Origin: Melioribacter sp.
GTDB lineage: Bacteria > Bacteroidota > Ignavibacteria > Ignavibacteriales > Melioribacteraceae
Reading direction: 5' to 3'
DNA length: 64,000 nucleotides
Assembly: GCA_003155655.1 (NCBI GenBank)
Contig: PMDS01000091.1
Coordinates: 1 to 64,000 of the forward strand
The notes under the pieces were generated by a model, which was not told where the DNA came from, made no database searches, and worked only from the letters and a program-made list of their open reading frames with translations. Shown here in pieces: positions 1-64,000 of this stretch. Each line of letters starts with the position of its first letter. Within the stretch, counting starts at the first letter, position 1. The translations under genes were made by a program, and so were the position numbers.

Positions 1-135
1 CCCAACTCTTTGTTTAATAGAAACATAATTTCGTTTTAGCTTACATCTTAATAATGAACTCGAAAATATGAAAGCATGCTTTTCTATGAAATTTTAAAAT
101 CAATTGGTGTAAATACCTTTTTTGCATAACGTGAG

Positions 136-522
136 TTAATTATTTACCGTAGTTGAAGTAATTGCATCCGATCCAACAACCATTGTAACCTTTACATTTG
201 TAGAACCATCATTTCCGGTTTGAGTACCGACTCCAACTAATGTGACTGATGCTGCAGAAACTGTAGCAGTATATGTGCCATTGCCGTTAGAAGAAAGATT
301 TGCAGGAACTGTCCAGCCTGTAAACGTATTACCGCCGCCTGATAGTGCTGCTGGTTTTCTATTAAATTGTTGTGCCATTGAAGCTAGGTTTGTTAAATCT
401 GATATAACTGCATCACGGTTTGACTGGGATGAACTGGAAGAAAAAACATTAATTCCTACTACAACTGCAATCCCCACAATTATTACACCCAATACAATTA
501 ATAATAACTGTTGCTGACCCAT
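136..522 (-). CDS. pilin-like small membrane protein
   Basis: A 128-residue protein with one very hydrophobic segment at residues 5-26, directly after a short MGQQQ start, followed by a Ser-rich stretch and a Gly/Ser/Thr/Asn-rich domain with no cysteines. The layout (short polar leader, N-terminal hydrophobic helix, beta-rich exported domain) resembles type IV pilin-like or pseudopilin proteins, but the classical G-FTLIE prepilin cleavage motif is absent, so a pilus role is inference. The start is supported by an AAGGAAAA ribosome site upstream of the ATG. It stands alone, more than 300 bp from the next gene. It could instead be a single-pass surface protein of unknown role. Confidence 0.6.
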   Translation of the reverse strand: MGQQQLLLIVLGVIIVGIAVVVGINVFSSSSSQSNRDAVISDLTNLASMAQQFNRKPAALSGGGNTFTGWTVPANLSSNGNGTYTATVSAASVTLVGVGTQTGNDGSTNVKVTMVVGSDAITSTTVNN

Positions 523-831
523 CTTAGTTTTTCCTTATTTTGTTCTTGATTTTACACATCTACAAATTTAGAGCCAACTCAAAAACAATTGGATTAATAG
601 GCGCAAAGCAATTATCAATTCTAAATCAATACTTTTATTCAAGTTTTTAGATTTTATCTGTAAAATGTACCAGTAAATATTTTAATAATTTCTTATAAAT
701 ATCTCCGGGATTGAATTCATTTAAATAGATTCGAAATGCCGCTAATAGGTATTCTAATTACCATCCCGAATGGTAATTTTGAATATTTACAGGGTAATAA
801 AAATATTTTATTTGCTTGGTAATTTTCTCTA
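523..831. other. intergenic region without a gene
   Basis: AT-rich spacer between the pilin-like gene and the kinase gene. It holds the ribosome site and presumably the promoter of the pilin-like gene near 523-600, and a 9-bp inverted repeat at 756-778 listed separately. No convincing ORF or RNA gene is visible. Confidence 0.6.
756..778 (-). terminator. hairpin downstream of kinase gene
   Basis: A perfect 9-bp inverted repeat (AATTACCAT at 756-764, ATGGTAATT at 770-778) encloses the 5-nt loop CCCGA. It lies about 55 bp beyond the stop of the kinase gene on the minus strand. The T-rich tail is weak on the minus strand and slightly better on the plus strand (TTTT), so terminator function is plausible but not certain. 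Confidence 0.4.
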
Positions 832-2175
832 TCAATGATAATCTAATATACTTCCGCCTATAAATTCACGCAAGACGGAATCACCAGGTACCGGGGAATC
901 ATCCTCAACCGGCTCAATTGCTTCCAGCATTTTTCTTACTCGTGAAGCTCTATTGTATGCATCTTCTCTTAAAGGATCTCCAATATATTTCTTTTCCCAC
1001 TCCTGAAAGCCAGCTAATAATTTTGGTCTGTATAACGGCACCTCAAAAGGCATGGAAGTATTTACTATATAATCGGCAGTATTGCAGTAAGGCAGAATAG
1101 TTCTTTTTTCTGAAGAACGGACATAATGCCAGTGCAATAGTGTCTGTTCAGGATTATAAGCTCTATGAACTGAATCTCTTAACATCCGGCGGATTAAACG
1201 CAAGTCTGTCCAACGAATGTACTGCCCATCAGGGCTTTTCATCTGAAGTAATGGTTCAAGATACAACTTGAATTTTTGAGCAGAAGGAATTTCCCTGCTG
1301 AAATCCGGAAATAACCCATGAAGACTATCAATTAAAAGTACTTCATTTTCGTGAATTTGTAGTGGAGTTTGATCAAGATGTCTTTTTCCAACCTTGAAAT
1401 CGTAAAATGGTATTTTTATTTCTTCGCCCGATGCAAGTCGCTTTAGATGATCGTTAATTAATTCAAGATCAAGCGCCTGCGGAGTTTCAAAGTCATAATC
1501 TCCAAATTCATCTTTTGGATGTAATTCTAGGTCAAAAAAGTAATTATCAACTACAAGTGGTACAAAACTCATTCCCATTTTTTTTAATCTTTGTTCCAAT
1601 TTTAATGTAGTTGTAGTTTTTCCGGACGATGAAGGGCCGCTTACCATTACCATTTTCAATTCTTCACTTCTCTCTTTGATCATTTCAGAAGCGGTATCAA
1701 GCTGTATTTCATAAAATGATTCTGATTCATGAACAATTTGAGGAAATTCACCATCTTTAATTCTTTCATTAATTAATTCAATGCTGTTAAGTTTATGTGA
1801 AACAGCCCAATCGAGTGAACGCCAGACCTTTTTCCATGGAATTAGTTCATTTGGTTTTGAAAAATGACGTGAATTTTCTCTTCTACGTCTTGCAGCTTCC
1901 TCCCTGTATAGAATAAATTCTTTAGCAACTTTTGCATGCCCATTTTCTATTAAAACTTTTTCAATTATATCCTGTATTTCTTCAACATGGGGTTTATATC
2001 CCTCATCATATTTTTCTTCCATAACTTCTATTACCTGCTTCGCAAGTTCAGCAGCTTTCTCTTTATCACGCCCTCCTACTGAAACAGCTGCACGGTAAAT
2101 TACATTTGCAACTCTATCTGGGTTAAAAGGAACAACAGACCCGCTTCTTTTAATTACATATTTTAATTTTCCCAT
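832..2175 (-). CDS. ATP-cone domain / uridine kinase-like protein
   Basis: A 447-residue two-part protein. Residues about 4-95 match an ATP-cone regulatory domain (VIKRSGSVVPFNPDRV near the start, as in ribonucleotide reductase and NrdR regulators). Residues about 172-400 form a P-loop kinase of the uridine kinase/phosphoribulokinase type, with Walker A GPSSSGKT at 180-187, a VVDNYFF segment near 208-214 and LLIDSLHGLFP near 280-290. It likely phosphorylates a nucleoside or similar small molecule in the cytoplasm under nucleotide control through the cone; the substrate cannot be read from sequence. An AGG ribosome site lies just upstream of the ATG. A short gap separates it from the PepSY-like gene upstream. 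Confidence 0.75.
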   Translation of the reverse strand: MGKLKYVIKRSGSVVPFNPDRVANVIYRAAVSVGGRDKEKAAELAKQVIEVMEEKYDEGYKPHVEEIQDIIEKVLIENGHAKVAKEFILYREEAARRRRENSRHFSKPNELIPWKKVWRSLDWAVSHKLNSIELINERIKDGEFPQIVHESESFYEIQLDTASEMIKERSEELKMVMVSGPSSSGKTTTTLKLEQRLKKMGMSFVPLVVDNYFFDLELHPKDEFGDYDFETPQALDLELINDHLKRLASGEEIKIPFYDFKVGKRHLDQTPLQIHENEVLLIDSLHGLFPDFSREIPSAQKFKLYLEPLLQMKSPDGQYIRWTDLRLIRRMLRDSVHRAYNPEQTLLHWHYVRSSEKRTILPYCNTADYIVNTSMPFEVPLYRPKLLAGFQEWEKKYIGDPLREDAYNRASRVRKMLEAIEPVEDDSPVPGDSVLREFIGGSILDYH

Positions 2176-2212
2176 GTACCTGCCATTAATATTAAAAATA
2201 ATTTTTTACTAC

Positions 2213-2653
2213 TTAATGGTTATTTTTGAATAAATGACCATCATCTGTAAATAATAGAATCTTTTGTAATTTTCTTTTTGAGAGACTAATTTTATATATT
2301 ATGGTTCCTTCATAATCAACAATTTTTTCCTGATTTTCAATTTTATAATCTTTATAATTAACTGAGATATAATCTAAAAGATTTTGAGGTAATTCCGGCA
2401 GCAAAGCTGTTGTTTTTGTTTCTAATAATTTTCCATCCGGGTTTAAAACTAATGAAGCCTGCATATCTTCAAGTTTGAAATTAACTTCAAAGCCCCGTTT
2501 GTCTTTATTCCATTTAATATTTGAAGCTTCAGGATAATAATTAGAAAAAGCCTTTTTCACTTTTTCGGGCACATTTGCTTCTTTAATGCTTTGTGCTTGC
2601 GAAGCAAATAATAGAGGCAAGAATATAAAAACTATTAATAAGCGTTTCATCAC
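2213..2653 (-). CDS. PepSY-like secreted protein
   Basis: A 146-residue protein with a clear signal peptide (MMKRLLIVFIFLPLLFASQAQ, cleavage likely after about residue 20). The mature part has the pattern VPEKVKKAFSNYYPEASNIKW...FEVNF, typical of the PepSY-like / beta-lactamase-inhibitor-like periplasmic proteins (DUF2874 type) common in Bacteroidota. A second half-repeat is visible around LPQNLLDYISVNYKDYKI. Probable location is the periplasm. Function in the family is poorly defined and no partner is obvious here. Confidence 0.6.
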   Translation of the reverse strand: MMKRLLIVFIFLPLLFASQAQSIKEANVPEKVKKAFSNYYPEASNIKWNKDKRGFEVNFKLEDMQASLVLNPDGKLLETKTTALLPELPQNLLDYISVNYKDYKIENQEKIVDYEGTIIYKISLSKRKLQKILLFTDDGHLFKNNH

Positions 2654-2721
2654 TGGAATAAAATTAAATATAAATTATTATTAATTTCCATTAATATTTC
2701 TTATGAAAGACAATTTAATAG

Positions 2722-3501
2722 TTATTCAATTAGCATGTTTCGTAATTTTAATACATCAGCATTGTCTATTTGACATGCGTATGTAAGATACTCTTCTATA
2801 TTAGAATATTTTGCATAAATATTGTCCAAAACCTCTTCAAGATACTTTTTATTGACTTCAAGCATTGGTTTTAAGCGTGATTCAGAAATTCTGAAAAAAC
2901 TAATAATTCTTAAAAAGCGGGTTAGCTTTTTTATTCTGTTCTGTATGAATTGATTTGTAGCAAGATAATCTTCTAATACTTCATTTCGAGGTACTCCGGC
3001 AAGAAGCTGGATTATTGCTGTTATAAAACCTGTTCTGTCTTTTCCCGCAGTACAATGAATTACAGCAGGTAAATTTTTTGAATCAGAAAGAAGAGTAATT
3101 ATTTCTTTTACCTGTTCTTTACATCCAAATGCAAACTTTTGATAATACTGATCCATCAAATTATCAAAATCAAGTTCGCCTGCTTTTTGATGCATTAACA
3201 GAAAAAGTTTCCTCTGGCTAAAATTTTCTTGAAGAGGATTCATGGGAATATTGATATTTCGGATCCCATTGTTAATTAATCTATCAGGCTTGGATTTACG
3301 TTCCGAAGCGGTTCTTAAATCACAAATCAATTTAATCCCAAGTTGCTCTAAAATACTCACATCATTATCAGTAAGCCTTGACAGTTCATCTGAGCGGTAG
3401 ATCATACCTATTTTTATTTTTTTGCCGGATTTTGTACAATAGCCTCCAATATCTCTAAAATTTGGAGCCCCTTCAAGTCTAATTGTTTTATCAAAAATCA
3501 T
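2722..3501 (-). CDS. tyrosine-protein phosphatase (Y_phosphatase3 type)
   Basis: A 259-residue cytoplasmic protein with the complete protein tyrosine/dual-specificity phosphatase P-loop HCTAGKDRTG at residues 149-158 (nucleophile Cys150, Arg156), the N-terminal GAPNFRDIGGY segment (11-21) and a DLRT general-acid region (61-64). This is the arrangement of the bacterial tyrosine/lipid phosphatase group related to LipA/MptpB. The start codon overlaps the stop of the upstream GrpB-family gene by four bases (ATGA), indicating translational coupling. The substrate (phosphotyrosine protein or phosphoinositide-like) is not determinable. Confidence 0.8.
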   Translation of the reverse strand: MIFDKTIRLEGAPNFRDIGGYCTKSGKKIKIGMIYRSDELSRLTDNDVSILEQLGIKLICDLRTASERKSKPDRLINNGIRNINIPMNPLQENFSQRKLFLLMHQKAGELDFDNLMDQYYQKFAFGCKEQVKEIITLLSDSKNLPAVIHCTAGKDRTGFITAIIQLLAGVPRNEVLEDYLATNQFIQNRIKKLTRFLRIISFFRISESRLKPMLEVNKKYLEEVLDNIYAKYSNIEEYLTYACQIDNADVLKLRNMLIE

Positions 3502-4082
3502 TTTTGTTTACTTCCTGTATAATATTCTTTTGCCAATGAAGTTATCGTTTTAATAAAATCACTTTTTAGCTGAGTATATATTACTCTGTCATTTTTATAT
3601 TCTGCTGCAAGCTTTATTTTCAATAGTGCATATTGTAATGCTATTTCATCATTCTCAATTAAGTAATCTCTGAAGTATAATCTATCCCAATGTTCAAAGT
3701 CTTTTTCAACCATATGTAGATGGTGGGTTCTTTTCCCTTCAGAATTTCTTTTTATAAACCATGCATAAAATGGAGGAACATCATCACCATGTGACGGGCG
3801 CCAAAAATATTCATATCCTCTTTTCTCCATTAGAGGAACAATTTTTTCTTTTGTTTCAGCAAGACTTGTTACTTCAATCAGAATATCAATAATTGGCTTG
3901 GCCGGCATATTAGGAATCGCAGTACTCCCGAAATGTTCAATTCGTTTTAATAATTCACGCGGTAATAATTTTTCAAGATTTAATTTTTCATTCTGGAACA
4001 GAACTTTCCAATCAGGACTATAAGCAACTATTTCAACTTCTTCCTGCGTTACCCTTTTAATTCTTTCATGGAGAGTTTCCAT
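3498..4082 (-). CDS. GrpB family protein (UPF0157)
   Basis: A 194-residue protein with the GrpB/UPF0157 signature: VEIVAYSPDWKVLFQNEK near residue 17, then RIEHFGSTAIPNMPAKPIID near 47-66, and the HHLHMVEKD segment near 120. The fold belongs to the nucleotidyltransferase superfamily. In some relatives the domain is fused to CoaE-type kinases, but the stand-alone form has no firmly established reaction. It ends with TGA overlapping the ATG of the phosphatase. Three bases separate it from the DUF4180 gene upstream, so these genes probably form a small operon. Confidence 0.8.
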   Translation of the reverse strand: METLHERIKRVTQEEVEIVAYSPDWKVLFQNEKLNLEKLLPRELLKRIEHFGSTAIPNMPAKPIIDILIEVTSLAETKEKIVPLMEKRGYEYFWRPSHGDDVPPFYAWFIKRNSEGKRTHHLHMVEKDFEHWDRLYFRDYLIENDEIALQYALLKIKLAAEYKNDRVIYTQLKSDFIKTITSLAKEYYTGSKQK

Positions 4083-4085
4083 ATT

Positions 4086-4445
4086 TCAGTTACTATCATA
4101 TTTTTTTATTGCTTCTTCTAAACTGGCGGCAAAAAAGAATTGACTCCCCCTATTACATTCTACAATAAATGCATTGAAATTTTTACTCAGCTTCGAAAAA
4201 TCTCCAACTACAGCAAGCTTTATGCGGTAATTAACAAATTTTTGCAAAATTTCTCCGGCAAGACCTGTAATCAAATTAAAAAAATCAGGGGATATATTTT
4301 CCTTGTAAAGAATAATTTTCTTAGAATCCCGGGAATCAACATCTGCCATTAAATCAAGTGCATCTTGAGTCGTCTTTATTAATATTCCATCACATAATAC
4401 TTCAGCTATTATCCCTTTTGCACACTGATGTAATTTAATATACAT
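4086..4445 (-). CDS. DUF4180 domain protein
   Basis: A 119-residue small cytoplasmic protein matching the DUF4180 pattern: an early D-(x)n-LIKTTQDALDLMADV segment, LYKENISPDFFNLITGLAGEILQKFVNYRIKLAVVGDF in the middle (short pieces of this are diagnostic), and a C-terminal region ending EEAIKKY. Function of the family is unknown. It resembles STAS-like proteins in size and alternating strand/helix pattern, but that is inference. It sits 3 bp upstream of the GrpB-family gene and is probably co-transcribed with it. Confidence 0.7.
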   Translation of the reverse strand: MYIKLHQCAKGIIAEVLCDGILIKTTQDALDLMADVDSRDSKKIILYKENISPDFFNLITGLAGEILQKFVNYRIKLAVVGDFSKLSKNFNAFIVECNRGSQFFFAASLEEAIKKYDSN

Positions 4446-4515
4446 ATTTTCCCGCTCAACCTGGTTTTAGTATGCCATATAATTTATTATCAAAAAGAGC
4501 TAATTACAATAAAGA

Positions 4516-5235
4516 TTATTTTTTAATCACGTAAATAACCCAAGGAGCAATTTTTGTCTCATTAATCCAATTAAAAGGTTCTTCTTCTCTACCCAGTGGT
4601 TTATGTGTTCTTATTAAGCTAAAACCAGACTTGTTAAAACATTCCCTGTAGTCTTCATCTATCCACAAGACATCTTCAACAGGTCTTCCATCATCAACAT
4701 CTTTCATAATAGTTTTAACTATCTGCCCGCTTACTGCTTTTTTATTTTCTTTAAAAACAGTTGTAATAAAAGATGACCAATCATTCAAATAAAGTTCGGG
4801 TGTTGAATCAAGAAGGAGCATAATACTTTTTGGATGCAATAAGCTATTAAGCTTTCGTAATAATTGAACACGCCTTTCCTTTCCAGGTATATTATCAAAT
4901 GTAAAAGCTGCAAGAATTAAATCAAACTTGCCTTCTCCAAGTTCACTGAAATCATCATTTTTAATTAAAGTATATTTACCATCCGGATCGAGGTACTTCG
5001 CTTTGCATATCATTTCATATGAAATATCAATCCCAACAGAATCGAAGCCTAATTTTTTAAGAAACCTTGTAGAACGACCTGTACCGCAGCCGAAATCTAA
5101 TGCTTTTCCATTTTTATAATGTTCATAAATCAATTCCGGTATATCTCTGTAGGCTAAATAATAAGTACCCGGGAACTCTAATTTTGAATAAGCGTCTGCC
5201 CTCTTTGAATCTTCATAAACGTTTTTGAAATCCAT
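4516..5235 (-). CDS. class I SAM-dependent methyltransferase
   Basis: A 239-residue cytoplasmic enzyme with SAM-binding motif I ALDFGCGTGRSTRFL (DFGCGTG at 47-53), the acidic ribose-binding residue at the end of strand 2 (VGIDIS, Asp70) and motif IV-like FDLILAAFTFDNI near 105-117. It has the ubiE/Methyltransf_11-25 type of fold. The methyl acceptor is unknown; nothing in the sequence identifies it. It lies 70 bp upstream of DUF4180 and is likely the first gene of the small methyltransferase / DUF4180 / GrpB / phosphatase group. Confidence 0.8.
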   Translation of the reverse strand: MDFKNVYEDSKRADAYSKLEFPGTYYLAYRDIPELIYEHYKNGKALDFGCGTGRSTRFLKKLGFDSVGIDISYEMICKAKYLDPDGKYTLIKNDDFSELGEGKFDLILAAFTFDNIPGKERRVQLLRKLNSLLHPKSIMLLLDSTPELYLNDWSSFITTVFKENKKAVSGQIVKTIMKDVDDGRPVEDVLWIDEDYRECFNKSGFSLIRTHKPLGREEEPFNWINETKIAPWVIYVIKK

Positions 5236-5470
5236 AATTTTTTCAATATAATAATCGATACTTCACTAACAAAACAGCAATAACCTTGGATTTCATGCGC
5301 ATACCTTCTTATAAAATAACAAAATAAAATTAAAAGAGAAAAATTGACATTATTCAAATTTTATTTAAATCTCATATTACATGAGCTCAAAAGGATACGG
5401 AACAGCGTTCTATTTTTTTTGCATCAAAGTAAAGCAATAGTAGATTACCTTTTTCATTTTCTGAAAATAT

Positions 5471-6301
5471 TCAATTCTTATTTGGTATAATCAATTTTGC
5501 AGAGGTAGAATAAACGAATTTTATTCCATCATACATGGCTTTTAATCTTACTGAATTATGTTTTTCATTCGGAAACGTTACCATCTGCCACTGTAGGTTT
5601 TTTGATGCTTTAAGATGAAGAACTGAATCCAAACGGTCTATTCCCTGGTATTTATAAGTCTCAGTAATTCCGGCAAGCCATAATACTTTATGTGAAGAAA
5701 GATTTTCCAATTTGTCAGCTGCCATTTTAATCAGGTAGTCATTGTTCCATCCGAAAGGAGGATCAGTTGCATAATATGCTTCAAATAATTGAGGCTCTTT
5801 GAGTAAAGCATACAACGTAAACAGACCGCCATAAGAATGTCCGTAAATTGAATAGGTTTTATTGGATGGATATTTACTATCGACATATGGGATTAATTCG
5901 TTCTTAATAAAGAAAAGGAAATTATCTGCTCCACCAGATAATTCTGGATTAGGAACATGCACAGGTAAAAAATCTCTATCACGTTGATTTTTTTTGTCTA
6001 TATATCTATTTGGAATTGCAACAATTATTGCAGGTGGAACATAATTTTCATCTTGCGCCCATTTATAAACAAATGAAAATGGATCCATCGCCCATTCTCC
6101 GTCTGTTACAAAAATAACTTCATATTTATCAGCCGATCCGGGCTTATAAGTTTCGGGTACTAATACTTTAATTGATCTTTGTTCATTTAGAATATTGGAA
6201 TAAAGCGAATCGCTTATTGGATGGCGTTCCTGGGCAGATACAACACAAAAGATCTGTGTGATTAAAATGATAATTAAAGTCGATAAAAAATTTTTTTTCA
6301 T
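5471..6301 (-). CDS. secreted alpha/beta-hydrolase, esterase D-like
   Basis: A 276-residue protein with a signal peptide at 1-23 (ending VVSAQ) and an esterase D/putative esterase (PF00756 type) hydrolase domain. The nucleophile elbow GHSYGG is at 154-159 (Ser156), VIFVTDGEW near 62-70 forms the oxyanion-side strand, and a late NEKHN near 245 is a candidate catalytic His. Members act on acyl, feruloyl or siderophore esters in the periplasm or outside the cell; the substrate here is unknown. Start supported by an AGAAGGA ribosome site. It is followed by a 235-bp gap and preceded by the terminator of the permease array, so it is probably transcribed alone. Confidence 0.75.
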   Translation of the reverse strand: MKKNFLSTLIIILITQIFCVVSAQERHPISDSLYSNILNEQRSIKVLVPETYKPGSADKYEVIFVTDGEWAMDPFSFVYKWAQDENYVPPAIIVAIPNRYIDKKNQRDRDFLPVHVPNPELSGGADNFLFFIKNELIPYVDSKYPSNKTYSIYGHSYGGLFTLYALLKEPQLFEAYYATDPPFGWNNDYLIKMAADKLENLSSHKVLWLAGITETYKYQGIDRLDSVLHLKASKNLQWQMVTFPNEKHNSVRLKAMYDGIKFVYSTSAKLIIPNKN

Positions 6302-6567
6302 GATTCCATATCCTTCTGATTTTTATCAAAAAAAAAGATTATTTTTTCCCACTATAATTGAGTTTCTTTCACTTTTTCCGTACTTCATTACATCTTAGGT
6401 ATTAATGCACCTTGATGTCTTTCAATTATTTATGCATTTTTAACGGAATTACACATACATTAGACTCACAACAAGACATTTTGTTTTCAGTTTTTTCACT
6501 TAAAACTCATTTAAGAATGTACAATGAAAAGCATTAAATTTACTAATTATTTTTTTTGAATAATAAA
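6302..6567. other. intergenic region upstream of esterase
   Basis: AT-rich spacer carrying the esterase leader (ribosome site just above 6301) and presumably its promoter. No ORF, RNA gene or strong repeat is seen apart from the terminator at its right end. Confidence 0.5.
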
Positions 6568-6602
6568 GCTAACCGGGGCAGGATTCGTAGAGCCCGGCTA
6601 AC
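6559..6602 (-). terminator. Rho-independent terminator of the permease array
   Basis: On the minus strand, the arms GUUAGCCGGG (6602-6593) and CCCGGUUAGC (6577-6568) pair over 10 positions, including two G-U wobbles, with a 15-nt loop. They are followed by UUUAUUAUU (6567-6559). It starts 17 bp after the stop of Perm-1, the last gene of the array. A related hairpin lacking the U tract occurs at 43511-43537. Confidence 0.7.
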
Positions 6603-6619
6603 TTAACTAACGGGATTTT

Positions 6620-9022
6620 TTATTCATATCTAAGTGATTCTACCGGGTTTAAATTGGCTGTTTTTATTGTTTGAATTACTATCAATATGATAGTTACAAG
6701 AATCAAAAACGAAATGGCTATAATAAAAGGTATGACAGAAATTATTATTTTATAAGCGTACCCGTCCAGCCAGTTTCGCATGATTAGATATGTAAACGGA
6801 CATGCAAGAATAGAAGCAATAAAAATAACAGGTAAAAATTCTTTTATGAACAGTACAATAACGCTTGTAACTGAAGAACCAAGTACTTTGCGTATCCCTA
6901 TTTCCTTGATCCTTTTTTGGATGTTAAATGAAAGTAAACCAATCACTCCAAGCAAAGCTATAATTGTTGCAAGTGTAGCTGCTGTATAGGCCGCTTTTTT
7001 TAATTTTAGTTCTGTTATATAAAGTCTTTTTAATGTGTCGTCCATAAATTGATATTCAAACGGTGCATTGGGCATTAACATGGTCCATTGTTTTTGCAAC
7101 GTTGTAACAGCATTATTTAAATCACCAGGATTTAACCTGATGGAAAGATAACGATAGATTCCCCGATTTCTGATGTTCGTGAACCAAATCGGTTGAATGG
7201 TTTCCAGCATTGAACCAAAATGGAAATTCTTTATAACGCCAACAATTGTATATTCGGCAGAAGAGCCTTGAATTTTGACCTTATTTCCTATTGACGCCGA
7301 AGATGTCCAGTTGAATGCTTTTGCAGCGGACTCATTAATTACAATATTTAATGACTTAGAATCGTCATATGCAGTATTAAAATATCTGCCTGCCGCCATA
7401 GGGATTTGATAAGTGTCGGCAAATTTTTCATCTGTAATCAACGATTGGATCAACACACCCCGTGAAGGATCCTGCCCAGGTTTAAACATATTGTTTGAGC
7501 CGTTATTATTTCCATTCGGTATTTCATATGATAGGGAAGCATCTCGGACTATGCTTGATTGGGCTAATTCATTTCTTATTGTTTCCATGCTGGCAACTCC
7601 CCTTTCTGACCAGTCACGCGGTACCTGTGCAGTAATTATATAATCTTTGTTATAACCTAATTCGCTACTGAAGAAAAATGAAATCTGTTGTGAAATAATG
7701 ATGGAACAAATAAACACTACAGTTGCAGTAGCGAATTGAAATCCTACTAGTAATTTGCGGGTTGCTATTTTTTCGTTCATCGAAGTAAATTTGCTTTTTA
7801 ACGATTCTACCAATCTTAAAGATGAAAGAATAAATGCCGGGTAAATTCCTGCAAGCAATCCAACTATGAGCGACAGGGCTAAAAGCAGAAAAACAAAATA
7901 GATAGGATATGATGTTAGTTCGGGAATATCATCTCCAAACATGCTGCTGAAATAATTTCTTGCAATTATATAAATTAAAACTGCAAATATTGTTGACAGA
8001 AAAACATTTATGGCAGACTCTGTAAGGAATTGAAAAATTAATTGCTTCTTTATTCCACCCAAAACTTTTCTTATAGCGATCTCTTTTGTTCTAGTTCCGG
8101 CTTTGCTAATAGCCAAGTTGATATAATTAATAACCGCCATTAGTAAAATGAAAATCGCAATGGACAACAATATATAGATCAGCTTTTTAATGAGACCGTT
8201 GTTAGCATCGAGATAATATTTTTTCAAAGGAACAAGATAAGTTGTTAAATTCTCACTTATTTGTTCAGGTGCATTATCTTTAATCAACCGGCGCATGGGT
8301 TTATCAAGTTCTTCCGGTGTAACGCCATCCTTTAACTCAACAAAAGCAACAATATATTTATTAGTCCATGGTGATACATCTCTTCGAAAAAAATCAAGGT
8401 TAAATGGTAAAAATATCTGACTGTTATTATTATCGGCAATCATCGTTACAGAATTTTTCGGGTTCTTTTTCATAACTCCACAGATTATAAAATCATGATT
8501 ACTGCCCGAGAAATTTTCTATTGTTAGTGTCTGCCCAATAACATCTGTCTTACCGAAATATTTTATTGCCGCATTTTCTGTTATAACAACCGAGTAAGGG
8601 TCATTTAAAGCAGTTTTAGCGTCGCCATACAACAAAGAAAAACCGAACATACTAAGCATTGTTCTGTCACCGATCTGTAAGTTTTCTCGAAAGTGTTTAT
8701 TATCTTTTGACACAGTTGAAGTAACGGCATCGAACCGGTAATAATCAGCCAAAAGGTTTGGGTATTCCTCTTTTAGTGTTTTTGCTAATGGCCCAAGTGT
8801 AGTAAGCTCATACCCCAGGTTTTGATTTTTCCATTTGCTTTGGATAATATATTGATTGTCGGCATTTTTAAGTCCGGCATTAACTTGCAGTTCGCCCAAA
8901 ATGTAAGCGCCTATTATTAGTGTGAATGCAATCCCTGTAGCCAAACCAAATAAATTGATAATCGACTGAGTTTTATTTTTGTTAAGATTTCTTGATGCAA
9001 TTTTGAAATAATTTCGCAGCAT
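6620..9022 (-). CDS. ABC permease, FtsX/MacB-like (Perm-1)
   Basis: An 800-residue duplicated permease and the last gene before the terminator. TM1 at about 20-42, MacB-type periplasmic domain 45-275 (with VVITENAAIKYFG near 145-157), TM2 280-303, first loop motif KEIAIRKVLGG at 313-323, second periplasmic domain about 450-660, second motif KEIGIRKVLGS at 706. The C-terminal arm is unusual: the WLQDFAYRINISWW block of most paralogues is WLDGYAYKIIISVI. An Asn-rich NGNNNGSNN stretch sits in the second periplasmic domain. I place the start at the ATG at 9022 because AAAGGAG precedes it; the in-frame TTG at 9049 would put the ribosome site inside the coding sequence. Confidence 0.85.
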   Translation of the reverse strand: MLRNYFKIASRNLNKNKTQSIINLFGLATGIAFTLIIGAYILGELQVNAGLKNADNQYIIQSKWKNQNLGYELTTLGPLAKTLKEEYPNLLADYYRFDAVTSTVSKDNKHFRENLQIGDRTMLSMFGFSLLYGDAKTALNDPYSVVITENAAIKYFGKTDVIGQTLTIENFSGSNHDFIICGVMKKNPKNSVTMIADNNNSQIFLPFNLDFFRRDVSPWTNKYIVAFVELKDGVTPEELDKPMRRLIKDNAPEQISENLTTYLVPLKKYYLDANNGLIKKLIYILLSIAIFILLMAVINYINLAISKAGTRTKEIAIRKVLGGIKKQLIFQFLTESAINVFLSTIFAVLIYIIARNYFSSMFGDDIPELTSYPIYFVFLLLALSLIVGLLAGIYPAFILSSLRLVESLKSKFTSMNEKIATRKLLVGFQFATATVVFICSIIISQQISFFFSSELGYNKDYIITAQVPRDWSERGVASMETIRNELAQSSIVRDASLSYEIPNGNNNGSNNMFKPGQDPSRGVLIQSLITDEKFADTYQIPMAAGRYFNTAYDDSKSLNIVINESAAKAFNWTSSASIGNKVKIQGSSAEYTIVGVIKNFHFGSMLETIQPIWFTNIRNRGIYRYLSIRLNPGDLNNAVTTLQKQWTMLMPNAPFEYQFMDDTLKRLYITELKLKKAAYTAATLATIIALLGVIGLLSFNIQKRIKEIGIRKVLGSSVTSVIVLFIKEFLPVIFIASILACPFTYLIMRNWLDGYAYKIIISVIPFIIAISFLILVTIILIVIQTIKTANLNPVESLRYE

Positions 9023-9100
9023 ACGTTTTCTCCTTTGTTCAATTACCAAGAATAGATAATCATTTATTGATAATTGAATTCATTCATACCTCAAACTTTC
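8997..9100. repeat. duplicated junction segment, copy 1
   Basis: This 104-bp stretch spans the Perm-1 start, the 57-bp spacer and the Perm-2 stop. It matches 18574-18677 without gaps at about 97 of 104 positions by eye. Confidence 0.8.
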
Positions 9101-11461
9101 CACAGGGTTTGCAGAAGCGGCATGTAGAGCTTTGAAACCAACTGAAACAAAAGTTATTATGAGTGCTATAAAAACTGTGGAAATGATAAGCCATAAATCA
9201 ATATTAATACGATACGCAAAATTTTGCAGCCAGGTTGATATCAAATAAATTGCAATTGGAACAGCAATTATACTTGCAATACCTACCAGGGATATAAATT
9301 CCTTTGAAATTATTATTACAATATCCAGATAGGAAGCACCCAGGACTTTTCTGATACCTATTTCCTTTATTCTTTGTTGAACAGCAAAGAGTGACATCCC
9401 GAACAAACCGAGACAAGCTACAAAAATTGATAGTAAGGTAAAGTAGCCAATAACCTCACCAAAATTTTCATCTTCAACATATAATTTTGCAAGCCGTTCA
9501 TCAAAGAATTCGAATTCCATTGGTGATCCATTATTGAATAACTTGCTTTTTTCTTTAATATATTGAATGGTACCGGGAATATCAGTTTTATTTATTTTTA
9601 CAATTATTTCGCTTAAATATTTTGTACCTCTTGAGAGAAACATCGGTTGAATAGATTCATGCAGCGAGTGAAAATTAAAATCTTTTACAACTCCAATTAC
9701 TTCTCCCTCCATTATTTTTTCACCAATTGGATTTTTTAAGCCTAATTCTTTTACAGCAGTTTCATTTAGAATGTATTCCCGGTTCGAACCATTTTGATAG
9801 CTTGAAGAAAAATCTCGACCCGAAACTATCGTCATATGCAATGTTCTAATAAAATCACCATCCACATTTGTTCCCTCCAAGCTAATTCTTTTAGTCGGAT
9901 CATCCTTTCGTGGGGCAATTATTACCATTTTTGAATCAGTCCCGGGAATCATATTTGCACCGGAGACATTAATTATATTGGGATTGTTCTTCAATTCATT
10001 CTTAAAAGCATCAAAATTATTCCTTAGAGATGAATCCTCTCCATAGAGCACAACCAATTCATCTTTGTTGAATCCAAAATCTTTATTGTAAAGAAATCTT
10101 AACTGCTGATAAATTGTTATTGAGATAAATATTAATCCAATAAAAACTACCATCTGAATACCAATAAGAGTTTGCCTAAAAAGTACCCTGTTTTTCCCAA
10201 TGTTAAATTTATTATGCAGAATATTAACCGGATTGAATTTTGATAGATAGAAAGCAATATAACTTCCAGATGCCACGCCAACAAGAATAGTTATTAGTAA
10301 AAAAAGAATTATAAACATCCAATTATGAAAGTATTCCCTGGATAATTCGGTTCCCAACAAATTACTGATCTTAGGCAGGAACAATTCTAGCAGCAAAACA
10401 GCAGCAGGGATTGCTAAAATAGAGACGGAAAGAGATTCCAAAATTATTTGTTTGATTATATTCTGTCTCCCGGCCCCCAATACTTTCCTAACACCGATTT
10501 CTTTAATACGCAGGTTTGCAGTGCTTGTTGATAGTATCACAAAATTTAAACATGCTATAAACAGTAAAAGCAATGCTGCAGTGGAATAGATATAGACGTT
10601 TGTTAAGTTTCCCTGAGGGAATCGATTGTTGACCATTTCTGATGAATGAAAATAAAGATCTTTTAATGGAAAAATAGAGAATTCGATATGAGAAGCTGGA
10701 TTTAGGTTCTTCCCTATTACAGTTGCAAACTTATTTGTGAATGCAGAAATGTCAGTTCCAGATTGTAATAAAATATAAGTGCTGTAATAAGATAAGTCCC
10801 ATGAATCGAGAGGATTATTATATCTTTTTCCCCAACTACTTGTAAGTTTATCTTCCGAGATGAATAAAGGAACAATCAAATCTGCCTGGAATGTAGATGT
10901 ATTTGTTATGTTTTCAATAATTCCAGTAATGACCAGGTCATAAGAACCGGTACTAGTTTCAAACGATATGATCTGTCCAAGTGGATTGCTAATACCGAAA
11001 CACTTCTGTGCAAGAGTTTCACATATTACAGCAGAATTTCTTTCTTTAAATATTGTTTCTCTTTTTCCGGATTTCAATGTGAGAGAAAGAATATCGAATA
11101 TTTCCGGGTCCACTGATTTAGCCTGATTTACATTAAAAGTATTATCTTTTATTTTTATTGTACCTCTAATATTTGCTGATCTTGCTGCGGTCTTAATTTC
11201 CGGCAATTCGGCTTTAACAGCCTGTGCAAGAGGTCTTGGAGCTTCAAGCTCAATCCAGTTAAAATCTTTACTAGTATTTTTAACAAGATAAATATTCTCC
11301 AGGTTTTTATTATACTTATCAAAACCAATCTCATGGATTGAATATAAAATCATTGTAAAGCCTGCGGCAAGTCCAATAGAAAGCCCCAAAACATTAATAG
11401 AAGAAATAATTTTTTGTTTTGATAACATTCTGACCATTATTTTTAAATAATTTATAAACAT
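9080..11461 (-). CDS. ABC permease, FtsX/MacB-like (Perm-2)
   Basis: A 793-residue permease of a distinct subgroup shared with Perm-19, 42 kb away. Both carry a YFH...GNLTNVYIYS-type stretch just before TM2, an EYFHSWMF-type segment between TM3 and TM4 (EYFHNWMF here), the KDFGFNK and NPNIINVSG segments after TM5 and a WLQNFAYRI block. Loop motifs are KEIGVRKVLGA (first) and KEIGIRKVLGA (at 699). The C-terminus reads SANPVESLRYE. A TGGAGGG ribosome site precedes the ATG. The stop is TGA where the otherwise near-identical Perm-6 end has TAA. Only 11 bp separate it from Perm-3, so co-translation from one message is likely. Confidence 0.88.
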   Translation of the reverse strand: MFINYLKIMVRMLSKQKIISSINVLGLSIGLAAGFTMILYSIHEIGFDKYNKNLENIYLVKNTSKDFNWIELEAPRPLAQAVKAELPEIKTAARSANIRGTIKIKDNTFNVNQAKSVDPEIFDILSLTLKSGKRETIFKERNSAVICETLAQKCFGISNPLGQIISFETSTGSYDLVITGIIENITNTSTFQADLIVPLFISEDKLTSSWGKRYNNPLDSWDLSYYSTYILLQSGTDISAFTNKFATVIGKNLNPASHIEFSIFPLKDLYFHSSEMVNNRFPQGNLTNVYIYSTAALLLLFIACLNFVILSTSTANLRIKEIGVRKVLGAGRQNIIKQIILESLSVSILAIPAAVLLLELFLPKISNLLGTELSREYFHNWMFIILFLLITILVGVASGSYIAFYLSKFNPVNILHNKFNIGKNRVLFRQTLIGIQMVVFIGLIFISITIYQQLRFLYNKDFGFNKDELVVLYGEDSSLRNNFDAFKNELKNNPNIINVSGANMIPGTDSKMVIIAPRKDDPTKRISLEGTNVDGDFIRTLHMTIVSGRDFSSSYQNGSNREYILNETAVKELGLKNPIGEKIMEGEVIGVVKDFNFHSLHESIQPMFLSRGTKYLSEIIVKINKTDIPGTIQYIKEKSKLFNNGSPMEFEFFDERLAKLYVEDENFGEVIGYFTLLSIFVACLGLFGMSLFAVQQRIKEIGIRKVLGASYLDIVIIISKEFISLVGIASIIAVPIAIYLISTWLQNFAYRINIDLWLIISTVFIALIITFVSVGFKALHAASANPVESLRYE

Positions 11462-11472
11462 GTTCCCTCCAT

Positions 11473-13767
11473 TTATTCATATCTTAATGCATTTATCGGG
11501 TCAGCTATAGCCGCTTTAATTGTATTAATACTTATTGTAATCAACGCTATTAACAATGCAATTCCGCCTGAAAGAGCAAAAATCCACCAGCTTAATCCAA
11601 TTTTAAATGCAAAATCTTCAAGCCATTTACTCATTAAATAATAAGATACCGGCACGGCAATAATGTTTGCCAGGATTACCCAACTTGAAAAATTTTTTGT
11701 TAACAAACCAAATATTTCCGGAACAGTTGCGCCGAGCACTTTTCTAATACCAATTTCTTTTATTCTCTGTTCGGATTGAAATACCGATAATCCAAATATT
11801 CCCATACTAGAAATAATTATTGCAAGTATTGAAAATATGCTAACTATAGAAGCCAGATTTTCTTCTTTTTTATACATCGATGCAAAATATTCATCATAAA
11901 ATCCAAGTTCTTCCTGATAATCAGGACATACTTCTTTCCACGTTTTATTTATATAGCTAACAGCTTCGCTAATTGGTCCGGTAAATCTCATTGTAATTAC
12001 ATCCGGAGGCATAAAATCACAATACGCCATTAGAAAAGGACCAATTTTTTGATGCACAGATGAGTAACTAAAATCTGATACGATCCCCAATATATTCCAT
12101 CCACCTATCTTCTTGTCTTCCCAATTTTTATCTTTTAATTGCTTTAGAGCTGTTTCATTAATAATTACCGCTTTATTAATATCACTTGGTAGAATATTTC
12201 TTCCCTTAAGAATTTTAAGCCCAAATGTCTTCAATGAATTGCTATCAATTGCCATTGCATCATAGCTGTTCAACATTAAATTGATACTTCCAGGCATACC
12301 TAATGTTTTTGTTAATGACTTTATTCCAGAATATTGTTGCAATTTGTCTGTTAAAACTTGTATTCTATCTTTTAATGTAAAATCAATTTTAAGGTACATC
12401 AATTGGTCAGTGTTAAAACCCACATTTTTATATTTTGCATAATTAATTTGTTTGGAAATGACAATTAACCCGGCAATCAGAATTATCGCTATTGAAAATT
12501 GAAACATTGTAAGAACATTGCGGAACGCTTTACTTCCGCCATGGAAAGACGGATTGACTTTAAAAAGCTGCAATGCGGATATTTTTAATAATACTAGAGA
12601 CGGTACTATACTTATAAGAAAGCTTAATAATAATATAAAAGTTATGAAAAGAAGAAGGAATCTTAGATCGGTAAATATTAGTAGTGTTAACGTCTTATCA
12701 ACAAATTGATTGAAATAGGGGAGGAATAAGCTTGCCAGAATTATTCCTAAAAAAGATGAAATAATTGTTGTGAATAATGATTCCGAAGAAAGTTGTTTAA
12801 TGAGAGATTTTCTATCAGCTCCAAGACATTTTTTAACTCCAAACTCTTTTAATCTGTATTTATAAGATGCTGTAGTCAAATTGATATAATTAATTATCGC
12901 CAGTGTGAGTACGATTATCCCAATAATAGATAACAATTTTACTAATCCGGCATTTCCATGCATTAAATCGTAATCATTATAATCAACATTAAAATAATCT
13001 GAGCTTAATGGAGCAAGTATTATATGTTTGGGATAAACAAAACCATCTATTTTATTTAATGCAGATATCTGATTTTCAACAGTGGCTTTATCAACAATTT
13101 TTTCTAATTCTAAAAACATACTGAAAAGGAATTTACTTTTATTATTGGAACTCATTTCCCGGTAGGGCAATTTCTGCTCAGGGGAATTAGAATAATTAAC
13201 AAATATTTCCGCATCAAAGCTAAGGTTCTTTGGCAGATCTTTTACAACACCTGTAACGATCATATCAATATGATGATTTAGACGCAAAGTTTTTCCAGCA
13301 ACATCTAAAGTACCGAATATTCTTTTTGCTGTTGATTCTGTTAGTATAACATTATTAATTGCGCTTAATGCCAGTTTTGGATTTCCGGAAAGAAATTTGA
13401 TGTTAAAAACATCGAAAAAATTAGCATCAACCATAAGCATATGCTTAAGCCGGAATAATTTGTTCCCAGTTTCAGCATCAATACTAAAATTATTAAGAAG
13501 ACATGAATTTTTAATTCCAGGTATACTTTCTAGTACTTTATCCTTTAATCTGTAATCAACATTATAATCCTTACGATCAGCATCTACAACACGAAAAATA
13601 TTGTCGACATTTTTAAGAGAAGAATTATAATTGAATTCATAATAAACGAATTGACCGATCAGAATTACAAATGCTATTCCGAATGCTAATCCGGTAATAT
13701 TGATAAAAGAAAATAGTTTTCGTCTTGAAATAACGCGTAGGTAATGTTTTAATAGATTAAGAAACAT
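11473..13767 (-). CDS. ABC permease, FtsX/MacB-like (Perm-3)
   Basis: At 764 residues this is one of the short-form trio Perm-3/4/14. The trio shares the start region SRRKLFSFINITGLAFGIAF, VDNI(F/Y)R(V/L/I)VD after TM1, and a degenerate first loop motif, here KEFGVKKCLGA at 307-317 (Arg and Val of the usual RKV replaced by Lys and Cys). The second motif KEIGIRKVLGA at 670 is canonical, followed by WLEDFAFKIGLSWWIF and DPINALRYE. The second periplasmic domain has YDEYFASMYKKEENLAS before TM6. GGAG precedes the ATG. The spacer to Perm-4 (43 bp) is a near copy of the Perm-4/Perm-5 spacer, pointing to tandem duplication. Confidence 0.88.
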   Translation of the reverse strand: MFLNLLKHYLRVISRRKLFSFINITGLAFGIAFVILIGQFVYYEFNYNSSLKNVDNIFRVVDADRKDYNVDYRLKDKVLESIPGIKNSCLLNNFSIDAETGNKLFRLKHMLMVDANFFDVFNIKFLSGNPKLALSAINNVILTESTAKRIFGTLDVAGKTLRLNHHIDMIVTGVVKDLPKNLSFDAEIFVNYSNSPEQKLPYREMSSNNKSKFLFSMFLELEKIVDKATVENQISALNKIDGFVYPKHIILAPLSSDYFNVDYNDYDLMHGNAGLVKLLSIIGIIVLTLAIINYINLTTASYKYRLKEFGVKKCLGADRKSLIKQLSSESLFTTIISSFLGIILASLFLPYFNQFVDKTLTLLIFTDLRFLLLFITFILLLSFLISIVPSLVLLKISALQLFKVNPSFHGGSKAFRNVLTMFQFSIAIILIAGLIVISKQINYAKYKNVGFNTDQLMYLKIDFTLKDRIQVLTDKLQQYSGIKSLTKTLGMPGSINLMLNSYDAMAIDSNSLKTFGLKILKGRNILPSDINKAVIINETALKQLKDKNWEDKKIGGWNILGIVSDFSYSSVHQKIGPFLMAYCDFMPPDVITMRFTGPISEAVSYINKTWKEVCPDYQEELGFYDEYFASMYKKEENLASIVSIFSILAIIISSMGIFGLSVFQSEQRIKEIGIRKVLGATVPEIFGLLTKNFSSWVILANIIAVPVSYYLMSKWLEDFAFKIGLSWWIFALSGGIALLIALITISINTIKAAIADPINALRYE

Positions 13768-13810
13768 TTTGTGCTCCGCTTATTTGTTATAACTTACCTT
13801 TATATTTTAA
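13768..13810. repeat. duplicated spacer, copy 1 (Perm-3/Perm-4)
   Basis: This 43-bp spacer aligns without gaps to 16112-16154, with about 37 of 43 positions identical by eye, including CTCCGC and ATTTGTTATAA. Confidence 0.75.
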
Positions 13811-16111
13811 TTATTCGTATCTCAGTGTTTTTACGGGATCAGCTACTGCTGCTTTTATTGCCTGCAAACTTACTGTTGCCATCGCAATTACTAATGCTAT
13901 TCCTCCCGCAATAACAAAAATCCACCAGCTTATATTTATTCTGTATGCAAAATCATGAAGCCATTTATTCATGAAATAATATGCAACAGGCCATGCAATA
14001 ATGTTGGCAAAGACTATCCAAATAGAAAAACTTTTTGTCAGCATGAGAACAATTTCCGGAACCGTTGCACCGAGAACTTTTCTAATTCCTACTTCCTTTA
14101 TTTTTTGTTCGGATTGAAAAACAGACAAACCGAATATGCCCAAGCATGAAATTACAACGGCGAGAATGGAAAATATACTTACCAGAGAAGCAAGGTTTTC
14201 CTCTTTCCTATACATTGATGCGAAGTGCTCATCATAAAAATTAAGATCTATAGGGTAATCAGGGCATATTTCTTTCCACGTTTTATTGATATAATTCACA
14301 GCTTCGCCAATTGGCCCAACAATTCTCATTGTTATCATACTTGCTTTTTTACAATCACCATATTCCATTAAAAATGGACCAACCTTATTATAAAGAGATG
14401 AATAATTAAAATCCGATACTACCCCGACAATCTCCATACCGTTTATTTTTTGATTTTCCCAATTCTTATCTTCTAATTTATTCAATGCGGTCTCATTAAT
14501 TATTACCGCTTTATCGATATCACCGGGCAGTAAATCTCTCCCTTTAATAAGTTTAAAATCAAAAGTCTTCAACGTAGCAGAATCAATATCCATCGTTTTA
14601 TAACCATTAACACTCATATAGATAGTGCCGGGTACACCGAATGTTTTTGTTAAGGACCTTACTCCATTATACTGCTGCAGTTTATCGGATAATACCCGTA
14701 CTCTGTCTGGAAGAGGATAACGTAAGTTTAGATATAATAATTGATCAGATTTAAAACCAATATTTCTGTGTTTTACATAATCAATTTGTTTATAAACAAT
14801 CATCAATCCGGCAATAAGGATTATCGCAATTGAGAACTGGAACATTGTAAGAATATTACGATATATTTTCCTTCCTCCTTTTAACGATGGATTTAATTTA
14901 AAAAGCTGCAACGTGGGTACTTTCGATAGAATTAATGCAGGGATAATACCTATAAAGAGACTTAATATTAAAACGAATACAACAAAGAGCAGAAGAAAAT
15001 GGAAATCATTAAATACCTGCAAAGTTAGATTTTTATCTATAAATTGGTTGAAATAAGGAAGGAATAATCCAGCCAAAATTAATCCCAGGAAAGATGAAAT
15101 AATTGTTGTGAATGACGATTCGGCTATGAGTTGCTTAATAAGTGATTTTCTATCGGCACCCAGACATTTTTTAACACCAAATTCGGTAAATCGGTACCTG
15201 TAAGACGCTGTAGTAAGATTTACAAAATTAATGACTGCAATCAAGAGAACAACTAGACCTATAATTGACAACAGCATCACTAATCCGGTATTCCCATGCT
15301 GTAAATCCTTTTCCTTATAATCCGTATTGAAATAATTCGAACTAAAAGTCGTAAGTATCACATTTTTAGGATAAAGAAAATCATCGATATTATTCAACGA
15401 GGATATTTGTTTCTCAGCAGCGGCTTTATCTGCATTTTTGTTTAATTCGGCAAAAACACTGAAATAAAATAATTCCCTGCCATTTATTTTTGCCCCTCTA
15501 CTATACAATTTTCGATCTATTGCATTAGCATGGCTTATAAATAAATCAGCAGCTAGGCTGATATTATCGGGTAAATCTTTTACTACACCTGTAACCAGCA
15601 TATCATATTGATGTCCCATGCGGATAGTTTTTCCAATTACATCGATTGTACCAAAAAATTGTTTTGCCGTTCTTTCTGTTAGGACAATATTATCAACGGA
15701 GTTTAATGCCTGCTTTGAGTTTCCTAAAAGAAATGATAAGTTAAATACATTGAAAAAGTTTGAATCAACAAGCGCTATATCTTTTATCTTGAATAATTCA
15801 TTATTTATCTCAACGTCACTATTAATATTAAAATGACTTAATAGGCAGGCATTTTTAATACCGGGAATACCACTTAATAACTGCTCCTTAATTCTGTAAT
15901 CAATTTTATATTCCTTCTTTTCGAAATCAACAAGCCTGTAAATGTTATCCACATTTTTTATAGAATTATTATAATTGGATTCATAATAAATGAATTGGCC
16001 GATCAAGACCAAAAATGCGATACTAAATGCCAAACCTGTGATATTAATAAATGAGAATAGTTTGCGTCTTGTAATACTGCGCAGGTAATGTTTTAATAGA
16101 TTAATAAACAT
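13811..16111 (-). CDS. ABC permease, FtsX/MacB-like (Perm-4)
   Basis: A 766-residue permease, immediate tandem sister of Perm-3 and close to Perm-14. First loop motif TEFGVKKCLGA (Lys of KEIG replaced by Thr); second KEVGIRKVLGA at 672. The 3' end of the gene resembles Perm-16 and Perm-10 more than its own sisters: 13842-13887 matches 43591-43636 at 43 of 46 positions, and the protein end SLQAIKAAVADPVKTLRYE is identical to Perm-16. This mosaic suggests conversion of the C-terminal coding end. Start supported by CGGAGAAA before the ATG. Confidence 0.88.
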   Translation of the reverse strand: MFINLLKHYLRSITRRKLFSFINITGLAFSIAFLVLIGQFIYYESNYNNSIKNVDNIYRLVDFEKKEYKIDYRIKEQLLSGIPGIKNACLLSHFNINSDVEINNELFKIKDIALVDSNFFNVFNLSFLLGNSKQALNSVDNIVLTERTAKQFFGTIDVIGKTIRMGHQYDMLVTGVVKDLPDNISLAADLFISHANAIDRKLYSRGAKINGRELFYFSVFAELNKNADKAAAEKQISSLNNIDDFLYPKNVILTTFSSNYFNTDYKEKDLQHGNTGLVMLLSIIGLVVLLIAVINFVNLTTASYRYRFTEFGVKKCLGADRKSLIKQLIAESSFTTIISSFLGLILAGLFLPYFNQFIDKNLTLQVFNDFHFLLLFVVFVLILSLFIGIIPALILSKVPTLQLFKLNPSLKGGRKIYRNILTMFQFSIAIILIAGLMIVYKQIDYVKHRNIGFKSDQLLYLNLRYPLPDRVRVLSDKLQQYNGVRSLTKTFGVPGTIYMSVNGYKTMDIDSATLKTFDFKLIKGRDLLPGDIDKAVIINETALNKLEDKNWENQKINGMEIVGVVSDFNYSSLYNKVGPFLMEYGDCKKASMITMRIVGPIGEAVNYINKTWKEICPDYPIDLNFYDEHFASMYRKEENLASLVSIFSILAVVISCLGIFGLSVFQSEQKIKEVGIRKVLGATVPEIVLMLTKSFSIWIVFANIIAWPVAYYFMNKWLHDFAYRINISWWIFVIAGGIALVIAMATVSLQAIKAAVADPVKTLRYE

Positions 16112-16154
16112 TTTTTTCTCCGCATATTTGTTATAAATTACCTATATATATTAA
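16112..16154. repeat. duplicated spacer, copy 2 (Perm-4/Perm-5)
   Basis: Partner of the 13768-13810 spacer: same length, about 37 of 43 bases identical by eye. Confidence 0.75.
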
Positions 16155-18599
16155 TTATTCATATTTAAGAGATTTCACCGGGTCAACAGTCGCAGCTTCA
16201 AAGGATTTTACTCCAACAGCTGCTATAGCAAGAATCATCAAAAAAACAAAAGAACCCGAAAGCAGCCATACGTTTATTTCAATGTGATGCGGCAGCTCTT
16301 GCAGCATTAACGATACCAATTGATAGGATATGGCTAGCCCAATAGCATTAGCTATTAATACCAGCATTATAAATGATCCTGACAGCTTGAAGATAATATT
16401 TCTTGTGGAAGCACCCATTACTTTCCGTATACCGATTTCTTTAGTCTTTCTGTCAATTATAAATGAGGCTAAAGCAAAAAGTCCAAGGCTGGCTATTATA
16501 ATTGTTATAATCGCCCCGAATCGTATTAATGAATCAGCAGATTCAAAAATCGAATAATTTTCATTAATTTCATCTGTCAGATACGAGCACTCAAAAGACT
16601 GGTCGAAGTTCATGTCTTTCCATACAGACTTTATATCCGCAATTGCTTTCTGTGAAACTCCCTTATTGGTCCGGACTAAAATATAATTCATCACATCTGG
16701 TCTAACCTTTATTATCAACGGTAAAGTTGACTGATCTAAAAACGACCGGTACTGGAAGTCTTTGATTTCTCCAATAACATTAGCCGTGTATGCAATATTA
16801 GTTTTATCATTTTCCTTTGTGTACAGCTCCACTTCCTGACCATTAGCATGATTCCATCCGCAAGCCTTTATTGCCGCCTGATTCATTAAAATTGCTGACT
16901 TGGAATCGTTTGATACTGTTACGGAGAAATCCCTGCCTCCGTTCATCTTAAGTCCAACAGTTTTGATGAAATCTTCATCTACGTAATATGTTCCTACTAA
17001 CAAATCTTTTACCGTTCCTGAACGAAGTAATAAAACATTAATATCATCACCGCCAGGCAGCAAATTAGATGAAGTAACACTTGTTATGTTTGAACTCTGT
17101 AAAAGTTCGTTCTTCAAAAGCTGATATTTTTGTTTGACCGAATTATCAAGAACCGGTACTGTAATTAAATCATTTTTATTGAATCCGAGATCGGCATTTT
17201 TCCAATGATTTATCTGTAATAAAATGTGCAACGAACAAGTTATAAATATAACAGCAATAGAAAATTGGATTACCACCAATATCTTTCTGAAAAATGCCGC
17301 AGTCTTACCGGCCCTAAGTTCACCCTTCAGAATATGAGTAGGATTATATCCGCTGAGAACAATTGCAGGATAAATACCTGCAAGAATTCCAACTGTAAAC
17401 GAAATGATGATCATATTGACTAACTGATGAATGTCTAAGATATTAAAATCAATATTCCTCTTAGCAAGCAACCCCATTGTTGGAAATGCATTCATTAATA
17501 TTGTCTTAAAAGAAGGAAGCAGCAATTCAACAAGTAAGATTGCTAACAAAAGAGAAAAGAACGAAACAATAACAGATTCGCCGATAAATTGAATTATTAA
17601 TTGGACCCGGCTTGCACCCTGCACTTTTCGCACACCAATTTCCTTTGCACGAACTATTGAGTGCGCCGAAAGCAAATTCATATAATTCAAGCATGCTATC
17701 AATAAAACAAGAAAAGCTACTACTAATAAAAAATAAGAGATTGGTCTTATTCCAAAGTCCATTATTCCTATCCCGTCTCCTTTTTCATAATAAGTATCTT
17801 TCAACGATACCAGTCTATAGGTATTTACCTTTATATCAGTTTTCGGAACAAATTTCTCTGCAAATGTTGGGAATAAAGCTTCGAGGTTCTTTGGATCGTA
17901 ATTATCCGGCAGCTGAACAAATGTCCATATTGGACCGTCCCAGCTGCCAAGTAATTTCTCATTTCCAATAATCTTTCCATAACTGGAAAATGAAGCAAGG
18001 AAGTCGAATTTAATTGTAGAATTGGATGGTATATTTTCACATACTCCTGTAACAGTAAAGGAGAATTTGCCGGGGAATCCTTGTAATTGATAATAAATTA
18101 TTTTTCCCACAGGGTTTTCATTGCCGAAATATTTTTGTGCAATCTGAGGAGTAATTACAACTGAGAATGGTTTTTCTAATGCAGATTGTGCATCTCCAAT
18201 TTTCAGAGGGAAAGTAAAAACGTTGAAAACGCTGCTATCAGCAAATAAAAAACTTTTCTCACGGGATGCATTTTCTCCAACATTTGTCAGACAATTTGGA
18301 AACCAGGCTAATCTAACCGTGTTTTTTACCGCTGCATATTCTTGATGAAGAAATATTGCCGGTGCAGAACCTACAAGAGAACGGTAGTATGTATAACCTG
18401 GTCCCTGCACCTGCTTATCCAGCCGGTAAATATTCTTTGCGTTTTTATGAAAATCGTTATAGCTGTTTTCAAACCGAATGTAGCTGAATATCAATAAAAA
18501 GCATGCCATACCAAAAGCGAGTCCGAAAATAGTTATGAATGAATACAGCTTATTATTCAACAAGTTCTTAATTGCAATTTTGAAATAATTTCGTAACAT
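16155..18599 (-). CDS. ABC permease, FtsX/MacB-like (Perm-5)
   Basis: An 814-residue divergent member. First loop motif KEIGVRKVQGA, second KEIGIRKVMGA at 720. The C-terminal arm lacks the WLQDFAYR block (it reads LMLQELPHHIEINVWLL) and ends VDPVKSLKYE instead of SLRYE. Between TM3 and TM4 there is a longer loop containing NAFPTMGLLAKRNIDF. The second periplasmic domain carries LLPGGDDINVLL and a GRDFSV turn. The start is taken at the ATG at 18599 behind AAAGGAG. An in-frame TTG 27 bp upstream reads through the ribosome site and is rejected; the same false extension occurs at Perm-1 because the upstream DNA is duplicated. Confidence 0.85.
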   Translation of the reverse strand: MLRNYFKIAIKNLLNNKLYSFITIFGLAFGMACFLLIFSYIRFENSYNDFHKNAKNIYRLDKQVQGPGYTYYRSLVGSAPAIFLHQEYAAVKNTVRLAWFPNCLTNVGENASREKSFLFADSSVFNVFTFPLKIGDAQSALEKPFSVVITPQIAQKYFGNENPVGKIIYYQLQGFPGKFSFTVTGVCENIPSNSTIKFDFLASFSSYGKIIGNEKLLGSWDGPIWTFVQLPDNYDPKNLEALFPTFAEKFVPKTDIKVNTYRLVSLKDTYYEKGDGIGIMDFGIRPISYFLLVVAFLVLLIACLNYMNLLSAHSIVRAKEIGVRKVQGASRVQLIIQFIGESVIVSFFSLLLAILLVELLLPSFKTILMNAFPTMGLLAKRNIDFNILDIHQLVNMIIISFTVGILAGIYPAIVLSGYNPTHILKGELRAGKTAAFFRKILVVIQFSIAVIFITCSLHILLQINHWKNADLGFNKNDLITVPVLDNSVKQKYQLLKNELLQSSNITSVTSSNLLPGGDDINVLLLRSGTVKDLLVGTYYVDEDFIKTVGLKMNGGRDFSVTVSNDSKSAILMNQAAIKACGWNHANGQEVELYTKENDKTNIAYTANVIGEIKDFQYRSFLDQSTLPLIIKVRPDVMNYILVRTNKGVSQKAIADIKSVWKDMNFDQSFECSYLTDEINENYSIFESADSLIRFGAIITIIIASLGLFALASFIIDRKTKEIGIRKVMGASTRNIIFKLSGSFIMLVLIANAIGLAISYQLVSLMLQELPHHIEINVWLLSGSFVFLMILAIAAVGVKSFEAATVDPVKSLKYE

Positions 18600-18677
18600 A
18601 TGTTTTCTCCTTTGTTCAATTACCAAGTATGGATAATCATTTATTGATGATTGAATTTATTCATACCTCAAACTTTC
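18574..18677. repeat. duplicated junction segment, copy 2
   Basis: Matches 8997-9100 without gaps (about 97/104). It covers the Perm-5 start, a 57-bp spacer and the Perm-6 stop, although Perm-5 and Perm-1 as proteins are not close sisters. Confidence 0.8.
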
Positions 18678-21023
18678 AATTGGGTTTGCAGTAGCCGCTT
18701 TAATTGCATGAAAACTTACAGTAACCAATGCTATTAATAATGCAATACTGCCGGAAAGAATAAACATCCACCAACTGATATTAATTCTGTAAGCAAAATC
18801 TTGCAGCCATTTGCTGTTGAAATAATATGCTACAGGCCACGCTATAACATTTGATAGAAGTACCCATTTGGTAAAATCTTTAACCAACATCAATACGATA
18901 TTTGATATTGAAGCACCGAGAACTTTCCGAACACCTATATCTTTTGTCTTTAGATTTACCAGAAATGAAGACATTCCAAATAGTCCGAGGCATGAAATAC
19001 CAATTGCAAGCATCGTAAAACAGGTTAAGATTGTGTTTATTCTTACTTCCGACATGTAAAGGTTATCAATAGTTTCATCCAGGAAATGGAATTCGAACGG
19101 AAAGTCCGGATTGAATTTATACCACAGCTCCTTAATATCAGCCAAAACTATTGGCATCTCTGTTTTTTTTGTTCTGATGAATATGACACCTCGATCATCG
19201 ATATTTGGCGAATTAAAATCTGTCACAAGCGTCATGATTTGCGGTGAAGTTTTATACTGTAGCGATTTAAAATGAGCATCTTTCACAATGCCTATAATTT
19301 TCCTATTTTGTCCATTGACCAATATCCATTTTCCGACCGTGGCTTCTTTACCCATCTCTTTTTTTGCTTCTTCATTCAGAATACAAGCTTCTTTTACGTC
19401 GGAGATCATATTTATTGAAAAATCTCGACCCTCTGCAACCTCCATTCCCATTGTTTTGATGTAGTCGCAATCTACTACATTGTATTCAAGTTTCACGCCC
19501 TCATCCGCACTCCTGCCTTCTCTTACCCAAGATGTGGCATTACCATCAACTGTTGGCATGCAATCCCTCAATGAAACGGAGCTGATATTTGGGTTCCGCA
19601 ACAGCTCATCTTTTAAAGATCGGTAAACTTTATTTATCTCGCCTCTAATTGGGAGATACATAATATTTTCTTTATTGAAACCCATTGTTGTATTCCTCAT
19701 GAAAGAAACCTGATTCGAAATGATGAAAGTTGAAACTATTAGAGCAATTGACAAAGAAAACTGTGCAACCACCAGGATACTTCTGAAACTAACACTTTTT
19801 TTCCTTTTCATGTGGAATATAGATTTAAATCCCTGTACAGGCTTTAATGCCGAAAGATAAACGGCCGGATAAACTGCGGCAATCAAACCAGTCAGTACAA
19901 TTATAATTAAAAAGCCGATTATGAATTCATAACTTGTGTACCGGATGGAAAGGATTTTTCCTGAAATCCGGTTGAACCAGGTAAGGATAATTTCTGCAAT
20001 TATTATCGAAAGAAGAGCCGATATTGCTATTATTATGCCGGATTCTGATAGAAACTGGATTGCAAGTTGAAGACGACTTGCTCCAATGGTTTTTCGCAGC
20101 CCTACTTCTTTACACCGGAGTACAGAACTGACTGTTACAAAGTTGATGAAATTCATGCACGCTATAAACAGCACTATGAATGCAGCCAGCGAAAATATCC
20201 AGATATATTTTCTATCACTGACAAGCGCATTATCATATTGGAAACCGTATGTCAAATGAATATCTTTTAAATTCTGTAATACAAGTTTTATATTGGCATC
20301 GTTTGAATAACGATGATACAAGTTATTCATTTTATCGGCTGTTTCGTATACATTTGCATGTGGATTAAGCTGTATATAGGTCTGCAGAAATTTTGAACTC
20401 CAATTTTCAACATCCATACCGATCAGTTTAAGCACTTGAAAGGGAATGACATAATCGAACTGGAGATGTGAGTTTTGCGGGATATCTTTTATCACACCTG
20501 TTACCTTGAGCGGTCCGCTCCCCCGCATTATTAGATTCTTATTTATTGGATCTGTATTGCCAAAATATTTTTTTGCCATTGTTTCCGTAATTACAACATT
20601 ATCCGTGTTAGTAAGGGCAGTCTTCGGATCGCCTTTGATAAAAGGAAATGTGAACATCTCAAAAAAGGAGGGATCTGCCACCACTCCCCCATTTTCGTAA
20701 AATGTGTTATGATCAGATTGGAAAAGCTTTTCGGGTATTCTGAGAAATCTTGCTGTATTAACAATTTCAGGTAGTTCTGCCTGACTTCTTGGCCCCAAAG
20801 GCGGCGATGTAACAGCCGCAGAGAATGATGATGTTTCTAAAATAACTCGGTATATTGTATTACCATTTTGATGAAACCGGTCAAAACTGAATTCATCCTG
20901 AACCCACACCATGATAACAATGGCACAAGTTAATCCGAGCGCCAAACCAATGATATTAATTACAGAATAACCTTTGTGCTTCATCAGGTTTCTTAAAGCC
21001 GTTTTTAGATAACTCACAATCAT
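18657..21023 (-). CDS. ABC permease, FtsX/MacB-like (Perm-6)
   Basis: A 788-residue permease. TM1 region SVINIIGLALGLTCAIVIMVWV; first loop motif KEVGLRKTIGA; second KDIGVRKVLGA at 694 (Asp in place of Glu). The C-terminal arm KWLQDFAYRINISWWMF and ATANPIESLRYE are typical and nearly the same as the out-of-frame tail of Perm-7. The second periplasmic domain includes SWVREGRSADEG and VDCDYIKTMGMEVAEGRDFS. The ribosome site (AGAGCGGC) is weaker than at most paralogues. It lies 47 bp downstream of the DUF4097-like gene's stop in transcript order, consistent with one message. Confidence 0.88.
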   Translation of the reverse strand: MIVSYLKTALRNLMKHKGYSVINIIGLALGLTCAIVIMVWVQDEFSFDRFHQNGNTIYRVILETSSFSAAVTSPPLGPRSQAELPEIVNTARFLRIPEKLFQSDHNTFYENGGVVADPSFFEMFTFPFIKGDPKTALTNTDNVVITETMAKKYFGNTDPINKNLIMRGSGPLKVTGVIKDIPQNSHLQFDYVIPFQVLKLIGMDVENWSSKFLQTYIQLNPHANVYETADKMNNLYHRYSNDANIKLVLQNLKDIHLTYGFQYDNALVSDRKYIWIFSLAAFIVLFIACMNFINFVTVSSVLRCKEVGLRKTIGASRLQLAIQFLSESGIIIAISALLSIIIAEIILTWFNRISGKILSIRYTSYEFIIGFLIIIVLTGLIAAVYPAVYLSALKPVQGFKSIFHMKRKKSVSFRSILVVAQFSLSIALIVSTFIISNQVSFMRNTTMGFNKENIMYLPIRGEINKVYRSLKDELLRNPNISSVSLRDCMPTVDGNATSWVREGRSADEGVKLEYNVVDCDYIKTMGMEVAEGRDFSINMISDVKEACILNEEAKKEMGKEATVGKWILVNGQNRKIIGIVKDAHFKSLQYKTSPQIMTLVTDFNSPNIDDRGVIFIRTKKTEMPIVLADIKELWYKFNPDFPFEFHFLDETIDNLYMSEVRINTILTCFTMLAIGISCLGLFGMSSFLVNLKTKDIGVRKVLGASISNIVLMLVKDFTKWVLLSNVIAWPVAYYFNSKWLQDFAYRINISWWMFILSGSIALLIALVTVSFHAIKAATANPIESLRYE

Positions 21024-21070
21024 AATTGCCGCTCTTATTTATTGTTTTTTTTTCTACCTGCATCAAAGTA

Positions 21071-21868
21071 CTAATTGATAAGTTTTGCCTGTCCATTTCC
21101 TGTTTCGATCCGTATCCTGGGTATATTTCCATCCTCAACCTTAAAGGATTTCTTGTCATATTGAAAATGATCATCACTTGTCATCTCTTCTTTTTCAAAT
21201 GGAACGTCAGAAACTATGTGGCCAAAACCATGTTTGGCAATAAATTCAAAACAACCTTTTAACGGATTTCCATTATAGTCCAATATAGCGTCGCTCATTC
21301 CTGATGAAACCGTAATATTATAGTCCGGACTGCTTGCAATGGAGATATAGACTTGCCCCATACCCGACCCAAATCTACTGCTTCCATTAATTACGACATC
21401 AGTACCATGAACACTACCCATACCCGATTCGATATCAAATACTCCTCTTGATTTATTTATTTCGACTGCTCCCGTACCTGTTTCAGCTTTAATTTTCGAC
21501 TTTACCCCTTCAACAACAATATTTCCAGTTGAGGAACTCAAGAATAATTTTATATCTGCCGGTACAGCTATAATCCAAGCTGAAGTTCCCACCGGATCTT
21601 TTACAGAAAATACTTCTTCAAGAAAAAGACTATCCTCAAGCTCAGTGAAAACAGCATGATATTCGTTTTCGTTAAACGAATATTGTACATCTATGTGAAT
21701 TGTGTTGTCGTTGCTTTTTATAATTTTACAGCTTCCCAGAATTGCCTTTAGCTTAAGAGATTCTTTATTCGAATACGTTTTCTTTATTTGTCCTCCTTGC
21801 AAGGAAGTAAAAAGACACAGAATAAACAGACAATGAATTGTCACAAGTAAAAATGGATTTCTTTTCAT
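21071..21868 (-). CDS. DUF4097-like secreted protein
   Basis: A 265-residue exported protein and the only non-ABC gene inside the array. Signal peptide MKRNPFLLVTIHCLFILCLF with cleavage probably near residue 25. The body is a run of short strands: SSSTGNIVVEGVKSKI, ETGTGAVEINKSRG, ESGMGSVHGTDVV, FGSGMGQVYISI, SSGMSDAILDYNG, ETGNGQAKLIN. Such G-x-(I/V) repeats are typical of DUF4097/DUF2807 putative adhesins forming a right-handed beta-helix. I choose the ATG at 21868 because GAGGAGAAACTC precedes it. The in-frame ATG at 21898 would overlap the reconstructed end of Perm-7 and lacks such a site. It might be a periplasmic partner of the permeases; that is only context. Confidence 0.7.
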   Translation of the reverse strand: MKRNPFLLVTIHCLFILCLFTSLQGGQIKKTYSNKESLKLKAILGSCKIIKSNDNTIHIDVQYSFNENEYHAVFTELEDSLFLEEVFSVKDPVGTSAWIIAVPADIKLFLSSSTGNIVVEGVKSKIKAETGTGAVEINKSRGVFDIESGMGSVHGTDVVINGSSRFGSGMGQVYISIASSPDYNITVSSGMSDAILDYNGNPLKGCFEFIAKHGFGHIVSDVPFEKEEMTSDDHFQYDKKSFKVEDGNIPRIRIETGNGQAKLIN

Positions 21869-21890
21869 GAGTTTCTCCTCAAATATTATA

Positions 21891-22040
21891 TTATTCATAC
21901 CTTAAGCTTTCAATCGGGTTTGCAGTTGCCGCTTTAATTGCATGAAAACTCACCGTTAGCAAAGCAATTATAAGAGCTATTCCACCTGAAAGAGCAAATA
22001 CCCACCAACTAATGTTTATTCTGTATGCAAAATCTTGCAG
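21891..22040 (-). pseudogene. orphaned 3' tail of Perm-7 after in-frame TGA
   Basis: Beyond the TGA at 22041-22043 the Perm-7 frame stays open for 49 codons, LQDFAYRINISWWVF...TANPIESLRYE, ending in TAA at 21891. With the TGA counted, the region from the second KEIG motif is exactly 95 codons, as in all other paralogues. No frameshift is seen, so a single base change (TGG to TGA) explains it. Confidence 0.85.
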
Positions 22041-24218
22041 TCACTTGTTCATAGCATACAAAGCTAACGGCCACGCTATGATATTGGCAAATAAAATCCA
22101 TTTAGTAAAATCTTTTGTGAGCATGATAAGTACATTAGCAACCGATGCACCCAGTACCTTACGTATTCCTATTTCTTTTGTGCGTTGTTCACCTGCAAAA
22201 GAAGCCAAACCGAACAAACCAAGGCAAGAAATAAGAATTGCAAGTATTGCAATGAAGGCAGTCATTTTTGCAGTTGCCTGTTCTGTTTTGTAAAGATTTT
22301 CAATCACTTCATCCATAAACTTATAATCGAAAGGATCGTCGGGAACAACTTCTTTAATTTTTTCCTCAATAGACTTCACAGCACTAAAAAGGTTTGTTGA
22401 TGAAATACGTATGCAAAGGTAATTTGCAGATGGCGCCGGGATAAAAACAACCGGTGTCATTTCATCACGAAGGGATAGAGTATTAAAATCACTTATCACG
22501 CCAACAATTTTTCCCTTTCTGCCAAACCATGTTGACATGTTTTTATTTACAGGATTATCAATATGCATCGCTTTTACAGTTGCTTCGTTTACAATAAACT
22601 CTTCAGACATATCTGTAGAAAAGTCTTTTGAGAAGAATCTGCCTTGTTTCATCTTAACTTGAAACGTCTTTGCAAAATCTTCATCAACGTAATTAAAGCC
22701 CACTTCAAGAATTTTATCCGAGTTTCGTCCTTCCCAATCAATAGGGCCTGTTCCGGATCCTCGAAAATTTGTCAGGTCGTTTGCCGATACCGTTGCACCT
22801 AATACAAACGGTAATTTTAGTAATCCATTTTTCACGACTGTAACATTTTTATGTAGAGCACCCCTAGTGCTTATCACAAGAACCTGCTCTTTATTAAAAC
22901 CTATATCTTTAGATTGAAGAAAGTTGAGTTGGCTAACGATTATCAAAACACATGTGATAATAAACACCGCGAATGAAAATTGAGCTATTACCATAGCATT
23001 TATGAAAATAGATGAACTGTTTTCTCCCGCTTTAAAAGTATTTCCGCTAAGCGCAGATATCGGTTTAAATGATGAGAGATAAATAGCTGGATAACTGCCG
23101 GCCATAAAACCCGTAAATAATGTAATACCACACAAAACAAGCGCCATGCTTACAGAATAAATCATGGTGATTTTGGTATCCAGTATATCGTTTATAAAGG
23201 GTAAACTTAGTTCTACCAATATCATTGCGATTAGAAGCGATATAAATGAAAGTATTGTGGATTCTGTCATAAATTGTTTTATAAGATTCATACGCGAGGA
23301 ACCAACAGTTTTTTTTAGTCCGATTTCTTTCATTCGTTTTTTAGATTGTGCGGTTGAAAGATTCATAAAATTGATGCACGCAACTATTAAAACCAAAAAT
23401 CCAAACGCGGAAAAGATATATACATAAACTATCCGACCGGTCTTACCAGGTTCATAAAGATGGCTCTTTGTAATTGGAAATAAATAAAGAATGTTTTTCC
23501 ATGTTGGATTATGTTGGTTCATTACGCCATAAATCTTATTGTTTATTTCATCAAAAGAAGCGTTTTCACGAAGTAACACGTAAGCATAAACACACTTTCG
23601 ATCCCATGCATTCATCCAAGTCGGCGCACCGGAAAAAGATGTTACAAAATCGAATTTGATATGTGATGTTTTTTGAATATCTGAAAAAACACCAGTTACT
23701 ATTCTAGTAACCTGATCGTTTAGATTAAGCTCTTTTCCAACCGGGTTAACTAGACCGAACATTTTATGAGCTAATGAACTGGAAATAACTACCGAATTAG
23801 GATTTGTAAGTACTGAGTTTGCATTTCCAACTTCCAATGGGAAAGAAAACATTTTGAAAAAAGAAGAATCGACAAGACCTCCATCGCAAAAAAAGCCCTT
23901 AGTTTCATAAGATACTTTCCATTGTATCTCGGAATAACTTGTGGCTTGTTCTATTTCAGGAAAGTTGTCCTTGAGATATTTTGCTAATGGACCCGGTTGG
24001 TAGAACCCATGAAACTCTTTTTGTTCGTTTGTAAAAGCAACCCTGTATAATCTGTCGGCATTTTTATGAAATTTATCATAACTCAATTCATATTTAACCC
24101 AAAGCATTACAAGAACGGCGCTTGCAAGACCTGCTGCCAAGCCAATAATGTTTATTGTTGAATAAATTTTATGTTTAATTAAATGTCTAAACATAAACTT
24201 AAAATAATTCCTAAACAT
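22041..24218 (-). CDS. ABC permease, FtsX/MacB-like, truncated by TGA (Perm-7)
   Basis: The translated product is 725 residues and stops at YAMNK, just before TM8; the intact frame would give 775. First loop motif KEIGLKKTVGS, second KEIGIRKVLGA at 681, TM7 present, TM8 and the NPIESLRYE end lost. The codon at 726 is TGA where most paralogues have the Trp of (N/S)KWLQDF. The second periplasmic domain has GPIDWEGRNSDKILEVGF. AAGGAGAT precedes the ATG. The upstream coding sequence shows no other damage, so this is a recent nonsense change, a sequencing error or a tolerated truncation. TGA terminates other genes here, so recoding is unlikely. Confidence 0.75.
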   Translation of the reverse strand: MFRNYFKFMFRHLIKHKIYSTINIIGLAAGLASAVLVMLWVKYELSYDKFHKNADRLYRVAFTNEQKEFHGFYQPGPLAKYLKDNFPEIEQATSYSEIQWKVSYETKGFFCDGGLVDSSFFKMFSFPLEVGNANSVLTNPNSVVISSSLAHKMFGLVNPVGKELNLNDQVTRIVTGVFSDIQKTSHIKFDFVTSFSGAPTWMNAWDRKCVYAYVLLRENASFDEINNKIYGVMNQHNPTWKNILYLFPITKSHLYEPGKTGRIVYVYIFSAFGFLVLIVACINFMNLSTAQSKKRMKEIGLKKTVGSSRMNLIKQFMTESTILSFISLLIAMILVELSLPFINDILDTKITMIYSVSMALVLCGITLFTGFMAGSYPAIYLSSFKPISALSGNTFKAGENSSSIFINAMVIAQFSFAVFIITCVLIIVSQLNFLQSKDIGFNKEQVLVISTRGALHKNVTVVKNGLLKLPFVLGATVSANDLTNFRGSGTGPIDWEGRNSDKILEVGFNYVDEDFAKTFQVKMKQGRFFSKDFSTDMSEEFIVNEATVKAMHIDNPVNKNMSTWFGRKGKIVGVISDFNTLSLRDEMTPVVFIPAPSANYLCIRISSTNLFSAVKSIEEKIKEVVPDDPFDYKFMDEVIENLYKTEQATAKMTAFIAILAILISCLGLFGLASFAGEQRTKEIGIRKVLGASVANVLIMLTKDFTKWILFANIIAWPLALYAMNK

Positions 24219-24301
24219 TATTATCTCCTTAACTTCATTATCAATAAATGATTTGTTACGGACAAATAATTATAAACTCCATTCAATATTTCCATTTCTC
24301 T

Positions 24302-26662
24302 TTATTCGTACCTTAGTGAGTCAATTGGGTTTGCAGTAGCCGCTTTGATTGCATGATAACTCACGGTTAGCAAAGCAATCATCAGAGCAATTACTCCTGA
24401 AAGAGCAAAAATCCACCAGCTAATGGTTGTCCGGTATGAAAAATCTTCCAGCCAGCTATCCATTATGTACCATGCGACAGGGCATGCAATTACAAAGGCA
24501 ATCACTACCCATTTTATATAATCAATGTTCATAAGCAGCATTAAATCTTTTATATTGGCTCCATGCACCTTGCGAATTCCGATTTCCTTGCTTCTGCTTT
24601 CTGATGAAAATATTGCCAGCCCTAATATCCCGAGGCACGAAATACTAATTGCCAATAAAGCATACATCGCAATTGTCTTTGCTAGTTTGTCTTCTTTCCT
24701 ATACATCGAGTCAAACCACTCATCATAAAATTGATACTTCAGCGGGTAGTTGGGAACAATCTCCTTCCACAATTTATTAATATATTCAAGGGAATTCGCA
24801 ACAGCGCCTTTAGCAATTCTTAAGTTGATTTGAGTAGGGTAATGTGCATCGAAAATAACGCACATAGGTTCAATAGCGTTATGCATTGAAGCATAATTAA
24901 AATTTTTAACCACTCCAATTACTTCATATCCGCCAACTTTACCGTTGTTGAACCTTTTATCCTTGAGGTCAGTCCATTCAAAATATTTGTATGCTGCTTC
25001 ATTTAGCATACATACATTACCCATATCCCCTGGCATGAGTGATCTGCCTATTATCTGTTGGATTTCAAAAGTTTTTAAAAAAGAAGAGTCAGCCGTAATT
25101 ATAGATAAGTTCTTATCCTTCCCTTTTATTCCAGATCCCATATGCATGTTAATTGAACCGGGCGCACCCATTGTTAACGAAATATTTTTTATACCTTTAT
25201 GTTGTTTTAGTTTATCCAACAGCAGTTCCGCTTCTGATCCATCGGTTTTTTGCAATGCCGGCATATCGATACAAAGTAATTGTTCCTTATTAAATCCCGG
25301 ATTTTGATTTTTTACAAAATCGATCTGTTTTTCTATGACGATTATGCAAAATATCAACCCGATTGAAATTGTGAATTGGAATACAGTAAGGGCATTTCTA
25401 AAAATACTTTTTCTTCTATGAGAGAATGAACCACCATTTAATATTTTTACCGGATTGAAAGATGAGAGCAACACCGCAGGACCCATACCTGCTAAAACAC
25501 CAATCAGGAATATTGAAAGTATTACTATTATACTGGTTGGAAATTCTATAAGAGGCCGAACGCTTAAAGAACTTTCTACTATCCCGTTAAAATAAGGAAG
25601 TCCCAACATCAGTATTATCAATGCAATTCCAAATGCAATTACCGTTACAAGAACCGATTCAATAAGAAAAAGAAAAATCAAGTCTTTTCTATTTGCCCCG
25701 ATCGTCTTCCTGATACCGGTTTCTTTATTCCTTTTGTTTTGGCGAGCAACAGTCAAATTGACGTAATTAATTACTGCTAGCACAAGAACAATTAATGCAA
25801 TACCTAAAAATAATCTCAGTAATTTAGGATTCCCCTTCAACGCATCACCGCCTTTGGAGTAATCATTGAGGTACATTTCATTCAAAGGTAGTAAACTGAT
25901 TTTCTTTTCGTATGGCGCCAAAAGCTGCGCCCTGTTATTAATATCTGCAACCAATTGATTAGGATCGGCATTCTTGTTTAATTGCAGATAAATATTGAAT
26001 AACCAGCGGTAGGTACTTTTATCATCACCCTTCTCGCAACTGAAATAAAGTTTAAAATCCTGATTCTCTGCATTAACTATAACATTTGCTTTTAAACTTG
26101 AATTATCCGGAAAATCCTTGATTACACCGCTGATAATTAAACGGTTTTCAGGACGAAATGGAAGACGAATTGTGATTTCCTTACCAAAAGAATTTTCATT
26201 CCCGAAAAGAAGGCGTGATGCACTCTCGGTCAACACAACGGAATTTATATTTTGAAATGGTTTTTTGGGGTTTCCATAAATAAACGGAGCTGTGAACATT
26301 TCAAAAAAATTACTATCGGTTGACATAATATTATCGATAAAATAAGCACTTCCGTTGTAATAGGTTTCTATCGGCTTTGGAAAAATCTCGATAATAGAAG
26401 CATTTTTTACCTGCGGAAAATTTTCAGTCACAGCATTTTTAACGCGGTAATCAATTGTGCTGTAATTATCCACTGCGGCTACCATCCGGTAAATTGAAGC
26501 GGCATTAGTATGGTAGCTATCAAAGCTGTATTCCTTCATTAAATAAAGTACTATCATCAGGCAGATTGACATACCGAAAGCAAAACCAAGTATGTTTATC
26601 AATGAAAATGTTTTGTTCTTTGTTATATTTCTTAACGCAGTTTTCAAATAATTCTTTAACAT
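24302..26662 (-). CDS. ABC permease, FtsX/MacB-like (Perm-8)
   Basis: A 786-residue permease, a more distant relative of the Perm-3/4/14 trio. It shares G(A/M)PGSIN in the second periplasmic domain, the VPNYPLKYQFYDEWFDSMYRKEDKLA stretch before TM6 (compare YDEYFASMYKKEENLA) and the IDYR-V-N segment after TM1. First loop motif KETGIRKTIGA, second KEIGIRKVHGA at 692 (His for Leu). The C-terminal arm is SWLEDFSYRTTISWWIF, ending ANPIDSLRYE. GATAGGAG lies before the ATG. Its 5' leader is nearly identical to that of Perm-11. Confidence 0.87.
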   Translation of the reverse strand: MLKNYLKTALRNITKNKTFSLINILGFAFGMSICLMIVLYLMKEYSFDSYHTNAASIYRMVAAVDNYSTIDYRVKNAVTENFPQVKNASIIEIFPKPIETYYNGSAYFIDNIMSTDSNFFEMFTAPFIYGNPKKPFQNINSVVLTESASRLLFGNENSFGKEITIRLPFRPENRLIISGVIKDFPDNSSLKANVIVNAENQDFKLYFSCEKGDDKSTYRWLFNIYLQLNKNADPNQLVADINNRAQLLAPYEKKISLLPLNEMYLNDYSKGGDALKGNPKLLRLFLGIALIVLVLAVINYVNLTVARQNKRNKETGIRKTIGANRKDLIFLFLIESVLVTVIAFGIALIILMLGLPYFNGIVESSLSVRPLIEFPTSIIVILSIFLIGVLAGMGPAVLLSSFNPVKILNGGSFSHRRKSIFRNALTVFQFTISIGLIFCIIVIEKQIDFVKNQNPGFNKEQLLCIDMPALQKTDGSEAELLLDKLKQHKGIKNISLTMGAPGSINMHMGSGIKGKDKNLSIITADSSFLKTFEIQQIIGRSLMPGDMGNVCMLNEAAYKYFEWTDLKDKRFNNGKVGGYEVIGVVKNFNYASMHNAIEPMCVIFDAHYPTQINLRIAKGAVANSLEYINKLWKEIVPNYPLKYQFYDEWFDSMYRKEDKLAKTIAMYALLAISISCLGILGLAIFSSESRSKEIGIRKVHGANIKDLMLLMNIDYIKWVVIAFVIACPVAWYIMDSWLEDFSYRTTISWWIFALSGVIALMIALLTVSYHAIKAATANPIDSLRYE

Positions 26663-26694
26663 TATTGCTCCTATCTTTAAACGTAACGTGTTTT
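26641..26694. repeat. duplicated 5' leader, copy 1 (Perm-8)
   Basis: These 54 bp cover the first codons of Perm-8, its ribosome site and the spacer. They differ from 33886-33939 (Perm-11 leader) at only three positions by eye; the shared core includes TAAACGTAACGTGTTTT. Confidence 0.8.
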
Positions 26695-26707
26695 ATATAA
26701 TATCTTA

Positions 26708-29110
26708 TTATTCATATCTTAATGATTCAACGGGGTTTGTGGTTATCGCTTTAATTACCTGGAAACCGACTGTAACAATGGTTATCACTAAGGCTATACA
26801 ACCCGATAAAACGAATATCCACCAGCTTATATTTATTCTGTAGGCAAAATCTTGAAGCCATTTGCTGATGAAATAATAGGCTATAGGCCATGCAATTAGA
26901 TTAGCAATTATCACCCATAATAAAAATTCTTTGGATAAAAGGGATATTGTATTTGCTGTTGTTGAGCCCAATACCTTACGAATACTAATTTCTTTTTTCC
27001 GCTGTTCTGTTTCAAGAGAAACTAATCCAAAAAGACCAAGACACGCAAAAAGTATTGAGAGAAATGAAAAATACTTAAAGATTGTTCCCATTTGTTGTTC
27101 AGCACTGTATTGAGCATTTATTGATTCATCATAAAAATAAAAATTAAATGGACTTCCAGGGTTAATCTCTTTCCATTTCTGCTCTACAAATGTCATGCAT
27201 CTATTAATTGATCCAGGCTTTAAGCGAATTGATAATGTTCTGTAGTATAGTTTCTGTTTTGATATATCAGGGATTGTTATGATCAATGGTTCTATTGCAT
27301 TATAAAATGTTGAGAAATGAAAATCTTTTGTAACACCAATAATTGTACCTTTTTTTTTCCCCATCTGTATTTTTGCATTTAACGGTGTATTGAGATGCAT
27401 CGCTTTTGCAGCAGCATTATTAATTACAAACGCATTAGATGAATCAGACGGATATTTATCAGAAAAATATCTTCCCTGACTCATTTCAATTTTGAATACT
27501 GATGCTAGATCATAATCGGTATATAATTCCCAGAATTGTTTATGGTCTTTATCTGTTTCCCCTTCCCAGTGCACATCTGCAGTACTACCCCATTCTTTAC
27601 TATTTACAGATTCCGAACGTGATAGACTTAGAATATCCGGATGTGAATCCAGTTCATTTTTTAATAATTCATATTTTCCGTTTGCTTCATCACTCAACTT
27701 TATACATATTATATTTTCTTTTTCAAGACCAATATCACTATTTCTCATAAATGACAACTGCTCAGCTATAACAAAAGTACAAATGATAATAATAATTGAT
27801 AAGGTAAACTGGAATATTACAAGGCCTTTCTTTAATACCATACCATTCCTACTAAGTTTCATTTTAGCTTTGAATGCCTTAATCGGCTCAAGTGAAGAAA
27901 GAAATAGTGCAGGGTAGCTGCCTGAAACAATGCCGGTTACTATTGTAATTATTAATGCAGTACAGATAAAATCATAATCAGTGGGATGGATCGATAATTT
28001 TTTACCCGAAAGTATATTAAACTGCGGAAGAAATAGCTCAACAAGAATGATAGTGCCAAATAATGCTATAAAAGAAATAAGAAGACTTTCGCATAAAAAC
28101 TGTATAATAAGAGTCTTCTTCTCTGCCCCCAAATGCTTCCGTACACCTATTTCTTTAACACGTTTAAAAGAAAGTGCAGTTGATAAATTGATGTAATTAA
28201 TACCAGCAATAAGTAAAATGATAACTGAAACTAAGAAGAGAATTCGTACATATTTAATATCACCAATTGCTATTCTTAAAAAGTTTATTCCATTTCCATA
28301 CAAATGTATTTTGATAAGTGGAATTAGTGAGTATTTAGGGATTGACGAATTATTTTCAGGGTGATATTTTATTTCGCACAATTTAATCTTGTCCGGTAAT
28401 TTTTGAATATCACTATTTTTATTGACTTGGACATATGTTTGCACGGAAAGATTATCCCAAAAATTAAAATTGCTGCCAAAATTTTCGGTAACAAGAGATT
28501 TAAACCATTCGGTTGGGACAATCATTCTGCATTGGATACTTGAATTATGAGGTATATTTTCCAAAATACCGCTAATTTTCACCGTCCATTTTCGCCCGAA
28601 TGCTGTTATATTAAGAATTTTGCCCAATGCTTTTTCATCACCAAAATATTTTTTAGCAATGTCTTTTGTAACAACCATTGAGTTCAAGTCGGTAAGAGCA
28701 TGGGATGGACTACCCTCAGCTAATTTGAAGGAAAATACATTAAAAAAATTTGAGTCAGCTATGCTTACTGATTCATTGAAAACTTTATTACCATATTGGA
28801 CTAAAAAGCTCATGTTTTCTGATAGCTGGGCATAGTTAGTTGCCTTTTTAATTTCCGGTAATTCACTTACCATAGTTTGAGCTAGTAAAGTTGATGTTTG
28901 TCCAATTGTTTTATTTCCAAGATCATGAAGTACCAGGTAGATATTATCTGCATTATCATGGAATCTATCAAAACTAAGTTCGTCTGTTACCCACAACAAA
29001 ATTAATATTACACATGCCATACCTACAGATAAGCCAATGATATTTATTATTGTAAATTGTTTATTCTTCCAGAAATTTCTAATAGCTATTTTCAAATAAT
29101 TTTTTAACAT
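26708..29110 (-). CDS. ABC permease, FtsX/MacB-like (Perm-9)
   Basis: An 800-residue sister of Perm-13, with matching stretches through the first periplasmic domain (ELPEIK, ADSNFF(N/K)V, SGILENIP, the KIHLYG and GDIKYV(R/K)I segments before TM2) and the second (SRSE-VSS/VNS, VHWEG or VNWPG, LHSDYDLA/LYTDYDLA). First loop motif KEIGVRKHLGA; second KEISIRKVLGS at 706 (Ser for Gly). The C-terminal arm is KWLQDFAYRINISWWIF, ending TTNPVESLRYE. AATGGAG precedes the ATG within a 12-bp spacer after the Perm-10 stop. Confidence 0.88.
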   Translation of the reverse strand: MLKNYLKIAIRNFWKNKQFTIINIIGLSVGMACVILILLWVTDELSFDRFHDNADNIYLVLHDLGNKTIGQTSTLLAQTMVSELPEIKKATNYAQLSENMSFLVQYGNKVFNESVSIADSNFFNVFSFKLAEGSPSHALTDLNSMVVTKDIAKKYFGDEKALGKILNITAFGRKWTVKISGILENIPHNSSIQCRMIVPTEWFKSLVTENFGSNFNFWDNLSVQTYVQVNKNSDIQKLPDKIKLCEIKYHPENNSSIPKYSLIPLIKIHLYGNGINFLRIAIGDIKYVRILFLVSVIILLIAGINYINLSTALSFKRVKEIGVRKHLGAEKKTLIIQFLCESLLISFIALFGTIILVELFLPQFNILSGKKLSIHPTDYDFICTALIITIVTGIVSGSYPALFLSSLEPIKAFKAKMKLSRNGMVLKKGLVIFQFTLSIIIIICTFVIAEQLSFMRNSDIGLEKENIICIKLSDEANGKYELLKNELDSHPDILSLSRSESVNSKEWGSTADVHWEGETDKDHKQFWELYTDYDLASVFKIEMSQGRYFSDKYPSDSSNAFVINNAAAKAMHLNTPLNAKIQMGKKKGTIIGVTKDFHFSTFYNAIEPLIITIPDISKQKLYYRTLSIRLKPGSINRCMTFVEQKWKEINPGSPFNFYFYDESINAQYSAEQQMGTIFKYFSFLSILFACLGLFGLVSLETEQRKKEISIRKVLGSTTANTISLLSKEFLLWVIIANLIAWPIAYYFISKWLQDFAYRINISWWIFVLSGCIALVITIVTVGFQVIKAITTNPVESLRYE

Positions 29111-29122
29111 AATTTCTCCATT

Positions 29123-31480
29123 TTATTCATATCTAATCGATTTTATCGGGTCAGCTACTGCTGCTTTTATTGCTTGCAGGCTAACTGTAGCCATCGCAAG
29201 AATTAAAGCGATTCCGCCGGATAGAACGAAAATCCACAAACTTATTTCAATTCTGTATGCAAAATTTTGCAGCCACTTGTTCATGATAAACCATGCAAGC
29301 GGCCAGGCAACAACATTGGCAAGCACCACCCACTTTAATAAATCGCGGATCATTATAAATACTATTGAGTTAACAGTTGCACCAAGAATTTTTCGAATGC
29401 CTATTTCCTTTATCCTTCGGTTCATGTTATGGGAGATCAACCCGAATAAACCCATACATGCAAGAATTATTGCAACTACAGAAAAACTGTCAATAATGCT
29501 GCTGAATTGCTCATCCGACTTATATAGTTTATCATAAGTTTGATCGAGAAATTTAAATTCAAAAGGTGTATCCGGTGATATTTCGTTCCAAACATTTCCA
29601 ACATATTGAATTGTTTGAGATACATCCTTGTTACTTATCCGGATATTTATTTGTCGGTTCCAATCAACCCACAACAATGCAACCGGTGCAACCTTTTGAT
29701 GGAAAGATGTGTAATGAAAATCTTTCATCACACCAATAACACTTAGTTTATGATCAAAGCATTTTATTTGAGCGTCCAAAGCCGGTTTTAAATTAAATTC
29801 TTTGACAAAAGTTTCATTAATAATGATCTTGTAATGATCACTCTGGATATCCCATGAAAAAGGTCTCCCTTCCACCATCTCAATTTTCATAGTTGGAATA
29901 AAATCAGGATCTACAGTGGATGCCCTGTAAGGTTTCAATGAACCGTTGAATTCAGTTTGAAGTCCAATAGGAAAATCTTGGCCGAGAGGTCCATTTGAAC
30001 GTGACACCCCAAGCACATTCGGATTTTGAAGCAGCTTTTGTTTAAAAACATCATATTGCTGACCTATTGGTTGACTCTGATTGAAGTGAATAATGTTTTT
30101 ATTGTCGAACCCGAGGTCTTTGGTTTTAAGGTAGCTCACTTGTTTTGAAACCAGAATAGTGCAAATAATAAGTGCGATAGAGATTGCAAATTGAAATACG
30201 ATAAGAACGTGCTGCAGTGATTTTCCTTTTGTACCTTTGGTTACTTCACTTTTAAGAACAGATACCGGTTTGAATGCTGAAAGAATAAGCGCCGGATAAA
30301 CACCTGCAATTATGCCAATAATTATGATGCTTACAATCAGAATTAAAATAAAAAGCGGTTGATTTAGTATGTTAAACGGGATTTGTTTACTTATCAATTT
30401 AATATAAAGGGGTTTGGTTAACTCGACAAGTATTAAGGCAAAAGGCGCAGCAATTAAACTAATTAAAATCGATTCGCTTAAAAATTGTTTTATGAGTGTT
30501 ATACGATTTGAACCCATTACTTTGCGAACACCAATTTCACGGGCTCGAGTTGTTGACTTGGCTATTGTTAAGTTGATGAAATTGATTAAAACAATTCCCA
30601 GTATGAACACTCCAATAAGCTGCAGAAGAAATATTAATTGTTGTTTGTTGTTGTTATGAAAGTGGACGTCATCGAGTGGAATCAGACTGATTTCTTCATG
30701 ACTCCAACCTAATCTTTTTTCTATTCCCAACCATAATTGATTAAGCTTACCGGAAAAGGTACTGACGTTTTGTTGTTTGAATGATACAAATGTTGAATAA
30801 AACGAATTATGCCAATCTTCATCAATTTCAACACCGGATGGTTTTACCGCATACAATGTTGATATTGAACCTACTCCATTAAAGGTTATACTTGAATTGT
30901 TAGGGACATCCTCAACAATGGCTGTCACAGTCATGTCCATTTTGGGCTGACTGTTCCTATCACCAACATAATGGATTGTCTTTCCAACTGCATTCTCGGA
31001 ACCAAATAAACGGAGTGCTGTACTTCTAGTTAGAACAATTGAATAGGGTTCGATTAAAGCAATGGAAAGATTACCGTATATTACCTGGAACTTAAACATT
31101 TCAAACAGAGTAGGATCGGCAAAGATGATATCTTGAATCTTAATCTTTTGACTTTTGCCTCCTACAATCGTTTCTACTATAGGCGATTTTCCTCCTCCCA
31201 ATCCATTATTATCTATCCTTACGATTTTTTCAAAATCAGGGATATTATTTTTAAACATTGTACCCAACGGCGCCATTGTATAAAAACCGCTGCCAATTTC
31301 AACTTGATAGATATTTTTATGCTGTTTATGGAATTTATCGTAGCTTAATTCATTAATACTATACATTATTATCAAAAGGAATACAGCCATTCCAAGTGCC
31401 AATCCGAAAATGTTAATGAACGAGAATGCTTTATGACGGACTAGATTTCTAATAGCAATTTTCAAATAATTTTTTAACAT
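29123..31480 (-). CDS. ABC permease, FtsX/MacB-like (Perm-10)
   Basis: A 785-residue permease. It starts MLKNYLKIAIRNLVRHKAFSF; the first periplasmic domain is somewhat diverged (Gly-rich NNGLGGGKSP and VVEDVPNNSS-type repeats). First loop motif REIGVRKVMGS, second KEIGIRKILGA at 691. The C-terminal arm is KWLQNFAYRIEISLWIF, ending AVADPIKSIRYE; its last coding part resembles Perm-4 and Perm-16 at DNA level (around 29150-29196). The start is read from GGAG embedded directly after the TAA of Perm-11 (TAAGGAG), 12 bp between genes, implying translational coupling. Confidence 0.88.
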   Translation of the reverse strand: MLKNYLKIAIRNLVRHKAFSFINIFGLALGMAVFLLIIMYSINELSYDKFHKQHKNIYQVEIGSGFYTMAPLGTMFKNNIPDFEKIVRIDNNGLGGGKSPIVETIVGGKSQKIKIQDIIFADPTLFEMFKFQVIYGNLSIALIEPYSIVLTRSTALRLFGSENAVGKTIHYVGDRNSQPKMDMTVTAIVEDVPNNSSITFNGVGSISTLYAVKPSGVEIDEDWHNSFYSTFVSFKQQNVSTFSGKLNQLWLGIEKRLGWSHEEISLIPLDDVHFHNNNKQQLIFLLQLIGVFILGIVLINFINLTIAKSTTRAREIGVRKVMGSNRITLIKQFLSESILISLIAAPFALILVELTKPLYIKLISKQIPFNILNQPLFILILIVSIIIIGIIAGVYPALILSAFKPVSVLKSEVTKGTKGKSLQHVLIVFQFAISIALIICTILVSKQVSYLKTKDLGFDNKNIIHFNQSQPIGQQYDVFKQKLLQNPNVLGVSRSNGPLGQDFPIGLQTEFNGSLKPYRASTVDPDFIPTMKIEMVEGRPFSWDIQSDHYKIIINETFVKEFNLKPALDAQIKCFDHKLSVIGVMKDFHYTSFHQKVAPVALLWVDWNRQINIRISNKDVSQTIQYVGNVWNEISPDTPFEFKFLDQTYDKLYKSDEQFSSIIDSFSVVAIILACMGLFGLISHNMNRRIKEIGIRKILGATVNSIVFIMIRDLLKWVVLANVVAWPLAWFIMNKWLQNFAYRIEISLWIFVLSGGIALILAMATVSLQAIKAAVADPIKSIRYE

Positions 31481-31492
31481 TTCCTTTTCTCC

Positions 31493-33907
31493 TTATTCGT
31501 ACCGTAGTGCTTTTATTGGATTTGCAACCGCTGCTTTGACAGCGTGATAACTAACAGCAGCGAGCGCAATCATTAAAGCTATTCCGCCGGAGAGAATAAA
31601 TATCCACCAGCTAATGTTTATTCTGTATGCAAAATCCTGTAACCATTTATTCATTATAAAATACGTGACAGGCCATGCAATAATGTTTGCTATTAATACA
31701 CATTTTGTAAAATCTATTGAAAGCATGGAAATTATTCCGGGGACAGAAGCCCCGAGAACTTTTCGTACTCCTATTTCCTTGGTGCGCTGCAAATTTGAAA
31801 AAGAAGCTAAACCGAGCAATCCCAAACAACTGATTACAATAGCCAAAAAAGTGAACAAACCGAAAACCTTTCCAAATTGTTGATCAGCTTTGTATTGCGA
31901 GTTGAAAACTTCGTCCAGGAAATTGTATTTAAACGGCTGGTTGGGATATATTTCATCCCATTTATTCCTTATCTGCGAAAGCGTTTGCTGAATATTTTGA
32001 GATTCGACTTTAAGCGAAAAATATTTAGAAAGATTCAAATCGTCTGCATTTATCGGGTTGAAAATTACCGGAAGTAAAGCGCTCTTTAGTGATTCCTGGT
32101 GATAATTCCTTATTACTCCAACTATTTTTATGCTTTGCCCGCCAAAACCGTCAAATATAAGTTTGTTATTAACAGCATCCTCCGGATTTTTAAACCCGTA
32201 TACTTTTACAGCTTCCTCATTTAGAATAATCTCGTTGTTGAATCTCGAGTCCCGTGTAAAAGATCTGCCTGCAACCAGCGGAACTTCGAACAATTTGAAA
32301 TAATTTTCATCAACATCTATATAAAATCCTTGCGTTCCGTCCTCAGGATTGCTGCCGAATTTTCTTACTCCGCTCGATGCATTTGAATATCCTTTACCCG
32401 GCACTGAAGCCGAAGCCGAAACATTTTTGACGCCTGGAATCGTCAATAAGGCATCTTTGAAATTAGTCACCGATGAATAAGAACTTCCTTTTCCTGTCGG
32501 TGCATTTAGAATTAAAGTTTGATCTATATTTACACCTAAATCCTTGCTGCGCATAAAGGATAGTTGCATATACACAACGAGAGTAGAAGCAATTAGAATA
32601 ATCGAAACAGCAAACTGGAAAATCACCAGCGCTTTACGCAAATTAATCTTGCCGGATATTCTACCCGATTTTGTTTTTAAAGCCATAAGCGGATTGAATG
32701 AAGACATAACAAATGCAGGATAAATGCCGGATAAAAAAGTCCCGGCACCAAATGTAGTTATTAGTAATCCCCAATTATTCTGCAATAAACCTATCGAAAG
32801 CGGCTTACCTGTAAGTTGATTAAAATAAGGCAACACTATTATATCTATTATAAATGCTAAACCTAACGAAATTGCATTCAGCATAAACGATTCGGATAAA
32901 AATTGCCGAATTAATTGAAGACGATTGGACCCCAATATTTTTCTAACACCGACTTCTTTTGCCCGCATCAATGAACGGCTTGTTGATAGGTTAATATAAT
33001 TTATCCATGCAAGTATTAGAACAAACAGTGCAATAATTGATAAGAATTTAACTGTCTCGGCACTCCCGTTAACTTCGGGCTCATACCTCAAATTGGAATA
33101 CAAATGAATATCTTTAATCGGCTGCAACTGATACACGCGTTTATAGCTGCTCTCATAATTTTTGTATTTTTCCACCATTGCGGGAAATTTTGCTTCAAGC
33201 GCTTTGGGGTCTGTATTTGGCGCCAAAAGTACATACGTATTGAACGCATTCCAGCCCCAATAATATTCAGCCTGTTTATTTTGGGCAATGATAGTCTTAT
33301 ATGAAATAAGCATGTTAAACTTTATGTGTGAATTCGGCATGACATCTTTAAACACACCCGTTATTTTGTAATTATGATTTCCGTACTCATTAACCAGCTC
33401 GATTTCTTTGTTCACAGGGTTTTCATTCCTGAAATATCTCTGCGATACGGATTCCGAAATAATTACACTATAAGGTTCTTCAAGTACAGATGATACTGAA
33501 CCTTTTAATAATGGGAAGGAAAAGATTTTCAAAAAAGATGGTTCCGTGTAATATACCTTTTCAATATTCTCGGAAATATTTTTTTCGGCATTAATAAAAG
33601 TTACATCAGCACCGCGTAACCTTGTAGATTCCATAACTTCCGGATATTCTTTTTTAAGAGTTGGCGCTATTGCCGGTGGACAGCCCGCGCTTTTATCGAG
33701 TTTGTCAGAATAAATCCGGTTGTTTACTATGCGGAAAATCCTATCGGTATTCTTATTGAAACTGTCGTAGCTAAGCTCAAATGAAACGTACTGTATGATC
33801 AGAAAAAAAACTGCAATCCCAGATGCAAGACCAACTATATTAATAATCGTATTGCCTTTATTACGTAAGAAGTTTCGAAAAGCTGTTTTCAAATAATTCT
33901 TTAGCAT
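31493..33907 (-). CDS. ABC permease, FtsX/MacB-like (Perm-11)
   Basis: An 804-residue permease, loosely paired with its neighbour Perm-12: both have an ENADP/PNTDP-A-E-K segment in the first periplasmic domain, (K)V(Y/F)GF-(N/K)-(A)DAV and an (Y/F)HQES(L/F) turn in the second. First loop motif KEVGVRKILGS, second KEIGVRKVLGA at 710. The C-terminal arm is KWLQDFAYRINISWWIF, ending ANPIKALRYE. The Gly/Ser-rich TGKGSSYSSV and PGKGYSNASSG segments lie in the second periplasmic domain. The start follows TAGGAGTAAT in a leader shared with Perm-8. Confidence 0.88.
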   Translation of the reverse strand: MLKNYLKTAFRNFLRNKGNTIINIVGLASGIAVFFLIIQYVSFELSYDSFNKNTDRIFRIVNNRIYSDKLDKSAGCPPAIAPTLKKEYPEVMESTRLRGADVTFINAEKNISENIEKVYYTEPSFLKIFSFPLLKGSVSSVLEEPYSVIISESVSQRYFRNENPVNKEIELVNEYGNHNYKITGVFKDVMPNSHIKFNMLISYKTIIAQNKQAEYYWGWNAFNTYVLLAPNTDPKALEAKFPAMVEKYKNYESSYKRVYQLQPIKDIHLYSNLRYEPEVNGSAETVKFLSIIALFVLILAWINYINLSTSRSLMRAKEVGVRKILGSNRLQLIRQFLSESFMLNAISLGLAFIIDIIVLPYFNQLTGKPLSIGLLQNNWGLLITTFGAGTFLSGIYPAFVMSSFNPLMALKTKSGRISGKINLRKALVIFQFAVSIILIASTLVVYMQLSFMRSKDLGVNIDQTLILNAPTGKGSSYSSVTNFKDALLTIPGVKNVSASASVPGKGYSNASSGVRKFGSNPEDGTQGFYIDVDENYFKLFEVPLVAGRSFTRDSRFNNEIILNEEAVKVYGFKNPEDAVNNKLIFDGFGGQSIKIVGVIRNYHQESLKSALLPVIFNPINADDLNLSKYFSLKVESQNIQQTLSQIRNKWDEIYPNQPFKYNFLDEVFNSQYKADQQFGKVFGLFTFLAIVISCLGLLGLASFSNLQRTKEIGVRKVLGASVPGIISMLSIDFTKCVLIANIIAWPVTYFIMNKWLQDFAYRINISWWIFILSGGIALMIALAAVSYHAVKAAVANPIKALRYE

Positions 33908-33939
33908 TATTACTCCTATCTCTAAACGTAACGTGTTTT
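33886..33939. repeat. duplicated 5' leader, copy 2 (Perm-11)
   Basis: Partner of 26641-26694, with three differences in 54 bp by eye. The downstream genes (Perm-8 and Perm-11) are not close sisters along their full length. Confidence 0.8.
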
Positions 33940-33940
33940 C

Positions 33941-36355
33941 TTAATCATACCTTAATGATTCAACCGGGTTTGCAACCGCAGCTTTTATTGCCAGAAAGCT
34001 TATTGTTACAAATGCAATTACCAAAGCAATTCCGCCGGAAAGAACAAACATCCACCAACTGATATCAATTCTATAAGCAAAATCCTGCAGCCATTTATTC
34101 ATTAAATAATATGCAATGGGCCATGCAATTATGTTGGCAACCAGAACCCACTTTATAAAATCCTTTGTAAGTAATGAAACAACATCAAATATGGTTGCCC
34201 CGACTACCTTTCGAATTCCGACTTCTTTTGTTCTTTTTACAGTGGAATATGACATAAGACTAAACAACCCAAGTACAGCAATAATAATAGCCAATAAAGC
34301 AAATCCTAAAATTAACTTTCCTGTTTGAATATCTGTCTTGTATTGGTTATGGAAGTAATCATCCAGGAAAAAACAATCGAATGGCTGTCCGGGAAAAACA
34401 AATTTATAAGTATTTTCGATATAAGCTAATTGATTAGCATTATCACCATTGCCAAATTTAATTGATATATATCTAGTAATCTGGTCAAAAGTTTCAACAT
34501 ATAAAACTATTGGTTCCACTGTTTTATGAAACGACTCTTGATGAAAATTATCAATCACACCTATAATTTTTAACAGGCGGCCATTCCATCTAACATAGCT
34601 GTCAACTGCATCTGCCGCTTTTCCAAATCCAAACACCTTCATAGCTTCTTTATTTATAATAATTTTATTGAGATTATCCGACTCATTTGTAAAATTAGAC
34701 CCGGCAAGCAATTTTATTCTAAATAAGTCTATAAAACTTGGATCTACCTTTCCTATTCTGAAATAATTGTTTTGTTCGTTTAATCCTTCCCTGTAAATAC
34801 TTCCGTAGCTGCCAAATCCGAATCTTTCTCCTGGAATACTTAAAGAAAATGATACATTGCGAATTACCGGATTAGCAGCCACTATTTGTTTAAATTGCTC
34901 AAATGTATGGCTCGTTTTTCCTTGCTCTGAATAATCAGTTGCACGAATGATCAATACATTATTGATATCCAACCCCAAATCTTTATTTCTTGTAAATGTT
35001 ATTTGTTTATAAATAACAATAGTTATTATCATCAATGCAATTGAAATTGAGAACTGGAAAGTTATCAGGGTCTTCCTCAAAATACTCCCGCCAATTGACC
35101 TGCTTAGCTTTTTGTTTAATGCAGATGTGGTTGGAATCGAAGAAAGCCATATGGCAGGATAAACAGAGGTAAGAAATACCCCGGTCAATAACAGTAGTAT
35201 CCATGCACCCCAAAACAAATTGTTGGGAGCTTGAAACATGGAAATATTTATTCCTAAAAATTGATTCAGGTATTTAACGGAGCTTGCGACAATAATTATA
35301 CTTATTACAACAGCTGCAAGATTGATTATTACTGCTTCGGTTAAAAATTGTTTAATTAATTGTTTGCGGGAAGCGCCAATCGTCTTTCTAATTCCTAATT
35401 CTTTCGCTCTATCCGGCAAGCGTGCAATTGAATGATTAATAAAATTAGCCCATGCAATAACAAGTACCAGAAACGCTACAATAAATAGATACAAAACAGT
35501 TTTATAACTACCATATTCCATTGAAATGGAAGTGAAATCAGTTGAATATAAATAGATACGGTCAACACGCTGCAAATTCCAATAATTTGTTACAAACTTT
35601 CTATCATAATATTTGTACATAAACTTGTCAAAAGCCTTTGCTAATTTAGGTTCAACTGCACTTGGGTCCGCATTTTCTTTTAGTAATATGTAAGTATAGT
35701 ATGAGTGATTTGTCCAGCTTTCTTGATCACTAATTTTCAAAGTATTAAACGATATCAGCGCGCTGTAATTGAGATGGGTATTTTGCGGTACATCTTTATA
35801 AATACCGGTTACTATTAAATCATATTTAGCATATTTAACAACCTTCCCAATTGGATTTTCTGAATCAAAGATTTTCTTTGCAGCCGATTCGGATAATACG
35901 ATGCTGTTGGGCCTGGACAACACAGACTGGGAATTACCGTAAAGAAGCCGGCAAGAAAATATATTGAAGAAAGTCGAGTCGGCATAATAAACATCTTTTA
36001 CGCGTGACGAAATCAAATAATCCTTTGATCTGGTATATTTGATTACTCCTTCCGAATGAAGGAATCTAACATAATCAACAACCTCAGGCACTTCACTTTT
36101 CATTACAGGACCTTGGCCTGAAAAAGTAAAAGCGCTTTTATAATTCAGTTTACCGTTATCATAAGCTACTTTATTAACGCGGTATAAATTTTTCTTGTTT
36201 GCCTGGAATTCATCAAAGCTCATTTCATAATTGACGTACAGAAGAATCAGTAAAGTGCACACCATCCCGGTAATAAGACCAAACAGGTTAATAATAGTGT
36301 GGGTCATATGTCGTGCAAAATTTCTGACGGCGGTTTTCAAATAATTTTTAAACAT
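33941..36355 (-). CDS. ABC permease, FtsX/MacB-like (Perm-12)
   Basis: An 804-residue permease with first loop motif KELGIRKTIGA and second KEVGIRKVVGA at 710. It is the only paralogue ending RYD rather than RYE. Before TM2 there is the unusual WANFINHSIARLPDRAKE in place of the NFINLSTAR block. The second periplasmic domain carries GERFGFGSYGS and YHNQYKTDIQTGKL before TM6. It shares several segments with Perm-11 (FHQESFHKTVEP, VFGFGKAADAV). AAGGAAGA precedes the ATG in a 12-bp spacer following the TAG of Perm-13. Confidence 0.88.
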   Translation of the reverse strand: MFKNYLKTAVRNFARHMTHTIINLFGLITGMVCTLLILLYVNYEMSFDEFQANKKNLYRVNKVAYDNGKLNYKSAFTFSGQGPVMKSEVPEVVDYVRFLHSEGVIKYTRSKDYLISSRVKDVYYADSTFFNIFSCRLLYGNSQSVLSRPNSIVLSESAAKKIFDSENPIGKVVKYAKYDLIVTGIYKDVPQNTHLNYSALISFNTLKISDQESWTNHSYYTYILLKENADPSAVEPKLAKAFDKFMYKYYDRKFVTNYWNLQRVDRIYLYSTDFTSISMEYGSYKTVLYLFIVAFLVLVIAWANFINHSIARLPDRAKELGIRKTIGASRKQLIKQFLTEAVIINLAAVVISIIIVASSVKYLNQFLGINISMFQAPNNLFWGAWILLLLTGVFLTSVYPAIWLSSIPTTSALNKKLSRSIGGSILRKTLITFQFSISIALMIITIVIYKQITFTRNKDLGLDINNVLIIRATDYSEQGKTSHTFEQFKQIVAANPVIRNVSFSLSIPGERFGFGSYGSIYREGLNEQNNYFRIGKVDPSFIDLFRIKLLAGSNFTNESDNLNKIIINKEAMKVFGFGKAADAVDSYVRWNGRLLKIIGVIDNFHQESFHKTVEPIVLYVETFDQITRYISIKFGNGDNANQLAYIENTYKFVFPGQPFDCFFLDDYFHNQYKTDIQTGKLILGFALLAIIIAVLGLFSLMSYSTVKRTKEVGIRKVVGATIFDVVSLLTKDFIKWVLVANIIAWPIAYYLMNKWLQDFAYRIDISWWMFVLSGGIALVIAFVTISFLAIKAAVANPVESLRYD

Positions 36356-36367
36356 AATTCTTCCTTA

Positions 36368-38749
36368 CTATTCGTATCTAAGTGATTTTATCGGGTTTGC
36401 CCTAGCTGCTTTTACTGCCTGGAAACTAACTGTAGCGAGTGCAATCATTAAAGCTATTCCACCGGAAAGAATAAACGCCCACCAGCTAATGTTTGTTCCG
36501 TATGCAAAATCTTCAAGCCATCTACCCATGAAATAATAAGCCACTGGCCAGGCAAATACATTTGATATTACTACCAGGACTAAAAAATCCTTTGAAAGAA
36601 GTAAAGTAACATTTGAAATTGATGCGCCCAATACTTTGCGGATACCAATTTCTTTTGTTCTTTGTTCGGCTGAGATGGAGACAAGACCAAACAATCCAAG
36701 ACATGCAATTATTATTGAAAGAAAGGAAAAATATTTGAAGATTGCGCCCATCCGCATCTCAGTCGAATATTGTTTGTTTAAAGAGTCATCGTAGAAATAA
36801 TAATCAAAAGGACTGCTGGATATTTTCTCATGCCAGGTTTTTTCTAAAGATGATAGAAGCTTATCCGGTGTATGGGATTTAAACCTGACAGTTATTATCC
36901 TAAAACGTAATGCTTGTTGGTTATCATCTGGCATTTTAAATATTAAAGGTTCTATTGTATTATGAAACGATGCAAAATGAAAATCCTTTACTACGCCTAT
37001 AATTTTACCACTCTTACCCCAAACGTTTATTTCAGTATTAATTGGTGATTTTAATCCCATCAATTTTACAGCCTCTTCATTAATCACATAGGCGCCTGTT
37101 TTATCGGTTGGATATTGTTCAGAAAAATATCTTCCAAGATTTAGTCGGAATTTATAAGTAGCTGCTAAATCATAATCTGAATGAAGTATCCAAAAATGCT
37201 TTTCTTCATTTTGTAATTTTCCCGGCCAATTAACACTAATAGATCGAGTTATTGAACTGCTTACCGGCTCAGAACGCGAAATGCTTTCGACTTCCGGATT
37301 TTTCATAAATTCATTTTTCAAGACTTCGAACTTACTATTTGCTTCGCCATTCATTCGAATACAAAGCAGGTTCTCTTTATCAAAACCAACGTTACTGTTT
37401 TTTATAAAGGACATTTGGTCAAAAACAATTATAGTACAAACTATTATTACTACTGTTGTAACAAATTGAAAAACAATAAGTCCTTTCCCGGCTAATAAAT
37501 TCCACGAACTCAAATTCATTTTACCCTTAAATATCTGAATGGGGGAAAAGGATGAGAGTAAGAATGCAGGATAACTGCCTGATATCAAGCCAGTAACAAC
37601 TATAACAAGAAATGAAAGACTAATAAAGGATAAATCAAAAAAGTTAATTGATAATTTCTTCCCCGTTAATAAATTGAATTCCGGTATAAAAAGTTCAGCA
37701 ATGAGAATGGCAAGGCTATATGCAATAAAAGAAATAAATAAACTTTCTCCCAGGAATTGAAGTATTAGTCTATTTCTAATTGCGCCAACTGTTTTTTTAA
37801 TTCCAATTTCTTTTGTCCGTCTTAACGAAAGAGCAGTTGATAAATTCATATAGTTAATGCCGGCAATTAAAAGTATGATAAACGCAATAGCTATAAATAT
37901 TTTCACATACTTAATATCGCCTGTAGTTTCAATGAATTTTATATTACTCCCGTATAAATGAATTTTTGTTAAGCCGATTAATGAATAACTCAAATCGTTC
38001 GTGTTTTGATTTGGAAAGTTCCTGATTTCACATTGTCTAATTTTAGAAGCCAGGTTCACTAAATCGCTATTGTCATTCAATTGAATGAATGTATTAAAAG
38101 ATTGATCTCCCCAGTTATCAAAAGTAATTCCTACACTATTAAACCATGCCGCGGGCATAATAATCTGACCCCGTATTTGGGATTGAGGCGGAATGTTTTC
38201 CAATATTCCACTTACGTTCACTACCGTATTACCGCCGAAAGCCGAAACATTGAGCTGTTTACCAATTGCATCTTCATTCCCAAAATATTTTGTTGCAGCT
38301 TCCTCAGTTAGTATAATTGATTTTGGAGTTGATAATGCAGTGGCTGAATTACCTTTAACAAATTTATATGATAATACTTTGAAGAAATTTGAATCAGCCA
38401 TAATTACGCTTTCTTCAAATCCTTTTTCACCATTCCGGATTAAAAATTTAAAAGCTTCCGGCAGCTGCATAAAACTTGTAGATATTTTAATTTCCGGTAA
38501 TTCTTGTTTAATGGCAGGAGCAAGCCTTTTTGAAGTAACACCCATCATTCCGCCTTTATCACCACGCAAAACCAAATAGGTATTATCAGCATTCTTTAAA
38601 AACTTATCATAGCTTAATTCATCCAGCACCCATAAAAGGATTAGAATTGTGCATGCCATTCCAACAGCAAGTCCGAAAATGTTGATGAATGAGAACGTTT
38701 TGTGCCGCGCCAAATTTCTAAAAGCAATTTTCAAATAATTCTTAAACAT
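36368..38749 (-). CDS. ABC permease, FtsX/MacB-like (Perm-13)
   Basis: A 793-residue sister of Perm-9 (about 7 kb away, not adjacent). TM1 region FSFINIFGLAVGMACTILILLWV; first loop motif KEIGIKKTVGA; second KEIGIRKVLGA at 699. The C-terminal arm RWLEDFAYGTNISWWAF deviates at Gly for Arg, and the end is ARANPIKSLRYE. In the second periplasmic domain SISVNWPGKLQNEEKHFWILHSDYDLAATYKF aligns with the Perm-9 VHWEGETDKDHKQFWELYTDYDLASVFKI stretch. Start supported by TTAGGAGAAA in a 12-bp spacer after the TAG of Perm-14. Confidence 0.88.
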   Translation of the reverse strand: MFKNYLKIAFRNLARHKTFSFINIFGLAVGMACTILILLWVLDELSYDKFLKNADNTYLVLRGDKGGMMGVTSKRLAPAIKQELPEIKISTSFMQLPEAFKFLIRNGEKGFEESVIMADSNFFKVLSYKFVKGNSATALSTPKSIILTEEAATKYFGNEDAIGKQLNVSAFGGNTVVNVSGILENIPPQSQIRGQIIMPAAWFNSVGITFDNWGDQSFNTFIQLNDNSDLVNLASKIRQCEIRNFPNQNTNDLSYSLIGLTKIHLYGSNIKFIETTGDIKYVKIFIAIAFIILLIAGINYMNLSTALSLRRTKEIGIKKTVGAIRNRLILQFLGESLFISFIAYSLAILIAELFIPEFNLLTGKKLSINFFDLSFISLSFLVIVVTGLISGSYPAFLLSSFSPIQIFKGKMNLSSWNLLAGKGLIVFQFVTTVVIIVCTIIVFDQMSFIKNSNVGFDKENLLCIRMNGEANSKFEVLKNEFMKNPEVESISRSEPVSSSITRSISVNWPGKLQNEEKHFWILHSDYDLAATYKFRLNLGRYFSEQYPTDKTGAYVINEEAVKLMGLKSPINTEINVWGKSGKIIGVVKDFHFASFHNTIEPLIFKMPDDNQQALRFRIITVRFKSHTPDKLLSSLEKTWHEKISSSPFDYYFYDDSLNKQYSTEMRMGAIFKYFSFLSIIIACLGLFGLVSISAEQRTKEIGIRKVLGASISNVTLLLSKDFLVLVVISNVFAWPVAYYFMGRWLEDFAYGTNISWWAFILSGGIALMIALATVSFQAVKAARANPIKSLRYE

Positions 38750-38761
38750 AATTTCTCCTAA

Positions 38762-41056
38762 CTATTCATATCTAAGTGATTCTATTGGGTTCGCAACCGC
38801 TGCTTTAACAGCATGATAACTGACAGTAATTAAAGCAATCATTAAAGCTATTAACCCGGCAAGAATAAAAATCCACCAACTTAATTCAATTCTATAAGCA
38901 AAATCTTGCAGCCATTTATTCATTAAATAATATGCTAGTGGTATTGCTATGATATTAGCTAAGATTACCCACTTTGAAAAACTTTTTGTCAATAAAACTA
39001 TTATCTCGGAAACAGATGCTCCAAGTACCTTTCTTATACCAATTTCTTTTATTCTCTGCTCAGCTTGAAATACTGATAATCCAAATATTCCCATGCATGA
39101 AATAATTATTGCAAGTATGGAAAATATACCTACCAGTGCAGCAAGATTTTCTTCTTTCTTATACATTGCTGCAAACTGCTCATCATAAAAATTAATCTCA
39201 ATAGGGTAATCAGGGTATATTTCTTTCAATGTCTTATTTAAAAAATTTACAGCGTCACCAACTGACCCGGAAATTCTAATTGAAATTGCGCTTGGCTGCA
39301 TAAAATTGCAGTACCATAATAAAACCGGGCCAATTTTATTGTGCAAGGACGCGTAATTAAAATCGGAGACTATTCCGACAATATTACAACCATTGATTTT
39401 CTGATTTTCCCAATTTTTATCTTTAAGTAGATCTAGTGAAGATTCATTTATCAATACAGCTTTGTTTACTTCACTAGCTTGAGGAGCCCTTCCCTTAATT
39501 ATTTTGAGACCGAAAGTTTTTAAAGAAGTTGAATCTATACTAATAGTTGCATAACCTCCCACACTCGATAATATTTCGCCTGGGATACTGAATGTTTGAG
39601 TTAATGATTTAATTCCATGATATTGATGGAGTTTGTCGGTTAATAAATGTACCCTGTCACGAAGAGTGTGGTGAACTTTGATATACAATAATTGTCCGGT
39701 ATTAAAGCCAATATTCTTATGCTTTACAAAATCAATTTGTCTGGAAATAATAATTAATCCTGCAAGAAGAATTATAGCAATCGAAAATTGAAACATAGTA
39801 AGGATGTTACGATATATCTTACCATTTCCTTTTAAAGACGGATTGAATTTAAATAATTGCAATGGGGATATTTTTGATAGAATTAACGAAGGAAGAATAC
39901 CCATGATAAGACTCAGCAACAAAATAAAAGCTGAGAAGAATAAAAATAATCGAGAATCAGTAAAAATTTGCAACGACATAGTCTTATTGGTATATTGATT
40001 AAAATATGGGAGAAAGAATTCGGCAAGAATTATTCCCACCAGAGATGAAATGATTGCAGTATATAATGATTCAGCAATAAGTTGTTTAATAAGAGACTTT
40101 CTATCAGCCCCCAAACATTTTTTAATTCCGAATTCGGTAAGGCGGTATCTGTAAGACGCAGTTGTTAGATTTACAAAATTAATAATTACTAATAAGAGCA
40201 CAATAATAACAATAATGGATAATAATTTTACTAATCCACCATTACCGTGTGATAAGTCAGCCTCATTATAATCCGTATTGAAATAATTCAAACTTAATGA
40301 AGTAAGAATTACATTTTTGGGATAGATGAAACTATTAATATTATTTAAAGAAGAGATATGTTTTTCAACTGCTATTATATCCGCATTTTTCTCCAGCTCA
40401 ACAAATGCACTGAATAGGAATTTATAGTTATTGCCCCAACTTGACAGTCTCCAAGAGAGTTTTTGATTTGGTGAATTAACATAACTAACGAATAATTCTG
40501 CATCAAAGCTTATATTTTGTGGCAGATCCCTTACCACTCCGGTGATAAGCATTTCGCTTTGATGATTAATTCTTACTGTCTTTCCCACAGCTTCCAAATT
40601 ACCAAAAATCCTTTTTGCTGTGGACTCAGTCAGTACAACATTATCCATGGAACTTAGTGCATTATTTGAACTCCCGGCAAGAAATGAAACATTGAAAACA
40701 CCAAAAAAATTAGAGTCAACCATCAATGCATTTTTCATTGAAAATAATCTATTATTTGATTCAATTTCACCATCGAAATGATATAATAGACAAGCATTCT
40801 TAATTCCAGATACATTCTCCAGCACTTGCTCCTTCATTCTATAATCGACACTGTACTCCTTTGCATCAGCATCAACAATTCGGTAAATGTTATCTACATT
40901 TTTCAAGTATCTGTTGTAATTAAATTCGTGATAAATAAATTGACCGATTAGGAGCATAAACGCTATTCCAAACGCAAGACCTGTTATATTAATAAACGAA
41001 AACAACTTGCGTCTCGATAAACTGCGTATGTAATATTTAATTGTAAATGGTATCAT
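38762..41056 (-). CDS. ABC permease, FtsX/MacB-like (Perm-14)
   Basis: A 764-residue third member of the short trio with Perm-3 and Perm-4, but 23-25 kb away from them. First loop motif TEFGIKKCLGA, second KEIGIRKVLGA at 670. The C-terminal arm is KWLQDFAYRIELSWWIF, ending AVANPIESLRYE. The start is set at the ATG at 41056 (MIPFTIKYYIRSLSRRK), with GGTGA five bases upstream. The upstream in-frame TTG/GTG codons (to 41068) overlap that site. With the ATG the length equals Perm-3 exactly. The second periplasmic domain keeps the YDEQFAAMYKKEENLAA stretch before TM6. Confidence 0.87.
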   Translation of the reverse strand: MIPFTIKYYIRSLSRRKLFSFINITGLAFGIAFMLLIGQFIYHEFNYNRYLKNVDNIYRIVDADAKEYSVDYRMKEQVLENVSGIKNACLLYHFDGEIESNNRLFSMKNALMVDSNFFGVFNVSFLAGSSNNALSSMDNVVLTESTAKRIFGNLEAVGKTVRINHQSEMLITGVVRDLPQNISFDAELFVSYVNSPNQKLSWRLSSWGNNYKFLFSAFVELEKNADIIAVEKHISSLNNINSFIYPKNVILTSLSLNYFNTDYNEADLSHGNGGLVKLLSIIVIIVLLLVIINFVNLTTASYRYRLTEFGIKKCLGADRKSLIKQLIAESLYTAIISSLVGIILAEFFLPYFNQYTNKTMSLQIFTDSRLFLFFSAFILLLSLIMGILPSLILSKISPLQLFKFNPSLKGNGKIYRNILTMFQFSIAIILLAGLIIISRQIDFVKHKNIGFNTGQLLYIKVHHTLRDRVHLLTDKLHQYHGIKSLTQTFSIPGEILSSVGGYATISIDSTSLKTFGLKIIKGRAPQASEVNKAVLINESSLDLLKDKNWENQKINGCNIVGIVSDFNYASLHNKIGPVLLWYCNFMQPSAISIRISGSVGDAVNFLNKTLKEIYPDYPIEINFYDEQFAAMYKKEENLAALVGIFSILAIIISCMGIFGLSVFQAEQRIKEIGIRKVLGASVSEIIVLLTKSFSKWVILANIIAIPLAYYLMNKWLQDFAYRIELSWWIFILAGLIALMIALITVSYHAVKAAVANPIESLRYE

Positions 41057-41106
41057 ATTTATCACCAATTATGTTTCTAATATTTTCCGGTAGTTGGTTT
41101 ATTATT

Positions 41107-43485
41107 CTATTCGTACCTTATTGATTTTATCGGATCAGAAGTTGCCGCTTTAACTGCATGATAACTTACCGTTAGCAAAGTAATTACCAAAGCTATACCG
41201 CCTGATAGAATAAATATCCACAGGCTTAATTCGGTTCTATAGGCAAAGTCTTGAAGCCACTTATTCATAAGATAATATGAAAATGTCCATGCAATAATAT
41301 TTGCCATAATAACCATTACTACAAATTCTTTTAGCTGCAATCCTAAAACAGATATTAACGGCGCACCAAGCACCTTGCGGATGCCTATTTCTTTTATGCG
41401 CCCTTTTATTATAAGTGCAGCAAGGCTGAACAATCCCATACCTGCCAATATTACAGCCAATAAAGAGAAAATGACCGAGATATTACCAAGCTGTTTTTCC
41501 GATTGATACGACTGCTGGAAATTGCCGTTAAGAAAATTAAATTCGAATGGATGGGCAGGATCAAATACATTCCATACATTTTTTAATTCATTTATAACTG
41601 CCCCCGTTTTATTAGAATCAAATCTTATTAAGACATAATTTGAAAAAGGCCATATATATAAAACAACAGGTTCAATTATTCTATGTAAGGACGAAAAATG
41701 AAAATCGATAACAACACCTATTATTTTTCCCTTTTTATTGCCTACGAGTTCAAAAGATTTTCCAACGGCATCTTCAGGTTTTTTCAATCCAAGCTGTTTA
41801 ACGGCTTCTTCATTAATAATAAAACCTTCGGATTCATCAGTTGTAAACTCTTTTGAAAAATCCCTTCCTGCGATCATTTTAATCCCAAGAGTGCTGATAA
41901 AATCATGATCTACCCATAACATCGACATGGTGCCAATATTATCACTGCCTTGTACCCTATAGCGTGTTTTACCAACCGGCCCGCCCGGCAGCAAAGAAGC
42001 CGTTCCTGTTTTTAATATTCCCGGCTGCTGCATCAATACATTTTTTAAGGCTTCAGGATTTTTTCTTAGCTCCTCATCTCTTAAAGGAGCAACGATAATT
42101 TGATCACCTGCAAAACCAAGATTTTTATTACGCAAGTAATCAAGCTGTTTAAATACAACCACAGTGCCGATTATTAACATTATAGTTAAAGCGAATTGAG
42201 TAATTACCAGAGTCTTTCTAAATGTTATTTTTTTATTACCGTTCCTGGATTTCAATTTCAGACTTTGAATTGGACTAAATGATGTGAGATAGAATGCCGG
42301 GAAAAGGCTGGCTGCTAAACCTGAACAAATTATAACACAAAACGGAATTAGGAGATATTCCCAGACGTCAATCAAATTAATATTTTGTTTATTTCCTGAA
42401 ATAGCGCTGAAAGACGGAGCTAATAAAAATGCCGCTACTACTGCCATAATTAATGCAATGATAGTTATCAGCATTCCCTCAATCAAAAATTGCTGTATCA
42501 GCTGTTTCCTAGAAGCGCCGATTAGTTTTCTAACACTCACTTCTTTAGCGCGTTGTAAATACCCGGCAGTTGTAAGGTTTATGAAATTAAAACAAGCAAT
42601 AAGTAATACAAACATTGCTGCAGCAATCAGGATATAGATAGTATTAATATCCCCTGCTGATGTTAAACTGAAATCCCTGGAAGTATAAAGGTGCACCCTG
42701 CTTAAAGGCTGCAGTTTAATTTGTACAAGAGAGCTGGATTTATCAAAATACTTATTGAAAAAACTTTTCAATCCCGGTTCAAAAGAAGCAGCATTATATT
42801 TTTCAGGCAAAAGGATATATGTCTGACACATAAAATTCTGCCAGTTTTCAACAAAATCTTTGCCTAACCAGCCGTTTAATGTTGAAAAAGAGACAAGAAA
42901 ATCAAACTGCAGTGATGAATTAGCAGGTAAGTTTTTAATTACGCCTGTTACAACTAAATTGATATTACTATTTAGTGTAATTGTTTTATCAACAGCGTTA
43001 ACATCACCAAAATATTTTTCCGCCATATCCTGTGTTATAACTACCGAATTTGGGTTTTGAAGGGCTGTTCTTGCATCTCCATTTATAAAAGGAATTGAAA
43101 AGATTTCGAATACGTCAGCATCTGCAAAGTATAATTTTTTTTCGTAGAACTTTTTTTGATCATAACTTATTAATGGAGAAGGATTATCCATATTAAGAAA
43201 CCGAGCCCCTTTTATTCCGGGGAAATCATTCTTAATAGCCTGTGCAAGCGGCGGAGGTGAAGTTAAATCAAACTTTGTTCCGGTTGCAGTTTTTCTTTCA
43301 GATATTATTCTATAAATCTGGTTATAATTCTTGTTCTGTTTATCAAAAGAGAATTCAATTTCTACGTATATCATTATAAGGATGCAGCTGGTCATTCCGA
43401 GTGCAAAACCAAACACATTTATAAATGATGTTGTTTTACTTTTTAACAAATTTCTTAAAGCAATTACAAAATAATTTTTAATCAT
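41107..43485 (-). CDS. ABC permease, FtsX/MacB-like (Perm-15)
   Basis: A 792-residue permease. First loop motif KEVSVRKLIGA (Ser for Gly), second KEIGIRKVLGA at 698 followed by a Pro (GAPLISVLG), unusual among the paralogues. The C-terminal arm is KWLQDFAYRTELSLWIF, ending TSDPIKSIRYE. The second periplasmic domain carries SLLPGGPVGKTRYRVQG and VDHDFISTLGIKMIAGRDFSKEF. Start from ATTTGGAG before the ATG. The 74-bp spacer to Perm-16 holds a terminator-like hairpin listed separately, so transcription between these two genes might be attenuated. Confidence 0.88.
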   Translation of the reverse strand: MIKNYFVIALRNLLKSKTTSFINVFGFALGMTSCILIMIYVEIEFSFDKQNKNYNQIYRIISERKTATGTKFDLTSPPPLAQAIKNDFPGIKGARFLNMDNPSPLISYDQKKFYEKKLYFADADVFEIFSIPFINGDARTALQNPNSVVITQDMAEKYFGDVNAVDKTITLNSNINLVVTGVIKNLPANSSLQFDFLVSFSTLNGWLGKDFVENWQNFMCQTYILLPEKYNAASFEPGLKSFFNKYFDKSSSLVQIKLQPLSRVHLYTSRDFSLTSAGDINTIYILIAAAMFVLLIACFNFINLTTAGYLQRAKEVSVRKLIGASRKQLIQQFLIEGMLITIIALIMAVVAAFLLAPSFSAISGNKQNINLIDVWEYLLIPFCVIICSGLAASLFPAFYLTSFSPIQSLKLKSRNGNKKITFRKTLVITQFALTIMLIIGTVVVFKQLDYLRNKNLGFAGDQIIVAPLRDEELRKNPEALKNVLMQQPGILKTGTASLLPGGPVGKTRYRVQGSDNIGTMSMLWVDHDFISTLGIKMIAGRDFSKEFTTDESEGFIINEEAVKQLGLKKPEDAVGKSFELVGNKKGKIIGVVIDFHFSSLHRIIEPVVLYIWPFSNYVLIRFDSNKTGAVINELKNVWNVFDPAHPFEFNFLNGNFQQSYQSEKQLGNISVIFSLLAVILAGMGLFSLAALIIKGRIKEIGIRKVLGAPLISVLGLQLKEFVVMVIMANIIAWTFSYYLMNKWLQDFAYRTELSLWIFILSGGIALVITLLTVSYHAVKAATSDPIKSIRYE

Positions 43486-43510
43486 AATTGTACTCCAAAT
43501 AAAATAGGTT

Positions 43511-43537
43511 GCCGGGACAGGATAAGAGGAACCCGGC
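43511..43537 (-). promoter_or_regulatory. terminator-like hairpin inside the array
   Basis: GCCGGG/CCCGGC arms (43511-43516 and 43532-43537) enclose a 15-nt loop, the same loop length as the terminal hairpin at 6568-6602. Flanking bases (CTAACGGGA before a gene end reading TATTCATATCTAAGTG) also match those at 6606-6640. No U tract follows, so it is probably a relic or weak attenuator copied along with a gene end. Confidence 0.5.
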
Positions 43538-43559
43538 TTCCTATGGCTAACGGGAATAT

Positions 43560-45965
43560 TTATTCATATCTAAGTGTTTTTACAGGGTCTGCTACAGCGG
43601 CTTTTATTGCCTGCAGACTTACTGTTGCCATCGCAATGAATAAAGCTATTCCACCTGATAAAAAGAAAATCCACCAGCTTATATTTATCCTGCACACAAA
43701 ATTCCGGAGCCAGAGAGTCGTCAAGTAGTACGCAATAGGTAAAGCAATTATACTTGCTGCTAATATCCATTTTGCAAATTCTTTCGAAAACATTATCACA
43801 ATTGAACGGACAGTTGCTCCAATAACTTTTCTAATACCGATTTCTTTTTTACGTGTTTCTGTTGTGAATGAGATTAACCCAACCAAGCCGAGGCATGCTA
43901 TTATTATTGCAAAAACTGCGAATATTGAAAAGAGAGACTGCAATCTATTTTCAGTAAGATATGATGAGTTGATTATTTCATCAAAGAATTCATACTTGAA
44001 TGGATATTCAGGCTGAAATTTGTTCATCGCAGCTTTTAGAAATGCAATTGTTTCGCGCTCCGTATTAGGTCTGATCTTAATTGAGAGAGTATGATATGGG
44101 AACAAGTTATCGATTGTTAAATAATAAGGATTAACTTCATCAAACATAGATCGACGGAAATCTTTTACAACTCCAATTATTTTACGGTCGTTTTTCCCCC
44201 ATGGTGATGAATAAGTTATTATTTTCCCAAGCGGGTCATTAAATCCCATCGCTTTTACAGCCGCTTCATTAAGAATTACAGATTCATTTTCATCTGAAGT
44301 ATAATCTTTTGAGAATTTTCTTCCTTTAACAATTTTCATCCCGTAAAAATCAATGAAGTCATAATCAACTGTGTTGCAATCTATCATAATATTCGCATCG
44401 GGCGGTTTCTCAGGCCATTCTGCAAATATTCCCAAAGAAAATTTGTTTGGCATTGCCGATGAAGATGCTACCGAAACGATATTTGAATTTTTAGAAATCT
44501 CGTTTTTGAGTGCATCTTCACTGCTTTGAGTTGTATTTCCATTCAAATTAAGTACAATTATATCATTTTTATTATAACCTAAATCCGTAGTGTTTATAAA
44601 ATCAAGCTGGTTTCTAACAGTAAGAGATGCAAAAATCAACATGATTGCGAATATGAATTGTATAACTACAAGAATATTTCTGAAATGACTTTTATTTTTA
44701 ATCCTGCTGCTGCCTCTAAATAAAGAAAGAGGTGATATTGAAGAGATAATAATTGCATGATATAAACCTGAAACGATACTTACTGAAATAAAAAAGCCAG
44801 CCATATAAATAATGACAGTAATATTGAAAAATATACTGAATTGAATATCTCTTTCGACAAAATGATTAAAATAAGGAAGAATTAAAGCGACTAAAAATAT
44901 TGAGATCAGAAATGAACAAAAAGTAACAATTATTGTTTCACCTAAAAGTTGTTTAGTTAATTGTAACCTTCCCGCGCCCACAATTTTTCTTACACCCACT
45001 TCTTTTATACGCATTGAAGCTCGTGCTGACGAAAGATTTACATAGTTTATTACTGCAATTAAAAGAATTATAAACGCGACAATGAGATAAAGATAAATTT
45101 TGTTAACATTGCCGTTTTTTGAATATGGCTTGTCAGTAAAAGGATTGGGCTCCGGATCAACATATAGATGTATATCTGATATATTTTGTAAAATTAATTT
45201 TGGTGAAGAATCAAACCCGGAAGTTTTTTTATAGAAATCGCCAAATCTATTTAATACCTGTTCATAAGTAGAGTTTTCCTTGAGCATTATGTAAGTATAT
45301 AGTCTACGCATGCCCCATGCACTTGCTCCTGAAAATCTCTGCATATCATTACTTGCACTTAGAATTTTTGAAATTGGAATTATAAAATCCGGGCATAAAT
45401 GAGAATTTTTCGGAAAATCTTTGTATACGCCTTTTACTGTTAAGTAATAAGCACGCTTAGTTTTTAAAGTTTTACCTAAAGGGTTAATATTTCCAAAATA
45501 TTTTTTAGCCATACTATTTGAAATTACAACTGAAAATGGGTCAGATAAAGCTGATGCAGGATTTCCCTTTATCATTTCGAATGATAATATTTTAAATATT
45601 TCGGGATCGGCATAATAGATATCTTTCTCTTCAAATTTTTCATCATTACGGTAAACAACATCCTGCCCCCGCTGTATTCTAGCAGCGGTTTCTGTTTCGG
45701 GGAACTCATTTTTCATAGCAGCAGCAAGCGGAATTGGAGTCATAGCTGATATAGCATCGTTTCCACTTATTTTATCTTCAAATGCAACCCGGTAAATTCT
45801 TTTGTAATTTTTGTTAAACTTATCGTAGCTGAATTCATAATTCGCATAGAGAATTGTTAGAATTACCGGCACTAACGCAATGGAAAACCCAAAAATATTT
45901 ATAAAAGAAAATATCCGGTGCCGCGCTAAATTTCTAAACGCTATTATGAAATAATTTTTCAGCAT
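43560..45965 (-). CDS. ABC permease, FtsX/MacB-like (Perm-16)
   Basis: An 801-residue permease with first loop motif KEVGVRKIVGA and second KEIGIRKVIGA at 707. The conserved arm reads LWLRNFVCRINISWWIFFLSGG, with Val-Cys replacing the usual Ala-Tyr. Its end SLQAIKAAVADPVKTLRYE is identical to Perm-4, although the rest differs, and its downstream flank resembles that of Perm-1. These two resemblances make the 3' end a mosaic. First periplasmic domain: DPEIFKILSFEMIKGNPASAL. GGAG directly after the TAA of Perm-17 precedes the ATG (12-bp spacer). Confidence 0.88.
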   Translation of the reverse strand: MLKNYFIIAFRNLARHRIFSFINIFGFSIALVPVILTILYANYEFSYDKFNKNYKRIYRVAFEDKISGNDAISAMTPIPLAAAMKNEFPETETAARIQRGQDVVYRNDEKFEEKDIYYADPEIFKILSFEMIKGNPASALSDPFSVVISNSMAKKYFGNINPLGKTLKTKRAYYLTVKGVYKDFPKNSHLCPDFIIPISKILSASNDMQRFSGASAWGMRRLYTYIMLKENSTYEQVLNRFGDFYKKTSGFDSSPKLILQNISDIHLYVDPEPNPFTDKPYSKNGNVNKIYLYLIVAFIILLIAVINYVNLSSARASMRIKEVGVRKIVGAGRLQLTKQLLGETIIVTFCSFLISIFLVALILPYFNHFVERDIQFSIFFNITVIIYMAGFFISVSIVSGLYHAIIISSISPLSLFRGSSRIKNKSHFRNILVVIQFIFAIMLIFASLTVRNQLDFINTTDLGYNKNDIIVLNLNGNTTQSSEDALKNEISKNSNIVSVASSSAMPNKFSLGIFAEWPEKPPDANIMIDCNTVDYDFIDFYGMKIVKGRKFSKDYTSDENESVILNEAAVKAMGFNDPLGKIITYSSPWGKNDRKIIGVVKDFRRSMFDEVNPYYLTIDNLFPYHTLSIKIRPNTERETIAFLKAAMNKFQPEYPFKYEFFDEIINSSYLTENRLQSLFSIFAVFAIIIACLGLVGLISFTTETRKKEIGIRKVIGATVRSIVIMFSKEFAKWILAASIIALPIAYYLTTLWLRNFVCRINISWWIFFLSGGIALFIAMATVSLQAIKAAVADPVKTLRYE

Positions 45966-45977
45966 CTTGATTTCTCC

Positions 45978-48347
45978 TTATTCATAACGCAGAGCTTTTA
46001 TGGGATTTGCTATCGCTGCTTTTATTGACTGGAAACTCACGGTAATCAATGCAATTGCCAGGGCAATTCCTCCGGAAAGAACGAAAATCCACCAACTTAT
46101 ATCAATTCTATATGCAAAATTCTGAAGCCAAATTTTCATTACGTACCATGCAATAGGCCACGCAATTATGTTGGCTAAGATTACCCACTTTGCAAAATCT
46201 TTTGAAAGCATGTATAAAATTGCCGGCACCGATGCGCCCAATACTTTTCGAATACCGATATCTTTAGTTCGTTGTTGGATGAGATGTGCGGCTAAACCGA
46301 ATAACCCAAGACATGCAATTAGAATCGCCAAAAGCGAAGAGTAAGTGAATATTTCTCGAATCCTCATCTCACCACTGTATTGACGTTCAAACATATAATC
46401 AACAAAACTGCAATGGAATGAATGATTAGGATTATACTCAGCCCATTTGGTTTGTAAAAATGTTAACGTGCTTTGAATATTTTTTCCATTGATGCGCGCG
46501 GCAATTATTTTATACGAAGGTGACTGCAACATTACTATAGGAGAAATTTTCCGGTTAACGGCTTCAAAGTGAAAGTCCTTCACAACACCGATAATTATTC
46601 CACTTCGATTGTTGTAACGTAAAGGTATGTTGATCGCTTCATCGGCATATTTAAAACCCATTTTTTTTACGGCAGTTTCATTTAGAATAAATGATTCCGA
46701 CAAATCTGTTTGAAACTGCTGTAAAAAATTACGGCCGGCGATTATTTTCATTTCAAATGTTGGTATATAATCACGATCGACTTCAATATATGGTAGTCTG
46801 AATTCGATGTTTTTGAATTCATTGTTTATAAAAACACTTGCTCCCCCGGCATCATTTAATTGATCCGGTGGAACTCGCGAAGCACCTGTTACGCTAATAA
46901 TATTTGGATTCTGTAATAATTGCTGCTTTACTGCTTCAAAATTATTTTGAATAAAATTACTCGAAGGCAAAATCAGAATGCCATTCTTGTTAAAACCCAA
47001 TTTTTTATTCAGCATAAAATCCAACTGACTGCTGATTATACCAATGCACACAATAAAAATACTTGAAATAGTAAACTGCGCTACAACGAGAGTTTTCCTG
47101 AACGATGCTTTTCTGCCGGATCCGGCTAATGCGCCACTCAAAATTTTATAAGGCTTAAATGATGCAAAGAAAAACGAGGGTAATATTCCCGCAAATATTC
47201 CGATTATTACAGCAATTATTGTAAGGATAGAAATTAATTTAAAATCCGCTAGTTGATTTATTGAAATATCGGCTGATAAAAGTTCATTGAAACCTGGGAT
47301 AATAAAAGCTACCAAAAATAGCGCTACGAAATACGAGATAAGGGTTGTTAAAACCGATTCAAATAATAATTGTTTAATTATTTGTGTCTTTAATGCCCCG
47401 ACAACTTTTCTAATACCAATTTCTTTTGCACGTGTAGCGGAACGTGCAGTGGATATATTTATAAAATTGAAACATGCAACTAAAAGAATCAAAAAAGCAA
47501 CCAAGGTAATATAAAACATAGGTTCCCTAAAATTACCCATGTGAATGTCGGAGAATTTTTCAAGTTCCAACTTTGTCCATTTATCACTGTCTGGGCCAAT
47601 ATTTTTATTAATACACCAATCAAGTTGTGATTTTAATCTATTGTAATCATAGCCTTGGGGAAGAAGAATAAATGTGATATAATCATTGTTGCTCCAGTCC
47701 TGCATCTTTTCTAACCCTACTAAATTTTCCCAAGTACTCATTGAGCCGATAAAATTAAATTGAAGTGTCGATGTTGTAGGAATAGTTTTAATAACGCCAG
47801 TAACTTTATAGGAATACTCAACACTATTCGTTTCACAATTAATTGTTTCTCCCAACACATTATCTTTATTAAAATATTTTTTTGCTATTTCTTCCGTAAT
47901 AACCAGCGAGTTTGGACTTGTCAATGCAGTTTTCGGATTTCCTTCCAGCCAATCAAAAGTAAAAATATTTGAGATGGCATTATCGGCATAAACAAACTTG
48001 TTTTCGGTAAAATGTTTTTCGCCTACCGACATTATTTGCTGTTGGTATTTAATTCGGGTAGAATTTATAATATCCGGGAAATCATTTTTTAATAATGGAC
48101 CAACTTGCGGCGCATTTTGATTTAGATGAAGATTTACGGAACCATCGGGATCAAGGAACAAACGGTTCACACGATAAATTTGACTGTAATTCACATTTTG
48201 CCGGTCAAATTCTATGTGATATGAATCCCATAAAAGTGCGACGATAAAACATGTTAATCCCAATGTCAACCCAAGTATATTAATAACAGAAAAAACTTTA
48301 TAACGTATAATATTTCTGAATGCAATTTTCAAATAATTTTTTAACAT
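45978..48347 (-). CDS. ABC permease, FtsX/MacB-like (Perm-17)
   Basis: A 789-residue permease. TM1 region FSVINILGLTLGLTCFIVALLW followed by DSYHIEFDRQNVNYSQIYRV. First loop motif KEIGIRKVVGA, second KDIGIRKVLGA at 695 (Asp for Glu, as in Perm-6). The C-terminal arm is IWLQNFAYRIDISWWIF, ending AIANPIKALRYE. The second periplasmic domain has SRVPPDQLNDAGGASVF and ends ERQYSGEMRIREIF before TM6. The start lies behind TAAGGAG, in which TAA is the stop of Perm-18. First periplasmic domain: WLEGNPKTALTSPNSLVITEEIAKKYF. Confidence 0.88.
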   Translation of the reverse strand: MLKNYLKIAFRNIIRYKVFSVINILGLTLGLTCFIVALLWDSYHIEFDRQNVNYSQIYRVNRLFLDPDGSVNLHLNQNAPQVGPLLKNDFPDIINSTRIKYQQQIMSVGEKHFTENKFVYADNAISNIFTFDWLEGNPKTALTSPNSLVITEEIAKKYFNKDNVLGETINCETNSVEYSYKVTGVIKTIPTTSTLQFNFIGSMSTWENLVGLEKMQDWSNNDYITFILLPQGYDYNRLKSQLDWCINKNIGPDSDKWTKLELEKFSDIHMGNFREPMFYITLVAFLILLVACFNFINISTARSATRAKEIGIRKVVGALKTQIIKQLLFESVLTTLISYFVALFLVAFIIPGFNELLSADISINQLADFKLISILTIIAVIIGIFAGILPSFFFASFKPYKILSGALAGSGRKASFRKTLVVAQFTISSIFIVCIGIISSQLDFMLNKKLGFNKNGILILPSSNFIQNNFEAVKQQLLQNPNIISVTGASRVPPDQLNDAGGASVFINNEFKNIEFRLPYIEVDRDYIPTFEMKIIAGRNFLQQFQTDLSESFILNETAVKKMGFKYADEAINIPLRYNNRSGIIIGVVKDFHFEAVNRKISPIVMLQSPSYKIIAARINGKNIQSTLTFLQTKWAEYNPNHSFHCSFVDYMFERQYSGEMRIREIFTYSSLLAILIACLGLFGLAAHLIQQRTKDIGIRKVLGASVPAILYMLSKDFAKWVILANIIAWPIAWYVMKIWLQNFAYRIDISWWIFVLSGGIALAIALITVSFQSIKAAIANPIKALRYE

Positions 48348-48359
48348 CCCCTTTTCTCC

Positions 48360-50744
48360 TTATTCATATCGTAATGCTTTTATGGGATTTGCTGTTGCAG
48401 CTTTAATTGCACGGTAACCAATTGCACTTAAGGCGACTAATAGAGTGAACATTATAGAAATAATAATTATTGTAATATCCATACTAATTCTGTAAGCAAA
48501 ATTCTCAAGCCATTTATTTGTTACATAAAATGCAACCGGTATTGCAATTATACATGCTGCAATAATCCATATGACGAATTGTCTGCTGAACAGAACAATG
48601 ATATTATAGATTCCGGCACCAAAAACTTTCCGCACACCTATTTCTTTTGTCTTTTTAACAGCAACATATGATGTGAATCCCATTAGACCAATGCAGGATA
48701 TTATTACCGCCAGAAGAGTAAATACGGAGAGTACATTTTGTATTTTTTCTTCCGATGAGTAAAGCGCTTTATATGCATCCGACATGAATTTATATTCAAA
48801 CACCTGCCCCGCAAATATTTTATTCCAAACATCTTTTATTGAAGATATTGTTTGAGCAATATTTTTATCGTTAATTTTTATTGCATAAGTAAAATAGCTA
48901 TCCGGGTTAATGCTTATGATGCATGGGTCTATTTTTTTCTGAAACGAGTAAACATGAAAATCTTTTACTACGCCAATGACTGTTACAATTTTTGAGCCGT
49001 ACATGATTAATTTTGAGCCGATTGGATTATTTAGATTAAGAGACTTAACGGCTGTTTCGTTTATAATAATGCTTTCACCGGCGTCAGTACTCATTTCTTT
49101 TGAAAAATCTCGGCCATTGACAAGCTTTAATTCAAGAGTTTTAATAAAATCGTAATCAGCGGGTATAAGCTGAACCTTACTGGATTTAGAGTTATCCCCG
49201 TCCTGCTTTTTGATTGAGATTGAAAACCTGCTGTTTATGCCGGGGAGCGTATAAGCGCCGGTAAATCCAAGTACATCGCTGTTCTTTTGTAATTCGTTCT
49301 TAAATATTTCATAGTTGCTTTTTGATTCTTGAGGATTCTGATGGAGAGACAATAAAACTACATTTTCTTTATGTATACCAATGTCCGAATTCTTCATAAA
49401 ATCAATTTGTTTATATACAGTAAGTGTTCCCAAAATTAAAAACACTGAAAATGTGAACTGAACAATTGTTGATACTTGTCTAAACGAAAATTTCTTATTT
49501 ATCATGAAATCATTTTTTATTGTCTGTGCCGGATTAAATTTTGAAAGAAATAATGCGGGGTAACTGCCTGCTATCAAAGCAATAACAAACAACAGCAATA
49601 AAATTGTTACGAGAATTGATGCTATATGACTCCGGTTAAAATTATATGCAGCTCCTAAATAAGAATAGAATTTATTATAGGTTATAAGGAAAAGGATACT
49701 TCCAAAGACCAACGCGGCAAGAGTAACAGAAAAAGATTCGAATAAAAACTGTTTGATCAGCTGCACTCTAGTAGCACCGATTACTTTTCTAATTCCGACT
49801 TCTTTAAAATTGTCAAAATATCTTGCCGTTGAAAGATTCATAAAATTAAAACATGCAATAACTAAAACAAGAATTGCAGTGGATAAGAATATATACAAGT
49901 AATTTTTGTTTCCCTTTGGTCCCGGGTCTCCAAAACTTGCTGCAGTCCAGTGAATGTCATCGAGACTTTGAATTACAAATTTGACGTCTTGAGCAAATTG
50001 TTCTCCGGCATTAGCTTTAACAAGTTCATCAAGTTTTGAGTTAAAATCTTTCAAAGAAGAATTCTTTTTTAATAAAACATAAGTTAAATCTTCACCCCAC
50101 TGGTTCCACGGCTTATCTGCTTTGATTCCCATAGCCTCAAGCGACGAATATGATGCAAGCAGTTCACACCGAAGGTGAGTATTGTATGGAAGATCTTTAT
50201 ATACACCGGTTATTTTAAACAAGTGATCTTTAAAGCTAAGAGTCTTACCTGTTGGATTTTCATTACCAAAATATTTTTTAGCTTTAGTTTCGCAAAGTAT
50301 AATGGAAAACGGATCCGATAAAGAAGAGTTTTCATTCCCGGTAATAAATTCGAAAGTAAATAATTTCAAGATCGAGGGATCAACGAAATAAAAATTTTCT
50401 TCTTGAACTTTTTGATTATTTGGCAAAGTGAATTCATCTTCACCGCCATTTCTTACTCTACCGGCTAACTCAACTTCAGGATAATTGGAACTTAAAGCCG
50501 GTCCCAATGCAGGCATAGCGCCTGCAAAAAGCATTTTACTGCCTCCTTTACCCCATTCAAATGCCAAACGGTAAATGTTATCTTTATTCTTTTGATAATT
50601 ATCATAGCTTTTTTCATATATAACATAAGTTAGCATCATTAAACAAAGTGTGATACCAACCCCAAGTCCGAATATATTTATGAATGAAAACAATTTGTTT
50701 TTCCATAAACTTCTGATTGTAATTTTTATATAGTTCTTAAGCAT
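48360..50744 (-). CDS. ABC permease, FtsX/MacB-like (Perm-18)
   Basis: A 794-residue permease, the first read after ATPase A. First loop motif KEVGIRKVIGA, second KEIGVRKVFGA at 700 (Phe for Leu). The C-terminal arm starts canonically (KWLENFAYRI) but continues SMDITIIIISIMF instead of SWWIFVLSGG, giving a more hydrophobic TM8; it ends ANPIKALRYE. First periplasmic domain: EFTLPNNQKVQEENFYFVDPSILKLF. CATTGGAGAAGT lies before the ATG. The 71-bp spacer upstream contains a 12-bp perfect palindrome (795-806 of the 50k block). Confidence 0.87.
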   Translation of the reverse strand: MLKNYIKITIRSLWKNKLFSFINIFGLGVGITLCLMMLTYVIYEKSYDNYQKNKDNIYRLAFEWGKGGSKMLFAGAMPALGPALSSNYPEVELAGRVRNGGEDEFTLPNNQKVQEENFYFVDPSILKLFTFEFITGNENSSLSDPFSIILCETKAKKYFGNENPTGKTLSFKDHLFKITGVYKDLPYNTHLRCELLASYSSLEAMGIKADKPWNQWGEDLTYVLLKKNSSLKDFNSKLDELVKANAGEQFAQDVKFVIQSLDDIHWTAASFGDPGPKGNKNYLYIFLSTAILVLVIACFNFMNLSTARYFDNFKEVGIRKVIGATRVQLIKQFLFESFSVTLAALVFGSILFLITYNKFYSYLGAAYNFNRSHIASILVTILLLLFVIALIAGSYPALFLSKFNPAQTIKNDFMINKKFSFRQVSTIVQFTFSVFLILGTLTVYKQIDFMKNSDIGIHKENVVLLSLHQNPQESKSNYEIFKNELQKNSDVLGFTGAYTLPGINSRFSISIKKQDGDNSKSSKVQLIPADYDFIKTLELKLVNGRDFSKEMSTDAGESIIINETAVKSLNLNNPIGSKLIMYGSKIVTVIGVVKDFHVYSFQKKIDPCIISINPDSYFTYAIKINDKNIAQTISSIKDVWNKIFAGQVFEYKFMSDAYKALYSSEEKIQNVLSVFTLLAVIISCIGLMGFTSYVAVKKTKEIGVRKVFGAGIYNIIVLFSRQFVIWIIAACIIAIPVAFYVTNKWLENFAYRISMDITIIIISIMFTLLVALSAIGYRAIKAATANPIKALRYE

Positions 50745-50794
50745 TACTTCTCCAATGAATAATTACCATTATTTAAATCAATTAATATTTTCTT

Positions 50795-50806
50795 ATTGCC
50801 GGCAAT
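50795..50806. promoter_or_regulatory. 12-bp palindrome downstream of ATPase A
   Basis: The sequence ATTGCCGGCAAT is self-complementary and GC-rich in an AT-rich spacer, 10 bp beyond the stop of ATPase A. It might be a short hairpin or protein-binding site; no second copy was noticed. Confidence 0.25.
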
Positions 50807-50815
50807 TATAATTAC

Positions 50816-51478
50816 TTACTTCTCAATCCATCCGTCGTTCAATTTTATAATCTTATTACCGTACTTAGCATTTTCCTCCGAATGTGTTACCTGGATAATT
50901 GTTGTTCCTTCATCATTTAATTTTTTAAGCAATTCCATGATCTCTTTTCCCTGACCGGAATGGAGATTGCCTGTTGGTTCATCGGCAAGAATAAGCTTTG
51001 GTTTAGTAATTATTGCCCTTGCAATTGCTACAAGCTGCTGCTGCCCGCCGGAAAGCTGATTTGGGAACAAATCTTTTTTTGCCACCATGTTGAATCGGTC
51101 AAGCAAATCAGCAACCATACCTTTCCTTTCGGAAGTTTTTATTTTTTGATACAGTAATGGAGTTTCAAGATTTTCCAATACTGTTAACTCATCAATAAGA
51201 TGGTATTGTTGGAAAACAAAACCGATGTGGGATTTATGCAGCTCAGTGAGTTTCTTTTCTTTCATTTTATGCACGGGCTCATCATAAAAATAATATTCAC
51301 CTTCCGAGGCGGTATCTAGCATTCCAATAATATAAAGCAAAGTTGATTTTCCTGCGCCGGATGGTCCCATAACTGAGATAAATTCGCCTTCATTAATCTC
51401 AAGATTGATATTCCTGAGTACAAATGTTTTAATGAATTTGTTTTCATAATATTTCGAAATGTTGTTTAGCTTAATCAT
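50816..51478 (-). CDS. ABC transporter ATPase, MacB/LolD type (ATPase A)
   Basis: A 220-residue stand-alone nucleotide-binding protein. Walker [10 protein letters not shown] at 38-46, Q-loop Gln90 in FVFQQYHL, signature LSGGQ at 142-146, Walker B LILADE at 162-167 with catalytic Glu167, H-loop His199. These place it in the LolD/MacB/FtsE group that pairs with FtsX-type permeases on the cytoplasmic face. Two departures: the D-loop reads NLHS (His173 where Asp is nearly universal) and the signature continues [10 protein letters not shown], with Leu where Arg is usual. Start behind AAGGAAT. It lies between Perm-18 and Perm-19 on the same strand and is their likely motor. Confidence 0.9.
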
Positions 51479-51503
51479 AATTTTATTCCTTGATTGTTAT
51501 TCG

Positions 51504-53855
51504 TTATTCATACCTAATACTTTTAACAGGATTCATAAGCGCTGCTCTAGTTGCCTGAATACCAATTGTCATGATAACAATTACCATTACAAATAAAGTA
51601 GTTAATAGAAATATCCATACATCGAATGATATTCTATAAGCAAAGTTTTGGAGCCATTTATTAATTAAGTAATATGCAACCGGGAAAGTAATGATTGTGG
51701 ATATTACCGAAGTTAATAGTAAATCTTTAAGTGTCAGTGCAATTAAGCTTTTTACAGAGGCGCCCAATACTTTTCTGATTCCAATTTCTTTAACCCGGTT
51801 TTGAATAAGAAACAATGACATGCCAAATATTCCCAGGCATGCTACAGAAATTGCTAAACCAGTAAATATGCCAAACACTTCTGCAAACCTTGTTTCCTGA
51901 CAATACATTGCATCTAATCTATCATCCAAAAAACTAAATGACATTGGCTTACCATTGTTATATTGTTTCGAGTTTTCGCTTATATATTTAATTGTATTGA
52001 TGATATTATCCGGTTGAATTCTGATTACTATATTACTTATTGACTTTGCGTTGTATCGAATAATAGCTGGTTTCACTACAGTGTGTAATGAATGAACAAT
52101 AAAATCTTTTGTAACACCAATAATTCTATAACCATAAAGTTCTTGACCCAGGGGAGATTTTAAATTCATGGCTTTCAAAGCACTTTCATTTATAATACAA
52201 ACTTTAGAAGAGTCACTCACACCAAACTCACGGAATGTTTGTCCGGAAAGCATCTTAATTTGAAGTGTCTCTATAAAATCTTCATCTGCTAAAAGGATTT
52301 CCGAAACTACCTGGCTGGCAGTCCCGGGGGCTGAATCAACAATCATGCTATAAGAATTCTCCCCTGGCAGAATCGCACCCGCTGATATATTGATAATATT
52401 CGGATTGCTTTTTAGAAGATTTTTAAAAGCATAGTAATCATTATTAAACCGTTCATAATCAGGGGTAAAAAAAACAAGCTGTTCTTTATTAAATCCAAAG
52501 TCTTTGTCATGGAAATATAGAAGCTGTTTAAATATTGTAATAGAAGAAAATATTAACCCGCTGAAAATAATTATTGGCACTGCTATCAATATTCTTCTAA
52601 AATATATTTTATTCGATCCGCTTGAATTTCTTCTTCTTAAAATATCCGCCGGATGCAATTTGAATATGTATGCCCATACATATAATCCGGATATTGTCCC
52701 GACAATAACTGCCACAAAAACAAACAATAATACAAACATCCAAGAATGGAAATACTCACTGTAAATTTTTATTCCGATTAACTGCGTAAATTGAGGCAAT
52801 AGTATTTGCACTAGAATTACTGCCGGTAAAAGAGCCATAAAAGTGATCAAAAGAGATTCTATCATTATCTGGTAGAACAGATCTCGTTTTAAGGCTCCTA
52901 TGATCTTTCTAATACCAATTTCTTTAATTCTTAAACTGGTTCTTCCAATATTGAGCATTAAAAATGTAATTAGAGAAATAGCAAATATTAATATTGCAGC
53001 TATTGAATAAATGTATACATTAGATAAATTTCCATGACGGAAATGAATATTATCCACCATTGTTCCCTGATGAAAATAAATATCCTTGACCGGGAATAAA
53101 TGAAATTTTAGATCTAGAGCAATTAAAGAGTAATCGCTAAAACCACCCAGTTTTTGATTTAATCCATTAATATCTGCTGAATGTGATAGAAGAACATATG
53201 TAAGGAATCTTGGGTACATCCTTGGTGAGAGAAACGCATTAAAATCAGGATTAATTGTAATAGGAACAATAAAATCCGCAGAGAATGTTGACGTTTCAGG
53301 AATATCTTTTAATACAGCAATTATTGTAAGATCATATTCATTTTTGCCGCATTTAAGATTTAGCACTTTACCGCATGGTTCAACACTTCCGAAATACTTT
53401 TCAGCCATCGATTCTGTTATAACGATCCATTTATCACCATCCGGAGCAGTTGGGTATTTCCCAAGTTTGGCAGGTAGTGTTAGAATATCAAATATACCTG
53501 GATCAGTAAATGCGCAGCGTTTTTCTTCAAAGACCCGGTCTTGATATTTTATTACAGTCTTTTCATTTGAATATCTTGCAAAATTTTCAATTTCGGGATA
53601 TTTTTCCTTCAATTTTGCAGCCAGTGTCAACGGACAAAAGGCTGTAGAATTATTAAATATTTTGATCTCTGATGTTAGTAAATAGATATCATCAATTTTC
53701 TTATTGTATTTATCAAAGCTAATTTGATATAAAACATATAATAACATTATGAAAAAAGTTGCCAGCCCAACAGTTAATCCAATTATGTTAATGGATGAGT
53801 AGGTTTTATATAACCTAATATTTCTTAAAGCAATTTTAAGATAACTTCTTATCAT
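51504..53855 (-). CDS. ABC permease, FtsX/MacB-like (Perm-19)
   Basis: A 783-residue permease, 25 bp upstream of ATPase A in transcript order. Closest relative by eye is Perm-2: shared KDIYFHQGTMV...GNLSNVYIYS before TM2, SEYFHSWMF between TM3 and TM4, KDFGFNKEQLV and NPNIINIS after TM5, and GLFGMSLF/GIFGMSLF near TM6. First loop motif KEIGIRKIIGA, second KEIGIRKVLGA at 689. The C-terminal arm is KWLQNFAYRISFDVWIF, ending LMNPVKSIRYE. The TM2 region is atypical (FAISLITFLMLNIGRTSLR in place of the NFINLSTAR block). AAGGAGGG precedes the ATG. Confidence 0.88.
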   Translation of the reverse strand: MIRSYLKIALRNIRLYKTYSSINIIGLTVGLATFFIMLLYVLYQISFDKYNKKIDDIYLLTSEIKIFNNSTAFCPLTLAAKLKEKYPEIENFARYSNEKTVIKYQDRVFEEKRCAFTDPGIFDILTLPAKLGKYPTAPDGDKWIVITESMAEKYFGSVEPCGKVLNLKCGKNEYDLTIIAVLKDIPETSTFSADFIVPITINPDFNAFLSPRMYPRFLTYVLLSHSADINGLNQKLGGFSDYSLIALDLKFHLFPVKDIYFHQGTMVDNIHFRHGNLSNVYIYSIAAILIFAISLITFLMLNIGRTSLRIKEIGIRKIIGALKRDLFYQIMIESLLITFMALLPAVILVQILLPQFTQLIGIKIYSEYFHSWMFVLLFVFVAVIVGTISGLYVWAYIFKLHPADILRRRNSSGSNKIYFRRILIAVPIIIFSGLIFSSITIFKQLLYFHDKDFGFNKEQLVFFTPDYERFNNDYYAFKNLLKSNPNIINISAGAILPGENSYSMIVDSAPGTASQVVSEILLADEDFIETLQIKMLSGQTFREFGVSDSSKVCIINESALKAMNLKSPLGQELYGYRIIGVTKDFIVHSLHTVVKPAIIRYNAKSISNIVIRIQPDNIINTIKYISENSKQYNNGKPMSFSFLDDRLDAMYCQETRFAEVFGIFTGLAISVACLGIFGMSLFLIQNRVKEIGIRKVLGASVKSLIALTLKDLLLTSVISTIITFPVAYYLINKWLQNFAYRISFDVWIFLLTTLFVMVIVIMTIGIQATRAALMNPVKSIRYE

Positions 53856-53909
53856 AAACCCTCCTTGAATTTTACTGCTGTTTTCAGCGTCATCAATGTA
53901 ATTTCTGTA

Positions 53910-56303
53910 TCATTCATATCTTATACTCTTAACAGGGTTAGACAAAGCAGCCTTGATTGTCTGCGAACTAACGGTTATAAGAGCAATCAATAAAGCCATT
54001 CCGCCGGATAATACAAAAATCCACCAGCTTATATTAATTCTGTATGCAAAGTCTTGCAGCCAGTTAGTCATAAAATAATATGCAGCCGGTACTGCAATTA
54101 TATTCGCATAAAATACCAACTTTAGGAATTGTTTTGAAAGAGTTCCAACAACATCAGAAACTGAAGCACCCAATACTTTACGGATTCCGATTTCTTTTCT
54201 TTTTTGTTCAACAATGAAGGATGCTAAACCCAATAAACCAAGGCACGCAATGAAGATTGCCAGACCTGAAGAATAACTTACGATTTCAGCAAACCGTTCT
54301 TCTCTTTTGTACAATGAATTGAAATCAGAATCCAGGAAAGAATAATCAAATGCTCTTTGCTCAGCATACCGGTTCCACACTGATTTTATATAATCTATTG
54401 TGGCAGGTAGGTCCTGCGATTTTGTTTTTATCGATAAGTACTGTAACCAGGGTTCATGCATCCTAATAAACAAAGGAAGTATTTTTTGATGCAGAGAATG
54501 CATATTAAAATCTTTTATAATGCCTATAACATTATATTTATCGCCATTTATGTTAAGAGTCTTGCCAACTGCATCTTTCAGCCCTAATGATCTTGCCAGG
54601 GACTGGTTGATTAATACTGCATTCGCGCTATCGGTAGCAACTGATTTTGAGAAATTTCTCCCATCAACAATGGAAATACCAAATGTTGGTAGAAAATTAT
54701 AATCGCCGTACATTTGATAGGATTGTACATCAATTTCACCAGTTTCTCCAGATATTTTTACGTGAGTTGATGAATTGATATTAATAGGCAGATGACTACT
54801 TGCAGTAACTTCAACAATTGACGAATGCCGATTCAAATCATTTTTCATTAATTCTAGTTGTTTTACAACAGAAGCATCTTTAAGCGGGAGTACAATAATA
54901 TTCTCACGGTTATATCCCATGTCTTTATTTCTGATGTAATTCATTTGAGAAAGAATGATAAAGGTACACGCAATAAGCGCAATCGAAGCGGCAAATTGAG
55001 TAACCACTAAAATACGGCGTAATGCTGAATGTTTACCTTTTGCATTATCTCCTTTAATTACTTGCGCGGGTTGATAATTTGAAAGCACAAATGCCGGATA
55101 AGCACCGGACAATAACCCCACCAATAAAGTAATTACTAAAAAACCAATAAGAAAAGAAGGCTGAAACAATGCTGTGCTGCTAAATTTTATCCCGACTAAT
55201 TGATTAAATGAAGGTAAGAATAATAGATCAAGTATCAGAGCAAAAATTCCTGCTACAATTGAATACACAATTGAATCGCTTACGAATTGTGTGATTAATT
55301 GTATCTTATTAGCTCCTATAACCTTACGAACTCCCACTTCCCGCGCCCTCAACGAAGCCCGTGCCGTTGAAAGATTCATATAGTTTATACTAGCAATTGT
55401 AATTATTATAAATGCCATTGCGATAAGAACTAAGACAATCTTTATATCGCCATTTTCATTCAATGCAAAATTTGCTTTATTGTATAGATGGGTATCTTTT
55501 AAGGACTGCAGGTAATACTCTCTAACTTTTTTTGAACCTGTTGCACTATTTACATATTTCTTTATTATATATGGTAATTTCGTTTGAGTAAACTCAGGAT
55601 TTATTCCGTTTTTTAACTGTACATAAGTACACCAGGAGTTGTTTCCCCAAGCAAATGTCTGTTCTCTATTATTTAATGTTGAAGCATAAGTTTCAAAAGA
55701 AGTTATAATTCCATAGTTAGCAAATTGAGAATTAGCAGGCATAGACTTAAATACGCCGGTTACAGTCCATGTTTCATTTTCTCTAACCGTTATAGTTTTC
55801 CCAACAGGGTTGTCGTTACCAAAAAATTTCTTTGCATCATTTTCTGAAAGTATAACCGTGTTTTGCTGAGATAAAGCATTCTCTGGGTTGCCTTGTATAA
55901 ACTCAAATGAAAACATGTTGAATAAATTTGGAGCCGTAGCATAGAGAATATCTTCTTCGTAATTCTTTTTTCTATCGATATTAATAACAACATCTTTCCA
56001 ACTTGACATAGTCACATAATTATTAACTTCGGGAAATTCTAATTGAAGTGTGCGTCCGAGAGGTTCTTGTGTCACCCCAAAATAATCTGTGCCCATAAAA
56101 ATGTTGCCCGGCTGCCTTTGAATTACCCTGTAAATAGAATCTGTATTGGGATAGGATTTATCGTATTCCCATTCGAATTTTACATAAAGCATTATCAATG
56201 ACGCAACAGCAATTCCAATCGCAAGTCCCGAGATATTCAGGAATGTGAATGTTTTATGCCTGGTAATATTCCTAATCACAATTTTGAAATAATTTTTAAT
56301 CAT
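53910..56303 (-). CDS. ABC permease, FtsX/MacB-like (Perm-20)
   Basis: A 797-residue permease, very close tandem sister of Perm-21. The region after TM1 (VKFEWEYDKSYPNTDSIYRV) and TVTGV-KS-PANSQFA are shared. First loop motif REVGVRKVIGA, second KEIGIRKVLGA at 703. The C-terminal arm is NWLQDFAYRINISWWIF, ending LSNPVKSIRYE. The TM2 block ends NYMNLSTARASLRAREV, the same in both sisters. AGAGAGGA precedes the ATG, in a 12-bp spacer after the TAG of Perm-21. The second periplasmic domain differs more (SSHLPINI versus SQTPINI), so the sisters are diverging mainly outside the membrane parts. Confidence 0.9.
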   Translation of the reverse strand: MIKNYFKIVIRNITRHKTFTFLNISGLAIGIAVASLIMLYVKFEWEYDKSYPNTDSIYRVIQRQPGNIFMGTDYFGVTQEPLGRTLQLEFPEVNNYVTMSSWKDVVINIDRKKNYEEDILYATAPNLFNMFSFEFIQGNPENALSQQNTVILSENDAKKFFGNDNPVGKTITVRENETWTVTGVFKSMPANSQFANYGIITSFETYASTLNNREQTFAWGNNSWCTYVQLKNGINPEFTQTKLPYIIKKYVNSATGSKKVREYYLQSLKDTHLYNKANFALNENGDIKIVLVLIAMAFIIITIASINYMNLSTARASLRAREVGVRKVIGANKIQLITQFVSDSIVYSIVAGIFALILDLLFLPSFNQLVGIKFSSTALFQPSFLIGFLVITLLVGLLSGAYPAFVLSNYQPAQVIKGDNAKGKHSALRRILVVTQFAASIALIACTFIILSQMNYIRNKDMGYNRENIIVLPLKDASVVKQLELMKNDLNRHSSIVEVTASSHLPININSSTHVKISGETGEIDVQSYQMYGDYNFLPTFGISIVDGRNFSKSVATDSANAVLINQSLARSLGLKDAVGKTLNINGDKYNVIGIIKDFNMHSLHQKILPLFIRMHEPWLQYLSIKTKSQDLPATIDYIKSVWNRYAEQRAFDYSFLDSDFNSLYKREERFAEIVSYSSGLAIFIACLGLLGLASFIVEQKRKEIGIRKVLGASVSDVVGTLSKQFLKLVFYANIIAVPAAYYFMTNWLQDFAYRINISWWIFVLSGGMALLIALITVSSQTIKAALSNPVKSIRYE

Positions 56304-56315
56304 AATATATCCTCT

Positions 56316-58706
56316 CTATTCATATCTAATACTCTTAACCGGATTGGCAAACGCTGCTTTTATCGTCTGTGAACTAACGGTTATAAGAGCAATCAATAAA
56401 GCCATGCCACCGGATAATATAAAAACCCACCAGCTAATATTAATTCTGAATGCAAAGTCTTGCAGCCAGCTAGCCATAAGATAGTACGCAACCGGTATTG
56501 CAATTATATTCGCATATAATACCCATTGAAGAAACTGTTTTGAAAGAGTTCCAACAACATCAGAAACTGAAGCCCCCAATACTTTACGGATTCCGATTTC
56601 TTTTCTCTTTTGCTCTACGATGAACGAGACCAAACCAAGTAAACCAAGGCATGCAATAATAATTGCCAGAGCTGAAGAATAGCTTACTATTTGAGCAACC
56701 CTTTCTTCTCTTTTATACAATGAATTGAAATCAGAATCTAAAAATGTGTATTTAAACGGTTTCTGGCCCGAGTATCTGTCCCAAACCGATTTAATAAAAT
56801 CAATTGTTGCAGGAAGATTACCACTTTTCGTTTTGACACATAAATACTGCAAATATGGTTTATTTAGCCTGACAAACAATGGCTCAATTTTTTGATGCAG
56901 TGAATGGATGTTAATATCTTTTATTAAGCCTATAATATTGTATTTATTATTATTTATGCTAATAGTGGAATTAATTGCGTTTTTCAGACCAAGCGAATTT
57001 GCCAGAGATTGGTTTATTAAAACCGCATTTGTACTATCTGTTGTAATATTCTTTGAGAAATTTCTGCCCTCAACTAGAGGTATATTAAATGTCTGCAGGA
57101 AATTAAAATCACTATCAATCGAATAGGATAAGACTTTAGTTTCACCTGCTTCACCGGGTATATTAACGTAAGTTGCCGAGACAATATTAATTGGGGTTTG
57201 GCTGCAAGCAGTAACATCACTAATTGATGGGTTCTGACTTAGATCCTGCTTCATTGGTCCAAGTTGTATTATAACATTATTATTAAGCGGGACAACAACA
57301 ATATTTTCGCGGTTATAACCCATGTCCCTATTCTTTATATAATTCAATTGTGAAAGAATTATAAAAGTGCAGGCAATAAGAGCGATTGAGGCAGCAAATT
57401 GAGTAACCACTAAAATGTACCGTAAATATGCATGTTTGCCTTTTGCATTATCTCCCATAATGACTTTGACAGGCTGAAAACTTGAAAGAATAAATGCAGG
57501 ATAAGCCCCAGACAATAAACCGATTAGTAATGTAATTACTGAAATTCCAATAAGAAAAGAGGGCTGAAGCAAGGCTGCACTGCTAAAATTAATTCCGATT
57601 AATTGATTAAATGAAGGCAATAAAAACAGATCAAGAATTATGGCAAATATACCAGCCGTAATTGAAAGAAAAACTGAATCCCCCATAAACTGGGCAATTA
57701 ATTGGATCTTATTTGCCCCAATCACTTTACGGACTCCTACTTCCCTGGCCCTTAACGAAGCACGCGCAGTTGAAAGATTCATATAATTAATACTGGCAAT
57801 TGATAACATCACAATCGCAATTGCAATTAAAATTAACATTGTCTTCAAATCACCATTTTCACCCATACCAAAGTATGCATTGTTGTACAGACGAATATCT
57901 TTCAATGGCTGCAGATACAATTCTCTTGCTTTAATATCTGCATTAGCATCACTTAAATACTTATTGACTATATTGGGCATTCTTGCGTTAATAAATTCAG
58001 GATTTGTTCCGTTTATTACCTTAACATAATTGTACCAGGAGTTGTTTTTCCAACTTAATGCTTGTTCCCTATTTTTTAAGCCTGAAGCATATGTTTCAAA
58101 TGATGTAATCAGTCCATACGTAGCAAATTGAGAATTAGCAGGCAAAGATTTATAGATACCTGTAACAGTCCATGTTTCTGTCTCAATAACAGTAATAGTT
58201 TTGCCAATAGGATTTTCACTGCCAAATAATTTCTTTGCAATATTTTCTGAAAGAATAACCGTGTTGAGTTGAGATAGAGCAGTATTAGTGTTGCCTTGCA
58301 TCAATTCAATTGAAAACATCTGTAAAAAATTTGGAGCAGTAGCATAGAGTACATTTTCTTCAAAAGACATATTTTTAGAATTATTAATTGCAGCATTTTT
58401 CCATGTTCCTATTGTAGCATAGTTAACAATTTCCGGGAATTCTGATTTAAGTGTGCGTCCGAGAGGTTCCTGTGTTACAGCAAAATACTCGGTACCCATA
58501 AAAGGTTTGCCTGGGACTCTCTGAATTACCCGGTAAATTGAATCAGTGTTTGGATAGGATTTATCGTATTCCCATTCGAATTTTACGTAAAGCATTATCA
58601 ATGACGCGATTGCAATTCCAATTGCAAGTCCCGAGATATTTAAGAATGTAAATACTTTTTGTCTCAGAATATTGCGGATTACAATTTTGAAATAATTTCT
58701 AATCAT
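56316..58706 (-). CDS. ABC permease, FtsX/MacB-like (Perm-21)
   Basis: A 796-residue permease, tandem copy of Perm-20 with long shared stretches throughout (ITVxExETWTVTG, VTQEPLGRTL, EQKRKEIGIRKVLGAS with SDVVGTLSKQFL). First loop motif REVGVRKVIGA, second at 702. The C-terminal arm is SWLQDFAFRINISWWVF, ending FANPVKSIRYE. Variable positions cluster in the periplasmic domains (WKNAAINNSKN versus WKDVVINIDRK). The start follows AAGGATGATG. It uses a TAG stop, unlike most paralogues. Likely the newest duplication in the window, judged by similarity along the whole length. Confidence 0.9.
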   Translation of the reverse strand: MIRNYFKIVIRNILRQKVFTFLNISGLAIGIAIASLIMLYVKFEWEYDKSYPNTDSIYRVIQRVPGKPFMGTEYFAVTQEPLGRTLKSEFPEIVNYATIGTWKNAAINNSKNMSFEENVLYATAPNFLQMFSIELMQGNTNTALSQLNTVILSENIAKKLFGSENPIGKTITVIETETWTVTGIYKSLPANSQFATYGLITSFETYASGLKNREQALSWKNNSWYNYVKVINGTNPEFINARMPNIVNKYLSDANADIKARELYLQPLKDIRLYNNAYFGMGENGDLKTMLILIAIAIVMLSIASINYMNLSTARASLRAREVGVRKVIGANKIQLIAQFMGDSVFLSITAGIFAIILDLFLLPSFNQLIGINFSSAALLQPSFLIGISVITLLIGLLSGAYPAFILSSFQPVKVIMGDNAKGKHAYLRYILVVTQFAASIALIACTFIILSQLNYIKNRDMGYNRENIVVVPLNNNVIIQLGPMKQDLSQNPSISDVTACSQTPINIVSATYVNIPGEAGETKVLSYSIDSDFNFLQTFNIPLVEGRNFSKNITTDSTNAVLINQSLANSLGLKNAINSTISINNNKYNIIGLIKDINIHSLHQKIEPLFVRLNKPYLQYLCVKTKSGNLPATIDFIKSVWDRYSGQKPFKYTFLDSDFNSLYKREERVAQIVSYSSALAIIIACLGLLGLVSFIVEQKRKEIGIRKVLGASVSDVVGTLSKQFLQWVLYANIIAIPVAYYLMASWLQDFAFRINISWWVFILSGGMALLIALITVSSQTIKAAFANPVKSIRYE

Positions 58707-58721
58707 ATCATCATCCTTAAT

Positions 58722-61148
58722 TTATTCATACCTGATACTTTTAGCCGGGTTAGTAAGTGCTGCTTTAATTGTTTGCGAGCTAACTGTTGTAAATGCAATC
58801 AGGAGTGTAACTATTCCGGATATAATAAATACAAGCCAGTTAATTTCAGTTTTATAAGCAAAATTTTGGAGCCAGTTATTCATTATAATATAGGCTACAG
58901 GCCATGCAATTATATTTGCCAGCAATACCCACCATGCAAATTCTTTGGAAAGCAGCATTACAATTTCAAGAACCGAAGCACCGAGCACCTTACGGACTCC
59001 AATTTCTTTTGATTTTTGTTCAGCCAGGAAAGCTGCAAGTCCGAATAAACCCATGCACGCTACAAAAATCGAAAGTATTGAAAAGGTCAAAACGGAAGTC
59101 CCGGTGTTTTCGTCGGAACGATACATATTTGTAAATGATTCATCCATAAACTGATAACTTAAAGGAATTGTTTGAGCAATACTTTTCCATTTGGATTTTG
59201 CTTCACTTAATATATTAGCTACACTTGCCATATTTATATTAAACGAAACATGTCCCATGCTGTTGCCGTACAACAAACAAAGAGGACCGATATCTTGGTG
59301 GAACGATTCGTAATGGAAATCTTTTACAACGCCAATGATTTTATATTTTGTTAACTGGTTGTTGTCGTTCCGGGTGTAAATGTAATTATCGATGGGATTT
59401 GTGTACCCCATTTTTTTAACTGCCGTTTCATTGAGAATAACGGAAGAAGTATTATCTCCGTAGTCTTGTGAAAAATTTCTTCCTTCAGCGAGTTGAATTC
59501 CCATTGTTTTTAAATAATCGTAATCAATTTTCCATCTTTGCATAGTCAAACCGTTTTGAGCGACTGAAATACTCTCCTTAAAAAATACTTCTATATTTCT
59601 GGCAGATGGCGTTGGAAGGAATTCAGTTATTGTTCCTGATTTAACACCAGGGACTTGAAGCATTTCATTTTTGAATGTTTCAATGCCGCTGCCGAGAGCA
59701 TAAGTATCGTTAATTACAAGGACTTGATCTTTTTGGTATCCAAGATTTGTGTTCTGAATATAATTCAGCTGCCTATATATAATTATTGTACCAATTATTA
59801 ATATTACAGAAGTAGCAAATTGAAAAACAACTAGAAAGCTTCTCAATTTACTCCCTCTATAATTTGAATGGATTTTACCTTTAATAATCATAGCAGGATT
59901 GAATTTTGATAGATAAAATGCTGGATAACTTCCGGCGAGTAAACCGACTATAAACGGTAATAAAATTATAATAAACAAAATTTGTCTTGATACAATATTC
60001 GAGAAATATAAATCTTTGCCTGCTAATTTACTGAAAGAAGGAAGCATAAAATAAACAGCAATCAGTGCTATTAGTACCGAACATATTGCTGTCAAAGTTG
60101 ATTCGGTAAGAAATTGAGAAATTAAACTTTGTTTATCAGTACCCAGCACTTTTCTAATTCCCACTTCGCGCGTGCGGTTAGCAGAACGCGCGGTGGTAAG
60201 ATTCATAAAATTTATACAAGCAATAAGAAGAATAAACAACGCTACTGCCGAATAAATATAAATGTATTGTATATTTCCAGTCGGAGACATTTCCTGTGTA
60301 CGTTTTGAATACATGTGTATTTTAGTGATAGGAATCAGGGAATTTAAAATGCTGTTACCAGCTTTTTCGAATTCTTCCCTGCTTTTAATCCCAAGATGCT
60401 CTTTTGCATAAGGCAAACAATATTTATCATTGAATTGAACCAGTTCCTCATCAACTTTTTTATAATCCGCTCCGGGTCTCAGCAACAAATAAGTATGAAA
60501 ATTCATCGATATAAAATTTCCCCAATCATATTTAACATCCTTCATCGAGAATAGAAAATCAAACCTGAAATGTGAATTTGAAGGAACATCTTTTATCACA
60601 GCGGATACCTTATAGAGCGTACCATGGTTATCGTCGGTTTCAATATACTTTCCTACTATATCGGCTTTCCCGAAATATTTTTTTGCAGTGGATTCTGTAA
60701 GTATTACAGAACGCGGATCAACCAATGCATTTTCTGTGCTGCCGTATAATACAGGGAAAGTAAAAACTTTAAAGAAAGTTGTGTCGACATGAAAGCATCT
60801 CAGTTCCACATTATAAACTTCACCATGTTTAACAAGCTTTCTCCCTCCGTATGGATAAATTCTTGTATACTCTTCCACTTCTGAATAATCCTGTTTCATA
60901 AGTTGACCCATCATATCCGATGTGATCGGCGTATGCAGTTCGCTTCCACCGAATTTCAAATCCGTATTAATACGATATATTCTATCTGCGTTTTTGTGAA
61001 ATCGGTCATAACTTAATTCATCTTGGATATATAACATTATCAACAAGCAGCAAGCAATTCCAATAGCTAAACCAAGAATGTTAATAAATGAATACATCTT
61101 GTGACGTTTAATATTTCTGATAGCTATTTTCAAATAATTTTTAATCAT
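58722..61148 (-). CDS. ABC permease, FtsX/MacB-like (Perm-22)
   Basis: An 808-residue permease, sister of Perm-23. Both have an extra stretch in the first periplasmic domain before TM2 (YAKEHLGIKSREEFEKAGN here, ASSMLGIAPNDFIKSGN there), which explains lengths above 800. First loop motif REVGIRKVLGT, second KEIGVRKVLGA at 714. The arm reads NNWLQNFAYKTEINWLVF, ending ALTNPAKSIRYE, as in Perm-23. The second periplasmic domain has TPSARNIEVFFKES. Start behind AAAGGAAT. The sister relationship and adjacency indicate a local duplication older than Perm-20/21. Confidence 0.9.
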   Translation of the reverse strand: MIKNYLKIAIRNIKRHKMYSFINILGLAIGIACCLLIMLYIQDELSYDRFHKNADRIYRINTDLKFGGSELHTPITSDMMGQLMKQDYSEVEEYTRIYPYGGRKLVKHGEVYNVELRCFHVDTTFFKVFTFPVLYGSTENALVDPRSVILTESTAKKYFGKADIVGKYIETDDNHGTLYKVSAVIKDVPSNSHFRFDFLFSMKDVKYDWGNFISMNFHTYLLLRPGADYKKVDEELVQFNDKYCLPYAKEHLGIKSREEFEKAGNSILNSLIPITKIHMYSKRTQEMSPTGNIQYIYIYSAVALFILLIACINFMNLTTARSANRTREVGIRKVLGTDKQSLISQFLTESTLTAICSVLIALIAVYFMLPSFSKLAGKDLYFSNIVSRQILFIIILLPFIVGLLAGSYPAFYLSKFNPAMIIKGKIHSNYRGSKLRSFLVVFQFATSVILIIGTIIIYRQLNYIQNTNLGYQKDQVLVINDTYALGSGIETFKNEMLQVPGVKSGTITEFLPTPSARNIEVFFKESISVAQNGLTMQRWKIDYDYLKTMGIQLAEGRNFSQDYGDNTSSVILNETAVKKMGYTNPIDNYIYTRNDNNQLTKYKIIGVVKDFHYESFHQDIGPLCLLYGNSMGHVSFNINMASVANILSEAKSKWKSIAQTIPLSYQFMDESFTNMYRSDENTGTSVLTFSILSIFVACMGLFGLAAFLAEQKSKEIGVRKVLGASVLEIVMLLSKEFAWWVLLANIIAWPVAYIIMNNWLQNFAYKTEINWLVFIISGIVTLLIAFTTVSSQTIKAALTNPAKSIRYE

Positions 61149-61219
61149 ATTTAATTCCTTTACTTGTATTCCAATACAATGACAATTTGTGAACGCTTAG
61201 GAATTTTGAGATTGCATTT

Positions 61220-63667
61220 TTATTCATACCTTATACTTTTAGCCGGGTTAGTTAAAGCAGCTTTAATTGTTTGCGAGCTTACCGTTGCAAATGCAATTAA
61301 TAGTGTAATAATTGCTGCAAGAATAAATACAAGCCAGCCAACCTCAGTTCTATAAGCAAAATTCTGGAGCCAATTATTCATCATAAAATATGCTACAGGC
61401 CATGCAATTAAGTTTGCAAGTAATACCCACCATGTAAATTCTTTGGAAAGAAGCATTACAATTTCAACAACCGATGCACCTAATACTTTTCTTATACCTA
61501 TTTCTTTCGTTCGCTGTTCGGTTATGAATGAAACTAATCCAAATAAACCAAGACAAGCAATTATAATTGCCAGTAATGAAAACACTGTTGTTATCTTTGC
61601 AATTCTATTTTCGGATGTATACATTCTTTCAAGATTTTCATTTAAGAATGTCCAATACATTTTCTCACTTCCGGAGAATTTATTCCAGACTTTTTCTATG
61701 CTACTAATTACTGTATTAATATTAGTTGCAGCAACACGAATAGTAATTACTGTTGATGCTTGTCTTATATGACTTAAATGAAGCACCAGAGGTCTTACAG
61801 TTTTATGAAGCGATTCATAGTTAAAATCTTTAATTATGCCAATTATTTTAAAAGGAATCATTTCTTTTGTATCATTCTTCATTGCAGCGAGATTTTTACC
61901 AACCGGGTTCCTGTTGTTAAATCTTTTTACCATTGCTTCATTTATTACAACAGCGTTTGTATCAGAGTTAAATTCTCTTGAAAAAAATCTTCCGTCTTTT
62001 ATTTTAAGTTGGTATGTTTTTGCAAAGTCATAATCTACATCCAGCATTTGTGCAGGTATTACATTAGATCCCGTCATCTTATCAAAAATATAACCATTGC
62101 CGGGTATACCAGAAGCAAACATCAGAGAAGATGCCGTTGAACTAATTACTTCGGGATTATTTAAAATTTCCTGCTGAAATACTTTTATGTTCCTTGTAAT
62201 TACAGACCCATTGTTAATCGCAATTAATGCTTCTCTGTTAAATCCAAGATCCCTTTTCTGAATAAACTCAAGCTGATTTTTTATTGTTATAGTTCCGATT
62301 ATGAGCGTAATTGAAATAGCAAATTGAACAATAACGAGAATACTTCTAATTCTACTTTTCCTGCTTTTTGACCCCGGGCCACCTTTTAATATATGCGCGG
62401 ATTGAAATGAAGAAAGATAAAATGCGGGGTAGCTTCCAGCTATTAATCCGACAATAATTCCAATAGTTATTAATGCCGGCAGATTAAACAGATTATCAAA
62501 AAGATTGAATGAAAGTTTACGATTGATAAAATCATTGAAATAAGGAAGCAACAAATAGATCAACAAAACTGAAAACATAACAGAAATCATACTTATAAAA
62601 ATTGATTCGGAAAGAAATTGTGATATAAGTTTTGATCTATTTGAGCCAAGAGTTTTTCTAATACCAACTTCTCTTGAGCGCTTTTCGGATTTTGCCGTAG
62701 AAAGATTCATAAAATTAAATATTGCTATGAGTAGTATGAATGAACCAACTGCAAGAAAAATATAGGAATATGTAATATTGCTTATCCTTTCATTTCCCCA
62801 TTCTGTATTTGAATCTACGTTATAATCTGTTTGTGATCTCAAATAGATTGATGATAATGGCTGGAGTAAATATTCATAGATATTTCCACTCTTAATAAAA
62901 TCATTAGGAGCAATACCAAGCATTGAACTAGCCAAAGGAATGATATTCTTTTTTGCAATATTTTTCATTTTATTATTAAACTCATTTATATCTATCCCCT
63001 TTTTCATTTGCAGGTAAGTTGTATACCCACCCGACAACCAATCTTGAGATGTTGGTTCTTCATAGGTCGACATAGACAATAGGAAATTGCAACTAAAGTG
63101 GGATTTTTTTGGAAAATCCTTCATTACTCCGGTAATTAGATATTCAGCAGAATTATCAACTGTAAAAGTTTTTCCTACCGGATTAATATCACCAAAGTAT
63201 TTTTTTGATGCCGTTTCTGAAATAACTATTGTATTGGGGTTTCTTAACGAATTTTTTTTATCTCCATATAAAAATGGTAAAGTAAAAATTTCGAAATAAG
63301 ATGAGTCTGCTGTATATATGTCTCCTTCCCTAAAGATTTTATCATTATATCTTAGATTATGCTGACCGAAGTAACCAATCCTAGCGTAATTAATTACCTC
63401 TGGGAAATTATCTTTTAATGCAGCCCCTAAAGGTGGACAGGATTTTGCATTTGTCTGATCGACACCCTGGAAACGAAAGTGTACAAGTACCCTGTAAATT
63501 TGATCTTTATTATCATTGAAATTATCAAAACCAATTTCGTCCAGAACAAATAAACCGAGTATTATAAAACATGAAATCCCAACTGCAAGTCCGGCTATAT
63601 TTATTAAAGAGAATATTTTATTTCTCATCAGGTTTCTTAATGCAATCGTAAAATAATTTTTGAGCAT
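61220..63667 (-). CDS. ABC permease, FtsX/MacB-like (Perm-23)
   Basis: An 815-residue permease, the longest of the array and the first after ATPase B. TM1 region FSLINIAGLAVGISCFIILGLFV; first loop motif REVGIRKTLGS; second KEIGIRKVLGA at 721. The arm is NNWLQNFAYRTEVGWLVF, ending ALTNPAKSIRYE. First periplasmic domain: ADSSYFEIFTLPFLYGDKKNSL. Second: MFASGIPGNGYIFDKM and VDYDFAKTYQLKIKDGRFFS. AATAAGGAAA precedes the ATG. The 50-bp gap to ATPase B suggests a single transcript with its motor. Confidence 0.9.
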   Translation of the reverse strand: MLKNYFTIALRNLMRNKIFSLINIAGLAVGISCFIILGLFVLDEIGFDNFNDNKDQIYRVLVHFRFQGVDQTNAKSCPPLGAALKDNFPEVINYARIGYFGQHNLRYNDKIFREGDIYTADSSYFEIFTLPFLYGDKKNSLRNPNTIVISETASKKYFGDINPVGKTFTVDNSAEYLITGVMKDFPKKSHFSCNFLLSMSTYEEPTSQDWLSGGYTTYLQMKKGIDINEFNNKMKNIAKKNIIPLASSMLGIAPNDFIKSGNIYEYLLQPLSSIYLRSQTDYNVDSNTEWGNERISNITYSYIFLAVGSFILLIAIFNFMNLSTAKSEKRSREVGIRKTLGSNRSKLISQFLSESIFISMISVMFSVLLIYLLLPYFNDFINRKLSFNLFDNLFNLPALITIGIIVGLIAGSYPAFYLSSFQSAHILKGGPGSKSRKSRIRSILVIVQFAISITLIIGTITIKNQLEFIQKRDLGFNREALIAINNGSVITRNIKVFQQEILNNPEVISSTASSLMFASGIPGNGYIFDKMTGSNVIPAQMLDVDYDFAKTYQLKIKDGRFFSREFNSDTNAVVINEAMVKRFNNRNPVGKNLAAMKNDTKEMIPFKIIGIIKDFNYESLHKTVRPLVLHLSHIRQASTVITIRVAATNINTVISSIEKVWNKFSGSEKMYWTFLNENLERMYTSENRIAKITTVFSLLAIIIACLGLFGLVSFITEQRTKEIGIRKVLGASVVEIVMLLSKEFTWWVLLANLIAWPVAYFMMNNWLQNFAYRTEVGWLVFILAAIITLLIAFATVSSQTIKAALTNPAKSIRYE

Positions 63668-63717
63668 GTCCGGTTTCCTTATTTTATATTTTCATTTTTC
63701 ATAAATGGTTTTTTAGA

Positions 63718-64000
63718 TCAAACCCTGAATGATTCCTGAAAATTTTCTGTAACTACTTTACCATCAAACAAATGAATAACACGGTTCCCATATTCAGCAT
63801 AAGTAGGTGAGTGTGTAACCATAATTACTGTAGTGCCGCCCTCATTCAAAAAGGTAAGCATTTTCATTACTTCATCGCCATGAGATGAATCAAGGTTACC
63901 TGTTGGTTCATCTGCCAGGATTAATTTTGGATTTGCCACAAGAGCGCGTGCTACGGCAACTCTTTGCTGCTGCCCCCCGGAAAGCTGCTGCGGAAAATGA
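63718..64000 (-). CDS. ABC transporter ATPase, MacB/LolD type, partial (ATPase B)
   Basis: C-terminal part of a nucleotide-binding protein cut by the right edge of the window. Reading into the edge gives [20 protein letters not shown], so the real gene extends beyond 64000; an apparent internal Met start at 63939 is not the true start. Visible: signature LSGGQQQR, Walker B LILADEP, canonical D-loop NLDS, H-loop VTHS. The C-terminal tail [12 protein letters not shown] is longer than in ATPase A. Unlike ATPase A its D-loop Asp is present. It is 50 bp upstream of Perm-23 and probably powers the upstream permeases, or all of them. Confidence 0.9.

Follow-up and report, generated by a model that had tools for sequence, protein, structure and literature searches.

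The locus described here is probably a single regulated exporter of the tripartite type, that is, a type VII (MacB/LolCDE/FtsEX-like) ABC exporter resembling MacAB and DarBCD, with a variable permease slot and a shared engine. It belongs to a group of loci, defined here, that combine several permeases with one adaptor, the ATPases ATP1 and ATP2 and a divergent pair of NtrC-type regulator and kinase (HK). We infer the sharing of the engine, the kind of substrate and an ATP1/ATP2 heterodimer. Each permease chain alone would form a whole transmembrane pump and would sit on an NBD pair built from ATP1 and/or ATP2. Its substrate, located in the periplasm or the membrane, would be pushed via the common adaptor to an outer-membrane channel encoded elsewhere.

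Organization of the permease array

The window, meaning the whole analysed stretch of 64,000 nucleotides, corresponds to bases 1–64000 of a contig of 80,764 bases. Its ORF list contains 23 minus-strand permease ORFs of 725–823 aa, which span 6620–63667, and two smaller ORFs break the run at 21071–21898 (275 aa) and 50816–51478 (220 aa). The first-pass annotation had reported 23 same-strand FtsX/MacB genes with two small genes between them, and the ORF list and Pfam bear this out. Both small genes are present, but one is not a mere small gene and encodes the ABC ATPase ATP2; likewise, the count of 23 is correct for the window, but the array has a 24th permease just past its edge. At and past the edge, the contig continues with ATP1 (63718–64407), permease p01 (64436–66814) and the adaptor (67075–68322), and the NtrC-type regulator and the kinase also lie beyond the edge, divergent to the adaptor/permease run. 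The order on this one contig is thus HK and NtrC on one side and HlyD, p01, ATP1, p02 to p06, ATP2 and p07 to p24 on the other. The features in the window are as follows.

63718–64000 (gene to 64407), minus: ATP1, ABC ATPase, 229 aa
61220–63667, minus: permease p02, 815 aa (ORF; MacB_PCD and FtsX by Pfam)
58722–61148, minus: permease p03, 808 aa (ORF, MacB_PCD search; structure predicted)
56316–58706, minus: permease p04, 796 aa, 72% identical to p05 (ORF, Pfam)
53910–56303, minus: permease p05, 797 aa (ORF, Pfam)
51504–53855, minus: permease p06, 783 aa (ORF, Pfam)
50816–51478, minus: ATP2, ABC ATPase, 220 aa, D-loop NLH, LSGGQQQL
48360–50744, minus: permease p07, 794 aa (ORF, MacB_PCD search)
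45978–48347, minus: permease p08, 789 aa (ORF, MacB_PCD search)
43560–45965, minus: permease p09, 801 aa (ORF, MacB_PCD search)
41107–43485, minus: permease p10, 792 aa (ORF, MacB_PCD search)
38762–41068, minus: permease p11, 768 aa, 65% identical to p21 and p22 (ORF, MacB_PCD search)
36368–38749, minus: permease p12, 793 aa, 53% identical to p16 (ORF, Pfam)
33941–36355, minus: permease p13, 804 aa (ORF, Pfam)
31493–33907, minus: permease p14, 804 aa (ORF, MacB_PCD search)
29123–31480, minus: permease p15, 785 aa (ORF, MacB_PCD search)
26708–29110, minus: permease p16, 800 aa (ORF, MacB_PCD search)
24302–26662, minus: permease p17, 786 aa (ORF, MacB_PCD search)
22041–24218, minus: permease p18, 725 aa, cut short at an in-frame stop codon, TGA (ORF, Pfam)
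21071–21898, minus: ORF of 275 aa, hydrophobic N-terminal segment
18657–21023, minus: permease p19, 788 aa (ORF, MacB_PCD search)
16155–18626, minus: permease p20, 823 aa (ORF, MacB_PCD search)
13811–16111, minus: permease p21, 766 aa (ORF, MacB_PCD search)
11473–13767, minus: permease p22, 764 aa (ORF, Pfam)
9080–11461, minus: permease p23, 793 aa (ORF, Pfam)
6620–9049, minus: permease p24, 809 aa, the last of the array (ORF, Pfam)

From 6620 to 66814, 98.3% of the bases are coding, with gaps of 11–142 bases, and the genes on either flank are unrelated to the array. Its GC content is 0.339 (0.333–0.366 in five other loci of the same genome), and composition gave no sign of a recent foreign origin. 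The copies had been described as intact, which is true of 23 of the 24 reading frames; p18 is interrupted by a TGA in frame, after which a further 49 codons would encode an ordinary permease C-terminus. The start of the 275-aa ORF overlaps the original stop of p18. Pfam found no family in this ORF even at E 0.1, and it may or may not be a member of the exporter system.

The array can hardly have arisen by chance or by assembly collapse, because no two copies are more than about 75% identical in DNA over the whole gene and the pairwise protein identity among the 24 has a median of only 32.7% (mean 33.5%, range 27–72%). The genome is a draft of 137 contigs, so that copies of other strains or loci might in principle have been stitched together. 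We consider this extremely improbable, since the array contains no long near-identical repeats and arrays of the same plan occur in five other genomes, on contigs of 0.09–1.1 Mb, and inside the single-contig assemblies G142, G157 and G172.

Permeases with divergent heads

MacB_PCD and FtsX were both over the Pfam cut-offs in all 10 permeases scanned out of the window's 23, and a genome-wide search found PF12704 (MacB_PCD) over the cut-off in the N-terminal half of all 24 array genes. ABC_tran was absent from the same 10 permeases, the ATPases being separate genes. In each permease, two MacB/FtsX units are fused into one chain with two heads and eight membrane helices, according to the hydropathy of the 24-sequence alignment and the long helices in one model. 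This model, of p03, the one permease modelled, has a pLDDT of 87 and a pTM of 0.81. Among solved structures, YbbP matches it best over the full length (Z 24.8 across 679 residues with an rmsd of 9.4), in a ranking that re-examined Foldseek matches and from which absences carry no meaning.

The head blocks are 15–40% identical, as against 48% and 60% in the two coupling regions, where E311, K316 and G319, and K700, R705, K706 and G709 (p01 numbering) are invariant in all 24. This agrees with the earlier proposal of envelope export with variable periplasmic heads, and the adaptor, the ATPases and the TolC-like gene of three relatives also fit export. Since the permeases differ mainly in their heads, each may handle a different substrate (a peptide, a lipid-like molecule or an antimicrobial), with the motor, adaptor and switch held in common.

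Two ATPase lineages

ATP1 and ATP2 are ABC ATPases of distinct conserved lineages, of which ATP1 is canonical and ATP2 is altered in the D-loop and the signature helix, with His or Asn in place of the D-loop Asp. The ATP2 motif (L or I after LSGGQQQ, H or N in the D-loop) was present in 16 of 16 sequences and then in 17 of 17 further ones. ATP1 has R and D at those positions in 23 of 23 and then 12 of 12 further sequences, one of which (G368, only 207 bits) may be another ATPase; R and D are also found in all seven other ABC ATPases compared. The best NCBIfam match of ATP2 is DarD, with a score of 258 against a cut-off of 375. The label of orphan permeases, mentioned in the first-pass annotation, is not supported, because two ATPases are built into the array. 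Each of the five other MacB-like loci in this genome has its own ATPase within about 1 kb, so that every ATPase above 133 bits other than ATP1 and ATP2 is already accounted for.

We surveyed 392 genomes of the phylum Bacteroidota at E <= 1e-35, where a count of 11 means at least 11 and small counts may be low, and found array-type permeases in 106 of them. ATP2, called at E <= 2e-84 (a threshold placed where the scores drop from 283.5 to 268 bits), was present in 79 of these 106 genomes, including 70 of the 72 with at least four permeases and 9 of the 34 with one to three. The two exceptions with at least four permeases are G351 and G409, the array of the latter reaching the contig end. ATP2 is also absent in G013 (one permease) and in G025 and G027 (few visible), and therefore a permease can work without it. 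Its position varies, being at the far end, in mid-array or next to ATP1; the 16 kb surrounding it contain no permease in G183 and G368.

These data bear on a different and rather unlikely reading, in which ATP1 and ATP2 would each be homodimeric and serve their own permease subset, and the array would be two or more ordinary exporters in series. ATP2 does often adjoin a permease apart from ATP1, and ATP1 alone is enough in small systems such as G013. However, ATP2 was found in none of the 286 genomes without array-type permeases, its altered D-loop in 33 of 33 sequences would be odd for an independent homodimer, and the permeases show no obvious two-class split in the tree.

Adaptor, outer-membrane channel and regulation

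The adaptor is over the cut-off for both HlyD_3 and HlyD_D23, and no other gene of its genome comes close to it, the next-best match having an E of 6e-9. Each examined stretch contains one adaptor, while the permease number varies. No outer-membrane channel gene was found in this locus, and every OEP match of the genome is on a different contig. Between the regulator and the adaptor, a TolC-type gene (OEP) is present in all three relatives examined, L035, L047 and L043, which were picked for their 1.5-kb regulator–adaptor gap.

The regulator is an NtrC-type sigma-54 activator. The kinase has as its membrane part a single short hydrophobic region at the N-terminus. All 17 of the 17 kinases compared have their N-terminal hydrophobic stretches adjoining or fused inside the first 60 residues, and therefore there is no room for a periplasmic domain. 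Strong orthologs of the kinase (391–457 bits) were found in 6 of 38 relatives, all six with double-length permeases. A double-length match that is damaged or partial occurs in G037 and G029, which lack a kinase ortholog. The palindrome TGTNCGN4CGNACA (at most one mismatch), chosen from the regulator–adaptor gap of this contig, occurs in that gap in 8 of 17 cassettes, the test set being those with regulator and adaptor at most 2.5 kb apart; its background is 75 in 2.03 Mb, and the 80 kb of this contig contain it just once. A search for sigma-54 promoters that allowed one mismatch came up empty in the regulator–adaptor gap here. Along the contig, sigma-54-like sites number 27 (minus strand) and 8 (plus strand), where mononucleotide shuffles give 12.5 per strand. 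Those of the minus strand lie inside genes and none in the array gaps, and they are therefore ascribed to coding composition. Nothing clear was found in 6200–26000 among sigma-70-like sites (76 versus 89 in shuffles) or terminators (14 versus 10.1, sd 3.3). The kinase might sense the membrane or the pumps and activate the unit through a single site upstream of the adaptor.

A kinase without room for a periplasmic sensor domain would also suit an array for sensing membrane stress or antimicrobials and for detoxification, of the BceAB/BceS kind, in which the permeases strip antimicrobials from the membrane or its lipids and signal the flux to the kinase, giving protection and not product export. 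BceA and BceB are among the proteins that ATP2 and the permease fold resemble. Against this stand the HlyD-type adaptor in the cluster, joined in three relatives by the TolC-type channel, and the regulator, which as a sigma-54 activator we take not to be of the BceR type. We regard this alternative as possible but doubtful.

Distribution in Bacteroidota

The proposed shared-engine exporter is a recurrent gene set across Bacteroidota, consisting of regulator, kinase, adaptor, ATP1, N permeases and mostly ATP2, with N from 1 to 44. Five other genomes have this set with 44, 21, 15, 13 and 6 permeases, and N is 1 in G013, 4 in G142 and 7 in G157. The array is thus not singular, as the one with 44 permeases and the occurrence of the family in 106 of the 392 genomes show. 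In G019, the permeases are scattered away from the engine genes. One of our locus lists comprises the best 80 loci of at least 80 in all. In open-access full-text literature (subscription journals being outside this scope), we recognised the array-plus-engine layout in no paper.

It had also been envisaged that closely related genomes might all carry such arrays. Instead, an array-type permease was found in none of the five sampled congeners (at least 95% complete, E 1e-35), and a kinase ortholog in none of 11. Half-profile ADOP matches occur within frames of 825–914 aa in the congeners G003, G006 and G010; G003 and G010 have no array-type match in the 392-genome sample, and G006 is outside that sample. 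We found no empty insertion site in the five congeners tried, because the flanking adenylate kinase and ATP-cone/uridine kinase genes lie apart in them.

Origin and maintenance of the copies

In a tree that took in 210 of 399 permeases, the 24 copies form 17 clades interleaved with permeases from other genomes, and 13 of the 24 have their best match among the permeases of other genomes. For these two reasons, recent tandem duplication is ruled out as the main origin and applies to p04/p05 and a few other copies, so that local duplication, as first proposed, accounts for few pairs. The five closest pairs tested have a dN/dS of about 0.1–0.2, with dS above 1 in four; judged from these substitution ratios, the closest pairs are under purifying selection. 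Old, diverged and mostly intact copies of this kind uphold the first-pass view of a repertoire rather than dosage.

The permease ends, not the bodies, look homogenised in alignments. Six arrays were compared at their ends (129 permeases, with 105 close pairs masked). The codon-identity excess in the last 75 columns was 1.17–1.33 within arrays, in six of six, versus 0.97–1.19 (mean about 1.08) between arrays; two between-array ratios (1.17 and 1.19) reach the within-array range, and therefore part of it may be codon-level constraint. The own-array best match climbs to 63.4 of 129 at the C-terminus, a rise carried by this array and G039 and absent in G040 and G041. Within our array, the C-terminal excess was greater than that of the body in 172 of 247 pairs, a comparison that omitted 6 close pairs and all p18 pairs.

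Homogenised-looking ends, one broken copy (p18) and the lack of the family in the sampled congeners would also be expected from neutral accumulation, in which diversity is not selected for, and gene conversion and unequal crossing-over add copies to a recombination-prone array. This is very unlikely, given 23 intact frames at 27–72% identity, the low dN/dS of the five closest pairs (with the reservation that dS exceeds 1 in four of them), and the retention of the permease family and ATP2 across many families of the phylum. On the preferred reading of an exporter with a shared engine, the array would grow and reshuffle through recombination in the conserved gene ends, and old divergent bodies would be kept between homogenised ends. 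A more far-reaching version can be offered only tentatively: ATP1 and the D-loop-altered ATP2 would form an asymmetric heterodimer fitting both unequal halves of any array permease, one motor and adaptor would drive dozens of heads, ATP2 would enable large repertoires, and the permease ends would be exchange sites for gaining or swapping heads.

Comparison with known systems

The locus shares with MacAB-TolC the MacB_PCD and FtsX permease fold, a MacB-type ATPase and an HlyD-type adaptor, to which three relatives add a TolC-type gene in the cluster. It differs in having two permease units fused per chain with separate ATPases, 24 permeases per adaptor and two ATPase lineages. Escherichia coli YbbAP-TesA, the best full-length structural match, likewise has a duplicated single-chain permease and a separate ATPase; according to PMC12646458, YbbP has 10 membrane helices and is accompanied by two YbbA and the hydrolase TesA. 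In contrast, the array permeases have 8 helices, and there are an adaptor gene and two ATPase types.

The darobactin exporter DarB/DarD (NF038008, NF038007) has a duplicated permease and an ATPase of like kind, and some array copies can be aligned to DarB along almost their entire length. Membership in DarB is ruled out, with a best score of 136.8 against the curated cut-off of 700 in the seven permeases scanned. The DarB system has one permease, as against an array here.

ADOP (TIGR03434) proteins are also duplicated FtsX permeases with many paralogs per genome; PMC11573002 gives 28 and 33 ADOP genes by RAST in two Dyadobacter genomes. The array permeases are not orphan, being linked to ATPases, an adaptor and a regulator. 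ADOP membership is ruled out as well (best 288.9 in the permeases scanned, cut-off 622.3), and the best score in the whole genome, 297.1, comes from p18 read through its stop, so the suggested kinship with ADOP is not supported.

Implications

The ATP2 motif is a simple marker for locating such systems. Should the engine prove to be shared, roughly one in four of the genomes sampled from the phylum (106/392) would encode an exporter whose permease heads can be exchanged, a design absent from the transporter families compared here, and large sets of genes now annotated as anonymous "ABC transporter permease" or ADOP would become parts of one system. If permeases and substrates match one to one, the arrays would reveal what these bacteria secrete or resist.

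Organization of the array and its linked genes

The first-pass annotation described a long array of duplicated FtsX/MacB permease genes, and this array is real: 23 ORFs of 725–823 aa are listed on the minus strand of the window between 6620 and 63667, and a 24th lies beyond its edge. The double MacB_PCD/FtsX architecture was found in all 10 array ORFs scanned for Pfam domains. The source assembly is a draft of 4.6 Mb in 137 contigs, and the contig itself (C128) has 80,764 bases, the first 64,000 of which form the window. In the direction of transcription, the order is an HlyD-type adaptor, p01, ATP1, p02–p06, ATP2 and p07–p24 (p, permease; ATP1 and ATP2, ABC ATPases), with gaps of 11–142 bases between p01 and p24 and 98.3% of that stretch coding. 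On the opposite strand, 215 bases from the adaptor, are an NtrC-type regulator (response receiver, sigma-54 activator and Fis helix) and a histidine kinase.

Genes linked to the 23 permeases, in the direction of transcription
67075-68322	minus	HlyD-type adaptor, first gene
64436-66814	minus	p01, the 24th permease, beyond the window edge
63718-64407	minus	ATP1, ATPase between p01 and p02
50816-51478	minus	ATP2, ATPase between p06 and p07 (mid-array)

Both small genes said to interrupt the array are present. One is ATP2 and the other is a 275-aa ORF of no known family (21071-21898; no Pfam match at E 0.1), with a hydrophobic N-terminal segment, a glycine-rich body and no further copy in the gene listings of the compared loci. 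The start codon of this ORF and the original p18 stop overlap; p18 itself (22041-24218) is ended by an in-frame TGA 49 codons short of the usual end. Since the codons behind the TGA still read as an ordinary permease C-terminus (final residues NPIESLRYE), it is a recent mutation or a sequencing error. Elsewhere in the window, a small ORF at 136-522 has a pilin-like N-terminus (a hydrophobic segment, then a low-complexity body) and no Pfam match at E 0.001.

By curated cut-offs, the window permeases fall outside the acidobacterial duplicated orphan permeases (ADOP) named in the first-pass annotation; membership of DarB, the darobactin exporter permease, was also ruled out by its curated cut-off. 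The predicted model of p03 (pLDDT 87, pTM 0.81) combines two heads with eight long membrane helices; its nearest whole-length fold in structure comparison is E. coli YbbP (Z 24.8, 12% identity), a duplicated permease described as partnered by two YbbA and the hydrolase TesA (PMC12646458). On the same strand, 318 bases past the last permease, a gene at 5471-6301 encodes a putative esterase that seems to carry a signal peptide; its placement is possibly due to chance, yet YbbAP acts with TesA. Among permease parts, identity is lowest in the head blocks (15–40%) and highest in the coupling regions (48% and 60%) and at the two termini (51–63%).

The gene set in other genomes

Comparison with relatives showed that the gene set recurs with 1 to 44 permeases, and the array belongs to a widespread organization. 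The best 80 loci from named genomes carry titles of Bacteroidota groups (71), Aminicenantes (4), KSB1 (3) and ‘bacterium’ (2), with longest same-strand permease runs of 1 to 9 in stretches of up to 22.8 kb. Extension of five loci revealed arrays of 44 permeases in a Bacteroidetes MAG (an 11-kb break precedes the last), 21 in Mucilaginibacter phenanthrenivorans, 15 in Flaviramulus sp., 13 in Flagellimonas aequoris and 6 in a fifth genome. In all five, the adaptor and ATP1 share one end, and ATP2 is located at or close to the other. The regulator pair adjoins the array in genomes G039, G041, G042 and G043; the G040 stretch starts within the adaptor gene, so its regulator region lies outside. In relatives nearer the window's genome, ATP2 is often beside ATP1 (G017, G019, G061, G231, G288, G308 and G350); in G019 the engine genes (adaptor and ATPases) are together and the permeases scattered. 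The smallest form, in G013, is adaptor, ATP1 and a single permease. Three flavobacterial cassettes (regulator, adaptor and array gene sets) have a TolC-type gene between regulator and adaptor.

Some loci depart from the usual gene forms. In two of them, the NtrC-type regulator is separated from the orthologous kinase by an extra kinase-like ORF (6860-8266 of L106, G031; 5542-6927 of L109, G017). Array-type permease tails occur in open frames of ~1,150–1,270 aa in L031 (8771-12427), L036 (8897-12439) and several places of G041, some 400 aa over the usual, possibly by N-terminal fusion or merged frames. Permeases of L119, L120, L042 and L051 are ~857–965 aa by open frame, N-terminally longer than the usual 800, and no engine genes were found in the stretches covering them.

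ATP2 and repertoire size

Across the genomes compared, the occurrence of engine genes follows that of the permeases. Among 392 evenly drawn phylum genomes at least 95% complete, 106 have array-type permeases, and all 79 genomes with ATP2 are among these. ATP2 was present in 0/286 genomes with no such permease, 1/17 with one, 8/17 with two or three, 34/36 with four to ten and 36/36 with at least 11 (Fisher p 1e-14, relatedness ignored). Only G351 and G409 have four or more permeases without ATP2; in G409 the array reaches the contig end, and ATP2 may be unassembled.

The two ATPases also differ in motif. ATP1 has LSGGQQQR and DEPTGNLD in 23/23 sequences, and a second set judged at the same two positions was alike in 12/12; its G368 member (207 bits) may be a different ATPase. 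ATP2 has LSGGQQQ[LI] and DEPTGNL[HN] in 16/16 and then 17/17 more (the sets may share genomes), with Walker A and the DEPT motif retained, while R and D occupy both positions in 7/7 other ABC ATPases of the compared loci. As each permease chain consists of two dissimilar halves, our guess is that ATP1 and ATP2 might pair on one chain; small systems, though, run on ATP1 alone.

Kinase and regulatory sites

Strong kinase orthologs (391–457 bits) were found in 6 of 38 relatives, all six with double-length permeases, and in none of the 11 congeners (best E 9e-23). G037 and G029 have a damaged or partial double-length permease match and no kinase ortholog. The N-terminal hydrophobic stretches of 17/17 kinases directly adjoin or run into one another inside the first 60 residues, and three kinases have an additional weak stretch in the catalytic part. 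This architecture fits intramembrane sensing, perhaps of the pumps themselves.

The palindrome TGTNCGN4CGNACA (at most 1 mismatch) occurs in the regulator-adaptor gap of 8/17 cassettes, against a background of 75 in the 2.03 Mb compared; the motif was chosen from this contig's gap, so the other 7 cassettes are the test. The site at 68439-68454 is its sole occurrence on the contig. Sigma-54-like sites facing the adaptor (at most 1 mismatch) occur in 7/17 cassettes by raw count, and none lies in this contig's gap.

Age of the permease copies and their seemingly homogenized ends

Local expansion of the array accounts for a few close pairs. Pairwise identity among the 24 permeases is 27–72% (mean 33.5%, median 32.7%), the closest copies being p04/p05 (72%), p11/p21/p22 (64–65%), p12/p16 (53%) and p06/p23 (42%); dN/dS is ~0.1–0.2 in five of the close pairs and dS exceeds 1 in four. 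The best match of 13/24 permeases is in another compared genome. In a FastTree tree of 210 permeases, the 24 form 17 interleaved single-array clades, and those of G039, G041 and G042 form 39 (from 44), 18 (from 21) and 13 (from 13). On these data the arrays are sets of old permease lineages, and recent tandem expansion as their main origin is rejected.

The gene ends behave differently from the whole proteins, with mean column identity of 64% over the last ~127 residues versus 42%. DNA matches of ~65–83% join the 3' ends of permeases that share just the general 33% identity in their bodies, and many continue through the spacer into the next gene's start. Codon identity at equal residues over the last 75 columns is 1.17–1.33 times expectation within arrays (6/6 arrays), versus 0.97–1.19 (mean ~1.08) between arrays and 1.01–1.10 in permease bodies. 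With close pairs masked, best matches inside the own array number 26–49 of 129 permeases in body windows and 63.4 at the C-terminus (chance expectation 26). To the C-terminal value G039 contributes 32 of its 44 permeases, and G040 and G041 have no C-terminal rise. In the window array, the values are 15.9/24 at the C-terminus, 13.1/24 at the N-terminus and 2–12 elsewhere until the last windows. We read these patterns as recombination or conversion at gene junctions, and codon-level constraint could be a partial cause. The 30-base spacers before p20 (18627-18656) and p24 (9050-9079) are near-identical, the two proteins being 30% identical, and a second similar pair precedes p14 (33908-33940) and p17 (26663-26707).

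Meaning of the organization

We found no description of this organization (array, engine and switch) in open-access full-text literature. To the array itself the analysis adds the engine and switch that go with it, a gene set that recurs with 1 to 44 permeases, the motif of ATP2 and the association of ATP2 with repertoire size, and the homogenized gene ends. The system would work like an exporter of the MacAB or DarBCD (darobactin) type, but with many permeases per engine.
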